Shown: one piece after another, positions 1-64,000 of the stretch | How the letters are laid out: each line of letters opens with the position of its first letter | Position numbering within the stretch: the stretch's first letter is position 1 | Origin: Sphingomonadales bacterium | Lineage (GTDB): Bacteria; Pseudomonadota; Alphaproteobacteria; SMXS01 | Assembly: GCA_022844405.1 (NCBI GenBank) | Contig: JALHLV010000020.1 | Coordinates: 1 to 64,000, forward strand | Reading direction: 5' to 3' | DNA length: 64,000 nt | The notes under the pieces: model-generated | The model's database searches: none | Seen by the model: only the letters and a program-made list of their open reading frames with translations | What the model was told of the DNA's origin: nothing | Program-made: the position numbers and the translations under genes

Positions 1-141
1 AATCAACGAGCGCTGACCTGCCATCTGAAACCTCCCGCTTCCAAAGACAGATCATTGAATCAGCTTCAGCTACCCAACGCCACCCCATTCCGCAGAGGAA
101 TCCACAAGGGGAGAGGGAACTAGGCCGATGCCGCATCGAAC

Positions 142-164
142 CCTTCTCCCCTTGCGGGAGAAGG
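142..164. repeat. Short palindrome in the intergenic region after rsfS
   Basis: A perfect 9-bp stem (CCTTCTCCC / GGGAGAAGG) with a 5-nt loop is followed by GC-rich sequence ending in GGATGAGGGG. It resembles the dispersed intergenic palindromes common in alphaproteobacteria, and no run of T follows it. Positions 1-212 otherwise show no gene; the gene usually found after rsfS (rlmH) would lie outside the window. Confidence 0.45.
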
Positions 165-212
165 TGGGCGGCCCGCAGGGCCGGCCGGATGAGGGGAGCC
201 GCGACAGCGGCC

Positions 213-584
213 CTAGGACGCCGTCTCGAGTTCGTCGATCAGCGCGGGAGACCACATCTTTTCCAGATTGTAGAACGAGCGAACTTCCGGGCGGAACAGG
301 TGGACGATCACGTCGCCGGCATCGATCAGCACCCAGTCGGCGGCCGGCAGGCCCTCGATCTGGAAATGCTTGTGGCCGCTGGCGCGCAGGCTCTCGCCGA
401 GATGTTCGGCAACGGCCGTGACGTGGCGGGCCGAGCGCCCGGTGGCGATCAGCATGTAGTCGGCCAGACTGGTCTTGCCTCGGAGATCGATGGTGACGAC
501 GTCGGATGCCTGGTCGTCATCGAGGGACTTCTGGATCAGCGAAAGGAGCGGGTCCGTGGAAGTCGTGCGTTGCTGTGTACTAAT
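213..584 (-). CDS. rsfS: Ribosomal silencing factor RsfS
   Basis: RsfS binds ribosomal protein L14 and blocks joining of the 30S and 50S subunits when nutrients are limiting. The reading frame gives about 123 aa, normal for the family, with the conserved stretches KSLDDDQASDVVTIDL near the N-terminus, ADYMLIATGRSARHV in the middle and DAGDVIVHLF near the C-terminus. The first ATG (455) would remove the conserved N-terminal third. The frame is open upstream only to a TAG at 585-587, and the next codon is ATT at 582-584. I choose this ATT because AGGAG lies 8 nt before it and it overlaps the nadD stop as ATTAG, a typical coupling arrangement. CTG and ATC codons downstream have no ribosome binding site. 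The family call is firm; the start is an inference. Confidence 0.9.
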   Translation of the reverse strand: MSTQQRTTSTDPLLSLIQKSLDDDQASDVVTIDLRGKTSLADYMLIATGRSARHVTAVAEHLGESLRASGHKHFQIEGLPAADWVLIDAGDVIVHLFRPEVRSFYNLEKMWSPALIDELETAS

Positions 585-597
585 CTACACTGCTCCT
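580..597 (-). promoter_or_regulatory. Ribosome binding site and ATT start of rsfS overlapping the nadD stop
   Basis: On the minus strand AGGAG (597-593) is followed by 8 nt and then ATT (584-582). Its last T is the first base of the nadD stop TAG (582-580). This decides the rsfS start and suggests translational coupling of the two genes. Confidence 0.6.
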
Positions 598-1242
598 GTC
601 ATGGGCACGCCGGGCCGCGCGAATCGCGGTCGCCGAGGTGGGTTCGTGCCTCAAATTGATGAAGGTCCATGCCGGGGGAACCATCCCCGCCAAATCATGC
701 GCACGCTCCACCGGGATGCGCCGCGTGCCGAATCTTTTCGCCGCCGTGCTGGACATTGCCGGCAGAGAATAGTTCGGCCGGCCGAAAATCGCAACCGGAG
801 CGAGCCGGAAGATGCCGGGCCAGCCCTTCCAGCGCGTAACCTGCTGTAAATTATCGGCTCCCATCAGCCAGACGAACCGGGTCAGCGGGAAGCGCCGGCG
901 CAGCGCAGCCAGGGTGTCGACGGTGAATCGGGTGCCGAGCGCCGATTCGATGTCGGTGGGCCGGATGCGCTGTCCGGCCGCCACACGCCGGGCCCCGGCG
1001 AGCCTCTCGGCCAGCGGCGCCATGCCTTCGGACGACTTCAGCGGGTTCTGCGGCGACACCAGCCACCACACCTCGTCCAGCCCCAGCCGGTTGATCGCCG
1101 TCCGGCTCACCAGCAGGTGCGCCTGGTGCGCCGGGTTGAACGAGCCGCCAAGCAAGCCGATCCGCCGCCCGCGCCATATCGGCGACAGCGGGTTGATGGG
1201 GCGCGGTTCAGGGACGGATCTGGCCGTCACCCTTGACCACAT
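580..1242 (-). CDS. nadD: Nicotinate-nucleotide adenylyltransferase NadD
   Basis: NadD joins nicotinate mononucleotide to AMP in NAD biosynthesis, in the cytoplasm. The protein has the nucleotidyltransferase signature [12 protein letters not shown] near the N-terminus and TSATAIR near the C-terminus, which corresponds to the family's ISSTxIR motif. With the ATG at 1242 it is 220 aa, a usual length; a GTG at 1230 is an alternative and neither has a strong ribosome binding site. The start lies inside the end of proA, so the genes overlap by 20-35 nt, and the stop overlaps the rsfS start. This is part of the obgE-proB-proA-nadD-rsfS operon. Confidence 0.93.
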
Positions 1243-2494
1243 ATTTGAAGGTGGTGAGCTGCTCCACGCCGACCGGCCCGCGCGCGTGCATCTTGCCGGT
1301 GGCGATGCCGATCTCGGCGCCCATGCCGAACTCGCCGCCATCGGCGAACTGGGTCGAGGCGTTGTGCAGCAGGATGGCCGAGCCGACCTCGCTCAGGAAG
1401 GTGGCGGCGGCGCTTGCGTCTTCGGTGATGATCGCCTCGGTGTGGCTCGATCCGTAGCGGGCGATGTAGTCCATCGCCTCCTCCAAACCTCCGACCGTGC
1501 GCACGGCGATGATGGCGTCCAGGTACTCGACGCCCCAGTCGGCGTCGGTGGCCGCCACCAGGCGCGGATCGGCCTTGCGCGCCTCGGCGTCGCCGCGCAC
1601 CTCGCAGCCGCTGGCGATCAGGTCGTCGACGATCGGCCGCAGGTGGGTGCCCAGCACCGCCCGGTCGATCAGCAGGCATTCGGTGGCGCCGCAGATCCCG
1701 GTGCGGCGCATCTTGGCGTTGACCACGATCCGCCGCGCCATGTCGAGGTCGGCGGCGCTGTGGACATAGGTATGGGTGATACCCTCGAGATGGGCGAACA
1801 CCGGCACCCGCGCGTCGTTCTGCACCCGCTCGACCAGCGAGCGGCCGCCGCGCGGCACGATGACGTCGATGGTGCCGGCCATGCCGAGCATGATGCCGAC
1901 GGCCTCGCGGTCCTGGGTGGGCACGAGCTGGATCGACGCGGCGGGCAGTTCCGCCTTCTCCAAGGCTTCGGCGAGACACGCCATGATCGCCCGGTTGGAG
2001 TTCGCCGCCTCGCTGCCGCCGCGCAGGATCGCGGCGTTGCCCGCCTTCAGCGCCAGCGCGCCCGCGTCGGCGGTCACGTTGGGGCGGGATTCGTAGATAA
2101 TGCCGATGACGCCCAGCGGCTGGCGCACGCGGGCGATGTGCAGGCCGTTGGGCCGGTCCCATTCGGCGATGGTCTCGCCGACGGGGTCGTTCAGGTCCGC
2201 CACCTCGTCGAGGCCTTTGGCCATGCCCTCGATGCGTTCCTCGTTCAGGGTCAACCGGTCGAGCAGCGCCTTGCTCAGGCCGCGGTCGGTCGCCGACGCC
2301 AGGTCCCTGGCGTTGGCCGCGAGGATCTTGGCCGAGCGGGCGCGCACGGCCTGGGCGGCGAAGCGAAGGGCGGCGTTCTTCTTCGCGGTCGGGACGGTGG
2401 CGAGCAGGCGGGCGGCGTCCTTCGCCGCCGTGCCCAGCGCCTGCATGATACTGTCGATCTCGGTGCCCTGCTTGCGCGCTCCGGCGACGGTCAT
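1208..2494 (-). CDS. proA: Gamma-glutamyl phosphate reductase ProA
   Basis: ProA reduces L-glutamyl 5-phosphate to glutamate 5-semialdehyde with NADPH, the second step of proline synthesis. The protein is 428 aa, close to the family norm. It has the aldehyde-dehydrogenase-type catalytic cysteine in [13 protein letters not shown] and the nearby conserved segment [17 protein letters not shown]. The start ATG at 2494 overlaps the proB stop by 4 nt (ATGA), which fixes it and implies coupled translation with the kinase that makes its unstable substrate. Confidence 0.97.
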
Positions 2495-3630
2495 GACCTT
2501 GTCTCCTGCAGCAGCACCAGATGATCCCGGTGGATCAGCGGCCCGCGTCCTCTGTAGCCCAGCAATTCCTCGATGGCGGCGCTGCGCCGGCCCATGATAC
2601 GGCGCGCCTCGTCGCTTGAATAGGCGACAAGCCCGCGTGCGAGGTCGCGGCCGTCGGCGCCCTGCACGGTCACCGTGTCGCCGCGCTCGAACACGCCCTT
2701 GATATCGGTGACGCCCGCCGCCAGCAGGCTCTTGCCCTGGCGCAGCGCCTCCTCGGCGCCTGCGTCGATCGTCAGCACCGAGGTGGGCCGCAGCGTGCCG
2801 GCGATCCACTGCTTGCGCACAGTCAGCGGCGACTCGTGGGCTTCGAACCAGGTCCCGGTGCCGGTATCACGGTAGCGGCCGATGGGATGGTCCGGCCCGC
2901 CATTGACGATCAGCACGTGGCAGCCCGACGGCACGGCGATCTTGGCCGCGGCCATCTTGGTCACCATGCCGCCCCGGCCGACGCCGTCGGCCCTGGTCTC
3001 ACCCGCCATCTCCTCGATCTCGGGGGTGATGCGCGGAATGTGCTTCAGCATGGTCGCCTGGGGATCGATGCCCGGATCGGCCGAATAGAGGCCGTCCACG
3101 TCCGACAGGATGACGAGGCAGTCGGCCGAAATCATCTGCGCCACCCGCGCCGCCAGGCGGTCGTTGTCGCCGTAGCGCAGTTCGGTGGTCGCGACCGTGT
3201 CGTTCTCGTTGATGACCGGCAGGGCGCCGAGATGCACCAGCGCCTCGATGGTGTCGCGGGCGTTGAGATAGCGGCGGCGCACCTCGGTGTCGTCGAGCGT
3301 CAGCAGGATCTGCGCGACGGTGATGTCGTGGCGCAGCATGGTTTCCTGATAGGCGTGCGCCAGCTTGATCTGGCCCACGGCGGCGGCGGCCTGGCTGTCG
3401 GCGAGGCGGGCGCGGTTGAATTCGGGGCCCAGATGGGGCGATCCCAAGGCCACCGCGCCCGAGGAGACGATCACCACCTGGGCGCCGCCTGCCCTCAAGG
3501 CGATGATGTCCTCGGCGAGCGACGCCAGCCAGCCGCGGCGCAGGCCAGTGCGCCGGTCGACCAGCGTGGCCGATCCGATCTTGATGACGATGCGCCGTGC
3601 GCCGGCAAAATCGTACTGCATGGCGGCCAT
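2491..3630 (-). CDS. proB: Glutamate 5-kinase ProB with PUA domain
   Basis: ProB phosphorylates L-glutamate, the committed and usually proline-inhibited step of proline synthesis. At 379 aa it has an amino-acid kinase domain (about residues 10-260, with [11 protein letters not shown] and [15 protein letters not shown]) and a C-terminal PUA domain (about 285-370), the standard two-domain form. The start at 3630 is one nucleotide from the obgE stop; an ATG three codons later (3621) is equally possible. It overlaps proA by 4 nt. Confidence 0.97.
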
Positions 3631-3631
3631 C

Positions 3632-4681
<1,050 letters not shown>

Positions 4682-4720
4682 TCAGATGGGTCAAGTTGAA
4701 GCTAGATCGGGGCCAATACG

Positions 4721-4750
4721 AAAAAAGGGGAATGGTCATCCATTCCCCTT
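4721..4750 (-). terminator. Rho-independent terminator after rpmA
   Basis: On the minus strand there is a perfect 11-bp stem (AAGGGGAATGG / CCATTCCCCTT) with a 4-nt loop, running straight into TTTT. It sits 26 nt after the rpmA stop and 45 nt before obgE, so it should separate ribosomal-protein transcripts from the obgE operon at least in part. Confidence 0.85.
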
Positions 4751-4775
4751 CGGTCGGACAACCATGTGCCGGTAG

Positions 4776-5033
4776 TCAGTTCGCCGGTTCGACCTTCACA
4801 AACTGACGGTCGTCGCGGGCGACATAGAACTTCACCGTGCCGGGGACGAGCGCGAACAGGGTGTGGTCCTTGCCCATCCCGACATTCTCGCCGGGATGCC
4901 ACTTGGTGCCGCGCTGGCGGATGATGATGTTGCCCGGAACGACGGCTTCGCTGCCGAACTTCTTGACGCCGAGACGGCGACCGGCGGTATCGCGACCGTT
5001 GCGCGAGCTGCCGCCTGCTTTTTTATGTGCCAT
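4776..5033 (-). CDS. rpmA: 50S ribosomal protein L27
   Basis: This is the 85-aa L27 protein, whose flexible N-terminus reaches the peptidyl-transferase centre. The start [15 protein letters not shown] and the segment [15 protein letters not shown] are family signatures, and the length is standard. No cleavable N-terminal extension of the Firmicutes type is present. It lies 17 nt after rplU in the same transcript. Confidence 0.98.
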
Positions 5034-5050
5034 GGGTCGTGCTCCTCAGC

Positions 5051-5365
5051 TTAGGCGGCGGAAACGCCGGTGATGCGCAGCACGGTCAGGTGCTGGCGGT
5101 GGCCGTTCTTGCGGCGGTAGTTCTGGCGGCGCTTCTTCTTGAAGATGATGATCTTCTTGGCGCGGGTCTGCTCCAGCACCTCGGCGGTGACCGACGCGCC
5201 ATCGACCAGCGGCGCGCCGATGGTGACGTTGTCGCCGTCGCCGGTGGCCAGCACGTCGGAGAAAGTCAGGGTGGCGCCGGCTTCGGCTTCCAGCTTCTCG
5301 ACCTTGATCACGTCGCCGGCGGCGACCCGGTACTGCTTGCCGCCTGTCTTGATTACTGCGAACAT
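5051..5365 (-). CDS. rplU: 50S ribosomal protein L21
   Basis: L21 is a 23S rRNA-binding protein of the large subunit. The 104-aa product starts [14 protein letters not shown] and contains [20 protein letters not shown], the usual hallmarks and length. It is the first gene of the rplU-rpmA transcript, with a good sigma-70-type promoter about 80 nt upstream. Confidence 0.98.
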
Positions 5366-5443
5366 TTTTCGTCTCTTTCCGCGGGGCGAACCCCGTGCAT
5401 GGATTCCGTGTCCGATGGGGCGGACCCCTTCGGAAGAGCGCGC

Positions 5444-5471
5444 ACTATAGCGATTCGGCTTTTCAAGTCAA
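5444..5471 (-). promoter_or_regulatory. Sigma-70-type promoter of rplU-rpmA
   Basis: On the minus strand TTGACT (5471-5466) is followed after 16 nt by TATAGT (5449-5444). The TTGACTTG extension is typical of alphaproteobacterial housekeeping promoters. The predicted leader before rplU is about 75 nt. Confidence 0.7.
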
Positions 5472-5554
5472 TAACGGCACCGGCCAACGCGGGCATTTAC
5501 ATTGCCCGCCCGTGCCGCTAGTTTCCCGCCGCATCGAGACAAGCCTACCCCAGC

Positions 5555-5644
<90 letters not shown>

Positions 5645-5800
5645 TCCTTCACCCTGCAGCAGGAGAAGGCCGTCACGCCGTAGCATGAAGTGCGAAGGCG
5701 GGCTGGTTGCCGCGAGCTTCGGCTTGGCAAGCCGCTCGCGCCCTCACGGGCTTTGGGCGGCACGCCTTTGCGCCTGGCGGGCGCAGGGAGACTGGCGGAG

Positions 5801-5839
5801 TTAAGTGCACTGTCACCGTAACCTGCTGTCACCGTAACC
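5801..5839 (+). repeat. Left end repeat of the 21.6-kb sulfatase region
   Basis: TTAAGTGCACTGTCACCG (5801-5818) is an exact inverted copy of 27423-27440. It continues into TAACC, and the segment CTGTCACCGTAACC is then repeated at 5826-5839. Degenerate copies occur at 58554-58589 and 59338-59355. No transposase or integrase gene is visible next to it. Confidence 0.8.
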
Positions 5840-5872
5840 CCGCAACCCTGCAACCTCGAATCAGTTCCGTCC

Positions 5873-7114
5873 TCACGTGCCCGAATTCATATCGACGATT
5901 TCGTCGGCGTAGCGGCCCTGCCTGACCAAATCGGCCATTGTGCGCATGGGCTTGTCGATGTGGGTGAAGAAGGCCTTGTAGCCCGCGCAGAGATAGTTCA
6001 GTCCCGGCTCTCCGTCGGGAGTGAGGGTGAACCGATTCCGCGGACACTCGCCATAGCATGCAAACAGCACGGGACATTCCTTGCAATAGCGCGGCAGGGA
6101 CGTGTACTTGCCTTGGCCGAACAGCCGCTGCCTTTCCGAACTCACCAGGGCCTTGAGCGGTGCCTCGTTGATGTTTCCCAGCCTGTAGGCGGGTTCGACG
6201 AAGTGGTCGCAGGAATAGACATCCCCATTGTGCTCGATCACCAGCGCGTCGCCGCAGGTGGGCGCAACGATGCACAGATTGTGCTGGCCCAGCCAGCTAC
6301 CGAGCGCGACGTCGAATGTCGTGACGAAAACCTTCCCGATGTCCCGGGCCATCCATTCGTCAAAGATCGCGATCAGGAACCGGCCGAACGCCTCGGAGCC
6401 CACCGTGCGGGTCGTCACCAGATTCCCGTCCTGGACGTAAAGCGGCCTGTCCGTGCCTCTGAGGCCGCCCCAGCCCCTGTTTGCCATGGCGATGGTCTGC
6501 TCGGTCGCCCGCTCCACGATAGGGATGAACTGGATGAACTCGGCGCCGAGTTCGTCGCGGAAGAAACGGTATATCTCGAGTGGCTGGTCCACATTGGCGG
6601 CGTGGATCGTGCAGAGGATGTTGGTGTCCACCCCGTGCGCGCGCAGGAGGTTCCAGCCGCGGATCACCGCATCGAAGCTGCCTTCGTTGCCCTTGGTGAT
6701 CCGGTACGTGTCGTGCAGTGCTTGCGGACCATCGAGGCTCAGGCCGACCAGATAGCCGTGTGCCTTGAAGAACGCGGCCCATTCGTCATCGATCAGGGTG
6801 CCGTTGGTCTGGATGGTGTGACGGATCGTCTGCCCCGGCCTCCGGTACTTCTCGGCGAGGGCGAACGAGCGCCTGAAGAACTCCAGGCCGCGCAGCATCG
6901 GTTCTCCGCCCTGCCAGGCGATATGCACCTCCGGACCTGGCGTCGCCTGTATCAGCTGGCGGACATAGTCCTCCAGCATCGCGTCGGACATCATGTGGCT
7001 CTGTCCGGCGTACAGGTTCTCCTTCGACAGGAAGAAACAGTACTGGCACCCGAGGTTGCAGGCGGCACCAGCCGGCTTCGCCAGGAGATGGAACTGCTTG
7101 TCGTTGACGCTCAT
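5873..7114 (-). CDS. Anaerobic sulfatase-maturating enzyme (radical SAM, SPASM)
   Basis: This enzyme converts an active-site Cys or Ser of a sulfatase into formylglycine with S-adenosylmethionine and no oxygen, in the cytoplasm. The 413-aa protein has the radical-SAM cluster motif CNLGCQYC near the N-terminus, then AWQGGEP and QTNGTLI. A cysteine-rich C-terminal half (CGDAL, SCDHF, CKECPVLFACYGECPRN) fits a SPASM domain with two auxiliary clusters. The frame opens with GTG at 7120, but the ATG two codons later (7114) is the likelier start. The only sulfatase in the window, a Cys-type enzyme at 13554-15917, is the obvious client. The gene lies 45 nt after the upstream membrane protein, probably in one transcript. 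Confidence 0.9.
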   Translation of the reverse strand: MSVNDKQFHLLAKPAGAACNLGCQYCFFLSKENLYAGQSHMMSDAMLEDYVRQLIQATPGPEVHIAWQGGEPMLRGLEFFRRSFALAEKYRRPGQTIRHTIQTNGTLIDDEWAAFFKAHGYLVGLSLDGPQALHDTYRITKGNEGSFDAVIRGWNLLRAHGVDTNILCTIHAANVDQPLEIYRFFRDELGAEFIQFIPIVERATEQTIAMANRGWGGLRGTDRPLYVQDGNLVTTRTVGSEAFGRFLIAIFDEWMARDIGKVFVTTFDVALGSWLGQHNLCIVAPTCGDALVIEHNGDVYSCDHFVEPAYRLGNINEAPLKALVSSERQRLFGQGKYTSLPRYCKECPVLFACYGECPRNRFTLTPDGEPGLNYLCAGYKAFFTHIDKPMRTMADLVRQGRYADEIVDMNSGT

Positions 7115-7159
7115 GAACACGGACTTTCTGGTAAGGCCCGTTTTCCGGGCGGTGCCTGG

Positions 7160-7888
7160 CTAGATCAGCGCGAGCAGCAAGCCATAGGCCGTCGCGCCGG
7201 CAAGGAAGGGCAGGTAGCGTCCGCCATTCCGGTTCGGCAACTCCATCAAGGCGCTGTTGATGGTCACCGCGCCGGATATGAAGGCGATAAAAAGGGCGAT
7301 CGCTTCGTCGGGGAAGCTGTGGACGAGGCCGAGCGCCCATCCGGCCACGGTCGCCCCGGCCAGCACGAAACGGCCCCGACGGTCGTAGAGGGCGCCGTGT
7401 TCCTCACGCAGAAAGTGATCGACCGCCAGGAAGTGCACGGCCGTTGCCGCCACGGTCATCGCCAGGGCAATGCCTCCGGCTTCCTCCTCGCCGAGCAGGT
7501 AGGCCATGAGCGCGACGTAGACCGCGAAGCCTCCCACATGCATCCAGTGGCTTCCCGCAGCCGTGCCGCCCGTCTCCTGCTCGGTCGCGCGGAAGCGATC
7601 CAGCCCGTAATAGCCGACGAACCCCGCCAGCGAGACCAGGTAGACAGCTTCGCCGCCACGCGGCAGCGACGGCCCCATCGCCGCGGCGAACATGGCCTGG
7701 CTCGCATGGATCTCGGGCATCAGCTGAACGAATACGTAGGCGATGGACACCCCGGCGCCAAATGACATGGCGCAACGATGGTCACAGCCCAGCGACCGCA
7801 GCGGCCGCAGACGGCGCCCCGCGACGAAGCACAGGACATAGGCAAACGCGGCGGCTCCGGTGTGGAGAGTGTGAACTTGCTCGATCAC
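7160..7888 (-). CDS. Polytopic membrane protein, possibly ZIP-like
   Basis: The 242-aa protein has about seven hydrophobic segments (for example HTGAAAFAYVLCFVAG, VSIAYVFVQLMPE, GGFAVYVALMAYLL and a C-terminal AGATAYGLLLALI). FVQLMPEIHAS and the late segment with HSFPDEAIALFIAFISGA recall ZIP metal transporters, but the overall match is loose and I would not assign a substrate. The start is GTG (7888), with GGGA about 10 nt upstream. It is the first gene of a two-gene unit with the sulfatase-maturating enzyme, and three CTACA repeats lie about 110-130 nt upstream. Confidence 0.6.
   Translation of the reverse strand: MIEQVHTLHTGAAAFAYVLCFVAGRRLRPLRSLGCDHRCAMSFGAGVSIAYVFVQLMPEIHASQAMFAAAMGPSLPRGGEAVYLVSLAGFVGYYGLDRFRATEQETGGTAAGSHWMHVGGFAVYVALMAYLLGEEEAGGIALAMTVAATAVHFLAVDHFLREEHGALYDRRGRFVLAGATVAGWALGLVHSFPDEAIALFIAFISGAVTINSALMELPNRNGGRYLPFLAGATAYGLLLALI
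7753..7767 (-). promoter_or_regulatory. Intragenic match to the TGTCATTTnGCGCCA motif
   Basis: The minus strand reads TGTCATTTGGCGCCG, differing in one base from the motif found at five intergenic positions of this region. It lies inside the membrane-protein gene, so it may be chance or an internal site. Confidence 0.3.
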
Positions 7889-7995
7889 GGCGGGTTGTCC
7901 CAGCTGTTCGGGAAGCGCGGCGTCGGGACCGGCAAGTCGGCCGCGCGGCGCCTCCCCCTCGACGAGATGCTTAGCATCAGCAAGGACTGTCGCCG

Positions 7996-8020
7996 TGTAG
8001 CGTCGTGTAGATTCCTGTAG
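7996..8020 (-). promoter_or_regulatory. CTACA direct repeats, three copies at 10-bp spacing
   Basis: On the minus strand CTACA begins at 8020, 8010 and 8000, exactly one helical turn apart. The site is upstream of the 7888-5873 unit. The same pattern occurs at 10291, 18439 and 18638. Confidence 0.6.
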
Positions 8021-8086
8021 CGTCGGCGCTGCCGGCCGCTTCGGCGCCGGTCGGCGTCTACCCCTGTTCGTTCCTCGGCGTGCCGG

Positions 8087-10150
8087 CTAGAGCGCCTGGA
8101 CGCCGTATTTCTTCAGGACGGTCTCGGGTACGGGGAGGCCTGCCTTCAGGTACCCCTTGAGCAGGGAGACCCGGTCTTCGGTGCGAAGGTTGCGCTTGTC
8201 GAACTCGTGATCGATCTCGACCATCTGGTGGGTGCCGAGCTTGAGAAATGCGTCACGCATGCGCTTTGCGTCCTCCTCACGCCCTGCCTCGGCGTAGATG
8301 GCCGCGGCGCAGATCATGGTAATGCCGCTGTTGCTTGGATCGACGGTGTCGATCAGTTCCTCGGCGGCCTTCAGGTCGTGGCGGAAAAAGGCGGTGACCG
8401 CAAGCTGGATCCTGTAGAAATTGGCGTTGGCTGGATTGTAGTCGATGGCGCGCCGGACCATCGCGTCGCCCCTTTCAAAGTCTCCGGCCAGCGCCAGTCT
8501 GGTGCCGTACTCGCCGACAAGTTCCATGTCGTTGGGATTGAGCTGCAGAGCACGCTCGGCGACGGCTTTGCCAGCGGCGACATTCTGGTTCAGGAAGCTG
8601 GTAAGCATCAGCGCCTGGAGTGCGCGTACATTCTCGGGATCGAGCGCAACCGCCTTCTGTGCTGCATTCAGAGCAAGCGGCAGCAATTGATCCCTGCCTT
8701 CGGGGTCGCCCTTGTGGAACAGGTCGCGGTCCCGGTAGACGATGGCCAGGAGCGCCCAGGCCGTCGCATAATCCGGGAATTTCTCCAGCGTCTTCTCGAG
8801 ACAGGCCTGCAGCCTCGCCAGGTGCGCGGGATCGATCGCCTGCCGGTAGGTGTAGTATGACATCGTGCAGTTATACGCATCGATGTCCTCCGGCATCAGG
8901 CCGCTGCCGACGGCCGTCTGTCCATAGGCCAGCTTGTATGGCTGGCCGATGGAAAGAGCGACGTTGTCGGCGATGTCATCCTGGGCCGAGATCAGATTCT
9001 GGACGTTCAGGTCCTTGTCGTAGCCGCCCGACCACAGAACGACTCCGGCTTCGTCGGTCAGGCGCGCCAGCACCCTGATCTTGTTGCCGGCGATCTGTGT
9101 GCTACCCGTCACATAAAAATTCCGGGCCCCACGGGGACCCGTCACGGCCGCCGATTCCGTCGCCGGTACAGTATCGAAGATGACGCTCAGGTCTGGAAAC
9201 TTCACCAGCTTCTGCACGATCTCAGCCGCCATGCCCGTCGCATAGTTCTGGTCTTCCGGCGTCCCGCCCAGGTTCTGGAAGGGCCGAACGCGAATTAAGG
9301 GAAGCAGCGACATATGGCCGACCCCTGCCGCTGCGCCTGCCGCAGGGGTTTGTGCAACAGCCGCCGGAGCTTCACTCAACTCCCGCGATGCCTTCCAGGT
9401 GCCGGTGACGATCCAGATGGCCGCCGCTGCCAAGACGATCAGCGCGCCGATCCCGGCGGCCCAGTTCTGCCACCAGGAGAAGCGGGCATCCGGCAAGTGG
9501 CTGGCGTCGCCGAATGGCCGTTCCGACCCATCCGCATGCTCGCTTCTATCGAAGTGAGGCACATAGCCGCCCTTCGGGATCGAGATGACCAGGGCATCGT
9601 TCGCCCCTTCCAGAAGGTAGAACCGCTCCAGCGCGCTTCGAAGCCGTGCCGCTTCGGTACGCACGACGGGGTCATGCTGGGCATCGAAGGACGGATCTCG
9701 GCCGAAGACTTCGATGCCGATGGAATATGCCTTCAGACGGTCGCCCCGGCCGGCAAGGACTTCCTCGACCACATATTGCAGGAATTTCTTGCTGCGCGGC
9801 GGCACCCTGAAGTCATCGCTCTCGACAATACGGGTAACCTGTTCGCGAACCTCACCGTCTGTTATCCCCGCACGGCCATTGGCCGACGGTGCCGAACTCT
9901 GTTCCGGCGCTGTTGCCTCCACAGGTATTGTCCCCCTAGCCACCAAGCTTGCTGCCCGGAGCCCCTTGCCGGCAGGTAGTATAGCGTTACCAAGGGCGCA
10001 GTCTAATCCTATTGATTGTGCGTTCCGGGTCGGCGGCCACACGACGTTGGGTGGGCTGGCAACCCCACTCGTATCCATGATTGGCTCAAAGCGGCTTGAT
10101 CTGATTTTTATGTGACGATCAGGAAAATATATTTGGATGTAACTGGTCAT
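8087..10150 (-). CDS. Membrane-anchored winged-helix / TolB-like / TPR regulator
   Basis: This 687-aa protein has a cytoplasmic N-terminal domain (about residues 98-200; EVFGRDPSFDAQHDPVVRTE, then RSALERFYLLEG) found in many alphaproteobacterial regulators and adenylate-cyclase-like proteins, where it is predicted to be a winged-helix fold. One transmembrane helix follows (about 229-250), then a TolB/FlgO-like domain (about 280-390) and a C-terminal array of TPR repeats (about 430-680). The layout is that of CadC-like one-component sensors. It may bind the CTACA repeats that flank it at 7996 and 10291; this is inference. The first 24 codons are AT-rich, and an ATG at 10078 is an alternative start; neither has a clear ribosome binding site. 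Confidence 0.75.
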   Translation of the reverse strand: MTSYIQIYFPDRHIKIRSSRFEPIMDTSGVASPPNVVWPPTRNAQSIGLDCALGNAILPAGKGLRAASLVARGTIPVEATAPEQSSAPSANGRAGITDGEVREQVTRIVESDDFRVPPRSKKFLQYVVEEVLAGRGDRLKAYSIGIEVFGRDPSFDAQHDPVVRTEAARLRSALERFYLLEGANDALVISIPKGGYVPHFDRSEHADGSERPFGDASHLPDARFSWWQNWAAGIGALIVLAAAAIWIVTGTWKASRELSEAPAAVAQTPAAGAAAGVGHMSLLPLIRVRPFQNLGGTPEDQNYATGMAAEIVQKLVKFPDLSVIFDTVPATESAAVTGPRGARNFYVTGSTQIAGNKIRVLARLTDEAGVVLWSGGYDKDLNVQNLISAQDDIADNVALSIGQPYKLAYGQTAVGSGLMPEDIDAYNCTMSYYTYRQAIDPAHLARLQACLEKTLEKFPDYATAWALLAIVYRDRDLFHKGDPEGRDQLLPLALNAAQKAVALDPENVRALQALMLTSFLNQNVAAGKAVAERALQLNPNDMELVGEYGTRLALAGDFERGDAMVRRAIDYNPANANFYRIQLAVTAFFRHDLKAAEELIDTVDPSNSGITMICAAAIYAEAGREEDAKRMRDAFLKLGTHQMVEIDHEFDKRNLRTEDRVSLLKGYLKAGLPVPETVLKKYGVQAL

Positions 10151-10290
10151 TAGTCTGCAGTAAAGATTTCAGTTACTTTCAATAATTTGTCACAAAAAAA
10201 CTCTGTTACATATATTTTATTTATAATGGGTAATCTTTTTTTATCAATTTCTGATCATACGTGGCGCTAACCGGGTATGACACTCAGAGT

Positions 10291-10305
10291 CTACACGAGG
10301 CTACA
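10291..10305 (+). promoter_or_regulatory. CTACA direct repeats upstream of the AraC operon
   Basis: CTACA occurs at 10291 and 10301 with a degenerate third copy (CTTCC) at 10311. The site is 112-126 nt upstream of the 10417 start and 140 nt upstream of the divergent regulator. The 266-nt intergenic region is otherwise AT-rich, especially 10150-10260, and carries no gene. Confidence 0.6.
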
Positions 10306-10416
10306 TGGGGCTTCCGGACATCCCTGCTAATTGAGTCGGACATCGGCCGACGGCTCTAGGTGCCTCGGCGGCAATCCGCCCGGGTCTGGGCGGCTGACTC
10401 ATGAGAGGTGTGTCAA

Positions 10417-10821
10417 ATGGATGTCTCCGATCTCGGCACGCGGCTGTTCAGCAATCTGGCGGCGCGCCCTGAAGGCGTATTGGCGCTGCGCTTCCTTCTG
10501 CAGCCTGCCGTGTCTTCAGTCCTGGGCATCCTCGACGGCATCAAGGATGCGAGGACCGATCGCACCCCTTACCTGTGGACGATCCTTTCGGTGCCGGGCA
10601 AGCGCCGGGGGCGCTTGAGCGAGGGGGTCTCGGCGACCACAAAGGTGCTCGGCATGGCGCTGGCGACGGACCTCATCTATCAGTACCGCACCCTGGACAC
10701 CTTCTATCTGGACGAGGCCCTCGTCGTGGCCCTCGCCCTCGGCTTCGTCCCCTATCTGCTGATCCGCGGTCCTGCGGCACGCGTCACGCGCTGGTGGATG
10801 CTCCGCAAGGCACGGGGCTGA
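10417..10821 (+). CDS. Small membrane-associated protein of unknown function
   Basis: The 134-aa product is not a family I recognise. It has two moderately hydrophobic stretches, about residues 20-35 and a clearer one in LDEALVVALALGFVPYLLI, and a basic C-terminus. The ATG at 10417 follows AGAGG at a good distance; a GTG three codons upstream is less likely. It is the first gene of an apparent operon with the AraC regulator (6-nt gap) and a polytopic membrane protein, downstream of a CTACA site. Confidence 0.7.
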   Translation: MDVSDLGTRLFSNLAARPEGVLALRFLLQPAVSSVLGILDGIKDARTDRTPYLWTILSVPGKRRGRLSEGVSATTKVLGMALATDLIYQYRTLDTFYLDEALVVALALGFVPYLLIRGPAARVTRWWMLRKARG

Positions 10822-10827
10822 GCGCCG

Positions 10828-12126
10828 ATGAGCACCCAGCCCATCAGCATATTGCAGTCGCGCCGGCAGATACCGTCCAGCCTGGTCGCGATCAAGGAGT
10901 CCAAGGACCTTCGCTCGCTGAAGAAAGGCAAGCTGTGTCTTGGTCTGCTGCCGATCTTCATGATCCATCCGTTCATCGAGTGCTGCGACCGGCACCGCTG
11001 GTCCCTCGACGTGGTGCTGGCCGAGGCGGATTTTCCGGGCCAGCATGTCGAGGACCGCGAGGGCTACATTTCCGGCGTCGACACCGGGCGGTTGCTCGAG
11101 GCCATGGCCAGGCTTGCCCGAAACCGCGATTTCGCGTTTCGCGCGGCCTCGGTGCTTTCGATGTCGGACCTGGGAGATTTTGGCCACGTCCTGCAGGGCG
11201 CGGCCACCGTAGGCGAACTGATCGACCGGTATGTCGAGCACCTGCATCTCTTCGAGACCGTCTCCCGCTCCTGGGTCGAGTACTCGCGGGAAGGCGCCCT
11301 CTGGTGCCTGGAGCTGCGAAATCCCGAAGCCCCAGGTGCGGACATCCTGGAAGAGTTCCTCTTCCTTGTGCAGCTGTCCATCCTGCGCTCTGCCCTGAGC
11401 GGCGGCTGGATTCCGCGCAAGCTCCTCTTCAAGCGGCAGGGTCCGCTTCCCGCCGAGATTGGCCGGCACCTCATGGCGGCGGCGATGCCCGGCGCGGGTC
11501 GGCACGGCATCATGCTCGACCGGGAGGTGCTGGCGCAGCCTCTCGCGAGTTCGAGGCGCTTCAGCCAGACCCAGCTGGATAGCTGGTCGCGCAGCCTCGC
11601 CGCCAATGCGCCGGCCCAGAATGTGCTCGAGGCGCTGGCCCAGGCGCTGCGGCACGCACTGTCCTCCCAGCGTTATTCCCTGCATCAGATGGCGCAGCGC
11701 ATGAACGTCAGCGCCAGATCGCTGCAGCGTTTCCTCGCAGACCAGAACCTCACCTATTCGGAGGTCGTCGAGGCCGTGCGGCGCGACCTGGCGATGGAGA
11801 TGCTCGGGCAGGAGGATCTGTCCATAACCGAGATCGCGCTCGAACTCGGTTACACGGACTCGGCGAATTTCAGCCGTGCCTTCAAACGGCTCACCGGCGA
11901 GACTCCGAGGTCGTATCGAAAGGCCGTCGAAGGACTTGCGGTATTTCCGCGGCCTTTGGCCGGCTGGAGCCGGCAGCTCGCGCAGGTGGAATGCCCGACC
12001 TCGAGGCGGGCGTCGCCAGCCAAGTTCACGGCGGTGCCGATCGGGGCTGCGGCAAAATGGTCGGATACGGGGCAGGCATATCCGGGCGACCGGTTCAGCA
12101 CCATACGAACCGCGGCGCTGCGGTGA
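10828..12126 (+). CDS. AraC-family transcriptional regulator (arabinose-binding-like N-domain)
   Basis: The 432-aa protein has a large N-terminal sensor domain (about 30-230) of the type found in OruR/VirS-like regulators and a C-terminal AraC double helix-turn-helix (about 285-385). The latter contains the helix SLHQMAQRMNVSARSLQRFL and the hallmark ITEIALELGYTDSANFSRAF. About 45 residues follow the DNA-binding domain. It is the best candidate to read the TGTCATTTnGCGCCA motif that recurs through this region, because asymmetric sites of about 15 bp are normal for this family and no other AraC gene is visible. The inducer is unknown. Confidence 0.9.
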   Translation: MSTQPISILQSRRQIPSSLVAIKESKDLRSLKKGKLCLGLLPIFMIHPFIECCDRHRWSLDVVLAEADFPGQHVEDREGYISGVDTGRLLEAMARLARNRDFAFRAASVLSMSDLGDFGHVLQGAATVGELIDRYVEHLHLFETVSRSWVEYSREGALWCLELRNPEAPGADILEEFLFLVQLSILRSALSGGWIPRKLLFKRQGPLPAEIGRHLMAAAMPGAGRHGIMLDREVLAQPLASSRRFSQTQLDSWSRSLAANAPAQNVLEALAQALRHALSSQRYSLHQMAQRMNVSARSLQRFLADQNLTYSEVVEAVRRDLAMEMLGQEDLSITEIALELGYTDSANFSRAFKRLTGETPRSYRKAVEGLAVFPRPLAGWSRQLAQVECPTSRRASPAKFTAVPIGAAAKWSDTGQAYPGDRFSTIRTAALR

Positions 12127-12172
12127 GCCGGCCGCACCGCCCGGCGGGCGCGAGGAAAGAACAGGACCGGAC

Positions 12173-13348
12173 ATGGACCCGATGAACGAATTCTCGTTAA
12201 CCCGGGGAGGCCTCCTGTTCAGGCTCTGGCGCCGCCTGGGTCTCATCGATGACGACATGGGCCGCCTCAAGCGCCGGGTTGTCGTCGCATCGTTGATCTG
12301 CTGGCTCCCCCTGCTGGTGCTGGCGGCAATGCAGGGGCGCCTCTTCGGAGGAACCGCGATGCCGTTCCTCATGGATGTGGAAGCGCATGTAAGATACCTC
12401 ATCGCGGTGCCCATCCTGCTCGCGATCGAGGTCGTCGCGCACCGGCGGCTCATCACTTTCGAGGCGCTGTTCGTCGAGAGGGACCTCATTCCGCCGCCGG
12501 CGTTGCGGCGCTTCCAGGACGCCATTGCATCGGCGTCCCGTCTTCGGGACTCGCCGTGGCCGGAAGTTGTCCTGATCGTCCTGGTTTATCTGGTCGGCAT
12601 CCTGTTCGTCTGGAGGCACTACGCGACGCTGGATCTCGACACCTGGTATGGACGTCCGAGCCCGGATGGTCATCGGCTGACGGTCGCCGGTTTCTGGTAT
12701 GCCGTCGTCAGCGTGCCGATCTTCCAGTTCCTGGTGGTTCGCAGCTATTTCAGGATGTTCATCTGGGCGCGCCTGCTGTGGCAGATATCCCGGATCGAGC
12801 TCCGTCTTGTGCCGTCCCATCCTGATCGGGTCGGCGGTCTCGGCTTTCTCTCGAACACCATCAACGCCTTCATACCGTTCATGGTGGCGCATGGTGTCAT
12901 GCTCGCGGGTGGCTTCGCCGCGCGGATCCTGCATCTGGGCGCCAGCCTGATGGATTTTCGGCTCGAGGTCGCCGCGGCCCTGGTCATCCTGCTCGCGCTT
13001 GTCCTGTGCCCGTTCCTGGTCTTCGCTCCCCAGCTGGAGATCGCCAAGCGCAAGGGCTTGCGGGAGTACGGGACCCTGGCGCAGACCTATGTCCGTGACT
13101 TCGAGGCCAAGTGGCTGCGGGGTGCGCCTTTGGGCCGCGATGCCACGTTCCAGAATGGCGGTGACATCCAGTCCCTGGCCGATCTCGGCAACAGCGTCCA
13201 GGTTGTCGACACCATGCGCCTTGCGCCGTTCAAGAGCGACGCCGTGTTCCGTCTGGGCGTGGCGATGCTCGCACCCCTCTCACCCCTGCTGCTCACTATG
13301 ATGTCGGTCGAGGAACTCATGAAGCGGCTGGTTGGCATCCTGTTCTGA
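12173..13348 (+). CDS. Polytopic membrane protein, paralogue of the 18821 gene
   Basis: The 391-aa protein has about six or seven transmembrane segments and a soluble stretch before the last one. It shares with the protein at 18821-19999 the motif HPDRVGGLGF (HPDQAGGIGF there) at the same place, the surrounding membrane topology and a C-terminal segment ending in LF, so they are paralogues. I do not recognise a characterised family. The ATG at 12173 follows AGGA by 7 nt; another ATG lies three codons on. It is the third gene of the 10417 operon. Confidence 0.8.
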   Translation: MDPMNEFSLTRGGLLFRLWRRLGLIDDDMGRLKRRVVVASLICWLPLLVLAAMQGRLFGGTAMPFLMDVEAHVRYLIAVPILLAIEVVAHRRLITFEALFVERDLIPPPALRRFQDAIASASRLRDSPWPEVVLIVLVYLVGILFVWRHYATLDLDTWYGRPSPDGHRLTVAGFWYAVVSVPIFQFLVVRSYFRMFIWARLLWQISRIELRLVPSHPDRVGGLGFLSNTINAFIPFMVAHGVMLAGGFAARILHLGASLMDFRLEVAAALVILLALVLCPFLVFAPQLEIAKRKGLREYGTLAQTYVRDFEAKWLRGAPLGRDATFQNGGDIQSLADLGNSVQVVDTMRLAPFKSDAVFRLGVAMLAPLSPLLLTMMSVEELMKRLVGILF

Positions 13349-13500
13349 CCGCAGGAACGCGTCAGCTTCCGCTGACCACGTAGGCCGCATGCAGCGCGTC
13401 AGCGCCCGAGACTTCGGCCCGGTCAGAGAATAGTGGCGCACACTGCCCGCAATCGTTCCGAAGGGAACGGGCCTCGCCGCCTCCGCTGTGTTCTCCTGGC

Positions 13501-13538
13501 AAAAAAATGCCGCCGCCGGCTCCCAAGCCGGCGGCGGC
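13501..13538 (-). terminator. Rho-independent terminator of the sulfatase gene
   Basis: On the minus strand a 13-bp perfect stem (GCCGCCGCCGGCT / AGCCGGCGGCGGC) with a 4-nt loop is followed by A and seven T. It lies 15 nt after the sulfatase stop. Confidence 0.9.
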
Positions 13539-13553
13539 TTTGGTTGCTGCCCT

Positions 13554-15917
13554 TTACTGGCGGGCCATGACGATCTTGAACCGCTCGTCCGGCGAGATCA
13601 GATGATCGTGGTCGTCCTTCTCGAGGTCGATCTGGACCCAGTTCACCTTTCCGCTGAATTCATTGCCTCGGGCACCATAGTCGGGTGACACCGGAGACCC
13701 GCCTTCCTTGCCGATGTCGCAGGTTTCATCCATCGAGAAGCTCAGGGGAACCGTGTGTTCGATGCGGGCTTCGCCATCCTTCTGGCCATCCAGGTACAGG
13801 CTCACCGTGCCGCCCTTTGCCAAACCACCGCCGTCATAATTGAACTCGAGCCGAACCTGGTGACTGCCCGAGGGGATGACCGTCCGGCCCGCGGCATAGG
13901 ACAGCTCGATTCCCATGAAGTTGTAGCAGTGCTTGAGCTTTCCATCCTTGGCATAGAGGCTCCAGCCATTGGTGTTGCCTCCCTGCGCGATGATGACGCC
14001 GCTGGCACCGGACTCAGGAACCTCGATCTCGGCGGTGATGGCGTAGGACTTGTTCTTGAGCGAGAGGATCGAGTTCTCGGTCAGGCGCCCCATTCCCCCG
14101 AACAGGATCTGGCTGTTGCCCTTGATCAGCGTCGGCCGGCCCGCCATTTGCGGATCGAACCGCTCCACGCGCCGGTCGTCGAGGGGAATGACGTTGTGCT
14201 TGGCCGCTTCGATGAGGAACAGCCGTTGCAGCTCCTTGAGCTTCTCCGGCATTTCCTTGGCGAGGTTGCGTGACTGTGTCCAGTCGACAGTGGTGTCGTA
14301 GAGCTCCCATTCATCGTCGTCGAACGCCGGCGTCGGAGCGACCACCCAGGGCAGGTTGTGCCGCGTTACCGCGGTCCATCCCTTGTGGTAGATGCCGCGA
14401 TTGCAGAACACCTCGAAATACTGCGTTTCATGCCGATCAGCGGCGGCTGGTTCATTGAAGGCGTAGACCATGCTCGTGCCCTCGATCGGCGCCTGCTGGA
14501 TGCTGTTTACGATGGTCGGCGCCGGAATCCCCGCGGCCTCCAGGATGGTGGGCGCAATGTCGATCACGTGATGAAACTGGTGCCGCACTTCGCCCTTGCC
14601 CGCGATACCCTTCGGCCAGTGTACGATCATGCCGTTCCGAGTGCCGCCGAAGTGCGAGGCGATCTGCTTGGTCCACTGATACGGGGTGTTCATGGCGTGC
14701 GCCCAACCGACTGCATAATGGTTGTAGGCATTCGGGCCGCCGAACTCGTCGATCTTGCTCATCAGGAACTCGGGCGTTTCCAGCGTCGCCATGCCGTTCA
14801 TGACGGCCATCTCGTTGAAGCAGCCGTTCGGCGTGCCTTCGGCCGAGGCGCCGTTGTCGCCGACGATGTAGAAGATCATCGTGTCGTCCAGCACTTCCAG
14901 CTGCTTCAGCGTGTCGAACAGACGGCCGATATGGTGGTCGGTGTGCGCGAGGAAGCCGGCGAAGACCTCCATCTGCTTGGCGAGGATCGGCTTCAATGCT
15001 TCCGGCATATCGTCGAAGGCGGGGATCTCGGCCGGCCGCGCGGTGAGCACCGCGTCGGCGGGGATGACCCCAAGCGCCTTCTGGCGGGCGAACGTCTCCT
15101 CGCGCAGCTTGTCCCAGCCGGCGTCGAAGCGGCCCTTGTACATGTCGATCCATTCCTTCGGCGCGTGATGCGGCGCGTGGGTCGCGCCAGGCGCGAAATA
15201 CATGAAGAACGGCCTGTCGGGCATCAGCGCCTTCTGCTGCCGCACCCACGAGATCGCCTTGTCGGTCATGTCCTCGGTGAAGTGGTAGCCATCGTCCGGA
15301 CCCTTCTCGGGCTCGATCGGCGTGGTGCCTTCATAGATGGCCGGATACCACTGATTGGTCTCGCCGCCGATGAAGCCGTAGAAGTACTCGAAGCCGCCGC
15401 CGCCGGTGGGCCATTGGGTGAACGGGCCCATCGGGCTGGTCTCCCACATCGGCACCTCGTGGCACTTCCCGAACTGGGCGGTCGAATAGCCGTTGAGCTT
15501 CAGCGTCATCGGAAGCGGCGCCTTGTTCTTCGGCAGGACGGACGTGTAGCCGGGCGCCGAGGTGGCGATCTCGCAGACCCCGCCCATGTTCACCGAGTGG
15601 TGATTGCGCCCGGTGAGCAACGCGGCGCGGGTCGGCGAGCAAAGCGCCGTGGTGTGGAACCTGCTGAACTTGAGGCCATCGGCCGCGAGCGCTTCGGCGG
15701 AGGGCGTCGCTATCGGGCCGCCGAAAGCGCTCGATGCGCCGAATCCGCAATCGTCGATCAGGACGATCAGGATGTTCGGCGCGCCTTTCGGCGGATGCAG
15801 TGGCTCGATCTTCGGAAACTGGGTGTCCGGATCCTTGGCATCGTAGGTCGTCAGGCCCACGTGCTGTTCATCGGGGATGGGTAGAATGACGCGATTGATA
15901 TCCTTGTCAGAACTCAT
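13554..15917 (-). CDS. Arylsulfatase, Cys-type, with C-terminal jelly-roll-like domain
   Basis: The 787-aa enzyme hydrolyses a sulfate ester; the substrate cannot be read from sequence. It has the metal-binding LIDDCGFG (about 53-60) and the sulfatase signature CSPTRAALLTGR, whose Cys93 must become formylglycine. A C-terminal domain (about 600-780) looks like a concanavalin-type fold. Size and layout match the long bacterial arylsulfatases such as mycobacterial AtsD. There is no signal peptide, so the enzyme should be cytoplasmic. The ATG at 15917 follows AGGAGG by 6 nt; an in-frame start 18 codons upstream has no such site. It is transcribed alone, ends at a terminator, and is divergent from a porin with a TGTCATTTnGCGCCA site between them. 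Confidence 0.93.
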   Translation of the reverse strand: MSSDKDINRVILPIPDEQHVGLTTYDAKDPDTQFPKIEPLHPPKGAPNILIVLIDDCGFGASSAFGGPIATPSAEALAADGLKFSRFHTTALCSPTRAALLTGRNHHSVNMGGVCEIATSAPGYTSVLPKNKAPLPMTLKLNGYSTAQFGKCHEVPMWETSPMGPFTQWPTGGGGFEYFYGFIGGETNQWYPAIYEGTTPIEPEKGPDDGYHFTEDMTDKAISWVRQQKALMPDRPFFMYFAPGATHAPHHAPKEWIDMYKGRFDAGWDKLREETFARQKALGVIPADAVLTARPAEIPAFDDMPEALKPILAKQMEVFAGFLAHTDHHIGRLFDTLKQLEVLDDTMIFYIVGDNGASAEGTPNGCFNEMAVMNGMATLETPEFLMSKIDEFGGPNAYNHYAVGWAHAMNTPYQWTKQIASHFGGTRNGMIVHWPKGIAGKGEVRHQFHHVIDIAPTILEAAGIPAPTIVNSIQQAPIEGTSMVYAFNEPAAADRHETQYFEVFCNRGIYHKGWTAVTRHNLPWVVAPTPAFDDDEWELYDTTVDWTQSRNLAKEMPEKLKELQRLFLIEAAKHNVIPLDDRRVERFDPQMAGRPTLIKGNSQILFGGMGRLTENSILSLKNKSYAITAEIEVPESGASGVIIAQGGNTNGWSLYAKDGKLKHCYNFMGIELSYAAGRTVIPSGSHQVRLEFNYDGGGLAKGGTVSLYLDGQKDGEARIEHTVPLSFSMDETCDIGKEGGSPVSPDYGARGNEFSGKVNWVQIDLEKDDHDHLISPDERFKIVMARQ

Positions 15918-16062
15918 GCTGGTCCTCCTAGACACTTGCGTTGCGGCCGTTTTGTCGGCGGCGGATGACACCGCGGCGATTTTTCGGGTCGTCCGGGCAC
16001 AGCGCGTGAGCTGACCCGACCGACCAGGGAGGCCATCTTCCGCCGCCGGGCTCAGCGAGGCG

Positions 16063-16077
16063 TGTCATTTGGCGCCA
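16063..16077 (+). promoter_or_regulatory. Putative AraC operator TGTCATTTGGCGCCA
   Basis: A perfect copy of the motif also seen at 23829 and 24087. It lies 146 bp upstream of the sulfatase start and 229 bp upstream of the porin start. Confidence 0.6.
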
Positions 16078-16187
16078 GTTTCGTCCTGGCGAATGGTCCC
16101 GCATCGAATTCCTGAGCAGACGGGGAGTGGCGTCCCGTGCGCGGGATTGGGCAATCCCGTGATGGAGCGAGGCCTCAACGCAGATGG

Positions 16188-16202
16188 TGGCATGAAATGA
16201 TA
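16188..16202 (-). promoter_or_regulatory. Degenerate inverted copy of the AraC-type motif
   Basis: The minus strand reads TATCATTTCATGCCA, two mismatches from the motif outside its free position. It faces the perfect copy at 16063 and is closer to the porin start (104 bp). Confidence 0.4.
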
Positions 16203-16305
16203 GGAACGATTGGTCCCTTGCGCCCAAACATCCTTGGACCAGGCCGATAGCTGGTTTGGCCGATGCAAGGGAGAAAGACGAGTGCAGGTGGTCGAAGGAT
16301 CGGAA

Positions 16306-17100
16306 ATGACACCGGTGAATGCGCGGGAGCCGCGCAAGGAAAACACACGGGTGCGCAAATTGCTGGGGGCTGTCGTCGGGCTAGTGGCGATCGCCTTCGC
16401 GAGCGATGCGGCTGCCGAGGAAAAGTGGCAGTTCATCATGGAGCCATACGTCTACATGGGCTCGCTCGACGGCAATGCCGCGATCGGCCGCGCTCAGGGC
16501 GATATCGACGCCGATTTCGGCGATCTTCTGAAGAACCTGAAGATCGCCGCCATGCTGAACGCAGAAGCGACGAACGATCGGTGGGGAGTGATCAGCGACT
16601 TCCAATATCTGAAGCTGGGCCTGAAGCAGGACCTCGTCGGCGAAAGGTTCGCGGAGCTGACTTCCAAGCTGACCGTGTTCGAAGCGGAGGCATTCTACCG
16701 GTGGCATGTCGGCGAGCGCGCTACACTCGACGGGTTCGCCGGTATTCGCTACTGGAATGTCAGGTTGTATGCGGATCTCTCGGGACCCTTGCTCGACCCG
16801 GCCCTGCGCCGCGCCGCCGACTGGGTTGATCCGCTCATCGGTATCCGCCTGACCGTCCCGCTGACGGAGCGCCTTACGCTCAGGGTGCGCGGCGACATCG
16901 GCGGGTTTGGAGTTGGCTCGAAGTTCAGTTGGCAGGTCTTTGCCGGGCTTGGTTACGACGTCAGCAGGCGTGTCGCGGTCACTCTCGGTTACCGCTATCT
17001 CGATGCCAACTATTCGCGCGGCCTGGTCAATACACCCGACCATTTCGTCTACGACGCCGCGATGCATGGTCCGCAGCTAGGTTTCAGGTTCACGTTCTAG
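16306..17100 (+). CDS. Outer-membrane beta-barrel protein
   Basis: The 264-aa product has a signal peptide (about residues 1-37, KLLGAVVGLVAIAFASDAAAE). It then shows alternating aromatic/hydrophobic strands with the segments EPYVYMGSLDGN, AGIRYWNV and GYRYLDANY, and a terminal phenylalanine (GFRFTF), the usual signal for barrel assembly. The length fits an 8- to 12-stranded barrel. Function is unknown. The ATG at 16306 follows AAGGA by about 7 nt. It is divergent from the sulfatase and shares its control region. Confidence 0.8.
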   Translation: MTPVNAREPRKENTRVRKLLGAVVGLVAIAFASDAAAEEKWQFIMEPYVYMGSLDGNAAIGRAQGDIDADFGDLLKNLKIAAMLNAEATNDRWGVISDFQYLKLGLKQDLVGERFAELTSKLTVFEAEAFYRWHVGERATLDGFAGIRYWNVRLYADLSGPLLDPALRRAADWVDPLIGIRLTVPLTERLTLRVRGDIGGFGVGSKFSWQVFAGLGYDVSRRVAVTLGYRYLDANYSRGLVNTPDHFVYDAAMHGPQLGFRFTF

Positions 17101-17320
17101 TCCCGAATACCCGAGGAAATGAGGAGTTTGAAACCACGGCCCACAGGCCTGCAGGTCGCCGGTGGGTAAGGCGCCGATCAATCTCAAAGCCGGTACCACC
17201 GCGAGTTAGACGCTTGGAACCGTTTCTCTGGCGACATCGGTGTCGTCATCCTTGGCAAGCCGCTTCGCGGCCTTGTCCGACACGCGAGAGGTTCTGCCTC
17301 CGGCAGGAGACTACAAACAA

Positions 17321-17358
17321 AAAAGGCCCCGGACCCGCTCGTGCGGGTCCGGGGCCTT
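17321..17358 (-). terminator. Rho-independent terminator, 16-bp stem
   Basis: A perfect 16-bp stem (arms 17323-17338 and 17343-17358) with loop TCGT/ACGA runs into TTTTTTG on the minus strand. It lies 10 nt after the stop of the 17758-17369 gene. The 17101-17368 interval holds no other feature I can support. Confidence 0.9.
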
Positions 17359-17368
17359 CGCTTGATCG

Positions 17369-17758
17369 CTACTTCGAGGTTTTGGTGACTTCCTCGAACT
17401 CGCCCAGTGGGCACGGCCCGTAGCTGGCGCCGGCGCCCGTCCTGACCGGCTTGATGACATCGACATTGCACAGATCGCTGGAGCCGCGCTGCTCGTAGCT
17501 GAAGCCGTCCTGCATCTTCAGGCCGGAGCAGCGATTGGGCAGGTGGTTGATGTAGTAGGTGCCGCCGCTCAGCTTGAACAGCACCGACTGGTTGTCGAGG
17601 ACATCCGTGCTCTGGATCTGGCGGGCATTGATGCAGTTCACCTTCTTGCCGGTCGGCGTATAGGGCGATGTCGCTGCATCGGCTCCCGCGGCCGCGGCCG
17701 GCGTGGCCAATGAGGCCAGGGCTCCAAGGGTGATCAGAGGGCGAAGGTGGCGGTTCAT
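17369..17758 (-). CDS. Small secreted protein, DUF6491-like
   Basis: The 129-aa protein has a signal peptide (about 1-23, LGALASLATPAAAAG) and four cysteines in the mature part (CINARQIQ, RCSGL, LCNVD, CPLGEF). This spacing resembles the DUF6491 family of secreted proteins of unknown role; the assignment rests on memory of that pattern. It is a single-gene unit ending at a strong terminator. A degenerate AraC-type motif lies 78 bp upstream. Confidence 0.75.
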   Translation of the reverse strand: MNRHLRPLITLGALASLATPAAAAGADAATSPYTPTGKKVNCINARQIQSTDVLDNQSVLFKLSGGTYYINHLPNRCSGLKMQDGFSYEQRGSSDLCNVDVIKPVRTGAGASYGPCPLGEFEEVTKTSK

Positions 17759-17835
17759 GTGTCACTTCTCCTTGTTGTTCAGAGCTCGTTTGGTGGAAAT
17801 GACCGAATTCTTCGCGTTCAATTCGCATTTATACT

Positions 17836-17850
17836 TGTCATTATGCGACA
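17836..17850 (+). promoter_or_regulatory. Degenerate AraC-type motif TGTCATTATGCGACA
   Basis: Two mismatches from TGTCATTTTGCGCCA. It lies in AT-rich sequence 78 bp upstream of the 17758 start on the opposite strand. Confidence 0.4.
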
Positions 17851-17932
17851 TATATTTTCGTGTATCCGGTAGACTTCTGGTGGCCTTCGCGCGTTGAGCC
17901 CCCTGCATGGGCGGCCTTTGATCGGCCCCGGC

Positions 17933-18343
17933 TCAGAGCGCCCGTATGATGATCCCGAGGAACAGGAAAAGCCCCATGACGGCCATGGCCACCGCGATAG
18001 GGAACGCGGGGCGTCGAAGCGCGACGAGGGTGCCGGGGATCAGCTGCCGTACCGTATGGCGGTATTCGATGACCCCGATGCCCAGGGCGACGATCCCCAG
18101 ACCGATCAGGAACAGGGCGACGCCGCGCGGATTGGCGACCATGTCCGGATCCTTTGCGATCATTCCCTGCAGGATCTTGTAGATCGTGAAGCCGAAGCTG
18201 ATCATCGAGAGACCCGTCCGGATCCATGCCATCAACGAACGGTCCGCCGCCATGAGCGTCCGGCGGACGGCGAGGTCGGTCCGCTCCATCGCAAGTTCAT
18301 TGGCGGACATTGCCTTGTCCTCGCCCTTGAGTTCCGCAGTCAT
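17933..18343 (-). CDS. DUF202 family inner-membrane protein
   Basis: The 136-aa protein has the DUF202 pattern ERTDLAVRRTLMAADRSLMAWIRTGLSMISFG followed by three transmembrane helices in total. DUF202 proteins are widespread inner-membrane proteins without a defined role. Two ATG codons are possible, 18343 and 18310; GGAG precedes the first by 12 nt and GAGG the second by 8 nt. A CTACA direct repeat lies about 100 nt upstream. Confidence 0.88.
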   Translation of the reverse strand: MTAELKGEDKAMSANELAMERTDLAVRRTLMAADRSLMAWIRTGLSMISFGFTIYKILQGMIAKDPDMVANPRGVALFLIGLGIVALGIGVIEYRHTVRQLIPGTLVALRRPAFPIAVAMAVMGLFLFLGIIIRAL

Positions 18344-18438
18344 GTTTGATGGTGTCTCCAGCCCGTCGGCAACGCGGGATCGCGTCGCGGCTCGCTTCCG
18401 ATTCACCAGAATCGTATCACCGGACGCCCCGGGCTCTT

Positions 18439-18453
18439 TGTAGCCTACTGTAG
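18439..18453 (-). promoter_or_regulatory. CTACA direct repeat upstream of the DUF202 gene
   Basis: On the minus strand the sequence is CTACAGTAGGCTACA, two CTACA copies exactly 10 bp apart, 96-110 bp upstream of the 18343 start. Confidence 0.55.
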
Positions 18454-18637
18454 TCTCGCGTCCGCGAGGCGGCGCCCGAGCCGGCCGGCGACCGTCACCG
18501 CGCCGCCTGTCCGGCTTTCCCCCTGCAAGCCGTGGGAGGTCCACCGGTCCGCCATGCGCCGACTGTGGTTCCACCCGGTTGATCCGTCATCGCACGCGCC
18601 TCGCAGCGAGGCGTAGCCGCATCGTCGGACTGCGAGG

Positions 18638-18652
18638 ATACACGAGGCTACG
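18638..18652 (+). promoter_or_regulatory. CTACA-type repeat upstream of the 18821 operon
   Basis: ATACACGAGGCTACG matches CTACACGAGGCTACA of site 10291 in 13 of 15 positions. It lies about 170 bp upstream of the 18821 start. Confidence 0.5.
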
Positions 18653-18820
18653 CCCATCGGGTTCCGGCGAAGGGCCTGAACGCGGTACTCAAGTAAGCGG
18701 GAGCGCCGTCCAGACCACGGCGCGCGGAGAGAGGATGATGCAGCCAATGGCCGGACAAGCGGCCCGGATGGGGCGGAGCCGAATGTTCGCGGTTACGCGT
18801 TATCCCCGGTTAGGCGTCCC

Positions 18821-19999
18821 ATGACCGGCGGCCCGCCATGCCAGGGCTCCGGTCCGTCCGAAGCCGCGCCGCCATACGGAATCCTGCGATGGTTTGGCCT
18901 CGCCGACGCGTCCGCAATCAGTCACATCCGCGTCGCTGGGATGGTTGTGATGGTTATCTGGTATCCGCCCTTGCTGATCACCCTGCTGCAACAGGGCATG
19001 ATGGCCCTGCCCAACTGCTCGGAATTCCTCAACGACGTTGCTGCCCACCTCCGGCTGTTGATCGCCGCGCCGTTGCTGGTGGTCGCTCACGGGGTATGCT
19101 CGCCGCGCCTCAATGTGCTGATGGATGAGTTCCTCGCCGGCGGTCTGGTAAGCCAGCGAGACCGCGGACGGCATCAGGCTGCGATCCATTCGACCCGTAT
19201 CCTCATGCGATCGCGTCTGGCCGGCCTGGGGACGATCGTACTCAGCTATTGTCTCGTCGCCTGGGCCATCGGAGTGCTCCCCGGTCACGCCGCGCCCGCC
19301 TGGTACAGGTCGGACGCGGGCTCGCTTGCCACCTATCCATGGGCAGCCTGGTGGTACGGCCTCGTCAGTCTGCCGCTCGTCGTCATGCTGCTGCTGGGCT
19401 GGGCCTGGCAGCTGCTGCTTTGGACCCGCTTCCTGACGCTCATGAGCCGGCTCGAGCTGCAGGTAACGCCCTTCCACCCGGACCAGGCCGGTGGCATTGG
19501 CTTCGTCGGCGTGTCCGCGAGGGCTTTCGCCATTGTAGCCCTAGCTGTTTCAGTCATCCTGGTGGGGCCGTTCCTCGACCGCCTGGTGGGCGCCAGCACA
19601 CTCCTCCTCGGTACGGTTGCCGAGGTTTTGGTCACAATTCTGCTTGTCGTCTGCCTTTTCACCGCACCGCTGGCTGCCTTCATGCCGTTGCTCGTCAGGA
19701 CATGGTGGCAGGGGCGCACAGCGCTCCAGAAGCTCGCCAGCCGGTTGAGCAGGCAGTTGCAGGCCGACCGGCCGAAGAGCGGGCCGGTGTCCGGGGACCT
19801 CGCCAGGGGAACCGATCTGCTGACGATCACCCAGCTTCAGCTCGCGTCCGGCAAGATCTGGTCGATGCGCCTCCTGCCCATCGATGGCAAGAGCATAGTC
19901 ATTCTCATCCTGGCGGCTGCTTCACCGTTCCTCGTCGCCGCATTGTTTGCCGTCCACCGCAGTGGCGGCATCGGCGCCCCCGGCGAGCTTTTGTTCTGA
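18821..19999 (+). CDS. Polytopic membrane protein, paralogue of the 12173 gene
   Basis: The 392-aa protein has about six transmembrane segments and a conserved HPDQAGGIGF motif at the point where its paralogue has HPDRVGGLGF. A cytoplasmic-looking stretch (about 300-340) precedes the last helix. The two paralogues are divergent enough that the duplication is probably not recent. No function is known to me. It is followed 106 nt later by the 20106 lipoprotein-like gene, and a CTACA-type site lies upstream. Confidence 0.8.
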   Translation: MTGGPPCQGSGPSEAAPPYGILRWFGLADASAISHIRVAGMVVMVIWYPPLLITLLQQGMMALPNCSEFLNDVAAHLRLLIAAPLLVVAHGVCSPRLNVLMDEFLAGGLVSQRDRGRHQAAIHSTRILMRSRLAGLGTIVLSYCLVAWAIGVLPGHAAPAWYRSDAGSLATYPWAAWWYGLVSLPLVVMLLLGWAWQLLLWTRFLTLMSRLELQVTPFHPDQAGGIGFVGVSARAFAIVALAVSVILVGPFLDRLVGASTLLLGTVAEVLVTILLVVCLFTAPLAAFMPLLVRTWWQGRTALQKLASRLSRQLQADRPKSGPVSGDLARGTDLLTITQLQLASGKIWSMRLLPIDGKSIVILILAAASPFLVAALFAVHRSGGIGAPGELLF

Positions 20000-20105
20000 C
20001 GGCCTCGCAGGGCGCTGCTGCCGGCCAGCGGATGGCGCAAGATGACATGAGCGCGCGGCAGCCGGACCCCACCCTCGACCTATGCAACCCTAGAGGGAGA
20101 TCGAG

Positions 20106-20753
20106 ATGAAGAAGAATTGGTACGCACTCGCCGCCATGCTCACCCTCATCGCCTGGGCCGTCGACGCCGGTGCGGAGACCGGTGCCGCGCCGGCCGAGCC
20201 GCAGCGCGAGCTGGTCAGGCTCGAGGATACGAAGCTTGGTCTGGTCTACTCCGTCGCCGGCCTTGATCTGAAGGCATACAACTCGGTGGTGATCGAGCCG
20301 ATCGAGGTTCGCTACGATACCGCGAACCGCGACATGTACCGCCTCGATGCCGGGGATTTGAAGCGGCTCAACGAATATGCCCGCGATGCCATGACGCGCC
20401 AGCTGTCGTCGGATGGTCGCTACAAGATCGTCGATAAGCCTGGCCCGGGAACGCTCGTGATCCGAGCCCAGCTCGCGGACGTCTGGCTCGCATTTTCCAA
20501 GCGGGCCAAAACGGGACGAACCTACACCCTTGGCGAGTACGCCATCCAGATGAGGCTCGAGGCGGCCCTTGTCGACGGTGCGACCGGTGAGGTGCTGGCG
20601 CTGGCTGGCGACAGGCAGGGGGATCGGATCAACAACAGGACGCGCCGCATCACCAGCCTCGACGCCTGGCAGCAGGTCAGGAAGGCGTTCGATTTCTGGG
20701 CCGGCAGCCTACGGCAGGCTCTCGATCAGTCGCGGTCGACGCCGAAGCCCTGA
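20106..20753 (+). CDS. Secreted DUF3313-like protein
   Basis: The 215-aa protein has a signal peptide (about 1-24, WYALAAMLTLIAWAVDAGA). Its mature domain (VVIEPIEVRYDTANRD; then IRAQLADVWLAF; then VDGATGEVLALAGDR) resembles DUF3313, a family of periplasmic or lipid-anchored proteins of unknown function. It has no lipobox cysteine. GAGGGAGA precedes the ATG. It sits between a membrane protein and the DUF2092-type gene on the same strand. Confidence 0.7.
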   Translation: MKKNWYALAAMLTLIAWAVDAGAETGAAPAEPQRELVRLEDTKLGLVYSVAGLDLKAYNSVVIEPIEVRYDTANRDMYRLDAGDLKRLNEYARDAMTRQLSSDGRYKIVDKPGPGTLVIRAQLADVWLAFSKRAKTGRTYTLGEYAIQMRLEAALVDGATGEVLALAGDRQGDRINNRTRRITSLDAWQQVRKAFDFWAGSLRQALDQSRSTPKP

Positions 20754-20787
20754 ATTCCGGGGCCGGTCCGCCGGCCGGCGCCTCCGG

Positions 20788-20802
20788 TGGCGTCAAATGA
20801 CA
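20788..20802 (-). promoter_or_regulatory. Putative AraC operator TGTCATTTGACGCCA
   Basis: One mismatch from TGTCATTTGGCGCCA, in inverted orientation, 134 bp upstream of the 20936 start and 35 bp after the preceding stop. Confidence 0.5.
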
Positions 20803-20935
20803 GGCCTCCGCCTGGCGATTCGGGAAAATGAGCGGGCCAGGACGTCCTGGGCGTCCTGGCGCTGCCCGCAGGAGAGAGGCCCGCGGCGGCCGCGGCTTCG
20901 CGAAGGCAATAACCCAACAACAGGATGCATGAAGC

Positions 20936-21739
20936 ATGCTCTACAAAAAATCCATCGGCCCATTGCTGTTATCGGCAGCTCTCCTGGCCGCACCTCAGCC
21001 AGCTGCGGCGCAGGAGGCGGCCGCGAGCACACAGGGAGCCGCCGCGGAGGCCGTGCCCTCGCGGTACATTTCTCCCCAGGCGCAGGCGGTCGTCACCCGC
21101 ATGACCGCGTATCTGAAGGGGCTTCAGGCCTTCGAGATCGAGGCCGATTCCACCCGGGACGAGGTCGTGGCGCTTGGCTACAAGCTGCAGCACAACGAGC
21201 GCAGCAAGCTCCTTGTGCAGCGGCCGGACAAGCTCCGGGCAAAGCTCGAGGGAGATCTTCGCGACCGTACCATCGTCTATGACGGCGCCAATGCGGTCAT
21301 CTATTCGCCTGTCGACGACGCCTATGTGAAGGTCGCGGTGCCGAACAGTCTCGAACAGCTCATCGGAGATCTGCTCGAGGCTGGCGTCGAGATGCCCATG
21401 ATCGACGTGCTGTACCAGGCCGTCGCCGGAACGCTTACCGAAGCCGTCCGGGGCGGCGTGCTCGTCGGCGAGTCGGTGATCGACGGCGTCAAGTGCGACC
21501 ACCTCGCGTTTCGCCAGCTTAATGTCGACTGGCAACTGTGGGTGGAGCAGGGCGCTCGCCCGGTCCCCCGCAAGATCGTCATCACTACGCGTTACCAGGT
21601 TGGGGATCCGCAGTACCAGGCCGTTCTGCGCTGGAACCTCTCCCCGCGCATCGACGCCTCCACCTTCGTGTTTACCCCGCCGCAGGGAGCGTCCGAGATT
21701 CCGCTCGTGACCGCGACCCCCGAAGCCGCCAAACCCTGA
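20936..21739 (+). CDS. Periplasmic DUF2092-type protein, copy A
   Basis: The 267-aa protein has a signal peptide (about 1-26, PLLLSAALLAAPQPAAAQ). Its periplasmic domain has the DUF2092 features of a helical start (MTAYLKGLQAFEIEAD) and strands such as VQRPDKLRAKL, ending in DASTFVFTPPQGA. The fold is thought to be LolA-like, which would suit binding of a lipid or lipoprotein; that is family-level inference. A paralogue (copy B) lies at 22820-23674 in the opposite orientation, sharing GVKCDHLAFR with DVDWQLW-like segments and PRKIVITTRYQ. It is 12 nt from the next gene. Confidence 0.8.
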   Translation: MLYKKSIGPLLLSAALLAAPQPAAAQEAAASTQGAAAEAVPSRYISPQAQAVVTRMTAYLKGLQAFEIEADSTRDEVVALGYKLQHNERSKLLVQRPDKLRAKLEGDLRDRTIVYDGANAVIYSPVDDAYVKVAVPNSLEQLIGDLLEAGVEMPMIDVLYQAVAGTLTEAVRGGVLVGESVIDGVKCDHLAFRQLNVDWQLWVEQGARPVPRKIVITTRYQVGDPQYQAVLRWNLSPRIDASTFVFTPPQGASEIPLVTATPEAAKP

Positions 21740-21751
21740 GAGGACCATCAC

Positions 21752-22273
21752 ATGTCGCACAATCCAGCAATGAAACCGCGATCCATGCTCGGCGGCTGGC
21801 GTTTCGCCGCTTGCCTTCTGGGCGGCCTCGCCATGGTTGCCGCAAGTACGGCCAACGCGGGCCCGCAACGGTCCGGCGGAGATCGCGGCGGCCGAGGATC
21901 CCTTGCCAACTCGTCGGTCGCCGGCTCCAACAACAACTTCCAGGGCCGGGGCGGCGACCGCGTCAACAACGGCAACATCAACAGTGGAAACATCAATGTC
22001 GGCAATGACATCAATGTCGACATCGACCGCGACTATCATGGCGGCTACTACCATGGACATGGCCATTATCCGTATCGTCCCGTCGCTGCCGGTATCGTCA
22101 TAGGCGCGGTCGCCGTGACCACCGCGGCCGTCGTCGGCTCCTACTACCGGTCGCTCCCGACAGGATGCACGGTCGTGGTCAAGAATGGTGTGCAGTACCA
22201 CTACTGCGGCACGGTCTATTATCAGAAGACGTGGTACGGCAACGACGTGGTGTACGTGGTCGCCACGCCGTAA
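21752..22273 (+). CDS. Small secreted protein with Asn/Gly-rich repeat and GC-YY motif, copy A
   Basis: The 173-aa protein has a signal peptide (about 16-36), then a low-complexity N/G/I stretch (RVNNGNINSGNINVGNDINV), a His/Tyr-rich segment (DYHGGYYHGHGHYP) and a hydrophobic helix (about 110-130). Its C-terminal motif is GCTVVVKNGVQYHYCGTVYY. The last motif recurs in the protein at 22476-22823 and is like that of DUF6515-type secreted proteins. Role unknown. It follows the DUF2092-type gene by 12 nt and ends before a terminator. Confidence 0.7.
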   Translation: MSHNPAMKPRSMLGGWRFAACLLGGLAMVAASTANAGPQRSGGDRGGRGSLANSSVAGSNNNFQGRGGDRVNNGNINSGNINVGNDINVDIDRDYHGGYYHGHGHYPYRPVAAGIVIGAVAVTTAAVVGSYYRSLPTGCTVVVKNGVQYHYCGTVYYQKTWYGNDVVYVVATP

Positions 22274-22323
22274 CGGCGAGACCGTTGGTCCGTAAGGGGC
22301 CGACGCGCGAACGTCCAACTACG

Positions 22324-22355
22324 ACGGCGGTGGCTCCCTGGGCCGCCGCCGTTTT
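22324..22355 (+). terminator. Terminator after the 20936-22273 unit
   Basis: An 11-bp stem (ACGGCGGTGGC / GCCGCCGCCGT, one G-U pair) with a 7-nt loop is followed by TTTTC, 50 nt after the stop at 22273. Confidence 0.75.
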
Positions 22356-22475
22356 CAGGTCGACCACCGGCCCGCTCGGGCCGGCTTCGTTTGTGTCAGG
22401 CGATGCGGGCAGAGGGGGTCTGGACCCGCCGCATCGCCTGGACCACCCGTGGTCGGGCGGGGCCTCATGCCGGCG

Positions 22476-22823
22476 CTAGTCGATCGTGACGACGACGTAC
22501 TGGTTGCCGCTCTGCTGGTAATAGGTCGCGCCGCACTGATAGATCGTCGACCCGTTGATCACCGTCGTCGTGCAGCCTTGCGGCAGGACGGCGACATAGG
22601 TTGTCGTGGCCTGCACGGTGCGCCGCGCGGTTCGGCGCGCGACCCCGGCCACGCTGAGCGGCGTCGCGGGGGCGCCGACCACCGCCCCGGCTTCCGAGAC
22701 GAGGATGCCGCCGGAGGCGACGAGCCCTGCATCGCTGGCCAGATTGGCGCCGGCGTCGAGGGCGAGGGCGGCGACTGCCGTCAGGGCGATCGCGCGCATC
22801 GAGGTGGATAGGCGTTTCATCAT
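22476..22823 (-). CDS. Small secreted protein with GC-YY motif, copy B
   Basis: The 115-aa protein has a signal peptide (about 1-27) and ends in GCTTTVINGSTIYQCGATYY followed by a YVVV strand. That end is closely like the C-terminus of the 21752 product, although the N-terminal low-complexity part differs. The start is one of two adjacent ATG codons; the one at 22823 overlaps the stop of the DUF2092-type gene by 4 nt (ATGA), so the pair is translationally coupled. A GC-rich hairpin without T-run (22398-22441) follows the gene. Confidence 0.75.
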   Translation of the reverse strand: MMKRLSTSMRAIALTAVAALALDAGANLASDAGLVASGGILVSEAGAVVGAPATPLSVAGVARRTARRTVQATTTYVAVLPQGCTTTVINGSTIYQCGATYYQQSGNQYVVVTID

Positions 22824-23674
22824 CGACCTCCGATCCCGATTGACCTGGGAAGGTCGCCCGCCCCCTCCAGCTCGTCGATATTGACGGTGCGGGCACCGGG
22901 CGGTGGCTTGAAGGCGAAGGTATCGGCCGTGATCTCCGGCTTGTCGTTCCAGCCGGTGATGCGAAGCGCGTATTGCGGCGCGCCCGTGGTCCACTTGCTC
23001 GTGATGATGTACTTGCGCGGGATCGGCTTCTCGCCGGCCTGGATCCAGATCTGCCAGTCGACATCGGGTGTCCGGAACGCGAGGTGATCGCACTCCACGC
23101 CGTCCACCATGTCCAACCCGAGGTAATAGGCCTGTTCGACGGGCTCGATGAGTTCCCTGTAGACGTCGGACATCAACAGGTCCGCGCCGGAGAAGTCGAT
23201 CCCCGAATGAGCCCGTACGTCGTCGATCAGCATGTCCAGGTTCGGAGAGGCTCCGGCCTGGGCATATGCGTTGACCTTCTTGCCATGCAGCGACAGGGTC
23301 TTGCCGTCTGAAATGATGTCGACATCCGCGAAGCTGGTGGTCCGCGAGGCACGGATCATGTTGGGTCGCTTGACGGTCGCGGAGCCGTGGCTGCCGAACT
23401 GCAGCTTCAGCCCCGACATGGCCGTCTGGCCGCCATGGCTGATCACCTCCACGTCCGACGTGTATTGCATCGTGAATGCCGGTGTCCTCGCGAGATAGTC
23501 GGACATGTTCTTGAGCACCTCGCGCGCGTGGTCGCCGGTATCCTGCGCCATCGCCGGGGTAGTGGCGCCCAGCGCCAGCAAAGGCGCTATCAGCGCCGCG
23601 CGGACCGTGAACGTTCCTCGAGACGCGCTGCGCCTGTTCGGAACGCGGGATCTTTCTGTAGGCATTCGGTTCAC
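22820..23674 (-). CDS. Periplasmic DUF2092-type protein, copy B
   Basis: The 284-aa protein has a long signal peptide (cleavage near TTPAMAQ, about residue 44). It shares with copy A the middle segment GVECDHLAFRTPDVDWQIW, the following PRKYIITSKW and the ending ADTFAFKPPPGA. The mature domain is the same DUF2092-type fold. The start ATG at 23674 is the first of several; a later one (MPTERS) could also serve. It is the first gene of a two-gene unit facing copy A, with an AraC-type site 155 bp upstream. Confidence 0.8.
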   Translation of the reverse strand: MNRMPTERSRVPNRRSASRGTFTVRAALIAPLLALGATTPAMAQDTGDHAREVLKNMSDYLARTPAFTMQYTSDVEVISHGGQTAMSGLKLQFGSHGSATVKRPNMIRASRTTSFADVDIISDGKTLSLHGKKVNAYAQAGASPNLDMLIDDVRAHSGIDFSGADLLMSDVYRELIEPVEQAYYLGLDMVDGVECDHLAFRTPDVDWQIWIQAGEKPIPRKYIITSKWTTGAPQYALRITGWNDKPEITADTFAFKPPPGARTVNIDELEGAGDLPRSIGIGGR

Positions 23675-23828
23675 TCCCTTTGGATGGCTGTCGTGTCGAT
23701 GGGGCAGGGCGGAGACGTGTGAGGGTCGGCCCGGCCATGGGATTGCCGCAGTCGAGCCGAAGGCGGCAATCGGAAAGCCGGCGGATCGTGGACGCTTCCA
23801 TAGTCCCCCGCGGGCCGCCCAGCCCTCA

Positions 23829-23843
23829 TGTCATTTCGCGCCA
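23829..23843 (+). promoter_or_regulatory. Putative AraC operator TGTCATTTCGCGCCA
   Basis: A perfect copy of the shared motif, 155 bp upstream of the copy B start at 23674. Confidence 0.6.
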
Positions 23844-24086
23844 ACGGCTGTTGCCGGCCGGAGAGCCGCCCGATGCCGTTCAACCCTGGTATGTCAGGCC
23901 GGCGCGTGCCAGTGGAGCCGGGCGAGAGTGCGCCGGCCTGTCATACGGCCTGCCTTGTCATCGGGCCGGCCTGTCATGTCGGCAGCGTTGAGCGGCCTTG
24001 GGTGCCCTTCGGATGCACCCGTGTCTTGGTTGGTCACTATTGACGCACGTTCATGCCAATAATTACTCAATATTTACAAAGTTTCT

Positions 24087-24101
24087 TGTCATTTTGCGCC
24101 A
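24087..24101 (+). promoter_or_regulatory. Putative AraC operator TGTCATTTTGCGCCA
   Basis: A perfect copy of the shared motif within AT-rich DNA, 149 bp upstream of the 24250 porin start. Confidence 0.6.
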
Positions 24102-24249
24102 ATAATATTCATGGAAAAGATAATGGGTATTTGTTTAATGCAGATCGAATATTATGGATATGCGGTAATATGGCATCTGGTGATGACGGGCGGCCCGCAT
24201 GCGTAAGCGCTTCGGTACTGGCGTCGTCGTCTGATGAGAGGTCATAACA

Positions 24250-25083
24250 ATGCGTGTCTGTGCGATATTGCCGGTGCTCGGCGTTCTCATGGTTCTGAGC
24301 GCTGGTGGTGCGATGGCGTCCGAGCCGCTGCCGCTAGGAGAGGACTCGGTGAAGGTCTCGGCGGGCGGATTTCTCGCCAGCATGAGCTCCCAATTCGATT
24401 TCACCGTCGCGACGAGGAACCAGTCCGACGGCAATGTCGATCTCGAGGACAGGCTCGGCCTCAGCAAATCCAAGGGGACCTATCGGGTCGACGGTTACTG
24501 GCGGTTCTTTCCCCGGCACCGCCTCTTGGTTGGCTTTTACCAGGTCGGCCGATCCGGCGAGGAGGTGATCGACCGCGAGTTCGAGTGGCAGGACGCGGTC
24601 TATCAGGTGAACGGCCTGGTCGAGACCAAGTTCAGCTGGCGTGTGATCCCTGTCAGCTACGCGTACTCGTTCTACAAGTCCCGGGATCTGGAACTGGCTG
24701 CCTCGGTCGGCGTCCATTTCCTGCGGCTCGGCGCCATAGTTACCGGAGATGCCGTCGTGAACGGAGTCCTGGCGCGTGGCCACACCGAGACGACCAAGAG
24801 CGATGGGCCGTTTCCGCTGGTGGGGCTGTCGGGAGACTACCAGATCGCTCCAGGCTTGATCGGCGGCGTATCTGCGCAGTGGCTCAGCCTCTCCGTGGGC
24901 GACTACAGCGGCAGCCTGATCGATGCAAAGGCCTACATCGAATACTATTTCGTCAGAAACGTGGGTGTTGGCCTCGCCTACAACTATTTCGATTTCAGCG
25001 GCAAGGTGAAGAACGAGCCCTGGACGGCGGCGTTCTCCAATTCCTACGGCGGCGTTCTCCTCTATCTCTCCGCAAAGCTGTGA
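24250..25083 (+). CDS. Outer-membrane beta-barrel protein
   Basis: The 277-aa protein has a signal peptide (about 1-24, LPVLGVLMVLSAGGAMAS) and beta-strand-rich sequence with girdle aromatics (YRVDGYWRFFPRHRL, IPVSYAYSFYK, AYIEYYFVRNVGVGLAYNY), ending in LLYLSAKL. It resembles OmpW/porin-like small barrels in layout, but I cannot name a family. Its stop overlaps the start of the patatin gene (TGATG), so both are probably made together. An AraC-type site lies upstream. Confidence 0.8.
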   Translation: MRVCAILPVLGVLMVLSAGGAMASEPLPLGEDSVKVSAGGFLASMSSQFDFTVATRNQSDGNVDLEDRLGLSKSKGTYRVDGYWRFFPRHRLLVGFYQVGRSGEEVIDREFEWQDAVYQVNGLVETKFSWRVIPVSYAYSFYKSRDLELAASVGVHFLRLGAIVTGDAVVNGVLARGHTETTKSDGPFPLVGLSGDYQIAPGLIGGVSAQWLSLSVGDYSGSLIDAKAYIEYYFVRNVGVGLAYNYFDFSGKVKNEPWTAAFSNSYGGVLLYLSAKL

Positions 25084-27350
25084 TGCCCGCCCGCCGGGAG
25101 AGCAGGGCAGGACGGAGCGGTCGTCGGGCCGCTGGGCTGCTTTCGTTGGCGTTGGCCGCGTTGGTCGCGCTCCTGCCGATCAGTCCAGGGCAGGCCGACG
25201 AGCGCCGCGCCGATAGCGCGTCTCAGGAGAAACGTCCGCGCATCGCCCTGGTCCTGGCAGGCGGCGGGGCAAAGGGCATCGCCCATGTCGGGGTGATCAA
25301 GGAACTCGAACGCGCCGGGGTTCGGATCGACATCGTCGTCGGCACCAGCATGGGCGCCATTGTCGGCGGCCTCTACGCGATGGGCCATGACGGCGATGAG
25401 CTCGAGAAGCTCGTGCAGCAGGTCGACTGGGGAAACCTGTTCGTGGACGAGACCCCGCGCCAGGACCTGACCATTCGCCGCAAGAGCGACGATGTCGGAT
25501 TTCTTGCCGATGCCCGCCTGCGCATCAAGGATGGCAAGCCAAACCTGCCGCAGGGCGCGATCAAGGGACAGAAGCTTGCCCTGGTCATGCGAGAGCTGAC
25601 CCGGCCGGCCGTCGCGGTGCATGACTTCGACGCGTTGCCTCGCCGCTACAGGGCGGTCGCGGCCGACGTCATGACCGGCGATGAGGTGGTGCTCGGGTCC
25701 GGAGACCTGGCGGCCGCCATGCGGGCCAGCATGTCGGTCCCGGCGGTCTTCCCGCCGGTGACGATCGAAGGACGCGTCCTCGTCGACGGTGGTGTCGTCA
25801 ACAACGTCCCGATCAGTGTCGCGAGGAGCCTCGGCGCCGACATCATCATCGTCTCCGGCTTTACCGAGACGCTGAAGCGCCCCGAGGAGCTGACTTCCGC
25901 GTTGAGCATCCTGAACCAGACGATCGATGTCATGATGGTACAGGCTACGCGGGCCCAACTCGCGACCTTGCGTCCCCAGGACATACTGATCCTCACCGAT
26001 ACCGGCGACATCACGGCCGCCGATTTCGACAGGGTGTCGGAGACGGTGCCGCTGGGAGAGCGATCGGCGCGCGGCGTCCGCGAGCGGCTTGTGCAGGTCG
26101 CACAGGCGGCCGGGGCGGGCGACGCCACGGCCGGCCCGCTCGCTCCGGTGGAACACCGCGGTGTCGTCGCGGACATCAGGTTCGAGGGCAGTCCGGGAGT
26201 CGCCGATGCGGTGCTTCTCGCCCGGATGGAGACCCGGCCCGGCCAGTCGCTCGACACGCGCCAACTCGACCGCGACATGAGCGCCATCTACGGTCTGGGG
26301 CTGTTTGAGACTGTTGGCTACAGAATCGATGGTTCCGGCGACCGCAGCACGGTAGTCATCGACGCGAGGCCGCATCCTTCGGGGAAGGACTATCTCCGCT
26401 TCGGAGCGCGTTTCACCAACGACTTCAACGGCGAGGCGACCTACGATTTCAGCGTCGCCTACACGCGCTCGGCGATCAACAGTCTCAACGCCGAGTGGCG
26501 CAGCCAGGCGATCATCGGCCAGACGATGGCGGTTTACAGCGAGTTCTACCAGCCGCTGGACCCCGCCGGCCGGTTTCACCTCACGCCCGCGGTATTCGCC
26601 GGCGAACGGCCGATCAGCCTCGATTACGGCACGCCGGCGGAGCGCCGCGACCGCCTGGGCGAGATACGCGGCGAACTCCGACTGGGCGTCAACGTCTCCG
26701 ACGATCTGATGGTCTACACCGCCTTCGGCGGCGGTACGGCGGCGCTTCGCAGCCGCTCGGCGGCAGCCATTCCCACCGATCACTATACGACCGCGCGCGT
26801 TTCGCTCGGCGTTGTCTACGATACGTTCGACAATCTCAACTTTCCCCGCAGCGGCGTGTTCGCGGTTGGCCGATACGACTGGTCGGATGGCGCCTTTGGC
26901 GCCAGCCACGATTTCCAGGCGTCGCGGCTCAGTGTCAATGTCGCCCGATCGTGGGGCCGCAACACCCTCGTCCTGGGGGCCATGGCCGATCTGTCCTGGG
27001 ATGGGGAGCGGCCGGTCGGCGACTACGCCGAGCTTGGCGGCCCGTTCCGGTTGTCCGGCCTTCCGGCCAAGGCGCTCTCGGGACGTCAGGCTCTGCTGGC
27101 GCGGGCGGTCTACTATAACGAGATCGGCGGCTTCGGCCCGGCGGCCTTCAGGGTGCCGCTCTATGCCGGCGCTTCCGTCGAATATGGCGGCGTCTTCAGC
27201 AGAATGTCCGACATAGACCTCGGCCGCATGCGCTGGGGCGGTTCGGTGTTCATCGGAATGGATACCTTCATCGGCCCGCTGCTGGTCGGCGTCGGCATCA
27301 CCGAGGGCGGCGAGAAGGCTGCCTTCGTAGCCATCGGCAGCCTGTTCTAG
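25083..27350 (+). CDS. Patatin-like phospholipase fused to POTRA and Omp85-type barrel (PlpD-like)
   Basis: The 755-aa protein has a signal peptide (about 15-38) and a patatin domain (about 50-320) with the oxyanion loop GGGAKG (60-65), nucleophile GTSMG (Ser89) and catalytic DGG (Asp235). A POTRA-like segment (about 360-430, IRFEGSPGV to VVIDARPHPSG) and a C-terminal barrel (about 435-755) follow. This is the type Vd (PlpD) or YchK/RssA-barrel layout, in which an outer-membrane barrel carries a lipase to the surface or periplasm. All catalytic residues are present. The ATG overlaps the previous stop by one base. Confidence 0.9.
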   Translation: MPARRESRAGRSGRRAAGLLSLALAALVALLPISPGQADERRADSASQEKRPRIALVLAGGGAKGIAHVGVIKELERAGVRIDIVVGTSMGAIVGGLYAMGHDGDELEKLVQQVDWGNLFVDETPRQDLTIRRKSDDVGFLADARLRIKDGKPNLPQGAIKGQKLALVMRELTRPAVAVHDFDALPRRYRAVAADVMTGDEVVLGSGDLAAAMRASMSVPAVFPPVTIEGRVLVDGGVVNNVPISVARSLGADIIIVSGFTETLKRPEELTSALSILNQTIDVMMVQATRAQLATLRPQDILILTDTGDITAADFDRVSETVPLGERSARGVRERLVQVAQAAGAGDATAGPLAPVEHRGVVADIRFEGSPGVADAVLLARMETRPGQSLDTRQLDRDMSAIYGLGLFETVGYRIDGSGDRSTVVIDARPHPSGKDYLRFGARFTNDFNGEATYDFSVAYTRSAINSLNAEWRSQAIIGQTMAVYSEFYQPLDPAGRFHLTPAVFAGERPISLDYGTPAERRDRLGEIRGELRLGVNVSDDLMVYTAFGGGTAALRSRSAAAIPTDHYTTARVSLGVVYDTFDNLNFPRSGVFAVGRYDWSDGAFGASHDFQASRLSVNVARSWGRNTLVLGAMADLSWDGERPVGDYAELGGPFRLSGLPAKALSGRQALLARAVYYNEIGGFGPAAFRVPLYAGASVEYGGVFSRMSDIDLGRMRWGGSVFIGMDTFIGPLLVGVGITEGGEKAAFVAIGSLF

Positions 27351-27422
27351 AACCGATTCCCCGGAGGAAGCATGTTCGGAACCATTCGATGCGCCAGCCC
27401 CTGGCTTCTGTTTCGGTTGTTT

Positions 27423-27440
27423 CGGTGACAGTGCACTTAA
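27423..27440 (-). repeat. Right end repeat of the 21.6-kb sulfatase region
   Basis: CGGTGACAGTGCACTTAA is the exact inverted copy of 5801-5818. It lies 73 bp after the patatin stop and 97 bp before the SDR gene. Confidence 0.8.
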
Positions 27441-27536
27441 TTGACGGCGCCCTCGCCATGGATGCGCGGCGCTTCCCGTCGACCGGGGATGTCCTGTAGA
27501 ACAGGACTTTACGCAGTTTCGCAGGGGAGCTTTTCA

Positions 27537-28316
27537 ATGGACCTGGGCATTCGCGGCCGCGCCGCCATCGTCAACGCGGCATCCAAGGGGCTGGGCCGGG
27601 CGTGCGCCTTCTCGCTGGCGCGCGAGGGGGCCGTGCTGACCATTTCGGCGCGCGGGGAAGAGGCGCTGCGGGAAACCGCCGCCGCGATCCGCGCCGAAAC
27701 CGGCGCGGCGGTGACCGCCGTGGTCGCCGACGTGGCGACCGAGGCCGGCCGCGCCGCGGTGCTGGCGGCGTGCCCCGAGCCCGACATCCTGGTGAACAAC
27801 TGCGGCGGCCCGAAAGCGGGCAATTTCCGCGACTGGACCCGCGACGACTGGATCGCCGCGCTCGACGCCAACATGCTCAGCGCCATCGAACTGATCAAGG
27901 CGACCGTCGATCCGATGATCGCCCGCCGGTTCGGCCGCATCGTCAACATCACCTCGGGCGCGGTGAAGGCGCCGATCGCGCCGCTCGGCCTGTCCAACGG
28001 CGCCCGCGCCGGCCTGACCGGCTTCATCGCCGGCATCTCGCGGCAATTGGCCGAGCACAACGTCACCATCAACAATCTGCTGCCCGGCGCGTTCGACACC
28101 GACCGCATCCGCGTGCCCATCCGCGCCATGGCCCAGCAGCAGGGCAAGGGCGAGGACGAGGTGATGGCGGGCATGCTCGCCACGATTCCCGCCCGGCGCC
28201 TCGGCACGCCGCACGAGTTCGGCGAGGCCTGCGCGTTCCTGTGCTCGGCGCAGGCCGGCTACATCGTCGGCCAGAATTTCCTGATCGACGGCGGCCAGAT
28301 CAATTCGACGATGTAG
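27537..28316 (+). CDS. Short-chain dehydrogenase/reductase
   Basis: The 259-aa protein has a Rossmann fold with a variant nucleotide motif (NAASKGLGRA, close to TGASxGIG), the NNCGG turn and a serine in ITSGAV. The usual catalytic Tyr-xxx-Lys is not obvious: where YxxxK should be the sequence reads LSNGARAGL. The family also includes such atypical members (3-oxoacyl-ACP reductase-like). GGGGAG lies 9 nt before the ATG. Substrate unknown. Confidence 0.85.
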   Translation: MDLGIRGRAAIVNAASKGLGRACAFSLAREGAVLTISARGEEALRETAAAIRAETGAAVTAVVADVATEAGRAAVLAACPEPDILVNNCGGPKAGNFRDWTRDDWIAALDANMLSAIELIKATVDPMIARRFGRIVNITSGAVKAPIAPLGLSNGARAGLTGFIAGISRQLAEHNVTINNLLPGAFDTDRIRVPIRAMAQQQGKGEDEVMAGMLATIPARRLGTPHEFGEACAFLCSAQAGYIVGQNFLIDGGQINSTM

Positions 28317-28322
28317 CCGGCC

Positions 28323-28679
28323 CTACGCGTCCTCGAAGAACTTCTCGCGGATTTTGCCGCCGGGCGCGTAGACCGACGAATCCCGGCCGATCTCGTACAT
28401 GCGGTTCCACGAGCCGGTCGGCTTCAGCGGCCCGAAGATCTGGCGCATCTGGTCGTAATAGTGGTGGGCGAAATGGGCGTGCAGCGAGGCATGATCCTCC
28501 CACAGCTCGTGGACGGTAACGCGCGTCGGCACGCAGGGATCAGCCGCGAAACAGTATTCCAGGCAGCCGGGCTCCTCGGTGCGGGTTTTCCACTGCACCG
28601 GCGCGCACAGCCGGATGGCCTCGTCGCGGGTGGCCTGGTCGGCGAAGTCGATATGGGCGTGAATGATGACCTGCGGCAT
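28323..28679 (-). CDS. Antibiotic-biosynthesis-monooxygenase (ABM) fold protein
   Basis: The 118-aa protein has the dimeric ferredoxin-like ABM domain with TEEPGCLEYCF and HELWEDHASLHAHFA, typical of quinol monooxygenases and related cofactor-free oxygenases. It is convergent with the SDR (6 bp between stops) and lies downstream of the beta-propeller gene. A role in ring oxidation is possible but not shown. Confidence 0.85.
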   Translation of the reverse strand: MPQVIIHAHIDFADQATRDEAIRLCAPVQWKTRTEEPGCLEYCFAADPCVPTRVTVHELWEDHASLHAHFAHHYYDQMRQIFGPLKPTGSWNRMYEIGRDSSVYAPGGKIREKFFEDA

Positions 28680-28787
28680 GTGTTCGTCTCCCCGGGATTT
28701 TCGTCGTCTTCAGTGCATTAAGCGAGCGGCGGCCCCGCGCGCAACCATTTTGCGCGCAAAGCCGCCGCCGCGGTGGCGATGGACGGT

Positions 28788-29816
28788 TCAGGCGTGCTCG
28801 GACACCGGCTTGCGGGACGTGGCCTTCTCGTCGGCCGGCTCGCGGGTCCAGCGGTTGTGCGACGGTCCTTCCCGGCCGCGCGCGGCGCCCTTGTGCTCCG
28901 GATAGACCGTGGCGGTGTAGAAATCGCCGTGGTCGTCGACCGCGAGCTGGTGGATGTAGATCGCCAGGTTCTCGTGCCGCTCGAGGATCTCGAACGTGGT
29001 CGCGTCCATCACCACCAGGTCGTGGAACTCGTCGCTGGCATAGATGCGGTTGCCCTTGACCAGGATGGAGAGCGGCGTGAGGTGGGTCCATTCCTCGAGG
29101 AAGTTGCCGTCAGGGTCGAACACCTGGATGCGGCTCTTGCGGTCCGGGTCCTTCACCGTGCGTTCCGCGGCGATCTGGCCGGGCACGGTCATGTAGGAAT
29201 GCATGTCGCCGCCGCGGAAGTCGACCACCAGCAGCCGGCCGTCCGGCGTCTGCGCCACGGCGTGCGGCGAGTTGAACTGGCCCGGCGCGTTACCCCAGCC
29301 GCCGATCTCCTTGATGTACTCGCCGTCTGGCGTGTACCAGATCATGCGGGCGTTCCAGTAGCCGTCGGTGACGACGATGTTGCCGTTCTTTTGCACCTCG
29401 ACGCCGGTGGGGCCGTTGAACAGGTAGGGCGCGTTGCCCGGCTTGCCCAGGGTGCCGAGACTCAGCACCAGCCTGCCGTCCTTGGTGTATTTCTTGACCA
29501 TGTGGCCGTCGCGGTCGACGGTCCAGATGTGGCCGTCGATGAAGTAGATGGTGTGGGCGCCCAGCGCGAAGCCCGGCTCGTCGGACGGACCCCACTTGCC
29601 CAGGTAGTTGCCCTGCCGGTCGAACATGGAGACGCTGCTCTTGCCCATCTTGGCGCTCATGGCGAGCGGATGGGCGGCCCAGTGCTCGAGGTCGCGGGTG
29701 AACAGGTAGACGACGCCGTCGTCGTCGACGGTCACGCCCGAGCCCATCTCGAAGATCATGTCCTCGGGATATTTCGGCCATTCCGGCACCCGCCGGTAAT
29801 ATTTGTTGTCGCTCAT
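28788..29816 (-). CDS. NHL/six-bladed beta-propeller protein
   Basis: The 342-aa protein consists of repeated propeller blades of the NHL type (FDRQGNYLGKWG, YTKDGRLVLSLG, YTPDGEYIKEIGGWG, FDPDGNFLEEW). It has no signal peptide. The blades end with FNGPTGVEV and FNSPHAVAQTPDG, typical of peptidyl-alpha-hydroxyglycine lyase or SMP-30-like propellers, but catalytic residues cannot be assigned. The ATG at 29816 follows GGGGAA; an upstream in-frame start adds 22 residues without support. Confidence 0.85.
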   Translation of the reverse strand: MSDNKYYRRVPEWPKYPEDMIFEMGSGVTVDDDGVVYLFTRDLEHWAAHPLAMSAKMGKSSVSMFDRQGNYLGKWGPSDEPGFALGAHTIYFIDGHIWTVDRDGHMVKKYTKDGRLVLSLGTLGKPGNAPYLFNGPTGVEVQKNGNIVVTDGYWNARMIWYTPDGEYIKEIGGWGNAPGQFNSPHAVAQTPDGRLLVVDFRGGDMHSYMTVPGQIAAERTVKDPDRKSRIQVFDPDGNFLEEWTHLTPLSILVKGNRIYASDEFHDLVVMDATTFEILERHENLAIYIHQLAVDDHGDFYTATVYPEHKGAARGREGPSHNRWTREPADEKATSRKPVSEHA

Positions 29817-30028
29817 GTCGATTCCCCGTTTTGGTTCGGGGGCATTGTAGCGTGTCTGTCCATGCCGCGACAGACACTGCATTCACCGGTGCTGAATCCT
29901 CCGGGTGCGGCCGAAACGGCAACAGGCCCCAGCGACTCGCGCCGCCGGGCGCGAACGGATCAAGCCGGCGCTTTATCAATTGCCCGAACCGGAGGATGCT
30001 GTGGCATCGGGATCGACGGGAGGCGGGC

Positions 30029-30349
30029 ATGGCCGAGGTTGCGACGAGGAAACTGCTGGAGAACGACAAGGTTATCGTCTGGGAACTGCTGCTCGAGCCC
30101 GGCGAGAGCACCGGCGTGCACCGCCACGAGATGAGCTACATCATCCATGTGATCGAGGGCTCGACGCTGCGCGCCACCGACGGCAACGGCGAGAATCCGG
30201 CCGAAGTGACCCTCGAGGCGGACGATACCTATTTCTTCGAGGTCAGCGACGGCATCGCCACATCAGGCCGGCTGCGGACCACGGCGACCCACGACGCGAT
30301 GAACGTCGGCAGCGGCCGCTACCGGGAAATCATGGTCGAGCTCAAATAG
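30029..30349 (+). CDS. Small cupin-domain protein
   Basis: The 106-aa single-domain cupin has a metal-site motif beginning PGESTGVHRHEMSYIIHVIEG and a second half LEADDTYFFEVSDG. GGAGG lies 6 nt before the ATG. It may be an isomerase or dioxygenase or a ligand-binding protein; no substrate can be inferred. It lies in a run of small catabolic-type genes. Confidence 0.85.
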   Translation: MAEVATRKLLENDKVIVWELLLEPGESTGVHRHEMSYIIHVIEGSTLRATDGNGENPAEVTLEADDTYFFEVSDGIATSGRLRTTATHDAMNVGSGRYREIMVELK

Positions 30350-30425
30350 ATGTCATCCGCCATGCGTTGACATCCAACGCCGCGATGCGGATGCTCCCCG
30401 AACCACTTCAGGGAGGATGACCATC

Positions 30426-30797
30426 ATGGCCAAGCTCAGCTACTGCACCGTCGGCTCGAACCGGCTGGAAGAGGCGAAGGCATATTATGACGCGCTGCTC
30501 GGCAGCATCGGCATGACGCCGCGCTTCGAGCATCCGTCGGGCGGGCGGCTCTATTCGGGCGACGCCGGCATGTTCGGCGTGATCGGCGCGTTCGACGGCA
30601 AGCTGGCGACGGTCGGCAACGGCACGATGATCGCCTTCAGCCTCGACTCGCGCGCCGAGGTGGACGCGTTCTACGCCAAGGCGATCGAACTCGGAGGCAC
30701 CGACGACGGCGCACCCGGCGAGCGCGCGCCCGGCGTCTATTTCTCCTATTTCCGCGACCTCGACGGCAACAAACTCTGCGCCTACATATTCGGCTAG
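30426..30797 (+). CDS. VOC-family (glyoxalase-like) protein
   Basis: The 123-aa protein has the vicinal-oxygen-chelate fold (LEEAKAYYDALLGSIGM at the start, YFSYFRDLDGNKLCAYIFG at the end). I choose the second ATG (30426) because GGAGG is 9 nt upstream; the first (30417) touches it. These small VOC proteins often act as lactoylglutathione-lyase-like or fosfomycin-type enzymes, and the specificity is unknown. Confidence 0.88.
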   Translation: MAKLSYCTVGSNRLEEAKAYYDALLGSIGMTPRFEHPSGGRLYSGDAGMFGVIGAFDGKLATVGNGTMIAFSLDSRAEVDAFYAKAIELGGTDDGAPGERAPGVYFSYFRDLDGNKLCAYIFG

Positions 30798-30813
30798 GGC
30801 CAGGGGGAGCACC

Positions 30814-31749
30814 ATGAGCCGCGCGGATTTCGACCGGCTGGCGGAGAGGCTGCGCAACTGGGGGCGCTGGGGCGACGACGACCAGCGCGGCACCCTCAAC
30901 CACATCGGGCCCGAGGCGCTGAAGAACGCCGCGGCCACGGTGCGGTCGGGCAAGCTGTTCAGCCTGGGCCTGAATTTCGACAAGGACGGTCCGCAGCTCG
31001 GCGCCGGGCGCTTCAACCCGAAGCTCTATCCCACCGACCTGTTCACGCCGCTCAACCCGGCCCATCCCAGCGCCAGGTATTCGGACGACGTCATCCACAT
31101 GCCGCTGCAGGCGGCCACGCAGTGGGACGCGCTCGCCCATGTCCACTATGACGGCGTGCTCTACAACAACTGCCAGGCCTGCGACACGCTGAGCGTGAAG
31201 GGGGCATCGCGGCTGGGGATCGAGCACCTGGCGACGCCGGGCATCATGTCGCGCGGCGTCCTGCTCGACATTCTCCGGCTCAAGCGCGCCGACCGGCTGC
31301 CCGACGACTACGCCATCACCGTCGACGACCTCAACGCGGCCTGCGCGGCGCAGGGCGTGAGGATGATGACGGGCGATATCGTCCTGATCCGCACCGGCCA
31401 CATCCAGCGGTTTACGGTGGAACGCGACCGGGCGGCGTTCAGCGGCATGCAGCCGGGGCTCGATCCCCGCTGCGCCGAGTGGGTCCACGACCACTCGCTG
31501 GCGGCGGTGTGCGCCGACAATCTGGGCGTGGAGATATTGGGGCCGCCGGTCTTCCGCTCGGAAATGCCGCTGGCGTTCCACATGCTGTGCCTGCGCGACA
31601 TGGGCTGCCCGCTCGGCGAGATGTTCAACCTGGACGCGCTGGCCGCCGACTGCGCCGATGACGGGCGTTACACATTCCTGCTGTCGGCGCCGCCGATCCC
31701 GTTCACCAACGCGGTCGGTTCGCCGGTCAACCCGCTGGCGCTCAAGTAG
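30814..31749 (+). CDS. Cyclase-family hydrolase (kynurenine formamidase-like)
   Basis: The 311-aa protein belongs to the metal-dependent cyclase/kynurenine-formamidase family. The metal motif reads QAATQWDALAHVHYDG, where the classical form is HxGTHxDxPxH. Thus the second His and the Pro are replaced, as in a known subgroup of larger cyclases. It may open a cyclic amide, ester or related bond. It follows the VOC gene by 16 nt, probably in the same transcript. Confidence 0.85.
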   Translation: MSRADFDRLAERLRNWGRWGDDDQRGTLNHIGPEALKNAAATVRSGKLFSLGLNFDKDGPQLGAGRFNPKLYPTDLFTPLNPAHPSARYSDDVIHMPLQAATQWDALAHVHYDGVLYNNCQACDTLSVKGASRLGIEHLATPGIMSRGVLLDILRLKRADRLPDDYAITVDDLNAACAAQGVRMMTGDIVLIRTGHIQRFTVERDRAAFSGMQPGLDPRCAEWVHDHSLAAVCADNLGVEILGPPVFRSEMPLAFHMLCLRDMGCPLGEMFNLDALAADCADDGRYTFLLSAPPIPFTNAVGSPVNPLALK

Positions 31750-31910
31750 CGGCGGTCCCGGCGGGCGTGTGCACGGCGGACATGTCTCCGTCAACGGATA
31801 GCGACTTGAGGGAAACCTCGCGGACGCATAGGTTCGTTGCGATGCCGTCCCGTTGTTTCAACCGGTGCCCGTCCGGGCATGCGTGCGCGGGGATTCCGTA
31901 AGGGTACTCA

Positions 31911-32879
31911 ATGGCTTCTGGTCTCGCCGCACTGCTGGACGACATCGCGGGCATCGCCAAGATCGCCGCCGCCTCGATCGACGACGTGGGCATGGCCGCC
32001 GGCAAGGCCGGCACCAAGGCCGTCGGCGTGGTGGTCGACGACACCGCCGTCACTCCCAGCTACGCCATGGGGTTCACGCCCGACCGCGAGCTGCCGATCA
32101 TCTGGAAGATCGCCCGCGGGTCGCTGCGCAACAAGCTGCTGTTCCTGCTGCCGGGCGCGGTGGCGCTCAGCGCCTTCGCGCCGTGGGCGGTGACGCCGCT
32201 GCTGATGATGGGCGGCGCCTATCTGTGCTTCGAGGCCACCGAGAAGATCATCGAGGCCTTCGGCGATCATGGCGAGGACGAGGCGCTGGAGGAGCTGGCG
32301 CTCAGCTCCGCCGAGCTGGAGGCGGTGAAGGTGGCGGGCGCGATCCGTACCGACTTCATCCTGTCCGCCGAGATCATGGCCATCGCGCTGGCCGACGTGG
32401 CGGACAGGCCGCTCGCGATCCAGGCGGCGGCGCTCGCGGTCGTCGGCGTCGCGATCACCATCGCGGTCTACGGCGTCGTCGGATTCATCGTCAAGATGGA
32501 CGATATCGGGCTGCATCTGTCCCAGCGCAAGCAGCCGCTGATGCGCAGCCTGGGCCACGGGCTGCTCAGGGCCATGCCGCCGCTGCTGCAGGGGCTGTCG
32601 ATCGTCGGCACGGCGGCCATGCTGTGGGTCGGCGGCGGTATCATCGTGCATGGCCTGCACGACTTCCACCTGGAGACCATTCCGCATCTGGTGGAGCTGT
32701 TTTCCCACTGGACGGGCCAGGTTCCCGGCATCGGCGTGGTGACCGAATGGCTCGGATTCGCGGTCGGGTCGGCCGCCGTCGGCTTCGTCATCGGCGGCGT
32801 GATCGTCGCCGTGATGCATTTCATCCCGCGCCGCAAGCACAAGGCGCATGCGGCGCCGCAGCCGCCCGAAGCTACCTGA
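31911..32879 (+). CDS. DUF808 (YedI-like) inner-membrane protein
   Basis: The 322-aa protein starts MASGLAALLDDIAGIAKIAA and has the hydrophobic segments and DDTAVTP motif of the DUF808/YedI family. It has five or six membrane helices, a family found widely in proteobacteria without known function. Its 3' end overlaps the small antisense-oriented gene after it by 8 bp. Confidence 0.93.
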   Translation: MASGLAALLDDIAGIAKIAAASIDDVGMAAGKAGTKAVGVVVDDTAVTPSYAMGFTPDRELPIIWKIARGSLRNKLLFLLPGAVALSAFAPWAVTPLLMMGGAYLCFEATEKIIEAFGDHGEDEALEELALSSAELEAVKVAGAIRTDFILSAEIMAIALADVADRPLAIQAAALAVVGVAITIAVYGVVGFIVKMDDIGLHLSQRKQPLMRSLGHGLLRAMPPLLQGLSIVGTAAMLWVGGGIIVHGLHDFHLETIPHLVELFSHWTGQVPGIGVVTEWLGFAVGSAAVGFVIGGVIVAVMHFIPRRKHKAHAAPQPPEAT

Positions 32880-33165
32880 GCGGCGACGGCCGATCGGTCC
32901 CCCCGGCCGAGTAGGCTGTCGGTACGATTGGCGTGGGCGGGCCGCCGCCGGCATTGGCGGCTTCCGCGGCAATCGCCGCGTCGTCCGGCGCGCCGGCATC
33001 GACCGGCGCATCGGCATCACCGGTCCACCGGGCTTCCCATTGTATCTGCGACGACTCGGCCTTGCCGCCCGCGGGATTCGCGTCTCCGCTGATCTCCTGC
33101 GCTACGGTGGGGCCGCCCGCAGCCGCGGTGATGCCCAGCAATAGAATGAATGCGGTATTTCTCAT
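32872..33165 (-). CDS. Small secreted protein of unknown function
   Basis: The 97-aa product has a signal peptide (MRNTAFILLLGITAAAGG, cleavage near VAQ) and an acidic, Ala/Asp-rich mature part without recognisable domain. GAGGA lies shortly before the ATG at 33165, which supports it being real. It overlaps the end of the DUF808 gene by 8 bp on the other strand. Confidence 0.5.
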   Translation of the reverse strand: MRNTAFILLLGITAAAGGPTVAQEISGDANPAGGKAESSQIQWEARWTGDADAPVDAGAPDDAAIAAEAANAGGGPPTPIVPTAYSAGGTDRPSPLR

Positions 33166-33263
33166 TGGTTCCTCGAGTGGTTGCGGACTTTTCGCGGCCC
33201 ACTGGGAGATCAACGCACAGGAGGCAGGTTCATTCCCGTTCGACGGAAATTCAGTGATCAGAA

Positions 33264-34415
33264 TCAGTTGATGACGGCGTGCCGCCGGGGCGTGCCGCTG
33301 ATGTATTCGTGCAGCGGATTGAGCGACGGGATGTGGCTGAAGATGACGTTCATAACCACGGTCATCGGCACCGCCATCAGCGCGCCGGGGATGCCCCACA
33401 GCCAGGTCCAGATCACCACCGAGAAGAACATGATGATCGGGTTGATGATGAAGCGGCGGCCGAGCAGGCTGGGGGTGATGAAGCTGCCCTCCAGCACATG
33501 GGCGATGAAGTAGACAAGCGGCACCAGCAGGGCGTGCTCGGTATCGGGGAACTGCAACAGCGCGGCGACGGTGGTCAGCGCGATTCCGACCATCGCGCCG
33601 ATATAGGGGATGAAGTTGAGCACCGCGACCACCATGCCCCAGAACAGCGCGTTCTCCAGCCCCAGCGCGTAAAGGCCGGCGCCAACCACCGCGCCCATCG
33701 CCACGTTGATGCCGGTGATGGTGAGCAGGTAGGACGAGATCTCCCGCTCGATGGTGCTGACGATCGATACCACGGCGCGCTTGTCGTGGAATGTCGGCAT
33801 CAGCCGCACGGTCTTTTCCTTGAACATGTCGCCGGCCGCCAGCAGGAAATACAGCAGCACCAGCATCATGAACAGGCTGACCCCCATCTGCTGGATTCCG
33901 GTAAGCAGGCGTCCCATCACCGGCGTGCTGGCGGCCGCCACCGTCGTTCGCGGCTTCCTTTCGATGGTCGCGATCCGGGCCACCTCGTTGGAGGCCTTCT
34001 CCAGGCTGGCGAAGGAGTCGAGCACCGGCCTGAACTTGTCGCGGAGCTGGCTGCTGATCCCGGGGGCCCGGTCGATCCACTCCAGCGCAGGCGTGCTGGC
34101 GGCGACAACGGTGAGCGCGCCGACCGACACGAGCGCGGCCAGCGCCAGGGCCGCCACCAGCGGCGCCGGCACGCCCTTGCGGACCAGCGGCCGCTGCAGC
34201 GGTGCGAGCGCGAAGCCGATCAGCAGCGCGGCGACGAGCGGGATGAACACCGTCGACGCCAGGTAGAGACACCCGATCACCAGGATGAGGAACATGCCGA
34301 TCATGCTGACATGCGCCCAATTGCGAAGCGTCTCGGCGCCGAACAGCTCTGCCGCCACGACCGGCTCGACCGGCGCGGCTGGTGCTGCCTCTTGGCGTTG
34401 CTGAAACGTCTGCAT
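33264..34415 (-). CDS. AI-2E-family (YdiK/PerM-like) transporter
   Basis: The 383-aa protein has the PF01594 layout: hydrophobic N-terminal pair, a soluble amphipathic stretch (about 110-190) and a cluster of C-terminal helices. These contain NFIPYIGAMVG, VLEGSFITPSLLGRRFIINP and a GIPGALMAVPM segment, all family signatures. Members export small molecules or act as Na+/H+ antiporters; the substrate here is unknown. Confidence 0.93.
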   Translation of the reverse strand: MQTFQQRQEAAPAAPVEPVVAAELFGAETLRNWAHVSMIGMFLILVIGCLYLASTVFIPLVAALLIGFALAPLQRPLVRKGVPAPLVAALALAALVSVGALTVVAASTPALEWIDRAPGISSQLRDKFRPVLDSFASLEKASNEVARIATIERKPRTTVAAASTPVMGRLLTGIQQMGVSLFMMLVLLYFLLAAGDMFKEKTVRLMPTFHDKRAVVSIVSTIEREISSYLLTITGINVAMGAVVGAGLYALGLENALFWGMVVAVLNFIPYIGAMVGIALTTVAALLQFPDTEHALLVPLVYFIAHVLEGSFITPSLLGRRFIINPIIMFFSVVIWTWLWGIPGALMAVPMTVVMNVIFSHIPSLNPLHEYISGTPRRHAVIN

Positions 34416-34503
34416 GGACCACCTCGACGGAACAGCGCGCTAACGGTGGGCCGCGTGTCTGGTTCCTGACCGAGGCTGCATAAGCTTGGACTTCCGCGCG
34501 TTC

Positions 34504-35196
34504 CTAGTCGCCGTAAACCTCATGACGGCGGTAGACGAAGTCGTCCTTGCCCTGAAGCGACTGCATCTCGCGCGGCACCGCCGAATAGTTCTGCGACGAG
34601 GGCGGCTCCATGCGCTGCCAGTCGGTCGTGCCGGTACGGCGGGCGATCTTCCACACGCCGTTGCGCTTCTCCATGCGGTCCATGTAGCGTCCGCCCACCC
34701 ACATATCCATCTCGGTGTCCCAGGCATTGGGGGCAGCTTTCGGATCGCCCTTGGCGCGCATGCGTTCATAGGCGGTGAAATAGGCCTCGGTGTAGGCGAC
34801 GGTGCCGCCCGGCTGCACCTCGATGAAGATGTTGCCGAGCTGGTGATGGGCTCTGGTCATGGTGGCCAACACCTGCATGGCGTGGCCGACGAAGTCGCCC
34901 GGCTGACCGTCCGCGCCTTTCGCGCTCGGGTCGGAGCTCGGTCCCTTGAAGCCGTGGTTGTGTTGGGAGTCGGGATGAAACACGCTGCGCAGCAACTCTT
35001 CGTCCAGCCGGTCGAGCGCCCGGCAGTAGGTCATCATCACTTCGGCGATGGCCTGCTTGTCGAGCAGCTCCTGCACCGCCTGCGGGCTGGGCGCGGCCGG
35101 CGCGTCGGCGCGGGCCGGAGCCGCGGCCAGGGTGAAGATCGCCAGCGCGATCGCCAGCGCGGCCAGATGCGGCCGCCTCGTCGAAACTGATGCCAT
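34504..35196 (-). CDS. Secreted SnoaL/NTF2-like protein
   Basis: The 230-aa protein has a signal peptide (about 1-30, AALAIALAIFTLAAAPARADA). It then carries a SnoaL-like cone fold (LLDKQAIAEVMMTYCRALDRLDEELLRSVF; MWVGGRYMDRMEKRNGVWKIARRTG). Such proteins act as small dehydratases, isomerases or oxygenase beta subunits, but the secretion signal is unusual among the NTF2-like proteins of this window. The ATG at 35196 follows GGGGA. Confidence 0.85.
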   Translation of the reverse strand: MASVSTRRPHLAALAIALAIFTLAAAPARADAPAAPSPQAVQELLDKQAIAEVMMTYCRALDRLDEELLRSVFHPDSQHNHGFKGPSSDPSAKGADGQPGDFVGHAMQVLATMTRAHHQLGNIFIEVQPGGTVAYTEAYFTAYERMRAKGDPKAAPNAWDTEMDMWVGGRYMDRMEKRNGVWKIARRTGTTDWQRMEPPSSQNYSAVPREMQSLQGKDDFVYRRHEVYGD

Positions 35197-35308
35197 CCCG
35201 GTGGTCCCCGTTGTGCTGTTTCCCTGCGCAACAGTGACGCAAGCGGACGGGCAGGGCCAGCGCATCCGCGCCGTTGACACCGGCCGCGGGCGGGCGTCAC
35301 ATCGGGCC

Positions 35309-35485
35309 ATGACCAAGGTCGTCAATCTCAGGCTGGCCCGCAAGGCCAAGAGCCGAAGCGAGGCGGCGGCGAAAGCGGCCGCCAACCGCGCGCTGCACGG
35401 CCGCACCAGGGCGCAGAAGCAGGCGGAAAAGGCCGAGCGGGAAACGCTCGCCCGGATGCTCGACGGAATCAGGCGCGACGACTGA
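35309..35485 (+). CDS. DUF4169 family small protein
   Basis: The 58-aa, strongly basic protein starts MTKVVNLRLARKAKSR and ends with DGIRRDD, the pattern of DUF4169, small proteins nearly confined to alphaproteobacteria. Role unknown. Its presence supports the taxonomic placing. Confidence 0.8.
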   Translation: MTKVVNLRLARKAKSRSEAAAKAAANRALHGRTRAQKQAEKAERETLARMLDGIRRDD

Positions 35486-35504
35486 GCGGCAGCCAAATCT
35501 TCAA

Positions 35505-37832
35505 TTGGACGAACCGGTTGCTTCCGGTAAAACCATTGCGCGGGCTGGCGGTGGGGCCGGACGCTCGGGGGCCGCGCGCTTGCGAATTCGGACGGCTATT
35601 CTGGGAGCTCTGGCGCTTGTGGCGGCGGCCGTCGCCGGCTGCGGCGAGGAGCGGCCCGCCATCGAGAAGGTCGAGGACGCCAGGCATGCCCGCGTCGGGG
35701 TGATGACCGGCTCGACCGGCGAGGTCTACGCCAAGCAGGCGTTCCCCGAAGCCGACATCAAGAGCTTCGACGACATCATGGACGCCGTCGCCGCGGTCAA
35801 GTCCGGCCAGATCGACGGCATCGTCACCGCCCTGTCGACGGCGATCCAGGTGACCAAGACCAACGCCGAGTTCCGCTACCTGGAGGAACGCCTCACCAAC
35901 GAGAACACCGCCATCGCCGTCCGCAAGGACCAGACCGCGCTGCTCGAGGACGTCAACCGGATCATCTCGGACCTGCGCAACGAGGGCGTCTTCGAGGACA
36001 TGAAGCGCCGCTGGTTCAAGGACGACCTCAGTCCCTATGACGAGCCCGACATCAAGCTGCCGGAGACAGGCGAGCCATTACGCATCGGCGTCGCCGCCAC
36101 CCGCGAGCCGTTCAGCTTCATCGACAAGGACGGCAGGGTCACCGGCCACGACGGCGAGCTGGCGCGGCTGATCGCGCACCGGCTGAACCGGCCCATCGAG
36201 TTCCACGACATGAAGTTCATGGCGCTGATCCCGTCGCTGGCGTCGGGCAAGATCGACATGATCGTCACCGGCATGACGGCGACCGACGAGCGGCGCAAGT
36301 CGGTCAATTTCACCCAGTCCTACTTCGCCAACGCACAAGTGCTGCTGACCCGCAAGCCGGATGGCGCCGCTTCCGGCCCGGTCGCGGGCGGCGGGCTGGA
36401 ATTGCGCTCGCTGGACGATCTCGCCGACAAGCGCCTGGGCGTGATGATGGGCACGGTCTATGACGGCTACGCGCTGGAGAAGTGGCCCAAGGCTGACATC
36501 CAGCACTACCAGTCGTTTCCCGACGTGGTGCTGGCGCTCAACACCGGGAAAGTCGATGCGATCCTCTACGATGCCGAGCCGCTGCGCGAGATCCTGCGCG
36601 AGCGGCCGGACCTCACCCGGTTCGGGCCGCCGCTGTTCACCCTGCCCATGGGCGTAGGGTTCAGGAAGGGCAATCCGCTGCGCGGCGATTTCGACGCCTT
36701 CCTGACCGAAATCCGCAGCAACGGCGTCTATGACGACATGACGGTGCGCTGGATCGACCACCGCGAATGGGCCATGCCCGAGATCGGGGCGGCCAGCCCC
36801 AAGGGCAAGATCGTCCTCGGCACCACCGGCGGCAGCATGCCGTTCTCGGGCGTGCAGGACGGCGAGATGATCGGCTTCGACGTCGAGCTGGCGCGGCGCT
36901 TCGCGGCGTATGCGGGCAAGGAGCTGGAGATCGCCGACATGGAGTTCGGCGCCCTGATCGCCGCCGTCGCCGCCGGCAAGGTCGACATGATCGCGGCGTC
37001 CATCTACATCACCGACGAGCGCAAGCAGCAGATCGACTTCTCCAATCCCTACTTCGCCATGGAAAGCTGGGCCGCCGTGCGCAAGGCGGACGTGGCCGGC
37101 GCCGCCGCCGCCGGCGCCGAGCCGGAGCGGTCGTTCTTCCAGCGAACCGCCGACAGCTTCCACAGCAATATCATCCACGAGAAGCGCTACCTGCTGCTGT
37201 GGGACGGCCTGAAGGTCACGGTGCTGATCTCGATCCTCGCCACCCTGTTCGGCACCGTGCTGGGCGGGGTGATCTGCTTCATGCGGATGTCGCGCAGCGC
37301 GCTGCTGTCGGTGCAGGCGAAGATCTACATCTCGCTGCTGCGCGGCATTCCCGTGCTGGTGCTGCTGATGCTGATCTTCTACGTCGTGTTCGCCTCGGTG
37401 AACATCAACCCGATCATCGTCGCGGTGATCGCCTTCGGCATGAACTTCGCCGCCTACGGGGCCGAAATCTACCGCAGCGGCATCGAGAGCGTCGACAGGG
37501 GCCAGTCCGAAGCCGGCGTCGCCATGGGTTTCACCAAGGTGCAGGCGTTCACCTACATCGTGCTGCCGCAAACCGTCCGGCGCATCCTGCCGGTCTACAA
37601 GGGCGAGGTCATCTCCATGGTGAAGATGACCTCCATCGTCGGCTACATCGCGGTGCAGGACCTGACCAAGGCCAGCGACATCATCCGCAGCCGGACCTTC
37701 GACGCGTTCTTCCCGCTGATTATGGTGGCGATCCTGTACTTCCTGATCTCGTGGACGCTGATCCAGTCGCTGGGCTATCTGGAGCGCAAGACCGACCCCA
37801 AATACACGCGCCGGAAGGCAGGTGCCGCATGA
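35505..37832 (+). CDS. Amino-acid ABC transporter: fused substrate-binding lobes and permease
   Basis: The 775-aa protein combines binding and membrane parts of a polar amino-acid importer. A lipoprotein-type signal (about 28-46, lipobox VAGC, Cys46) is followed by SBP_bac_3 segments. The order is a second-lobe-like piece (about 60-170), a complete two-lobe domain (about 190-415) and a first-lobe-like piece (about 430-525). The HisM/GlnP-type permease (about 550-775, EAA loop [14 protein letters not shown]) is at the C-terminus. Fused binding-permease proteins are known (GlnP), but this lobe arrangement is unusual. The start is TTG at 35505, or TTG at 35580, which gives a more standard lipoprotein signal. 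It overlaps the ATPase gene by 4 nt. Confidence 0.88.
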
Positions 37833-38920
37833 TCCGGGTCGAGCACCTGTCGAAGCGTTTCGGCGACCTGGTCGTCCTCGCCGACATCAATGTCGAAATT
37901 GCCAGGGGCGAGGTGGTGTCGATCATCGGGCCGTCCGGCACCGGCAAGAGCACCTTCCTGCGCTGCCTCAACCTGCTGGACCAGCCCAGCGGCGGCGCCA
38001 TCTGGATCGACGACGAGGATATTCTCGCCCCCAAGGCCAATGTGGCCGGGGTTCGCCAGAAGATGAACATGGTGTTCCAGCAGTTCAACCTGTTCGCCCA
38101 TCTGTCGGTGCTCGACAACCTCACTCTGGCGCCGGTCAAGCTGAAGCGGGAGAACAAGGCGGCGGCCGAGGCGCGCGCCATGGACCTGCTGCGCCTGGTG
38201 GGCCTGGGCGAGAAGGCCTACGCCTTCCCGGACGAGCTGTCCGGCGGACAGAAGCAGCGCGTCGCCATCGCCCGGTGCCTTGCCATGCAGCCGGAGGTGA
38301 TCCTGTTCGACGAGCCCACCTCGGCGCTCGACCCCACCATGGTCTCCGAGGTGCTGTCGGTGATCCGGCGGCTCGCCAAGGAGGGCATGACCATGGTGAT
38401 CGTCACCCACGAAATGGACTTCGCCCGCGACGTGTCGAACCGCGTGTTCTACATGGACGAGGGGCTGATCTACGAACAGGGGCCGCCGTCGCAGATATTC
38501 GACAATCCGCAGCGCGAGAAGACCTCGGCGTTCATCAACCGGGTGCGCAGCTACCGGGCGCACATCGCCTCGCCGGACTTCGACCTCTATGCCCTCAACG
38601 CCGAGATCGAGGCGTTCTGCGAGAAGCACATCGTGCCCCGCGAGGCGCGCCGCAACCTGATGCTGCTGGTCGAGGAAGTGCTGCAACTCCACAAGCCATG
38701 GCTGGCGGGCGGCGCGCTCGACCTGACGGTCTCCTATTCGGAGAAGAACGGCGAGCTGGAGCTGGACTGCGAGTGCAGCGGCGACGCCGGCAACCAGCTG
38801 CAGCCCGACGAGGGAGAGGACGGCCTGGAGGCCATGATCATCAACGCGCTGTGCGAGCGGATCGACTACCGGCTATTGCACGGCCGGAGCCGCCTGGAGT
38901 TTCTGATCAAGAAGGACTGA
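37829..38920 (+). CDS. Amino-acid ABC transporter ATPase with extra C-terminal domain
   Basis: The 363-aa protein starts with a GlnQ/HisP-type ATPase (about 1-245): Walker A GPSGTGKS, signature LSGGQKQR, Walker B VILFDEP and H-loop VTHEMDF. A further 110 residues follow that are not part of GlnQ. This tail ([44 protein letters not shown]) looks like an RsbW-type histidine-kinase ATPase fold, at low confidence, and lacks a clear ATP-binding G box. ATGA overlap with the permease gene indicates a tight operon. Confidence 0.92.
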
Positions 38921-38993
38921 TCAATCAGCCGAGGTCGATGGCGTGCCGCTCGCCTGGCGGATGCGCTCGACGAGGCGGTGACGCAGGTGCCGT

Positions 38994-39857
38994 TCAGCCC
39001 TTTTTCCAGCCCAGCACCGCGCGCACGGTGCCGCCCATCAGCCAGGCCTTCTCGTCGCCGCTCAGCTCGGGGTTGTCGCGGACGTAGTGCACCAGCTCGC
39101 CCCAGGTCTCGCCGGTCTGGTTGCCGCCATGATCGCTGGCCCACATAACGCGCCTCGCGCCGAAGGCGTCGATCGCCCGCCGCAGATAGGGGCGCAGGCC
39201 CAGGGACGGATAGTCGCGCATGCCGAACATTCCCTGCGCATGGCTCCATTTCAGCGCCACGTTGGGATGGACCGCCAGCTTCAGCACCTCGTCGAAATAG
39301 GCCACGTCCGGGCCGCTGTGCTGCTGGTCCGGCTTCGCCGCGTCGAGGAAGCTGACATTGGCCTCGATGGGCATGCCGCAATGGTCGACGATGAACTGGA
39401 GCCTGGGGAACCGCTCCAGGTAGCGCGGCATCAGCGCCATGTGCCCGGCGATGAACAGAAACACCGGCAGGCCGATCCGCTCGGCCAGCGCGAACACAGG
39501 GTCGTAGGCGCCGGACGCGAACGCCTCCAGCTCCACGGCGGTCAGCGCCGGCAGCATGCGGATGGCGCGGCAATGCGGTGCGTCCTTCGCCATCCGGACC
39601 AGGCTTTGCGCCTCCGGATCGAGCCGGTCGATGCGCAGCACATAGGCGAACCGGTCGGGATGCAGCCAGGCCGCCAGCTCGGCGGTCGGGCTGGTCACCC
39701 GGTAGGCGCCGTTCGGCAGGGTGTAACCGGGACCCCAGTTGTCGAGACCCCAGAACTCGTCGGCGAGAACCGCCGAGATGCCCAGCGCGTCCATGGCGGC
39801 GAGCGTTTTCTCGATGCCGCCCGGGCCGAAATGGATCTGCGAGTCGACGATCTCCAT
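38994..39857 (-). CDS. Amidohydrolase 2-family metal-dependent hydrolase
   Basis: The 287-aa TIM-barrel protein has the family landmarks DSQIHFG at the N-terminus, FIVDHCG in the middle and MWASDHGGN near the C-terminus. The first motif lacks the first His of the usual DxHxH. Members include aminocarboxymuconate-semialdehyde-type decarboxylases and lactone hydrolases. The ATG overlaps the stop of the preceding NTF2-like gene by 4 nt. It is the last gene of the Rieske 1 operon. Confidence 0.88.
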   Translation of the reverse strand: MEIVDSQIHFGPGGIEKTLAAMDALGISAVLADEFWGLDNWGPGYTLPNGAYRVTSPTAELAAWLHPDRFAYVLRIDRLDPEAQSLVRMAKDAPHCRAIRMLPALTAVELEAFASGAYDPVFALAERIGLPVFLFIAGHMALMPRYLERFPRLQFIVDHCGMPIEANVSFLDAAKPDQQHSGPDVAYFDEVLKLAVHPNVALKWSHAQGMFGMRDYPSLGLRPYLRRAIDAFGARRVMWASDHGGNQTGETWGELVHYVRDNPELSGDEKAWLMGGTVRAVLGWKKG

Positions 39858-40417
39858 CAGCGTCCCATCAGCTTCGAGACGACGGCGAAGGACGGATCGC
39901 TGTCGTCCCACTTGCCCAGCGCCTGCGAGGGGCTGCGCGACAGGCCGCCATCGGTCCAGGGCAGGTCCTGGATCCAGTCGTAAAGGCCGGTGCGAAAGGC
40001 GATGCGCCAGCCTGGGCCGCGCTTCTCGAACCGGTCGATATAACGGCCGCCGACGATGGACACGTAACGCTCGCCGGGCCGGGCGTAATAGAGGCCGTTG
40101 GTGTTGAGGCCGGGAGGATAGTCCGCCGGCACCACGTGATAGCCGGTCAGATAGGTCTCCACGCGGGCCGTGTCGCCGTCCAGGTCGATCAGGATGTTGG
40201 AGACCATGTGATGACATGGCCCCAGCGGATCGACGATGGACCGCGCCGCCTTGACGAAATCCCGCCAGTCGCCGCCGATGTCGCCGAAGCCGTAGCGGGC
40301 GTCGTCGTGGAACACATGCTCCATCAGCTCCCAGCGCCGCCGGTCGAGGGCGTGGCAGTACAGGTAGATGACCCTTGTGATGTCCGATTCAGCCTCGAGG
40401 CGGGCGAGCGTGTCCAT
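39857..40417 (-). CDS. SnoaL/NTF2-like protein
   Basis: The 186-aa protein has the SnoaL-like fold (ITRVIYLYCHALDRRRWELM, GGRYIDRFEKRGPGWRIAFR) and no signal peptide. Members in such operons can be the small beta subunit of Rieske oxygenases or separate dehydratases or isomerases. It lies between the SDR (3-nt gap) and the amidohydrolase (4-nt overlap), so co-expression with the Rieske alpha subunit is near certain. Confidence 0.88.
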   Translation of the reverse strand: MDTLARLEAESDITRVIYLYCHALDRRRWELMEHVFHDDARYGFGDIGGDWRDFVKAARSIVDPLGPCHHMVSNILIDLDGDTARVETYLTGYHVVPADYPPGLNTNGLYYARPGERYVSIVGGRYIDRFEKRGPGWRIAFRTGLYDWIQDLPWTDGGLSRSPSQALGKWDDSDPSFAVVSKLMGR

Positions 40418-40420
40418 GGA

Positions 40421-41113
40421 TCACCACGGATGCTCGTCGCCGGTCCATTTCAGCCATTTGCCGTTGTCTGCCGGGGTCAGTCCGATGAGCAGCTTCTTGA
40501 CGTCGGCGGCGGCGTCGGGCGGGTCCAGGTCGGCGACCGGTCCGGCCATCTCGGTGCGGATCCAGCCCGGATGGACCAGGGTCACGGTCACGCCCTGGTC
40601 CTTCAGCTCCTGCGCCAGCCCGGTCATCAGCCGGTTCAGGCCGGCCTTGGCGCTGGCGTAGGAATAGCCGATCACATGGTCGTAGGCTGCCGCCGCGGTC
40701 TGGCTGGTCATGGTCGCGATCGTCTTGCGCCGGCTCGCCAGCACGTTGGGCAGGAACGCCTGGCAGACCCGGAACGGTCCCATGGCCATGATGTTGAACT
40801 CGTAGGCCCAGTTTTCGTAGTCCATGTTCTGGAATGTCTGGGTGTCGAGGCCGCCCCAGACGCCGGCGTTGTTGATCAGAATGTCGATGGGTTTGCCGGC
40901 CAGTTCGCGGGCGCAGGCCTTCACCGATGCGCCGTCGCCCACATCCATGCGGTGGACGGTGACCTTGCCGCCCGACGAGGCGGCCACCCTGTTCAGCGCA
41001 TTGGCCTTCTCCGGATTGCGGGTGGTGGCGTAGACGCGGTCGCCGGCCTCGCCGAACTGTTTCGCCAGCTCGTAGCCCAACCCGCGGGCGGCGCCCGTGA
41101 TCAGAACATCCAT
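40421..41113 (-). CDS. Short-chain dehydrogenase/reductase
   Basis: The 230-aa protein has the glycine motif TGAARGLGYEL, NNAGVWGG and the catalytic YSYASAKAGLNR (Tyr-x3-Lys with one insertion reading as YASAK). It may rearomatise or oxidise the product of the neighbouring Rieske enzyme. GGGAGAG lies just before the ATG. The gene is 30 nt downstream of the Rieske gene. Confidence 0.92.
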   Translation of the reverse strand: MDVLITGAARGLGYELAKQFGEAGDRVYATTRNPEKANALNRVAASSGGKVTVHRMDVGDGASVKACARELAGKPIDILINNAGVWGGLDTQTFQNMDYENWAYEFNIMAMGPFRVCQAFLPNVLASRRKTIATMTSQTAAAAYDHVIGYSYASAKAGLNRLMTGLAQELKDQGVTVTLVHPGWIRTEMAGPVADLDPPDAAADVKKLLIGLTPADNGKWLKWTGDEHPW

Positions 41114-41143
41114 GATCTCTCCCCTGGTTGTCGCGGGTCCGGT

Positions 41144-42526
41144 TCAGCGGCCCAGATATTTCTCGAGCGTCCGGTGCATGTGCCGGATGCGGATTTCCTG
41201 GTAGTTGGCCAGCGTCGCCCCGCGCTTGCCGCTGGTCATGGCGCCTTCCTGCGCGGCTTCCATGTTGCCCGTGTCCTGGTCGTAGATGTGGCCGATATAG
41301 GGGTCCATGCCGGGGACGGTCTCGTAGGAAACCTCGGACCTGATGCGTACTGGCGCGGCGGTCTCGAACGGTTCGCCGTTGCGCGGCTTGGGCTTCAGGA
41401 TGACCAGGTCGAACAGCGACTTGTCGTGCTGCATGCCCAGCGGCCGGAAGCGGTAGACGATGGGGAACGACACGCCCGAGAAGAATTGCTGGTTGGGGAA
41501 CACGAAATAGGCGATGGAATCGACGATCTCGCTGTCGCAGACGCCGGACAGGTCGGCGCCGCCCTGCGCGGCCACCATGTCGCGGTAATACTGAGCCATC
41601 ACCTTGCGCGCCGTGCCGCCTTCGGGCACCAGCAGCTTGCTGTCCACGTCCGACCGGTCGCCGATCAGGAAGCAGTCGAGAATCTCCTGCTCGGTGATCG
41701 GTTCCTTCAGGAACACGCCGGGCGAGCCGGCCACGTTGATCAGCCGGTTCACGTTGTCGCCGTAGAAGTCGTACTGGGTGTTGGCGTCGCCGCTCGCCCG
41801 CATCAGCTGGCTGTGCGTCTCCATGACGTGATAGGCCTCGAGAAACGCCTCCGAGGCGACCTTCCAGTTGCAGTTGAGCTCCTTCTGGACATGCATGGCC
41901 ACGTAGCGGTCTTCGAACACCGCGCTGGCGACGTGCTCCGGCAGCGGGTGCATGTACTCCCGCAGCGGCGGCGCGTCGGGGTCCAGGTTGACGAACACGA
42001 ACCCGCCCCACGTGTCGACGCGCACCTGTCCCAGACCGTAATCGGCCGGATCGACGTGCGGGAAGTCCCATTCGCACGGGAACGAGGCCAGCCTGCCCTC
42101 CAGGTCCCAGGTCCAGCCGTGATAGGGGCAGCGGATCTGGCTGCCGCTGCCCTCGCTGTTGGCCGGCTTCAGTTTGGTGCCACGATGGGTGCAGGCGTTG
42201 CGGAACGCCTTGATGGCGCCGCTTTCGGTGCGTTGCACGATCACCGAATACGGACCGAAATCATAGACGATGTAATCGCCCGGCTCCGGGATGTGTTCCT
42301 CGCGGCAGGCCCATTGCCATACCTTGGGCCACAGCAGCTTCAGTTCCTGCTGGAAGTAGTCGGGCGACGTGTAACGCTCGAACGGGATGTCGCCGTCGCC
42401 CAGGAAGGCGTATGATTCGGCCGTCAGGTAGTTCGGCGCGGTCCGGCTGTCCTGCCGGAGCAGGTCCTGCACGCTGATGCCAGGGCATCGCGCTTCGCCC
42501 GGTTTCAGGTCGGTCATTCGGTTCAT
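41144..42526 (-). CDS. Rieske ring-hydroxylating oxygenase alpha subunit (1)
   Basis: The 460-aa protein has a Rieske [2Fe-2S] site (Cys112-x-His114 and Cys133-x2-His136, in CTHRG and CPYHGW). It also has a mononuclear iron site with His233 and His238 in EAYHVMETH. It should hydroxylate an aromatic or related ring with help from an electron-transfer chain that is not encoded in the window. It is the first gene of a four-gene operon with SDR, SnoaL-like and amidohydrolase genes, is divergent from a TetR gene, and has an operator-like palindrome over its promoter. An ATG three codons on (42517) is an alternative start. Confidence 0.94.
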   Translation of the reverse strand: MNRMTDLKPGEARCPGISVQDLLRQDSRTAPNYLTAESYAFLGDGDIPFERYTSPDYFQQELKLLWPKVWQWACREEHIPEPGDYIVYDFGPYSVIVQRTESGAIKAFRNACTHRGTKLKPANSEGSGSQIRCPYHGWTWDLEGRLASFPCEWDFPHVDPADYGLGQVRVDTWGGFVFVNLDPDAPPLREYMHPLPEHVASAVFEDRYVAMHVQKELNCNWKVASEAFLEAYHVMETHSQLMRASGDANTQYDFYGDNVNRLINVAGSPGVFLKEPITEQEILDCFLIGDRSDVDSKLLVPEGGTARKVMAQYYRDMVAAQGGADLSGVCDSEIVDSIAYFVFPNQQFFSGVSFPIVYRFRPLGMQHDKSLFDLVILKPKPRNGEPFETAAPVRIRSEVSYETVPGMDPYIGHIYDQDTGNMEAAQEGAMTSGKRGATLANYQEIRIRHMHRTLEKYLGR

Positions 42527-42562
42527 GTCGCGTGGTCTCCGTTCCCCAAGACCCTGATTTTG

Positions 42563-42599
42563 TTGTTCAACACTCGTTTAATATAAGCTAGCTTGTCAA
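42563..42599 (-). promoter_or_regulatory. Promoter and putative TetR operator of the Rieske 1 operon
   Basis: On the minus strand TTGACA (42599-42594) is followed after 12 nt by TTAAACG-AGTGT-TGAACAA (42581-42563), an imperfect palindrome with 5-nt centre. The same arrangement occurs at 43478-43513 and 44604-44641. Confidence 0.6.
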
Positions 42600-42785
42600 T
42601 TGGGATTCTCACGCGCTTCCGTCCCGCCACCCATCGGCCGCGCGGCCGACACCATATCAGGCATGCCTTCGGTTGACATGGATTTGCCCAAGCATTCGCG
42701 AGGCGGTGTTCGAATCGTTGTTCATTTATGACAGGGAATCGGTGACAAGAATGGCCAGGCCAGCACATCCGGAGGAACCAGCCGC

Positions 42786-43433
42786 ATGCCCATAGTCGTC
42801 GATCACGACGAGCGCCGGCACTATATCGCCCGCGTCGTGGAACGCGTGATCGCCAAGCAGGGAATGGACGCCGTCACGATCAGGAACGTGGCGCGCGAGG
42901 CCGGCTTCCGATCGACGCTGATTTCCCACTACTTCAAGGACAAGAAGGACATGCTGACCTTCACCCTGGACTCGATCCGGGCGAGGGCGGCGATCCGTGT
43001 CGACAAGGAGTTCCTGGACAAGCACGATCTGACGGCCTGCCTCGAAACCCTGCTCGCCACCAACGAGGACGAACTGTCCGACTGGCAGGCCTGGTTTGGG
43101 TTCTGGGAAAAAGCCACGTTCGATCCCGAACTCGCCGCCGTGCGGCTCGGCGTGGTCGAAGCCACCCACAACACCATCAAGCACCTGCTGGAGCAGGCGC
43201 GCGATCAGGGCGAACTGCCCAAGTCACTCGACACGGAGTTCCATGCGCGGCGCCTGCAGATATTCATGAACGGTCTGGCCGCCCATGTCGTGATGAAGCC
43301 CAGCGACTGGCCCGCCGAGGTCCAGCGTGCGCTGGTGAAGGTCGAGATCGAATTCATGAAGAAGATGCCGAAGCCGCCGCCCGGCACACGGTTGCCCGAG
43401 TTCCACGTTCCGGCGTTCGCCTACACGCGGTGA
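42786..43433 (+). CDS. TetR-family transcriptional regulator (BetI-like)
   Basis: The 215-aa protein has an N-terminal TetR helix-turn-helix (about 15-65, IAKQGMDAVTIRNVAREAGF, then LISHYFKDKKDML) and an all-helical ligand domain with BetI-like features (WQAWFGFWEKA). It is divergent from the Rieske 1 operon and upstream of the SDR and TonB receptor, and is the obvious reader of the shared palindrome. A TTGTTCA half-site lies 61 bp upstream of its own start (42719), so autoregulation is possible. The ligand is unknown. Confidence 0.93.
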   Translation: MPIVVDHDERRHYIARVVERVIAKQGMDAVTIRNVAREAGFRSTLISHYFKDKKDMLTFTLDSIRARAAIRVDKEFLDKHDLTACLETLLATNEDELSDWQAWFGFWEKATFDPELAAVRLGVVEATHNTIKHLLEQARDQGELPKSLDTEFHARRLQIFMNGLAAHVVMKPSDWPAEVQRALVKVEIEFMKKMPKPPPGTRLPEFHVPAFAYTR

Positions 43434-43477
43434 TGGCGACGTCGGCGATGGAGCAGCACCGCCTTCACAAAATCCCG

Positions 43478-43513
43478 TTGACATCTCTCAGTGGTTATTC
43501 AACTGTCGAACAA
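43478..43513 (+). promoter_or_regulatory. Promoter and putative TetR operator of the SDR at 43646
   Basis: TTGACA (43478-43483) is followed after 11 nt by TTATTCA-ACTGT-CGAACAA (43495-43513), an imperfect palindrome of the same design as the other two sites. Confidence 0.6.
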
Positions 43514-43645
43514 CAAAAGAACAAACGGGGTATTTGCTAGACGGAGTCTGTCGAGACCGGGCCGGTACGCACGGCGCCCCGACCGCCACTTCCCACAGCC
43601 AATGAAGCGGTGCGAGCATCGCCCGCGAAATCACGGAGTATCGCC

Positions 43646-44395
43646 ATGCTACTCGAGAACAAGATCGCCATCGTCACCGGCGGCGGCAGCGGCATCGGCA
43701 AGTCGGCCGCCATCATCATGGCCCGCGAGGGCGCGACCATCGTCATCGGCAACCGCTCGGCCGAACAGGGCGAGGAGGCATGCCATACCATCGCCAAGGC
43801 CGGCGGCAGGGCGATTTTCCACCGCACCGACTGCGGCAAGCCCGAGGATTGCGAATCGCTGGTCGCCCGCGCCGAGAAGGAATTCGGCCGCCTGGACCTG
43901 GCGTTCAACAATGCCGGCAAGTTCCACGACGTGCTGGCGCCCGTGCACGAGATGCCGATCGAGGAGTTCTCCAACGGCATCGACCTGAACCTCAAGGGCG
44001 TCTTCTACTGCATGAAGTACGAGCTCGCGGCGATGCTGCGCGCGGGCGGCGGCGCCGTGGTGAACAACGCCTCGATCTTCGGGATCAAGGGCATGCCGAC
44101 GCTCAACTGGTACACCGCCGCCAAGCACGGCATCGTCGGCCTCACCCAGGCGGCGGCGCTGGAATATGCCGAGCGCAACATCCGTATCAACGCGGTCTGC
44201 CCGGGCATGACCAAGACGCCCGCGCTCGACATCTCGACCGGCGGCGATGATTCGCTGTTCGCCGGCGTGGTGCCGATGAAGCGCATCGCCCGGTCCGAGG
44301 AGATCGGCGAGGGCGTCGCGTGGCTGCTGTCGAGCCGGGCCAGCTACATGACCGGCGCCATGCTGAACCTTGACGGCGGCATGATCGCCGCCTGA
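43646..44395 (+). CDS. Short-chain dehydrogenase/reductase
   Basis: The 249-aa classical SDR has TGGGSGIG, NNAGKF, a serine in NNASIF, the catalytic pair in WYTAAKHG and the end MTGAMLNLDGG. It is of the FabG/BDH type used for many alcohol and ketone substrates. A TetR-type operator lies upstream. It is probably part of the same pathway as Rieske 1 and the TonB receptor. Confidence 0.94.
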   Translation: MLLENKIAIVTGGGSGIGKSAAIIMAREGATIVIGNRSAEQGEEACHTIAKAGGRAIFHRTDCGKPEDCESLVARAEKEFGRLDLAFNNAGKFHDVLAPVHEMPIEEFSNGIDLNLKGVFYCMKYELAAMLRAGGGAVVNNASIFGIKGMPTLNWYTAAKHGIVGLTQAAALEYAERNIRINAVCPGMTKTPALDISTGGDDSLFAGVVPMKRIARSEEIGEGVAWLLSSRASYMTGAMLNLDGGMIAA

Positions 44396-44404
44396 ACCCG
44401 GGCA

Positions 44405-44578
44405 ATGCGGAGCGGCGACATATCGGAGAGCCGCGGCGAGGGCGAGCGCGCCACCGACACGCCGCAGCGCCTGGATACGCTCGTCGCGGACGGGAGGATC
44501 GCGGTGCCGGGCAGCCCCGGCGCGCCCATCTGGTGGGCATCGCTCGACGAGATTCCGGGAGCACTTTTCCCGGTCTGA
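44405..44578 (+). CDS. Short open frame of doubtful status
   Basis: A 57-codon frame follows the SDR by 9 nt (ATG to TGA). Its end (LDTLVADGRIAVPGSPGAP, then LDEIPGALFPV) vaguely resembles the C-terminus of small antitoxins, so it may be a remnant. There is no clear ribosome binding site and no partner toxin. Confidence 0.25.
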   Translation: MRSGDISESRGEGERATDTPQRLDTLVADGRIAVPGSPGAPIWWASLDEIPGALFPV

Positions 44579-44603
44579 ACAGCGCGCCGTCGCCAAATTG
44601 GAT

Positions 44604-44641
44604 TTGACAGGCGGTCTTTATTTTGTTCACCTGATGAACAA
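44604..44641 (+). promoter_or_regulatory. Promoter and putative TetR operator of the TonB receptor
   Basis: TTGACA (44604-44609) is followed after 13 nt by the perfect palindrome TTGTTCA-CCTGA-TGAACAA (44623-44641), 24 bp before the receptor start. A bound repressor would cover the -10 region. Confidence 0.65.
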
Positions 44642-44665
44642 TAAAGATGCCCTGGGGAGGATGTC

Positions 44666-47122
44666 ATGAACTTCCGTCGTGAGTTTCTGTCCGTGATCGG
44701 CGCCGGTTGCCTCGCATACGCCGCCATCGTGACACCTGGTTTTGCCGCCGAGCCTGTCGGCGTCGCCGCGCCGCAGCCCGAACCGGCTGCCGCCCCGATC
44801 CGCAAGGGAGGCGTGGAAGAGGTTCTGGTCACCGCCCGCAAGCAGGAGGAGTCTCTGCAGAAGGTGCCGATCGTCGCGACGGTGTTCTCGCCCGAGCAGA
44901 TCGACCGGTATGGCCTGGTCAGCCTGGAAAAGCTGGCGACCTCGACCCCCGAACTCATCATCGGCCGCGCGTCCAACGGCGCCGGCGCACAGTTGACGAT
45001 GCGCGGTATCGGCTCGATGCCGACGTCGATCGGCATCGAGCAGTCGGTGGCGGTGGTGATGGACGGCGTTTACTACGGCCAGGGTCGCACCATCAACGAG
45101 GCCATGTTCGACGTATCGCGGATCGAGGTGCTGAAAGGTCCCCAGTCGCTCTTCTTCGGCAAGAACGCGACCGCGGGCGTCATCTCGATGACCAGCGCGG
45201 ATCCGGGAGACGAATTCGAGGCCATGGCCCGGGTCGGCTTCGAGGCAAAGTCCCAGAACCTCATCACCGAGGGCTTCGTGTCCGGTCCGCTGTCCGACAA
45301 GGTAGGCGCCCGGCTTGCGGTGCGGGTGGGTGAGATGTTCGGCAGCTACTTCAACAACCGGGGCTTCGACGTGACCAACTTCACGTTCGATGCCGCGACG
45401 TTCAACCTCAATCCGCATCTGTCGCCGAGGCTCGACCGAGGGGCGCCGGGCACCAGCGAACTGTTTCTCCGGGGGACGATCAAGTTCACCCCCAACGACA
45501 GGCTCACCGCCACGATCAAGGCGAGCTACATGAACACCGTGGATGAATCCAATGCGTGGAACTACGTGCCCTTCGCCTGCCCGACCGGGTCTGCGGCGTT
45601 CAATCCCACCATTCCGTGCCAGAGAACCTTCGACGTATACCTGAACTATTTCCCCGACGACGTGGCGGGGAACATCAAGTATGGCCGTGACGATGGGTCG
45701 CCGTTCAATCGGTATCAGTCCTACTCGTTTTCCGCTAACATTACCTATGAGTTCGATAGTCTCACGGTTACCTCAATATCGAACTATCAGAGGAACCGGA
45801 ACAACTGGGGCTGTTCTTGCCAGAACGTGTCGACGCCACTTTCTTTCATTGCGGCTACCGAACTCTCCATCTGGGAAGCGTTCTCCAACGAGACGCGGAT
45901 TCAGAGCGAATTCGACGGACCGGTGAATTTCATGGCGGGTGTGCTCTACCAGGACACCAAACGTGACCATCGCCAGGCCGCCAACTTCGGTGGCGTCGAG
46001 GACTCGAGCCAGCCGCTGGAAAGGCGGTATCTGGCCTATGACAAACCGTCCCTGACCAATGGCGAGACCATCGCCGGATTCGCACAGGCCAAGTGGAACA
46101 TCCTGCCGGAACTCGAGTTGGCGGGCGGTGTGCGTTACACCCACGAAACCAAGAAGAGCTTCTTGAACCAGACCTATGTGAACATTCTCCTCCAGGGCGT
46201 TTTCCCCGAGAATGCCCCCATATTCGGCGATCAGACCTTCAACGACTGGTCTCCCGAGGCGACGATAACCTACGCCGTGACCGACGACGTCACCGTCTAT
46301 GGCGCCTACAAGACGGCCTACAAGTCGGGCGGCTTCTCCAACAGCGCCCTCATCACGCCCTCCACCGTACCCGGCGACATCGCGTTCGGACCGGAAAAGG
46401 CCGAGGGCTTCGAGTTCGGGCTGAAAACCTTGCTGTTCGACCGGCAGCTCCGTTTCAACGTTTCCGCCTACACCTACAACTACAAGAACCTGCAAGTCGA
46501 TTTCTTCAACTCGATCACCTTCCAGTTCATCACCACCAATGCCGGCTCGGCCCGGACGAAGGGCGTCGAACTCGAAGCCGAATACGTGCCCGACGCCGTC
46601 GAGGGGCTGTCGCTGCGGGCCAACCTGAACTTCAACCGGGCACGGTTCACCAACTACATTGCCCCCTGCTATGACGGTCAGACGCCGGCCCAGGGCTGCG
46701 CGCTGGTGTTCCAGGGCGGACCGGGGCAGGATCTCAGCGGCAGCCCGACAGCCGTCGCGCCCAAGGTTACCGCCGCGCTCGGGGTGAACTACGAAGTGCC
46801 GCTCGGCGCGGACTGGCATCTCGGGATGTCGGCGGACGTGCGGTACAGCGCGAAGTATCTGGGCTCGAGCTTCGGGGCTCCGTTGTCGCTCCAGCCAGCT
46901 TATGCCAATCTCGATGCGTCTATCCGCCTGAGAAGCAGCGACGATCAGTGGGAATTCGCCGTGATCGGGCGCAATCTGACGAACCAGTTCTACTTTGGTG
47001 GCGTACAGGCGATTCCCAGCACCGGTTCGGGAACGGGAACGCCGGCTGGCATCCAGGCGGATCAACTGGCTCTGGCGTCGCTGCCGCGCACCGTCCAGTT
47101 CCAGGTTACCTGGCGGTACTGA
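44666..47122 (+). CDS. TonB-dependent outer-membrane receptor
   Basis: The 818-aa protein has a signal peptide (about 1-28, ending GFAAE) and a TonB-box-like EEVLVTARKQEESLQKVP. A plug domain (about 50-180, with GIGSMPTSIGIEQSVAVVMDG and IEVLKGPQSLFFGKNATAG) and a 22-strand barrel ending in aromatic VTWRY follow. It belongs to the large group of receptors used for bulky or hydrophobic substrates in sphingomonad-like organisms. GGGGAGG precedes the ATG. Control by the same TetR as Rieske 1 suggests that it imports the substrate of that pathway. Confidence 0.95.
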   Translation: MNFRREFLSVIGAGCLAYAAIVTPGFAAEPVGVAAPQPEPAAAPIRKGGVEEVLVTARKQEESLQKVPIVATVFSPEQIDRYGLVSLEKLATSTPELIIGRASNGAGAQLTMRGIGSMPTSIGIEQSVAVVMDGVYYGQGRTINEAMFDVSRIEVLKGPQSLFFGKNATAGVISMTSADPGDEFEAMARVGFEAKSQNLITEGFVSGPLSDKVGARLAVRVGEMFGSYFNNRGFDVTNFTFDAATFNLNPHLSPRLDRGAPGTSELFLRGTIKFTPNDRLTATIKASYMNTVDESNAWNYVPFACPTGSAAFNPTIPCQRTFDVYLNYFPDDVAGNIKYGRDDGSPFNRYQSYSFSANITYEFDSLTVTSISNYQRNRNNWGCSCQNVSTPLSFIAATELSIWEAFSNETRIQSEFDGPVNFMAGVLYQDTKRDHRQAANFGGVEDSSQPLERRYLAYDKPSLTNGETIAGFAQAKWNILPELELAGGVRYTHETKKSFLNQTYVNILLQGVFPENAPIFGDQTFNDWSPEATITYAVTDDVTVYGAYKTAYKSGGFSNSALITPSTVPGDIAFGPEKAEGFEFGLKTLLFDRQLRFNVSAYTYNYKNLQVDFFNSITFQFITTNAGSARTKGVELEAEYVPDAVEGLSLRANLNFNRARFTNYIAPCYDGQTPAQGCALVFQGGPGQDLSGSPTAVAPKVTAALGVNYEVPLGADWHLGMSADVRYSAKYLGSSFGAPLSLQPAYANLDASIRLRSSDDQWEFAVIGRNLTNQFYFGGVQAIPSTGSGTGTPAGIQADQLALASLPRTVQFQVTWRY

Positions 47123-47205
47123 GCGACACGACGGTTTTTGCCTGCGATAGTGACGGCCGGCCGGACGCCATGGTCCGGCCGGCCATCTGATTTCGGGGGA
47201 GGACC

Positions 47206-48339
47206 ATGGACAAGATCGCCACCATCGCGGACCTGCGCGAGGAAGCCCGTCGAAAGCTGCCGGCGCCGATCTTCGACTTCGTCGACGGCGCCGCCTTCAG
47301 CGAGGTGACGCTGCGCGCCAACGTGCAGGACTTCGAGAAGATCCGCTTCCGTCAGCGGGTGGTGAAGGACGTCTCGGTCCGCTCGCTGTCGACCGAACTG
47401 GTCGGCCAGCCCTGCGCCATTCCCGCCGCCATCTCGCCCACCGGCCTCAGCGGCATGCTGTGGGGCGGCAATGGCGAGATCGCTGCGGCGCGGGCGGCGA
47501 AGGCATTCGGCATTCCGTTCACCCTGGGCATGATGTCGGTCTCGACCCTGGAGGAAGTGACCAAAGCCGTCGGCCCGGTCTGGTTCCAGATGTGCATGCT
47601 GAAGGACCGGGGCCTGGTGCAGGATTTCGTCGACCGGGCCAAGGCCGCCGGATCGCCGGTGCTGATCCTCACCGTCACCTGGGTGGTCTCGGGCCTGCAA
47701 AGCCGCATGACCCGCCACGGCGTCGATCTGCCGCCGCCGCTCACCCCCAGTTTCATCGCCAAGTTCGTCACCCGGCCCATGTGGGTGTGGCGCGCACTCC
47801 GGGGCAAGCCGGTCGCGTTCCACAATTTCACCGGCCGGATGCAGGAAGAGGCGACCATTCCGGCGGTGATCAACCAGCTCGATTCCTCGGTGACCTGGAA
47901 GGACATCGAATGGTTGCGCTCCATCTGGCCAGGCAAGCTGATCGTCAAGGGCGTCTGCGACCGCGAGGACGCGCGCCTCGCCATGGACGCCGGCGTCGAC
48001 GCGGTCAGCGTCTCCAACCACGGCGGCAACCATCTGGATAGCTCGGCCTCGACCATCTCCATGCTGCCCGATGTGGTCGAGGGCGTCGACGGCCGCGGCG
48101 AGGTGCTGCTCGACGGCGGCGTCCGCTCGGGCCAGGACATCCTGAAAGCCATGGCGCTGGGCGCCAAAGGCGTGCTGCTGGGCCGCGCCCACCTCTATGG
48201 CCTCGGCGCCGCCGGCCAGAGGGGCGTCGCCAAGGCGCTCGACATCATCCGCAACGAACTGGACGTCTCGATCGGCCTTACCGGCCTGACCGACGTCAAC
48301 CAGGCATCGCCGGAGATCCTGTTCAAGGCGAGGGATTAG
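47206..48339 (+). CDS. FMN-dependent alpha-hydroxy-acid oxidase-like protein with altered active site
   Basis: The 377-aa protein is clearly of the LldD/glycolate-oxidase family: PAPIFDFVDGA, AAISPTGLSGMLWGGNGE, KGVCDREDA, VSNHGG and LLDGGVRSGQDILKA give the FMN-binding barrel. Compared with glycolate oxidase several catalytic or binding residues are replaced. The two tyrosines become Phe (FDF) and Cys (QMC), the aspartate of TVDTP becomes Thr (TVTW), and the arginine after the catalytic His becomes Asn (NHGGNHLD). The His and the FMN-contacting Lys remain. The substrate is therefore probably not a simple 2-hydroxy acid. It lies 83 nt after the receptor gene, and GGGGGAGG precedes its ATG. 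Confidence 0.9.
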   Translation: MDKIATIADLREEARRKLPAPIFDFVDGAAFSEVTLRANVQDFEKIRFRQRVVKDVSVRSLSTELVGQPCAIPAAISPTGLSGMLWGGNGEIAAARAAKAFGIPFTLGMMSVSTLEEVTKAVGPVWFQMCMLKDRGLVQDFVDRAKAAGSPVLILTVTWVVSGLQSRMTRHGVDLPPPLTPSFIAKFVTRPMWVWRALRGKPVAFHNFTGRMQEEATIPAVINQLDSSVTWKDIEWLRSIWPGKLIVKGVCDREDARLAMDAGVDAVSVSNHGGNHLDSSASTISMLPDVVEGVDGRGEVLLDGGVRSGQDILKAMALGAKGVLLGRAHLYGLGAAGQRGVAKALDIIRNELDVSIGLTGLTDVNQASPEILFKARD

Positions 48340-48395
48340 AGCGCTTTCAGCCATGGCGGAATCGCCTTGGCGTCCGAAAGCCGCGGCGACAAATG

Positions 48396-48430
48396 CTAGA
48401 GCGGTTCAGCGGCAGCTGAATCCGCTCTAG
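48396..48430. repeat. Imperfect palindrome (CTAGAGCGGTTCAGC type)
   Basis: CTAGAGCGGTTCAGC (48396-48410) pairs with GCTGAATCCGCTCTAG (48415-48430) with one bulge. It is one of two stem-loops filling the 316-bp gap after the hydroxy-acid oxidase-like gene; no gene is visible there (48340-48655). Confidence 0.6.
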
Positions 48431-48496
48431 GGTTTTCCCACTCGGTCTTTGCGAGCGAAGCGCGGCAACCCAGTGCCGATGCAGGAATAACCCTAT

Positions 48497-48570
48497 CCGT
48501 GTCCCTGAGCTCGTCGAAGGGCTTCGCATCAACGCGCGAGCAAGGCCCTTCGACGAGCTCAGGGACACGG
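48497..48570. repeat. 26-bp perfect inverted repeat with 22-nt loop
   Basis: The arms 48497-48522 and 48545-48570 are perfectly complementary and contain the core CCCTTCGACGAGCTCAGGG. This core resembles a dispersed palindromic repeat common in sphingomonads and relatives. There is no T-run for a terminator. It lies between convergent genes 47206-48339 and 48656-50032. Confidence 0.8.
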
Positions 48571-48655
48571 TGAAATTTGAGCGCTGCACAATGAACTGGA
48601 TTGCCGCGTCGCTACGCTCCTCGCAACGACGGAGACGGGTGGAGTCTGACGGGCG

Positions 48656-50032
48656 TCAATCCTCCAGGTACTTGTCCAGCGTCTGGTGCATCAGCCTGAC
48701 CCTGACCTCCTGGTAGTTCAGCAGGGTTTCGCCCTTCTTGCGCGCGGCGCGCATGCCTTCCTGCTGGGCGCGCAGGTTGTTGGTGTCCTGGTCGTAGACG
48801 TGGCCGAGGATCGGGTCGAAGCCCGGCACGGTGGTGAAGCTGTCGGCCTCGGTCAGCCGATAGGGCGCGGCGGGCTCGGGGCACGGGCCGTCGTCGGGCA
48901 TGGGCCGCAGGATCAGCAGCTCGAACAGGGTGCGGTTCGGGTCGTCGCCGATGGGCCGGAAGCGGTAGACCATGGGCAGCGACAGCTGCGGGAACAGGAT
49001 CATGTTGGGGAAGATGCCGTATTGCGACACGTCGACCATCTCGGTGTCGGTGTATTTGCTCAGATCGACGCCGTAGGTCTCACCCAGGGTTTTCCTCAGC
49101 ACCCGCGCCATGACGATCCGCGCCGTCTCGCCCTCGCCGACGACCATGTCGTCGCCCAGGATCGTCCGGTCGCCGACCAGCATGGTGTCGATCAGCTCCT
49201 GTTCCGTGGGACGCGGCTGCACCAGCTGGCTCGGGATGCCGAAGATGCAGAAGAAGCGCGACACGTTGTCGCTGAACACGTCGTACTGGGTGCCCTCGTC
49301 GTCGGAGCCCAGCAGCAGTTGCGGATGGGTCTCCTGGGTGTGGTAATTCTCGATGAAGGCTTCCTTGCCGGCCTTCCAGTTGCAGTACAGCTCCTTCTCG
49401 ATGTGCAACTCGACGAAGCGGCGCGCCATGTCGAAATTGGCGAAGTGCTCCGGCACCGGCGCGATGTAGTCCAGCAGCGGGGCGGCCTCCGGATCGAAGT
49501 TCACGAACACGAAGCCGCCCCACAGGCCCACGCTCACGCGGAGCATGGTGAAGTCGCGCTCCATAACATGCGGCGCGTCCCAGCCGTAAGGCACCCGCTG
49601 CAACTCGCCGGCGAGCGACCATGTCCAGCCGTGGAACGGGCAGCGCAGCGCCGTCACGCTGCCCGACATGCCGCCCAGCGCGAACTTGGTGCCGCGGTGC
49701 ATGCAGGAATTGACGAAGCCGGCGACCGACCCGTCCTCCTGCCGCACGATCAGCGCCGAATGCCGGCCGACCTCGTAGACGTAGTAGTCGCCCGGCTCGG
49801 GGATGTGCTCCTCGCGGCACGCCCACTGCCAGGCGCGCGGCCACATGCGCTCCATCTCGCGGTCGAAGACCGCCTGGCTGGTGTAGCGCTCGAACGGGAT
49901 GTCCTCGTTGCCGAGGAAGCGCGGGCTTTCCAGCTCGAACACCGGCGGCACCGGTTTGCCGTCGCGGTGCACCAGCTCCTGCGCGGAGGGCGTGGCGCGC
50001 CCCTTGGTCAGTGACTTCAGGAGTTCGTTCAT
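48656..50032 (-). CDS. Rieske ring-hydroxylating oxygenase alpha subunit (2)
   Basis: The 458-aa protein has a Rieske site with Cys110/His112 (CMHRG) and Cys131/His134 (CPFHGW), and a mononuclear iron site with His230/His235 (ENYHTQETH). It is a paralogue of Rieske 1: they share the QWACREEHIPEPGDY block and the ending in which a VYDQDTxN motif precedes a YQE-RxRxMHxTLxKYL-like tail. The cluster has no beta subunit next to it. It is divergent from an SDR gene, with an 8-bp direct repeat between them. Confidence 0.94.
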   Translation of the reverse strand: MNELLKSLTKGRATPSAQELVHRDGKPVPPVFELESPRFLGNEDIPFERYTSQAVFDREMERMWPRAWQWACREEHIPEPGDYYVYEVGRHSALIVRQEDGSVAGFVNSCMHRGTKFALGGMSGSVTALRCPFHGWTWSLAGELQRVPYGWDAPHVMERDFTMLRVSVGLWGGFVFVNFDPEAAPLLDYIAPVPEHFANFDMARRFVELHIEKELYCNWKAGKEAFIENYHTQETHPQLLLGSDDEGTQYDVFSDNVSRFFCIFGIPSQLVQPRPTEQELIDTMLVGDRTILGDDMVVGEGETARIVMARVLRKTLGETYGVDLSKYTDTEMVDVSQYGIFPNMILFPQLSLPMVYRFRPIGDDPNRTLFELLILRPMPDDGPCPEPAAPYRLTEADSFTTVPGFDPILGHVYDQDTNNLRAQQEGMRAARKKGETLLNYQEVRVRLMHQTLDKYLED

Positions 50033-50071
50033 GGCGATGTCTTCCCCGTGGTCCGCCAGAGTACATTTTTA

Positions 50072-50087
50072 TTGCACAATTGCACAA
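50072..50087 (+). promoter_or_regulatory. Tandem direct repeat TTGCACAATTGCACAA
   Basis: Two adjacent copies of TTGCACAA lie in AT-rich DNA between the divergent Rieske 2 and SDR genes, 40 bp from the Rieske start and 86 bp from the SDR start. It may be an operator of an unknown regulator; it is unlike the TetR palindromes. Confidence 0.4.
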
Positions 50088-50172
50088 TTAAAAGCGATGC
50101 TAGGATGACGGGCGCGGGCATCTCGGGAAGGATGCACCGGCCGCGGACGCAAACGGGACATGGGAGACAGTC

Positions 50173-50982
50173 ATGGGTCAGCTCGATGGCAAGGCCGCCG
50201 TCATCATCGGCGCGTCGGAAACCGGCAATATGGGGCAGGCCATCGCCCGGCGCTACCGCAAGGAAGGCGCCCAGGTGGTCGTCGCCAGCCGCAAGGCCGA
50301 GAAGTCGGCGGCGTTCGCGAAGGAGATCGGCGCGTTCTCGACCGCTTGCGACATCACGAAGAAGGACGACCTGTTCGCGCTGGCCGACTTCGCCAAGCAG
50401 AAGATGGGCAAGGTCGACATCGCCGTGAACTCGTCGGGGCTTGCCCTGGGCGGTCCGTTCCTGGAGTTCGGCGAGAAGGACCTGGACACGCTGATCGCGC
50501 TGCAGTTCAAGGGCTCGTTCTTCTTCCTGCAGGCGATGGTGGCCGCCATGCTGGACACCGGCGGTTCGATCATCCAGCTCAGTTCGGCGGTGGCGCAGCG
50601 CTCGACCACCGTCGACGGCGGGTTCGACGCCTATATGGGCACCAAGGCGGGTATCGACCACGTGGTGCGCGCCGTCGCCAACCAGTTCGGGCGGCGCGGC
50701 ATCAGGGTCAACACCATCGCCGCCGGCCACACCGACACGCCCATGCACCACGGCAACTACGCGGGCGACATCCCGGACTGGATGAAGGCCTGCTTCGCCG
50801 ACGCCACGCCCATGGGCCGCTACGGCACCTGCGAGGACATCGCCGCTGCCGCCGTGTGGCTGGCCAGCGACGAATGCTTCATGACCGGCGAGGACATGCA
50901 GGTGAACGGCGGCCTCACCCTGCGCCGCAATCCGCTGAAGGACGACCTGGAGCGCTACGAGCGCGAATGGAAGCCGGCTTGA
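50173..50982 (+). CDS. Short-chain dehydrogenase/reductase
   Basis: The 269-aa SDR has a nucleotide motif modified to GASETGNMGQA (an insertion in the glycine turn), NSSG in place of NNAG, SSAV and the catalytic YMGTKAG. The C-terminus reads MTGEDMQVNGG. GGGAGA precedes the ATG. It is 14 nt from the flavoprotein gene downstream, so both probably act in the same pathway. Confidence 0.93.
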   Translation: MGQLDGKAAVIIGASETGNMGQAIARRYRKEGAQVVVASRKAEKSAAFAKEIGAFSTACDITKKDDLFALADFAKQKMGKVDIAVNSSGLALGGPFLEFGEKDLDTLIALQFKGSFFFLQAMVAAMLDTGGSIIQLSSAVAQRSTTVDGGFDAYMGTKAGIDHVVRAVANQFGRRGIRVNTIAAGHTDTPMHHGNYAGDIPDWMKACFADATPMGRYGTCEDIAAAAVWLASDECFMTGEDMQVNGGLTLRRNPLKDDLERYEREWKPA

Positions 50983-50996
50983 AGGGGAGAGCGCCG

Positions 50997-52637
50997 ATGG
51001 ACGAATTCGATGTGGTGGTGCTGGGCACCGGCGCGGCCGGCCTGACGGCGGCGATCCGCGCCCATGCGGGCGGCGCAAAGGTTGGCGTGTTCGAGAAGGG
51101 CGACAAGATCGGCGGCACCAGCGCCTGGTCCGGCGGCATGATCTGGATTCCCAACAACCACCACATGGCCGAGCTGGGCATCCACGACAGCGCCGAGGAG
51201 TCGCTGGCCTACATCATGTCGCTGTCCCACGGCATGATCGAGGAGGAGCTGGCCCGGGCGTTCGTCGACGTTGGGCCGGAGATGGTCCGATGGATGGAAA
51301 CCAATACACCGGCGCAGTTCGAGATCGTCGAGGGCTTTCCCGACTATCACCCGGAGTTTCCGTTCGGCAAGACCGCAGGCGGCCGGTCCATGGAATGCCC
51401 GCTGTTCTCGTTCCGCGAGCTCGGCCCGTGGGCGGACAGGATGACCCGCAGCTACTTCTTCACCCTGCCGCTGACTATGGCCGAATCCACCATCGGCGGC
51501 GGCGTCCATGGCGAGGTGTCGGGCGAGGAACTGCAGCGGCGCATCGACGCCCAGGAATGGGGCTGCGGCCACTCGCTGGTCGGACGGCTGCTGAAAGGGT
51601 GCCTCGACCGGGGCATCGAGCCGGTCACCGATGCCCGCGCCGTCGAGCTGGTGATGGAGGACGGCAAGGTCTCCGGCGTGAAGTTCGAGGGCAAGGACGG
51701 CCCGTTTGAGGTCAAGGCCCGCGCCGGCGTGGTGCTGGCGACCGGCGGCTTCGAATGGAACCCCGAGATGGTGAAGTCATTCCTGCGCGGCCCCATGACC
51801 AGCCCGGTGTCGATCCCGACCAATACGGGCGACGGGCTGAAGATGTCCATGAAGGCCGGCGCGTCGCTGGGCAACATGCGCGAGGCATGGTGGATGCCCG
51901 CCGTGGAAATCCCCGGCGACCGGGGCGACGGTCGGCCCATGCAGTACATCTTCCAGGGCGAGCGCTCGCGGCCCGGCGCCATCATGGTCAACCGCACCGG
52001 CAAGCGCTTCACCAACGAGGCGGCCAACTACAACGCCTTCGGCGCGGCCTTCCACGTGCAGGACGTGGCCAAGTTCACCTACATCAACTTGCCCTGCTGG
52101 TCGATCTGCGACCAGGCCAGCATCGACAGATACGGCTTCATCCGCACCGCGCCGGGCGAGAAGGTGCTGGACTGGGTGATGCGCGCCGACACCATAAGCG
52201 GGCTCGCGGAGACACTGGGCGTTTCCCCCGACGCGCTGGAAGACACGGTCGCGCGCTGGAACGCCAATGTCCGGGCCGGGTCCGATCCCGATTTCGGCCG
52301 AGGCGACAGCGCCCAGGACAACTGGTGGGGCGACGCCACCCAGCGCGGCCAGAAATCGGCGACGCTCGGCACGCTGGAGAAGGGGCCGTTCTATGCCGTC
52401 GAGGTGACCAGCGGCTCGCTCGGCACCAAGGGCGGACCGAAAACCGATACGGAGGCCCGCGTGCTCGACCTGGACGGCGCACCGATCCCCGGCCTCTACG
52501 CGGCGGGCAATGTCATGGCGTCGGCCATGGGCATGACCTATGGCGGCGCGGGCGGTACGCTCGGACCGGGCATGGTGTTCGGCTACCTGGCCGGGCGCCA
52601 TGTCGCCGAACGCGCGCGCACCCTGGTCAACCGGTAG
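50997..52637 (+). CDS. FAD-dependent 3-ketosteroid-dehydrogenase-like oxidoreductase
   Basis: The 546-aa flavoprotein has an N-terminal GTGAAGLTAAI Rossmann motif, GGTSAWSGGMIWIP near residue 40, ATGGFEWN and the late motif GNVMASAMGMTYGGAGGTLG. This is the fumarate-reductase/3-ketosteroid-delta1-dehydrogenase group. Such enzymes introduce a double bond next to a ketone in a ring. Whether the substrate is a steroid, a terpenoid or a simpler cyclohexanone is open. GGGGAG precedes the ATG. Confidence 0.9.
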   Translation: MDEFDVVVLGTGAAGLTAAIRAHAGGAKVGVFEKGDKIGGTSAWSGGMIWIPNNHHMAELGIHDSAEESLAYIMSLSHGMIEEELARAFVDVGPEMVRWMETNTPAQFEIVEGFPDYHPEFPFGKTAGGRSMECPLFSFRELGPWADRMTRSYFFTLPLTMAESTIGGGVHGEVSGEELQRRIDAQEWGCGHSLVGRLLKGCLDRGIEPVTDARAVELVMEDGKVSGVKFEGKDGPFEVKARAGVVLATGGFEWNPEMVKSFLRGPMTSPVSIPTNTGDGLKMSMKAGASLGNMREAWWMPAVEIPGDRGDGRPMQYIFQGERSRPGAIMVNRTGKRFTNEAANYNAFGAAFHVQDVAKFTYINLPCWSICDQASIDRYGFIRTAPGEKVLDWVMRADTISGLAETLGVSPDALEDTVARWNANVRAGSDPDFGRGDSAQDNWWGDATQRGQKSATLGTLEKGPFYAVEVTSGSLGTKGGPKTDTEARVLDLDGAPIPGLYAAGNVMASAMGMTYGGAGGTLGPGMVFGYLAGRHVAERARTLVNR

Positions 52638-52646
52638 GAGATGCCC

Positions 52647-53516
52647 ATGCGCTGGCGCATCGGCGACGTTACCGTCACCCGGATCGTCGAATCGACGTTC
52701 GAGGGGCTGGAAGCCTTCCTGCCGGACGCGACGCCCAAGGCGGTGCTGAAATATGGCTGGCTGCGCCCGTTCCTGACGGACGAGGGCGTGCTGAAGTTCA
52801 GCATCCATGCGCTGGTGATCGAGACGCCGTCGCGGCGCATCATCGTCGACACCTGCGTCGGCAACGAGAAGCCGCGCGAGGTCTTCCCCATCTGGCACAT
52901 GCTGCAGACCGGCTTCCTCGACGACCTGGCGAAGGCCGGCTTTGAGCCGGAGAGCTTCGACACCGTGCTGTGCACCCACCTGCATCTCGACCATGTGGGC
53001 TGGAACACCATGCTGGTCGGCGGCCAGTGGGTGCCGACGTTCCCCAACGCCCGCTACCTGATCGAGCGCAGCGAGTTCGCCTTCCTTGACACCGAAGGCG
53101 CCGATGCAGGCCAGGAACAGTGGGCGCGCGACATGAACGCCGCGGTCATGGCGGATTCGATCCGGCCCGTCGTCGCCGCCGGGCTGGTGGACCTGGTGTC
53201 GTCCGATCACGCGGTCTGCGACGAGGTCCGCCTGGTCCCCACGCCGGGCCACACGCCCGGCCATGTCAGCATCCGGATCGACTCCCGGGGTGAAAGCGCA
53301 CTGATCACCGGCGACTTCATCCACCATCCCTGCCAGCTCGCCCATCCGGAATGGTCGCTGACGTCGGACTTCGATCCGGCGCGGTCGGCGCAAACGCGCG
53401 AGGGCGTGTTCTCGGGCCTCGCCGGCACGCCGACGCTGGTGATCGGCACCCACTGGCCCGATCCCACCGCCGGACGCATCGCCCGCGACGCCGGCGCCTA
53501 TCGCCTCGACATCTGA
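52647..53516 (+). CDS. MBL-fold metallohydrolase
   Basis: The 289-aa protein has the metallo-beta-lactamase motif HLHLDHVGW, the downstream His in TPGHTPGH, GDFIHH and a final GTHW. It is of the N-acyl-homoserine-lactonase-like or general hydrolase type and could open a lactone or thioester made by the pathway. I prefer the second ATG (52647) because GGAG is 6 nt before it; the first (52641) abuts it. The gap from the flavoprotein stop is 9 nt. Confidence 0.9.
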   Translation: MRWRIGDVTVTRIVESTFEGLEAFLPDATPKAVLKYGWLRPFLTDEGVLKFSIHALVIETPSRRIIVDTCVGNEKPREVFPIWHMLQTGFLDDLAKAGFEPESFDTVLCTHLHLDHVGWNTMLVGGQWVPTFPNARYLIERSEFAFLDTEGADAGQEQWARDMNAAVMADSIRPVVAAGLVDLVSSDHAVCDEVRLVPTPGHTPGHVSIRIDSRGESALITGDFIHHPCQLAHPEWSLTSDFDPARSAQTREGVFSGLAGTPTLVIGTHWPDPTAGRIARDAGAYRLDI

Positions 53517-53528
53517 CGGAGCTGCAAA

Positions 53529-53873
53529 ATGCTGATCGCCACCGGCCGCCTGGAGACCGATCCGTCGCTCGTCCACGAGCTGCTCGCCGACCTGCGCGCG
53601 GGCATCGAGCGTTCGCTCGCCGAGGATGGCTGCCAGTTCTATTCCTTCGCGCTGGAGGACGAAGCCGCCGGCCGCATCATCACCCTGCAGATCTGGCGCG
53701 ACGAGGAGGCGCTGGCCGCCCACCTGTGCGCGCCCGAACTGGGCGACCTGGTCGCGCGCTGGACCGGACGCTACACCGTGCACACCCGGCTCTACGACGC
53801 CGAAAACGAACGGCCGGTCGGACAATGGCATAACCCGGCGCTCGGTCGCATGATCGAGGCGAGCCGGCGCTGA
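53529..53873 (+). CDS. ABM-fold protein (putative quinol monooxygenase type)
   Basis: The 114-aa protein has a single ABM-like domain (GRLETDPSLVHELLADLRAG, LEDEAAGRIITLQIWRDEEALAAHL). GGAG lies 7 nt before the ATG and it follows the MBL gene by 12 nt, so it ends the 50173-53873 operon. It may be a cofactor-free oxygenase or a ligand-binding protein. Confidence 0.8.
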   Translation: MLIATGRLETDPSLVHELLADLRAGIERSLAEDGCQFYSFALEDEAAGRIITLQIWRDEEALAAHLCAPELGDLVARWTGRYTVHTRLYDAENERPVGQWHNPALGRMIEASRR

Positions 53874-53971
53874 CGCCGCCGCACCCAAGGCCGTGAAACA
53901 CAAGGACTATTAGAGAGCATGCGCGGACAGTTGTGATAGTCTGTCGCCTGCAGGAACATGCAGCTTGGGCC

Positions 53972-56158
53972 ATGACACGGATTTCGAGGTGGGAGATATC
54001 GGTTGCGGCCGCGCTGGTGGTGATCTGCGCGGTCCTCGTGCTGACAGCCGGCTTCTACGGGACGCGCATCGAGGAGCGCAGGCTGCGCGACCTCGCGGTC
54101 ACCGCCGCGTCGTCGCTGGAGGCCGCCGACGTCGCGGCGCTGGCCGCCAACACCAACTATGAAGAGTTCGCCGGAACCGCGGAATTCGCCCGCATTCGCG
54201 CCGTGCTGGCCCGCATGCGCCAGTCGATCCCCGATGCCCGCTTCGTCTACCTGATCGCCAAGCCCGCCGGCGACTGGCGGTTCCTGGCGGACGCCGAGCC
54301 TCTCGACTCCAAGGACTATTCGCCGCCCGGCCAGGTCTACGAGGACGACCCGGCCGGCTTCGAGACGGTGCTGCGCACTGGCCGGCCCTTCGTGGAGCCG
54401 ATGTCGCGCGACCAGTGGGGCGTATGGGTGTCCGGCGAGGCGCCGATCAAGGACCTGGCCACCGGCCAGACCGTGGCCGTGCTGGGGATCGACATCGACG
54501 CCAGCGATTGGGTCGCGAACGTCCGCGGCTACCGCTGGACCGGCTTCGCCGTCGCCATGCTGATCGTGGTGATCGCCGCCCTGTTCGCCTATGGGCGCCG
54601 CCGCCAGGAACGTAACATGCGCGCGCTTGCCGCCGTGGAGGACCGCACCCGGACGATCATGCGCGCGGCGGCCGTCGGCCTGGTGACCATCGACCAGGAC
54701 GGCGCCATCCGATCCTTCAATCCCGAAGCCGAGCGCATCTTCGGCTACAGCGAGGACGAAGCCGTCGGCCTCAACGTTTCGGTCCTGATGCCCGAGGCCG
54801 AGCAGGATGGCCATGACGGCCACGTCGCCCGTTACCTGGCGACGGGCGAGAGCAAGGTCGTCGGCAAGGGCACGCGCGAGCTGCTGGGCCGGCGCAAGGA
54901 CGGCAAGATATTCCCGCTCGAACTGAGCGTCGCGCGCATGTCCGCCGGCGGCCGCACCAGCTTCGTCGGCAGTATCCACGACATTTCCGAGCGCAAGGCC
55001 GCCGAGGAGAACCTGCGCCAGGCGCAGAAGATGGAAACCTTGGGCCAGCTCACTGGCGGTGTGGCGCACGACATCAACAACATGCTGATGTCCATGCAGC
55101 TCAACATGCAGGTGGTCGAGGACAAGGTCGCGAACGATCCCGAAGCCGCCGAGTGCATGCAGGCGGCGCTGGGCGCGCTGAAGCGCGGCGCCGAGCTGAC
55201 CGACCGGCTGCTGGCGTTCTCGCGCAAGCAGCCGCTGCAGCCCAAGGTGACCAACGTCAACGGCCTGGTGGGCGAAACGCTGCAACTGCTGCAGCGGACC
55301 CTGCAGGCGACGGTCGGCGTGAACACGTCGCTCTCGGCCGGCGCGTGGTCCGTCGAGGTCGATCCCAGCCAGCTCACCAACGCCATCGTCAACCTGGCGA
55401 TCAACGCCCGCGACGCCATGCCGGACGGAGGCACCCTGACCGTCGAGACGTCGAACATCCATCTCGACGAGGACTATACCGCCCAGTACGAGGACCTGAA
55501 ACCGGGCGACTACGTGCTGATCGCGGTCAGCGACACCGGCACCGGCATGTCGCGGGCCGTTGCGGAACGGGCGTTCGATCCGTTCTTCACCACCAAGCCC
55601 ACCGGCAAGGGAAGCGGGCTTGGCCTCAGCATGGTCTACGGTTTCGTCAAGCAGTCCGGCGGCCATGTGAAGATCTACAGCGAGGAAGGCCAGGGCACGA
55701 CGGTGAAGATGTTCTTCCCGCGCACCGGCGCCCAGTCGCTGGCGCAGATGCGCCGCGCTGTCGTGCGGCCGGCCGGCGCGCGCGGCGAAACCATCCTGCT
55801 GGTCGAGGACGACATGGACGTGCAGATCAGCATCACCCGCATCCTCGGCACCTTCGGCTACAAGGTGCATGCCTCGTCCAGTGGGCCGGACGCCTTGCGG
55901 CTGATCGACGGCGGCCTGCGCCCTGACCTGATCCTGGCCGATGTCGTGCTGCCCGCCGGCATGAGCGGTCCCGAGGTCGCCGACGCGGTGCTCGCGCGCG
56001 TACCGTCCTGCCGGGCGCTGTTCATGTCGGGCTATACCGACAACGTGCTGATCCATGAGGGCCGGATCGATCCCGGCATCGTGCTGTTGTCGAAACCGTT
56101 CCCGCGCGAAGCCGTGGCGGCGAAGATCCGGCAGATCCTCGACGCACCGGCCGCCTGA
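53972..56158 (+). CDS. Hybrid sensor histidine kinase with PAS and receiver domain
   Basis: The 728-aa protein has TM1 (about 10-28), a periplasmic sensor (about 30-185), TM2 (about 190-207), a PAS domain (about 225-340), HisKA with phospho-His366 (GGVAHDINN) and HATPase_c (NLAINARDAM, DTGTGM, FDPFFTTK, GSGLGLS). A C-terminal receiver has phospho-acceptor Asp657. The PAS is FixL-like in sequence, but the residue at the heme-ligand position is Lys295 rather than His, so oxygen sensing by heme is unlikely. The stimulus is unknown and no separate response regulator is nearby. An in-frame start 13 codons upstream is possible. Confidence 0.93.
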   Translation: MTRISRWEISVAAALVVICAVLVLTAGFYGTRIEERRLRDLAVTAASSLEAADVAALAANTNYEEFAGTAEFARIRAVLARMRQSIPDARFVYLIAKPAGDWRFLADAEPLDSKDYSPPGQVYEDDPAGFETVLRTGRPFVEPMSRDQWGVWVSGEAPIKDLATGQTVAVLGIDIDASDWVANVRGYRWTGFAVAMLIVVIAALFAYGRRRQERNMRALAAVEDRTRTIMRAAAVGLVTIDQDGAIRSFNPEAERIFGYSEDEAVGLNVSVLMPEAEQDGHDGHVARYLATGESKVVGKGTRELLGRRKDGKIFPLELSVARMSAGGRTSFVGSIHDISERKAAEENLRQAQKMETLGQLTGGVAHDINNMLMSMQLNMQVVEDKVANDPEAAECMQAALGALKRGAELTDRLLAFSRKQPLQPKVTNVNGLVGETLQLLQRTLQATVGVNTSLSAGAWSVEVDPSQLTNAIVNLAINARDAMPDGGTLTVETSNIHLDEDYTAQYEDLKPGDYVLIAVSDTGTGMSRAVAERAFDPFFTTKPTGKGSGLGLSMVYGFVKQSGGHVKIYSEEGQGTTVKMFFPRTGAQSLAQMRRAVVRPAGARGETILLVEDDMDVQISITRILGTFGYKVHASSSGPDALRLIDGGLRPDLILADVVLPAGMSGPEVADAVLARVPSCRALFMSGYTDNVLIHEGRIDPGIVLLSKPFPREAVAAKIRQILDAPAA

Positions 56159-56202
56159 CGGACGATCCGCCGGGCAGTGTCCGCCCGGCAATTGTCCGTC
56201 AG
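56155..56202. terminator. Hairpin between convergent genes
   Basis: CTGACGGAC (56155-56163) pairs with GTCCGTCAG (56194-56202), and inside it GCCGGGC (56169-56175) pairs with GCCCGGC (56183-56189). It overlaps both stop codons. No T-run follows, so factor-independent termination is uncertain. Confidence 0.45.
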
Positions 56203-57818
56203 AGCCGGCGATCTTCGCGGATCATGTCCGACGCCTTCTCGGCGATCATGATCACCGGCGAATTGGTGTTGCCCGAGACGATGGTCGGCATGACCGAGGC
56301 ATCGACCACGCGCAGCCCGGACAGGCCGTGCACCCGCAGCCGGACATCGACGACCGCATCCGGCCCGTCGCCCATCCTGGCGGTGCCGACCGGGTGGAAG
56401 ATGGTGGTCGAGATGTCGCCGATCCTGGCCAGCAGTTCGGCGTCCGACGCCACCTGCGGCCCCGGCAGTATTTCCGTTGGATTGAACTGTGAAATCGCCT
56501 TGGCCGCCATCAACTGACGGGTCAGCTTGATCGAGCGCAGCGCCACCTGCCGGTCGTTCTCGGCCGACAAATAGTTCGGTCGGATCGCCGGCGGCTGGCG
56601 CGGGTCCGCCGAGCGGATGTGAATCGTTCCGCGGCTTTCGGGCCGCAAATTGCACACCGAGGCGGTCACCGCCGGGAATTTGTGCAGCGGCTCGCCCAGC
56701 TTGTTCGTCGACAGCGGCTGCACGTGATACTCCAGATCAGGCGTCTCCAGCCGAGGGTCGCTGCGCGCGAAGATGCCGAGCTGGCTGGGCGCCATGGACA
56801 GCGGCCCCGACCGCGTCAGCAGGTATTGCAGCCCCAGCTTGCCCTTGCCGAACAGGCTGCCGGCGAGCTGGTTCAGGGTGACCGTGTTCGACACCTGGAA
56901 GACGGTGCGGATCTGCAGGTGGTCCTGCAGATTGCCGCCCACGCCCGCCAGCGCGTGGACCACCGGTATGCCGAAGCCGCCCAGCACCGCCGGGTCGCCG
57001 ATGCCCGACAGCTCGAGGATCTTGGGTGAATTGACGGCGCCGGCCGACAGGATCACTTCACCCTCGGCCCGGGCCTGCTTCAGCACGCCGTTCTGGCGGA
57101 AGCGGACGCCTGTGACCCGGCTGCCGTCCAGTACCAGGGATTCGGTCTCCGCGCCGGTGATCACCCGCAGGTTCGGCCGGCTGCGTACCGGATCGAGGAA
57201 CGCCTTGGCGGTGTGCCAGCGCACGCCGCGCTTCTGGTTCACCTCGAAATAGCCCGAGCCCTCGTTGGTGCCCTTGTTGAAGTCGTCGGTGCGCGGGATG
57301 CCCACTTCCTCGGCCGCGTCGCGGAAGGCGTCGAGGATCGGCCACGAGATGCGCTGCTTTTCCACCCGCCACTCGCCGCCGCTGCCGTGCAGGTCGCTGG
57401 CGCCCTTGTGATAGTCCTCGGACTTGCGGAAATAGGGCAGCACGTCGTCCCAGCCCCAGCCGGTGTTGCCCTGCTGGCGCCAGCCGTCATAGTCGGCGGC
57501 CTGGCCGCGCATGTAGATCATGCCGTTGATCGACGAGCAGCCGCCCAGAACCTTGCCGCGCGGATAGTCCAGCGCCCGTCCGTTCAGCCCGGCGTCCGGC
57601 TCGGTCTTCATCAGCCAGTCGGTGCGCGGGTTGCCCATGCAGAACAGGTAGCCGATCGGGATGTTCACCCAGTGGTAGTTGGCGTTGCCGCCCGCCTCGA
57701 GCAGCAGCACCCGGACCGCGCCGTCCGCCGACAGCCGGTTGGCCAGCACGCAGCCCGCCGAGCCCGCGCCGACGATGACGTAGTCCCAGGTGCCTTCGAC
57801 GGCCGCGGCCTGCTCCAC
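56199..57818 (-). CDS. GMC-family FAD oxidoreductase (choline-dehydrogenase-like)
   Basis: The 539-aa flavoprotein has the N-terminal GAGSAGCVLANRLS, LGGCSSINGMIYMRG, the GMC signature around SAGAVNSPKILELSGIG, the catalytic HPVGTARMG and SGNTNSPVIMIAEKA. The family oxidises primary or secondary alcohols to aldehydes or ketones. I choose the GTG at 57818 because AAGGAG lies 6 nt upstream; another GTG nine codons earlier lacks this. It may act on an alcohol made by the surrounding oxygenases. Confidence 0.94.
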   Translation of the reverse strand: MEQAAAVEGTWDYVIVGAGSAGCVLANRLSADGAVRVLLLEAGGNANYHWVNIPIGYLFCMGNPRTDWLMKTEPDAGLNGRALDYPRGKVLGGCSSINGMIYMRGQAADYDGWRQQGNTGWGWDDVLPYFRKSEDYHKGASDLHGSGGEWRVEKQRISWPILDAFRDAAEEVGIPRTDDFNKGTNEGSGYFEVNQKRGVRWHTAKAFLDPVRSRPNLRVITGAETESLVLDGSRVTGVRFRQNGVLKQARAEGEVILSAGAVNSPKILELSGIGDPAVLGGFGIPVVHALAGVGGNLQDHLQIRTVFQVSNTVTLNQLAGSLFGKGKLGLQYLLTRSGPLSMAPSQLGIFARSDPRLETPDLEYHVQPLSTNKLGEPLHKFPAVTASVCNLRPESRGTIHIRSADPRQPPAIRPNYLSAENDRQVALRSIKLTRQLMAAKAISQFNPTEILPGPQVASDAELLARIGDISTTIFHPVGTARMGDGPDAVVDVRLRVHGLSGLRVVDASVMPTIVSGNTNSPVIMIAEKASDMIREDRRL

Positions 57819-57953
57819 CGGTGTCTCCTTCCCGTTCGGGGGCACAGTAGCGCCGTTATCGCCCGTTGTAAGCCCGGTCCGTCATGCTAGTGTTCGGCAT
57901 TCACGCGTGACTGATTCCGGAGGGGCCGGAGCGCGCGCAGGGGAGACAGGAAC

Positions 57954-58451
57954 ATGAGCGACACGTTTACCGCCGACGAGGTCAAGGAACTCCGCAAGCT
58001 GCTGGAGATCGAGAAGATCCGGAAGGTGAAGCAGATGTACTCGCACCTGATGGACGGCCGCGACATTCCGGCGCTGGCCCAGATCGTCGCCGAAGACTGC
58101 GTCTGCGTGTTCGGCCCTTACGGCACTTGGACCGGCCGCGACCAGATCCACAAGGGCTGGGCCGAAGTGTTCAAGAACGCGGTCCCCTATGGCGGCTTCC
58201 ATGCCACCACCAACATGTGGATCGAGATGACCAGCCCGACCTATGCCATCAGCCGCACCTATCTGCACGACATCTCGAACGAGCCGGACCCGCGCGCCAA
58301 TCCGGTGGTTTGGTACGGCATCTATGACGAGGACTACGAGAAGGTGGGCGGCGAGTGGAAGATCAAGAAGTGCACGCTGCAGTTCCTGTGGCCCAAGCGC
58401 ATGGTCAGCGACGACTTCCCCCGCAAGATGACGCCGACCTCGTTCGGGTGA
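57954..58451 (+). CDS. SnoaL/NTF2-like protein
   Basis: The 165-aa protein has the SnoaL-like fold (LLEIEKIRKVKQMYSHLMDG, ending in KVGGEWKIKKCTLQF) and no signal peptide. It resembles small dehydratase/isomerase or gamma-hexachlorocyclohexane dehydrochlorinase-like proteins in layout, without a definable active site. GGGGAG precedes the ATG. Confidence 0.85.
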   Translation: MSDTFTADEVKELRKLLEIEKIRKVKQMYSHLMDGRDIPALAQIVAEDCVCVFGPYGTWTGRDQIHKGWAEVFKNAVPYGGFHATTNMWIEMTSPTYAISRTYLHDISNEPDPRANPVVWYGIYDEDYEKVGGEWKIKKCTLQFLWPKRMVSDDFPRKMTPTSFG

Positions 58452-58553
58452 CGAGAGACCGGGTCGGAGCGTTCTGGCGTAGATCGCCAGCCTTCCGACC
58501 TGTCGCCGTGGGTGCCGCTGAAACCTGGAAAGCTGGGGTGGAAGCTGGAAGGT

Positions 58554-58589
58554 AAATAAGTGAACTGCACCGTAACCGTCACCGTCACC
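58554..58589 (+). repeat. Degenerate left-type end repeat
   Basis: ATAAGTGAACTGCACCGTAACC and a following run of GTCACC units resemble the left end repeat at 5801-5839 with small gaps. It lies 92 bp upstream of the VOC gene. Confidence 0.5.
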
Positions 58590-58680
58590 ACGCCGTAACT
58601 CATCGCTTTTTTGGTGGATATCGCGGGCGATTGGCGTTTCTGATTGTTCCTGTCGTTCAGCCGCCGAGTGGGAGATGGGA

Positions 58681-59238
58681 ATGAGCAGCCTCTTTGGCCC
58701 TATGATCCAGCAGGGTTACGTCGTTCCAGACATGGACGGAGCCTTGCGGCACTGGCTCGACCGCGGAGTCGGCCCATTCTATCTGATCGCGCCGTTCGAA
58801 CTCGACGCACTGCATTACGGCACACCGACGACATGCCATATGACGGCGGCATTTGCGTGTTCCGGTGATCAACAGATCGAGTTGATCCAACCACTTTCGG
58901 GCTCCGGCCCAAACGTCTACGACGACTACCTCTGCAAGTATCCGGAAGGTGGACTGCAGCACCTGGCCTCGTGGTGCGATGACGTGGACAGCAAGTTGAC
59001 TCAGTTGACGGCGGCCGGCATCGACTATGTTCTCGCGCAGCGTTATCCCGCGTCCCACGCCTATCTGGACCTGGGCCGTTCGCCCGGCGTGATGATCCAG
59101 CTGATGCCGATGCTCCAGCGATACCTGGACCTTTACGACGCGTGTCGGAGCGCCGCTGCGGCGTGGGACGGCAAGAGCGATCCGGTCAGGCGCCTCCCCG
59201 AGGCCGTTCGCGCCGGGGACTGGGCTCACCCAACCTAG
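58681..59238 (+). CDS. VOC-family (glyoxalase-like) protein
   Basis: The 185-aa protein looks like a two-module VOC protein (MIQQGYVVPDMDGALRHWLD near the start, QIELIQPLSGSGPNVYDDYL, then GLQHLASWCDD and a late PGVMIQLMPM). The second ATG (58681) is 6 nt after GGGAG and is preferred over 58675. It stands alone between inverted end repeats (58554 and 59338), and its base composition is slightly less GC-rich than its neighbours, which suggests separate acquisition. Confidence 0.82.
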   Translation: MSSLFGPMIQQGYVVPDMDGALRHWLDRGVGPFYLIAPFELDALHYGTPTTCHMTAAFACSGDQQIELIQPLSGSGPNVYDDYLCKYPEGGLQHLASWCDDVDSKLTQLTAAGIDYVLAQRYPASHAYLDLGRSPGVMIQLMPMLQRYLDLYDACRSAAAAWDGKSDPVRRLPEAVRAGDWAHPT

Positions 59239-59337
59239 GTGGACGCAACTGATCCCCGGAGCGCCGATGGTCCATGGCATCGCAGTCGAGCCGATCAAGC
59301 AGGGGCATCGATTGCAGTGACAATTGCGGCGCAATTG

Positions 59338-59355
59338 CGGTGACAGTGCATTTAA
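59338..59355 (-). repeat. Right-type end repeat downstream of the VOC gene
   Basis: CGGTGACAGTGCATTTAA differs in one base from the right repeat at 27423-27440. A related ATTGC-GTGACA-type unit precedes it (59311-59337). No gene lies in 59239-59417. Confidence 0.65.
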
Positions 59356-59417
59356 TTAAACCTCCTAGCTGATTGGGTCGGGCCCTGGCGGAAGGATGGC
59401 TCACCGAAATCCAAGCT

Positions 59418-59852
59418 TCAGCGGTTGTTGGAATACGCCGCCAGCCGTTCTGACATGTCGCGGTAGGCGCCTTCCAACCCATCCGCGATCACCTTCGGAT
59501 TGACGCCGTCGTGCGGCTCGAATTCCGAGCGCCAGTCGATGCGGCACTGGCCGGGACCGGTGTCGGTCAGCGAGATGCGGGTCCAGTAGTCCTTCATGTC
59601 GAGCGGCCGGCCCTTGGTCAGGGAGTAGCGGATGGCGTGCTCGGCCTCGCTGACCTCGTCCAGCCGGTGCTGCACGGTGCCGAAGCTGGGCAGGGTGAAG
59701 TCGCGCACCATGCCGACGCCCTCGCCAGTCACCTCCAGCGTGCCGATGTCGCCGCCCTTCACCCAGGCAAGCAGCGAGCCGAAGTCGCGCAGTACTTTCC
59801 ATGCGGTCGCCGCCGGCACATCCAGCGTCATGGCGAAGTGGAATGGGACCAT
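59418..59852 (-). CDS. SRPBCC-family (START/Bet v 1 fold) protein
   Basis: The 144-aa protein has the polyketide-cyclase-type SRPBCC pattern (LDVPAATAWKVLRDFGSLLAWVKG, ISLTDTGPGQCRIDWRSEF). It is likely to bind a hydrophobic ligand. A TTG at 59858 overlaps the crotonase stop, but the ATG at 59852, 2 nt after that stop and 7 nt after CAGG, is the likelier start. It is co-transcribed with the crotonase. Confidence 0.85.
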   Translation of the reverse strand: MVPFHFAMTLDVPAATAWKVLRDFGSLLAWVKGGDIGTLEVTGEGVGMVRDFTLPSFGTVQHRLDEVSEAEHAIRYSLTKGRPLDMKDYWTRISLTDTGPGQCRIDWRSEFEPHDGVNPKVIADGLEGAYRDMSERLAAYSNNR

Positions 59853-59854
59853 GC

Positions 59855-60634
59855 TCAAACCTGCGACTTGCCGCGCGCCTGGATGCCGGCGCGGCGCTTC
59901 TCGACCTCCTCGGGCGACACGGCCACGTTGGCGGCGCGGGCGCGGCGCTGCTCGGTCTGCATGCCGTCGCCGAACGACTGGGCGAAGCCCTCGTCGATCA
60001 CCGCCTTGTAGCTCACCAGCATCTCCGGGAGCACCGACAGCATGTCCCTGGCGAGCTGCAGGCAGGTGGGTAGCAACTGCTCCTCGTGGTTCACCACCCG
60101 GTTCACCAGGCCCCAGTCGGCGGCCTGCTGGGCCGACAGGAAGTTGCCGGTCAGCGACAGCTCCTTGGCGCGGTAGATACCGATGGCCCGGCTCAGCTTC
60201 TGGCTCAGGCCCCAGCCCGGCATCACGCCGACGCGGGCATGGGTATCGGCGAACCGCGCGTTGGGCGAGGCGATCAGCACGTCGCAGGCCAACGCCAGCT
60301 CGAAGCCGCCGGTGATCGCCACGCCATTGATCGCGCCGATGATCGGCCCGCTGAACTTGCCGAGGGAGCGCACTGGGTCACCTTGCGTAATCGTGTCGTT
60401 GGGGTTGGACAGCCCCTTCTGGCCCAGCTCCTTCAGATCGAGGCCGGCGCAGAACGCCTTGCCGCTGCCGGTCAGGATCATCACCCGCACGCCGGGGTCG
60501 GCCTCCAGCTCGTCGACCGTCTTCGCGATGGCGCTGCGCAGCTCGCGCGACAGGGCGTTCATGGCGGTCGGGCGGTTGAGGGTGACGATGGCGATCTCGC
60601 CGGTCTTCTCGACCAGCAGCACAGGCTCGGACAT
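59855..60634 (-). CDS. Enoyl-CoA hydratase/isomerase (crotonase family)
   Basis: The 259-aa protein has the crotonase signatures AFCAGLDLKEL (first oxyanion loop) and GVAITGGFELALACDVLIAS (second loop). ARVGVMPGWGLSQKL follows, where the usual hydratase glutamate position reads MPGWG rather than PExG, which makes a hydratase reaction less certain. GGGGAG precedes the ATG. It points to a CoA-dependent lower pathway. Confidence 0.92.
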   Translation of the reverse strand: MSEPVLLVEKTGEIAIVTLNRPTAMNALSRELRSAIAKTVDELEADPGVRVMILTGSGKAFCAGLDLKELGQKGLSNPNDTITQGDPVRSLGKFSGPIIGAINGVAITGGFELALACDVLIASPNARFADTHARVGVMPGWGLSQKLSRAIGIYRAKELSLTGNFLSAQQAADWGLVNRVVNHEEQLLPTCLQLARDMLSVLPEMLVSYKAVIDEGFAQSFGDGMQTEQRRARAANVAVSPEEVEKRRAGIQARGKSQV

Positions 60635-60777
60635 GGCGGACTCCCCGGAAATGTTCGCCCTATTGTTTCGTGTGCGACCGGGGCCGTCCAGCCCGAATGC
60701 CGATTGATGATTATGCTCGCGTGACTGTAAAACGCGCGTCATAGTTCCAGGGCGAGTCACGCCGGGGAGCACGGGCG

Positions 60778-62064
60778 ATGGACGATCCACAATCGATTGC
60801 CAATCTGAAGGCGCGGATGAAGTGGGAGCAGGACCGCGAGGGTCCGCCCGCGGATTTTCCGGCGCTGCCGCCGCTGCCGCCGGGCCGCTATGTCAGCCAG
60901 GAGTTCTTCGACCTGGAAAAGCGGCACCTGTGGTCGAAGGTGTGGCTCTATGCCGCGCACCAGAGCCAGCTTCCCGAAGTGGGCTCCTACGTGCTGCTCG
61001 ACATTCCCGACGCGCCGATCTTCCTGATCCGCGACAAGGACGAGAAGATCCGCGCGTTCTACAACGTCTGCTCGCACCGGGGCGCGCCGCTGGTGCGCGA
61101 GGCCTGCGGCAAGCAATCCCTTCTACGCTGCACCTATCACCAGTGGACCTATGACACCAAGGGCAGGCTGATCTCGGTGATGGACGAGCGCGACTTCCCC
61201 GCGCCGTTCGACAAGGGGGCGCTGGGCCTGCAGGAAGTGCGCTGCGAGATGTGGGGTCCGTGGGTGTTCGTCAACGAGGACCCGAACGCCCGGCCGCTGC
61301 TGGAGTGGCTCGGCATGATCCGCGACGAGTTCGAGCAGTTCGAGATCGACCAGCTTCGCCCGGCCGAGATCAAGTCCTACACGCTCGAGTGCAACTGGAA
61401 GCTCACCATGGACGCCTTCCTTGAGGTGTACCACATCAAGGGCATCCATCCGCAGACCGTGGGCGAGTCGCTCGACCATCGCGGCGCGGTGATGGGCCTG
61501 CTGCCCAACGGCCACACCCGCATGACCTGCCCGACCAACGCGCCGCCCGCCAAACAGCGCAAGCTGCGCGGCTATGGCGACGGCAATGTGGTGACCATGC
61601 CCAGCGTGCCGGCCGGCGAAATCGCCCGCGACTATCACGTCTCGCACAACATCTTTCCCAACATCATCACGCCGGTGGGCGAGACCGCCCGCCAGTTCCT
61701 GATGTTCTGGCCGATCTCGCGCACCCGCACCCGCGTCGACGTCGTGCATTTCGGCCGCGATTGGGGCGATGCGCCGCGTCCGTCGGGCTGGGACCCGCTG
61801 CTGGCGTTCTGGGACATCGTCATGGCCGAGGACCTGCAGTTCCTCGAATGGCAGCAGAAGGCCGTGCTCTCGCCCGGCTTCAAGGGCTACCGGCTCAGCT
61901 ACATGGAACGGCGTATCTATTACGCGCACGAGTCCATCGACCGGATGATCGGCATCGACAACATCCCCGAGCACCTGCGCGCCGTGCCGATGATGGAGCC
62001 CTACGAGGAAAAGCCCTGGCACTACTCGGCCGAGCCGCTCTCGGCGCAGACGGCGGCGGAGTAG
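60778..62064 (+). CDS. Rieske ring-hydroxylating oxygenase alpha subunit (3)
   Basis: The 428-aa protein has a Rieske site with Cys98/His100 (CSHRG) and Cys118/His121 (CTYHQW) and an iron site with His219/His224 (EVYHIKGIH). It is more distant from Rieske 1 and 2 than these are from each other, with a shorter C-terminus and QW in place of GW after the second Rieske histidine. GGGGAG precedes the ATG. It is divergent from the crotonase. No ferredoxin, reductase or beta subunit is adjacent. Confidence 0.93.
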   Translation: MDDPQSIANLKARMKWEQDREGPPADFPALPPLPPGRYVSQEFFDLEKRHLWSKVWLYAAHQSQLPEVGSYVLLDIPDAPIFLIRDKDEKIRAFYNVCSHRGAPLVREACGKQSLLRCTYHQWTYDTKGRLISVMDERDFPAPFDKGALGLQEVRCEMWGPWVFVNEDPNARPLLEWLGMIRDEFEQFEIDQLRPAEIKSYTLECNWKLTMDAFLEVYHIKGIHPQTVGESLDHRGAVMGLLPNGHTRMTCPTNAPPAKQRKLRGYGDGNVVTMPSVPAGEIARDYHVSHNIFPNIITPVGETARQFLMFWPISRTRTRVDVVHFGRDWGDAPRPSGWDPLLAFWDIVMAEDLQFLEWQQKAVLSPGFKGYRLSYMERRIYYAHESIDRMIGIDNIPEHLRAVPMMEPYEEKPWHYSAEPLSAQTAAE

Positions 62065-62121
62065 TCTCCGCAGTCATCGCTGCCCTGATCGTAACGGGCA
62101 GCCATCCAAACGCATTTGAGC

Positions 62122-63009
62122 TTATGGGGCAGCAATATCCCAACCGCTCGCCGTCCAACGGAAAACCGCGCGGGAGATCGGCCGCTCAGCCGTTCCGTAA
62201 GCTTTGGCCGTCAGGGTGGAAAGAGCATCGAGGGCCGCAGCGTTATCGTCGGGGGTAAATATGACCATGTCGGACGCAGGAACCGACACCAGGAGATGAC
62301 CGCCGGAATTCTGGGCTACCGGCGCCCAGACATCATGAAAAAGCATGTAGCTGGACTCGTACGCATCGCCCTGAAGATACCGAATCATGTTTTGACCGGC
62401 AGGAACCGTGGGGATCGCGCGCAAGGCCTGACGCGTATTTGAGCGGCAAGTCTGGAGCGCTTGCTCGCGCGATAGGCCGAGTGGCTCCAGGTCGCTCTTG
62501 AGCGCTGGCCGCATAGCTGTGGGCATATCGATGTAGCAGAGCTCCTCCAGATCGCCCGCCAGAGGCGCGCTGATCACCTCGTCTGCCCTGCTCGCGACGA
62601 GGCTGTTCAGATGCGAGACATATTTCTGGGGGCGTACCACCGCTCGCAGTCCGGCGAGTGTCGGCGCGAGGACTTGTTCTTGCACGAAGGCAGCGGTTTT
62701 CGCGACAAAGCTGGAGATTGCTTCCGTGCAACGATCGGGTGCACGGGTGCAGTAGTCGGCGATTCGGTCGACATTGACCTGCAGTCTCTGGTCGGGTGAC
62801 TGGGAAGTCATGCCAAGGCTGATAGTCAATTCATCGACGACCTCTGTCTCATGCTCAGGAAGCACCTTGCGGAACTCATCGGCAACGCGATTGACGAAAG
62901 GCGAGTCGGTCGTCGCGATGCCGCTGCCTGCGTTTGTCGCCGCGATGCTTGGCGCGACAGCCATTGCCAAGACTGCGGCACCAAGCCATGGCCAGCATAT
63001 TCGGTGCAT
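62122..63009 (-). CDS. Secreted DUF1444-like protein
   Basis: The 295-aa protein has a signal peptide (about 1-24, WLGAAVLAMAVAPSIAA). Its mature domain is vaguely like DUF1444: a conserved-looking core FRKVLPEHETEVVDELTISL, ISAPLAGDLEELCYIDMP and LVSVPASDMVIFTPDDN. GTAGGAG precedes the ATG. It starts 11 nt after the stop of the Memo-AMMECR1 gene, so it is probably co-transcribed. Function unknown. Confidence 0.7.
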   Translation of the reverse strand: MHRICWPWLGAAVLAMAVAPSIAATNAGSGIATTDSPFVNRVADEFRKVLPEHETEVVDELTISLGMTSQSPDQRLQVNVDRIADYCTRAPDRCTEAISSFVAKTAAFVQEQVLAPTLAGLRAVVRPQKYVSHLNSLVASRADEVISAPLAGDLEELCYIDMPTAMRPALKSDLEPLGLSREQALQTCRSNTRQALRAIPTVPAGQNMIRYLQGDAYESSYMLFHDVWAPVAQNSGGHLLVSVPASDMVIFTPDDNAAALDALSTLTAKAYGTAERPISRAVFRWTASGWDIAAP

Positions 63010-63020
63010 ATGACCAGCTC

Positions 63021-64000
63021 CTACCCGAAATGCCGGTGGAACGTCTCGGTCGTGAAGCGGTTGGCCTGGAATCCCGGTGACCAGTGGTCATCCGCCAGAC
63101 CAGCCTTGCGCTTCAGGTGCAGCAGGAACTGCTGGGGATGCGGCAGGGTCTGCCACACGGTCGGCAGGAACAGGGCGCGCTTGCCCTCGTCGGCGATGAC
63201 CAGGCCGTCCCGGTCGGGGCGGAGCGCGGCCAGCAAGGCTTTCTCGCTGTCGAACGAAATCGGGCGCTGGTGGCTGAGGATGGAAATCTCCACGTCCAGC
63301 CGGTCCAGCTCGGCGGCGGTCAGCGGCGGGAAGCGCGGATCGGCGAAGGCGGCCTTCCAGGCGTTCGATGCCACGTCGTTGGCTAGCGGGCGGTTGGCGA
63401 CGACGCTGCCGATGCAGCCGCGCAGCCTGCCGTCGAGGGTCAGGGTGACGAAGGTGCCGCGCATGGCGAGCAGCGAACGGGGCACGTTCTTCAGCGTGAC
63501 GCCGGGTTGCTTGCCGGACTGGATGCCATAGCGGATCGAGGCCACCGCCGCGTCGAGCAGCGTGCGGCGGTTCTTGTCGCTGAGACGGGCACTCTCGGCA
63601 TATTCGAGGGCGAAGCTGCCATAGCCGACAACCCGCTCCTTGTTGCCGCGCGTGTCGCCCGAGTTGCGCACGTCGAGCGCCGTCACGCGCAGGTCGCGGC
63701 GGCGGGCTTCCAGCATCAGGCCGCGCAGCGGGCGGTTGCCGCAGGCCTGCTGGTCCTTCAGCAGGTCGGGCCGCAGCAGCTCGATGGCCTGGGCCGCTTC
63801 GCCGTCCATGCGGGTCGCGGTCTCGTGGTTGTGGAAGTGGCTGAGGTCCGACGACACGACGATCAGCGTCTCCGGCCCGCCCCAGCACTCGCGCAGCACG
63901 CGGGCGACCGCCTCGGGCTCGGCGTTGCCGACCAGCACCGGCACCAGGGTGAAGTCGCCCAGCACCGACTGCAGGAAGGGCAGGTGCACCTCCAGGCTGT
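63021..64000 (-). CDS. AmmeMemoRadiSam B-A fusion (Memo domain plus AMMECR1 domain), partial
   Basis: The visible 326 residues join the end of a Memo/MEMO1-type domain (EVHLPFLQ, VVSSDLSHFHNHETA, GNRPLRGLMLEARRRD) to a complete AMMECR1 domain (about 150 to the end, SLLAMRGTFVTLTLDGRLRG, FPPLTAAELDRLDVEISILS). These families occur together with a radical SAM protein in the AmmeMemoRadiSam set, and here two are fused. The gene is open to the window edge, so its 5' part is missing; the internal GTG at 63989 is not the start. The third partner would lie outside the window. Confidence 0.92.
   Translation of the reverse strand, partial: SLEVHLPFLQSVLGDFTLVPVLVGNAEPEAVARVLRECWGGPETLIVVSSDLSHFHNHETATRMDGEAAQAIELLRPDLLKDQQACGNRPLRGLMLEARRRDLRVTALDVRNSGDTRGNKERVVGYGSFALEYAESARLSDKNRRTLLDAAVASIRYGIQSGKQPGVTLKNVPRSLLAMRGTFVTLTLDGRLRGCIGSVVANRPLANDVASNAWKAAFADPRFPPLTAAELDRLDVEISILSHQRPISFDSEKALLAALRPDRDGLVIADEGKRALFLPTVWQTLPHPQQFLLHLKRKAGLADDHWSPGFQANRFTTETFHRHFG

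Follow-up and report, generated by a model that had tools for sequence, protein, structure and literature searches.

A recurrent motif, probably an AraC-family operator, before sulfatase and envelope-protein genes in a Sphingomonadales genome

The window considered here, a stretch of 64,000 nucleotides from a Sphingomonadales genome, carries a regulator of the AraC/XylS family, P0001 (10828–12126, plus strand; PF12625 and HTH_18), which we propose as the binder of a short repeated motif. The proposed targets are a sulfatase (PF00884; 13554–15917, minus strand), an outer-membrane beta-barrel protein (PF13505; 16306–17100, plus strand), whose start at ATG 16306 was chosen because the N-terminus there is signal-peptide-like, a DUF6491-like protein under the Pfam cut-off (17369–17758, minus strand), a DUF3313 protein (20106–20753, plus strand), and two DUF2092 proteins, DUF2092a (20936–21739, plus strand), which has an orthologue in a genome of the same genus (G006), and DUF2092b (22820–23665, minus strand). 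A small protein co-directed with DUF2092a (21752–22273, plus strand) has its C-terminus kept 3' of the G006 DUF2092 gene, and 3' of DUF2092b lies a small DUF6515-like protein just under the Pfam cut-off (22479–22823, minus strand). The window also holds a 277-amino-acid ORF with a signal-peptide-like start, without Pfam or NCBIfam match (24250–25083, plus strand), and an anaerobic sulfatase maturase (5873–7120, minus strand; TIGR03942, 462.6 bits against a cut-off of 349.45), at whose start none of the matrix-listed window sites is directed.

An earlier note on this DNA described seven copies of the motif, at 16063, 23829, 24087, 20788, 7753, 17836 and 16188, and our window scan recovered every one of them, including 16188 and 17836. 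Its statement that the 64 kb held no further copies did not stand, since one more, with one mismatch, lies at 20033–20047 before the DUF3313 gene; it had also overlooked the fixed orientation of the sites. Mismatches number zero at 16063, 23829 and 24087, one at 20788, 7753 and 20033, two at 17836, and three at 16188. Putative operator copies are found 146 bp upstream of the sulfatase, with likely ATG 15917 (TGGCGCCAAATGACA; 16063–16077, minus strand), 164 bp upstream of DUF2092b, which starts at 23665 (TGGCGCGAAATGACA; 23829–23843, minus strand), 134 bp upstream of DUF2092a (TGGCGTCAAATGACA; 20788–20802, plus strand), and, measured from the site edge, 59 bp upstream of DUF3313, ATG 20106 (TGGCGCAAGATGACA; 20033–20047, plus strand; TGTCATCTTGCGCCA as the minus-strand motif). 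An operator-like copy lies 78 bp upstream of the DUF6491-like gene (TGTCGCATAATGACA; 17836–17850, minus strand), and a weak one 104 bp upstream of the likely outer-membrane protein start (TGGCATGAAATGATA; 16188–16202, plus strand), whose score of 10.6 is within noise and whose orientation and position fit. With start codons of our own choosing, the nearer site edge is about 59–164 bp from the likely start across the window sites. The best-scoring copy (24087–24101, minus strand; matrix score 31.5) reads TGGCGCAAAATGACA on the gene strand, leftward toward DUF2092b at ~420 bp, and is directed away from the gene closest to it, the divergent ORF at 24250, which begins ~150 bp away and is a possible target. 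The intragenic copy at 7753–7767 (plus strand), tenth in the window with a background-level score of 9.4, is probably non-functional, and a three-mismatch intragenic copy at 20387 is noise.

The motif itself is real: of the 3.78-Mb genome, just 16.3 kb on contig C20 (positions 7753–24101 of the window) hold its three exact and three one-mismatch copies, which thus do not lie at random genome-wide positions, the outcome that had been named as evidence against a regulon; with up to two mismatches there are 30 matches genome-wide, against seven with the reversed pattern. A matrix built solely from 33 sites outside the window, which had been found with the same motif and include L133 and L054, ranks the seven intergenic copies as the seven best in the window (31.5, 25.8, 19.7, 16.6, 15.1, 15.1 and 10.6). 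Because the best scores of 15 Markov controls range from 8.4 to 18.1, only the top three copies singly beat every control. At three mismatches the window total of nine is not unusual (shuffles average 5.37, and 8 of 100 reach nine), so the copy at 16188 cannot rest on mismatch count. Across 385 genomes of the class, the exact pattern TGYCATTTNGCGCCA has 19 matches outside the window genome against 10 for reversed controls, and many single class-wide matches are therefore chance.

By its domains P0001 belongs to the AraC/XylS family, combining a C-terminal domain with two helix-turn-helices (HTH_18 72.9 bits, cut-off 33.6; HTH_AraC 44.1, cut-off 26.6) and an N-terminal ligand/dimer domain of the PF12625 type (Arabinose_bd 60.6 bits, cut-off 27.6). 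It had been noted as the only AraC in the window, and a model built from AraCs of site loci and genus loci likewise finds one AraC-type HTH there. Compared with nine other site-locus AraCs it is only 22–27% identical, and it sits on a long branch in their tree, where one split (93/96, not starred) groups it with most site-bearing AraCs of the DUF1254/DUF2092 type, the site-bearing AraC of L110 and those of the FGE type falling on the opposite side. The gene is kept in none of nine other genomes of its genus, family and order (seven genomes in the genus, and one set of ten for both family and order, the window genome counted in), and a peptide-pattern scan of 84,980-species contigs returned no orthologue. 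In the 385-genome class sample, scoring no more than four candidates per genome, G191 is the only genome besides that of the window with an AraC homologue at E≤1e-30.

Near-identical sites recur beside AraC genes elsewhere. In 149 genomes of one family of the same class, there are 39 motif matches against 11 reversed controls; for the 39 matches we examined 30 loci and then 19 wider regions. Among 24 canonical TGCCATTTnGCGCCA sites, 16 lie 0–68 bp past the 3' end of an AraC HTH, all on the same strand, and eight are without a nearby AraC; FGE or DUF1254 genes follow on the same strand within ~4 kb downstream at 17, and at nine of these 17 the order is FGE then sulfatase. None of the 11 non-canonical matches fetched, out of 15, has a nearby AraC. 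Near-identical sites also adjoin AraC genes in Rhizobium, Methyloceanibacter, Afipia, a cyanobacterial plasmid and G191; AraC precedes the site in L106, L137 (twice), L154, L179 and G191, and in L110 and L178 a divergent AraC has the site at its 5' end. The AraC reading of the earlier note is thus supported by PF12625/HTH_18-type genes next to such sites in several lineages. Since near-identical copies adjoin such regulators and similar genes elsewhere, an AraC-family regulator most likely docks on the motif.

DUF2092 genes give a second view. At 66 DUF2092 loci of other genomes, TGYCATTTNGCGCCA occurs 6, 9 and 31 times at zero, one and two mismatches, against 0, 0 and 10 for the reversed motif, and means of 0, 0.47 and 11.0 (maxima 0, 5 and 34) for 150 permuted motifs. 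Over 67 loci, site and AraC occur together at four, AraC without site at eight, site without AraC at three and neither at 52 (Fisher p 0.016). A matrix with 37 training sites, the window and L137 included, was run on up to 450 bp upstream at 66 of the 67 loci, and among the three top-scoring regions L133 and L091 alone are independent of the training set. The site is absent from relatives of DUF2092a (48–65% identity) in Lysobacterales and Pseudoxanthomonas (L092–L095). In G006, a perfect site lies ~184 bp before the DUF2092a orthologue, oriented as in the window, and no P0001-type AraC was found, the best match being an AraC with 29% identity whose type also occurs in G001–G005; none of those five genomes has an exact motif copy. 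A comparison of relatives keeping the AraC gene, as had been suggested, is favourable outside the genus, where G191 and other lineages have the site, and is limited by G006, which keeps the site without such an AraC.

We consider it quite probable that the motif is the operator of a P0001-type AraC/XylS activator, and that P0001 switches on the sulfatase/envelope cluster. Read on the gene strand as TGGCGCsAAATGRCA, the motif has two TGnC half-sites in the same direction, ten bases or one helical turn apart, and the two helix-turn-helices of one monomer would touch neighbouring major grooves, which would fit this repeat. The sequences show that the operator family exists, that its copies cluster and share an orientation, and that in other genomes they repeatedly stand behind AraC genes and before FGE-sulfatase and DUF1254 genes; that P0001 itself binds the sites is what we infer. 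By binding, it would switch on about five or six promoters, those of the sulfatase, the outer-membrane protein, the DUF6491-like and DUF3313 genes and the two DUF2092 units, with a sulfated or lipid-like ligand at the N-terminal domain as the probable inducer. Activation rather than repression, the nature of this ligand and the choice of working sites among the weak copies we likewise infer.

Promoter geometry was examined in a display of 44 sites from 28 loci, 40 of which entered the column analysis (34 after removal of near-duplicates); conservation among them is partly by selection, as the sites were picked for matching the motif. Behind FGE-type sites, TTGAG or TTGTG starts one base past the site in 9/9 displayed, judged by eye. 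Most window sites have no clear -35/-10 pair behind them, and a promoter scan of 16000–24300 gave one promoter-like match (shuffles average 1.6). A -10 search over the 34 non-redundant sites, confounded by second operator copies in some promoters, found A-rich columns at +24 to +27 and TA at +26 in 9/34.

Other readers of the motif can be weighed against P0001. An AraC-type protein encoded elsewhere might read these operators, P0001 being a neighbour with its own task, and the site retained in G006 despite the missing P0001 speaks for this, as do operators of this family adjoining AraCs so distant from P0001 (22–27% identity) that several proteins may share the operator code. We regard it as unlikely, given that a profile of site-locus AraCs has one match at E≤1e-10 in the window genome, which is P0001, itself a row of that profile, and that all six strict genome sites surround it within 16.3 kb. 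The membrane-bound TPR regulator encoded in the same cluster (8087–10150), which carries an OmpR/PhoB-like winged helix close to the N-terminus, might instead read the direct repeat. OmpR/PhoB-type proteins bind direct repeats, the predicted fold of the domain is a winged helix, matched best among structures by OmpR/PhoB-type domains at modest Z scores of up to 7.2 (Foldseek gave no match at E≤0.001), and a homologue adjoins DUF2092 in G016 and in 8 of 67 DUF2092 loci. However, none of those eight loci has the site, G006 has the site and no match to the TPR regulator at E≤1e-10, and elsewhere sites lie directly behind AraC genes, so that this binder is disfavoured and in our judgement very unlikely.

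A dispersed repeat, an RNA or DNA element needing no regulatory protein, or coincidence would account for copies lying 59–164 bp before starts, a zone where leader elements also occur, and for several copies that singly do not beat the matrix controls; yet the window copies have no visible flank similarity, and their clustering and their placement in other genomes exceed chance, which leaves this reading hardly credible. Two familiar elements were dropped because their spacing differs. The Pho box of PhoB consists of CTGTCAT-like repeats with an 11-bp period, and the TGnC half-sites of the aligned sites repeat at 10 bp; sigma-54 promoters have GG-N10-GC spacing, and TGGCGCnAAATGRCA has CA where GC is needed.

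More broadly, and only tentatively, TGGCGCsAAATGRCA may be one operator code across phyla, common to a diverged AraC clan that adjoins it and controls both DUF1254/DUF2092 envelope modules and the genes for sulfatases and sulfatase maturation; in one family of the class, the same operator would serve a full-length AraC and a second, MarA-sized AraC made up of the HTH only, and the window genome would be an expanded, multi-promoter version. The motif offers a concrete cis-element and candidate regulator for the function-unknown families DUF2092, DUF1254, DUF6515 and DUF3313, linking these families with sulfatases and the maturases of sulfatases. Knowing what induces one such AraC could hint at what these envelope proteins handle, and the operator permits finding such regulons by simple scan.

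Among known systems, QhpR (NF049968) ranks first in NCBIfam for P0001 and for all six further site-bearing AraCs scanned, although P0001 (153.8 bits) and the seven as a whole (118–175 bits) lie below the equivalog cut-off of 250; literature matches listed under the QhpR name held nothing relevant. P0001 is likewise rejected as an equivalog of GliR (NF050186; 88 bits against a cut-off of 570). Searches of open-licence full texts for the motif letters, or combining AraC with the terms sulfatase, FGE and DUF, did not find the operator, one match being an unrelated biosensor paper. Against solved structures, the profile of ten site-locus AraCs best matches VirS of Mycobacterium tuberculosis (8rcx, E 2.8e-36). 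SlfR of the Psychrobacter plasmid pP62BP1 is an AraC regulator that, like P0001, combines Arabinose_bd with HTH_AraC, and it lies beside a sulfatase gene, there of the metallo-beta-lactamase-type alkylsulfatase kind (PMC3346939). GliR (PA3027) of Pseudomonas aeruginosa is described as an AraC-type activator of glycerolipid genes whose 15-bp motif A, YYGGCGHTDTYSGMC, overlaps the -35 region, with sites including CTGGCGCTATTCGCC (PMC8151288); its TGGCGCTA fits the first half of the window operator, and the second half differs. In Pseudomonas putida, the Pm promoter carries direct repeats TGCAN6GGNTA for XylS, and the second of them extends two bases into the -35 box (PMC4225500). Unlike XylS/Pm, the sites here have other letters, one clear copy per window promoter, and other targets and probable ligand. 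The half-site geometry of TGGC-N6-TGRCA is the same, and the FGE-type sites, which by eye abut a -35-like hexamer, may hold the class II position known for XylS (PMC4225500).

A pattern search of the window returned all seven motif copies that the earlier note had placed there (16063, 16188, 17836, 20788, 23829, 24087 and, within a gene, 7753). Its statement that none lay elsewhere in the 64 kb has to be corrected, as a one-mismatch copy at 20033-20047, with its edge 59 bp upstream of DUF3313, had been overlooked. At up to three mismatches, the window total is not unusual (9 vs. 5.37 expected, with 9 reached by 8 of 100 shuffles). Random scatter of the motif across the genome had also been considered, and strict copies do not follow it: the 3.78-Mb genome holds three exact and three one-mismatch copies, all inside the window and confined to a 16.3-kb stretch of its contig, C20. 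Two-mismatch matches number 24 in the whole genome, 23 of them outside the window.

On the gene strand, the site reads TGGCGCCAAATGACA for the sulfatase, TGGCATGAAATGATA for the OMP gene, TGTCGCATAATGACA for the DUF6491-like gene, TGGCGCAAGATGACA for DUF3313, TGGCGTCAAATGACA for DUF2092a (20936-21739, + strand), and TGGCGCGAAATGACA for DUF2092b (22820-23665, − strand). With start codons chosen by us, six of the seven intergenic copies point at the nearest start; the exception, 24087, is directed left at DUF2092b, ~420 bp off, with a divergent 277-aa ORF at 24250 closer. This ORF (24250-25083) has a signal-peptide-like N-terminal start and is overlapped in another frame by the first part of a 1038-aa patatin/Omp85 ORF (24234-27350), whose true start is probably later than 24234. 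The stretch between both strong sites upstream of DUF2092b (window 23939-23977) contains the half-site TGTCAT three times, at 23939, 23956, and 23972. At 10262-10282, ahead of AraC and of the gene that precedes it, TGGCGC and TGACA represent both operator half-sites with six additional bases in between, possibly by chance. The two DUF2092 genes share only ~35% identity, have a small partner gene behind each (20936-23665), and are perhaps separate acquisitions.

The site recurs at DUF2092 loci of other lineages. Our scan for DUF2092a relatives gave 67 loci, of which one (L091) was set aside in site counts as the same site as that on contig C22 of G006, a genome of the same genus. In the remaining 66, TGYCATTTNGCGCCA was found 6, 9, and 31 times at 0, 1, and 2 mismatches, compared to 0, 0, and 10 for the reversed motif; among 150 permuted motifs, none equalled the 0- and 1-mismatch counts and two equalled the 2-mismatch count. 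Exact or one-mismatch sites are present in Rhizobium mongolense (L106), Methyloceanibacter (L110), Xanthobacteraceae (L137), Afipia (L154), Desulfosarcina (L126), and Acidobacteriota (L133), the last ending 35 bp upstream of the likely DUF2092 start and independent of the upstream-scan matrix, being absent from its training sites. On a Leptolyngbya plasmid, AraC occurs together with genes for DUF2092, DUF6515, and a sulfatase-like protein. A one-mismatch site there lies 93 bp upstream of AraC and faces away from it, toward a gene row including DUF2092.

Across 149 genomes from the family of G366, in the same class (Alphaproteobacteria, judging from named relatives), TGYCATTTNGCGMCA had 39 matches vs. 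11 for the reversed pattern. An AraC-type HTH lies 0-68 bp from 16 of the 24 canonical TGCCATTTnGCGCCA matches, with the site always on the HTH strand and at the 3′ end. The remaining eight have none within that distance, and none of 11 fetched non-canonical loci (each up to 3 kb) contains an AraC. Because the sites outside the window were retrieved with the motif itself, their sequence conservation is partly a product of selection, and the independent features are position, strand, and gene neighbours. By tblastn, an FGE (sulfatase-maturation) gene and then a sulfatase gene follow nine canonical sites, and a DUF1254 gene follows eight (same strand, within ~4 kb); the remaining seven comprise one preceding an OMP gene, one whose locus contains DUF2092, and five lacking any gene of these types close downstream in the DNA examined. 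Pfam identified FGE, sulfatase, and OMP (below cut-off) in L214, DUF1254/DUF1214 in L106, L212, and L222, and DUF2092 in L226. In several loci that encode a full-length AraC, an additional, short AraC of 113-192 aa consisting of the HTH only (two Pfam-tested) directly precedes the operator (L212 6077-6655, L213 4979-5335, L217 4508-4987, L222 5074-5415, L224 5034-5522). In several DUF1254-type promoters, a second, degenerate operator is present ~30 bp behind the first (L137 9769-9815, L213 5364, L217 5004, L222 5031, L224 5011).

FGE is an oxygen-dependent maturase, and the same operator stands upstream of FGE and its sulfatase in other genomes. The window encodes an anaerobic sulfatase maturase (5873-7120, − strand; TIGR03942 above cut-off), 6 kb from the cluster's sulfatase; its relatives adjoin sulfatase genes in L092 and L112. 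The likeliest theme of the cluster is sulfate-ester cleavage in the envelope or periplasm.

P0001, the proposed binder (10828-12126, + strand), has PF12625, HTH_18, and HTH_AraC, each above the Pfam cut-off. In an unrooted tree of 28 AraC rows, a split (93/96, not starred) groups it with site-bearing AraCs of Leptolyngbya, G191 (same class), Rhizobium, and the DUF1254 type, and with one site-less Bauldia AraC; opposite are the genus AraC of G004 and G006, Chromatiaceae AraCs, FGE-type AraCs, and the L110 AraC, the places of P0001 and the latter being uncertain because both are long branches. G191 has two P0001 homologues in tandem, and its site, one mismatch from TGYCATTTNGCGMCA, lies 33 bp behind the HTH of one.

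That another AraC acting in trans reads the window sites is unlikely, yet possible because of G006, the only one of the other six genus genomes with an exact motif copy. This single copy (C22:26818) is ~184 bp upstream of the likely start of its one DUF2092 orthologue (66% identity; C22:25861-26628, other strand), oriented as in the window and with the small partner gene kept behind; among 19 window genes compared, only both DUF2092 genes and the small partner have matches on that contig. A profile of ten site-locus AraCs has two matches in G006, one weaker and in the HTH part only, the other an AraC type shared by G001-G006 (G006:C61, L033/L233; L032, L034-L037) with no match in our genome, where P0001 occurs instead. 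It is highly improbable that the operator is read by the TPR protein (8087-10150, − strand), which resembles a membrane-bound regulator of the ToxR/CadC type. In favour is its predicted OmpR/PhoB-like winged helix (residues ~87-209), followed, by eye, by a membrane helix and TPRs (Pfam named the TPR part only). Against it, 8 of the 67 loci have a homologue of this protein beside DUF2092, and the site is absent from all eight.

Returning to an AraC-type reader, alignment of 34 non-redundant sites, themselves picked by the motif, gives invariant T1, G2, C4, A10, T11, and G12, with C14 in 97%, that is, a TGnC direct repeat with a 10-bp period. In all nine FGE-type promoters, TTGAG or TTGTG begins one base behind the site; a class II position is not evident at the window promoters. 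The XylS site is TGCAN6GGNTA, and its copy nearer the promoter shares two bases with the −35 box (PMC4225500). Together, the repeat, the abutting TTGAG or TTGTG, and the XylS precedent lead us to read the site as a putative binding site of one AraC monomer, in the class II position.
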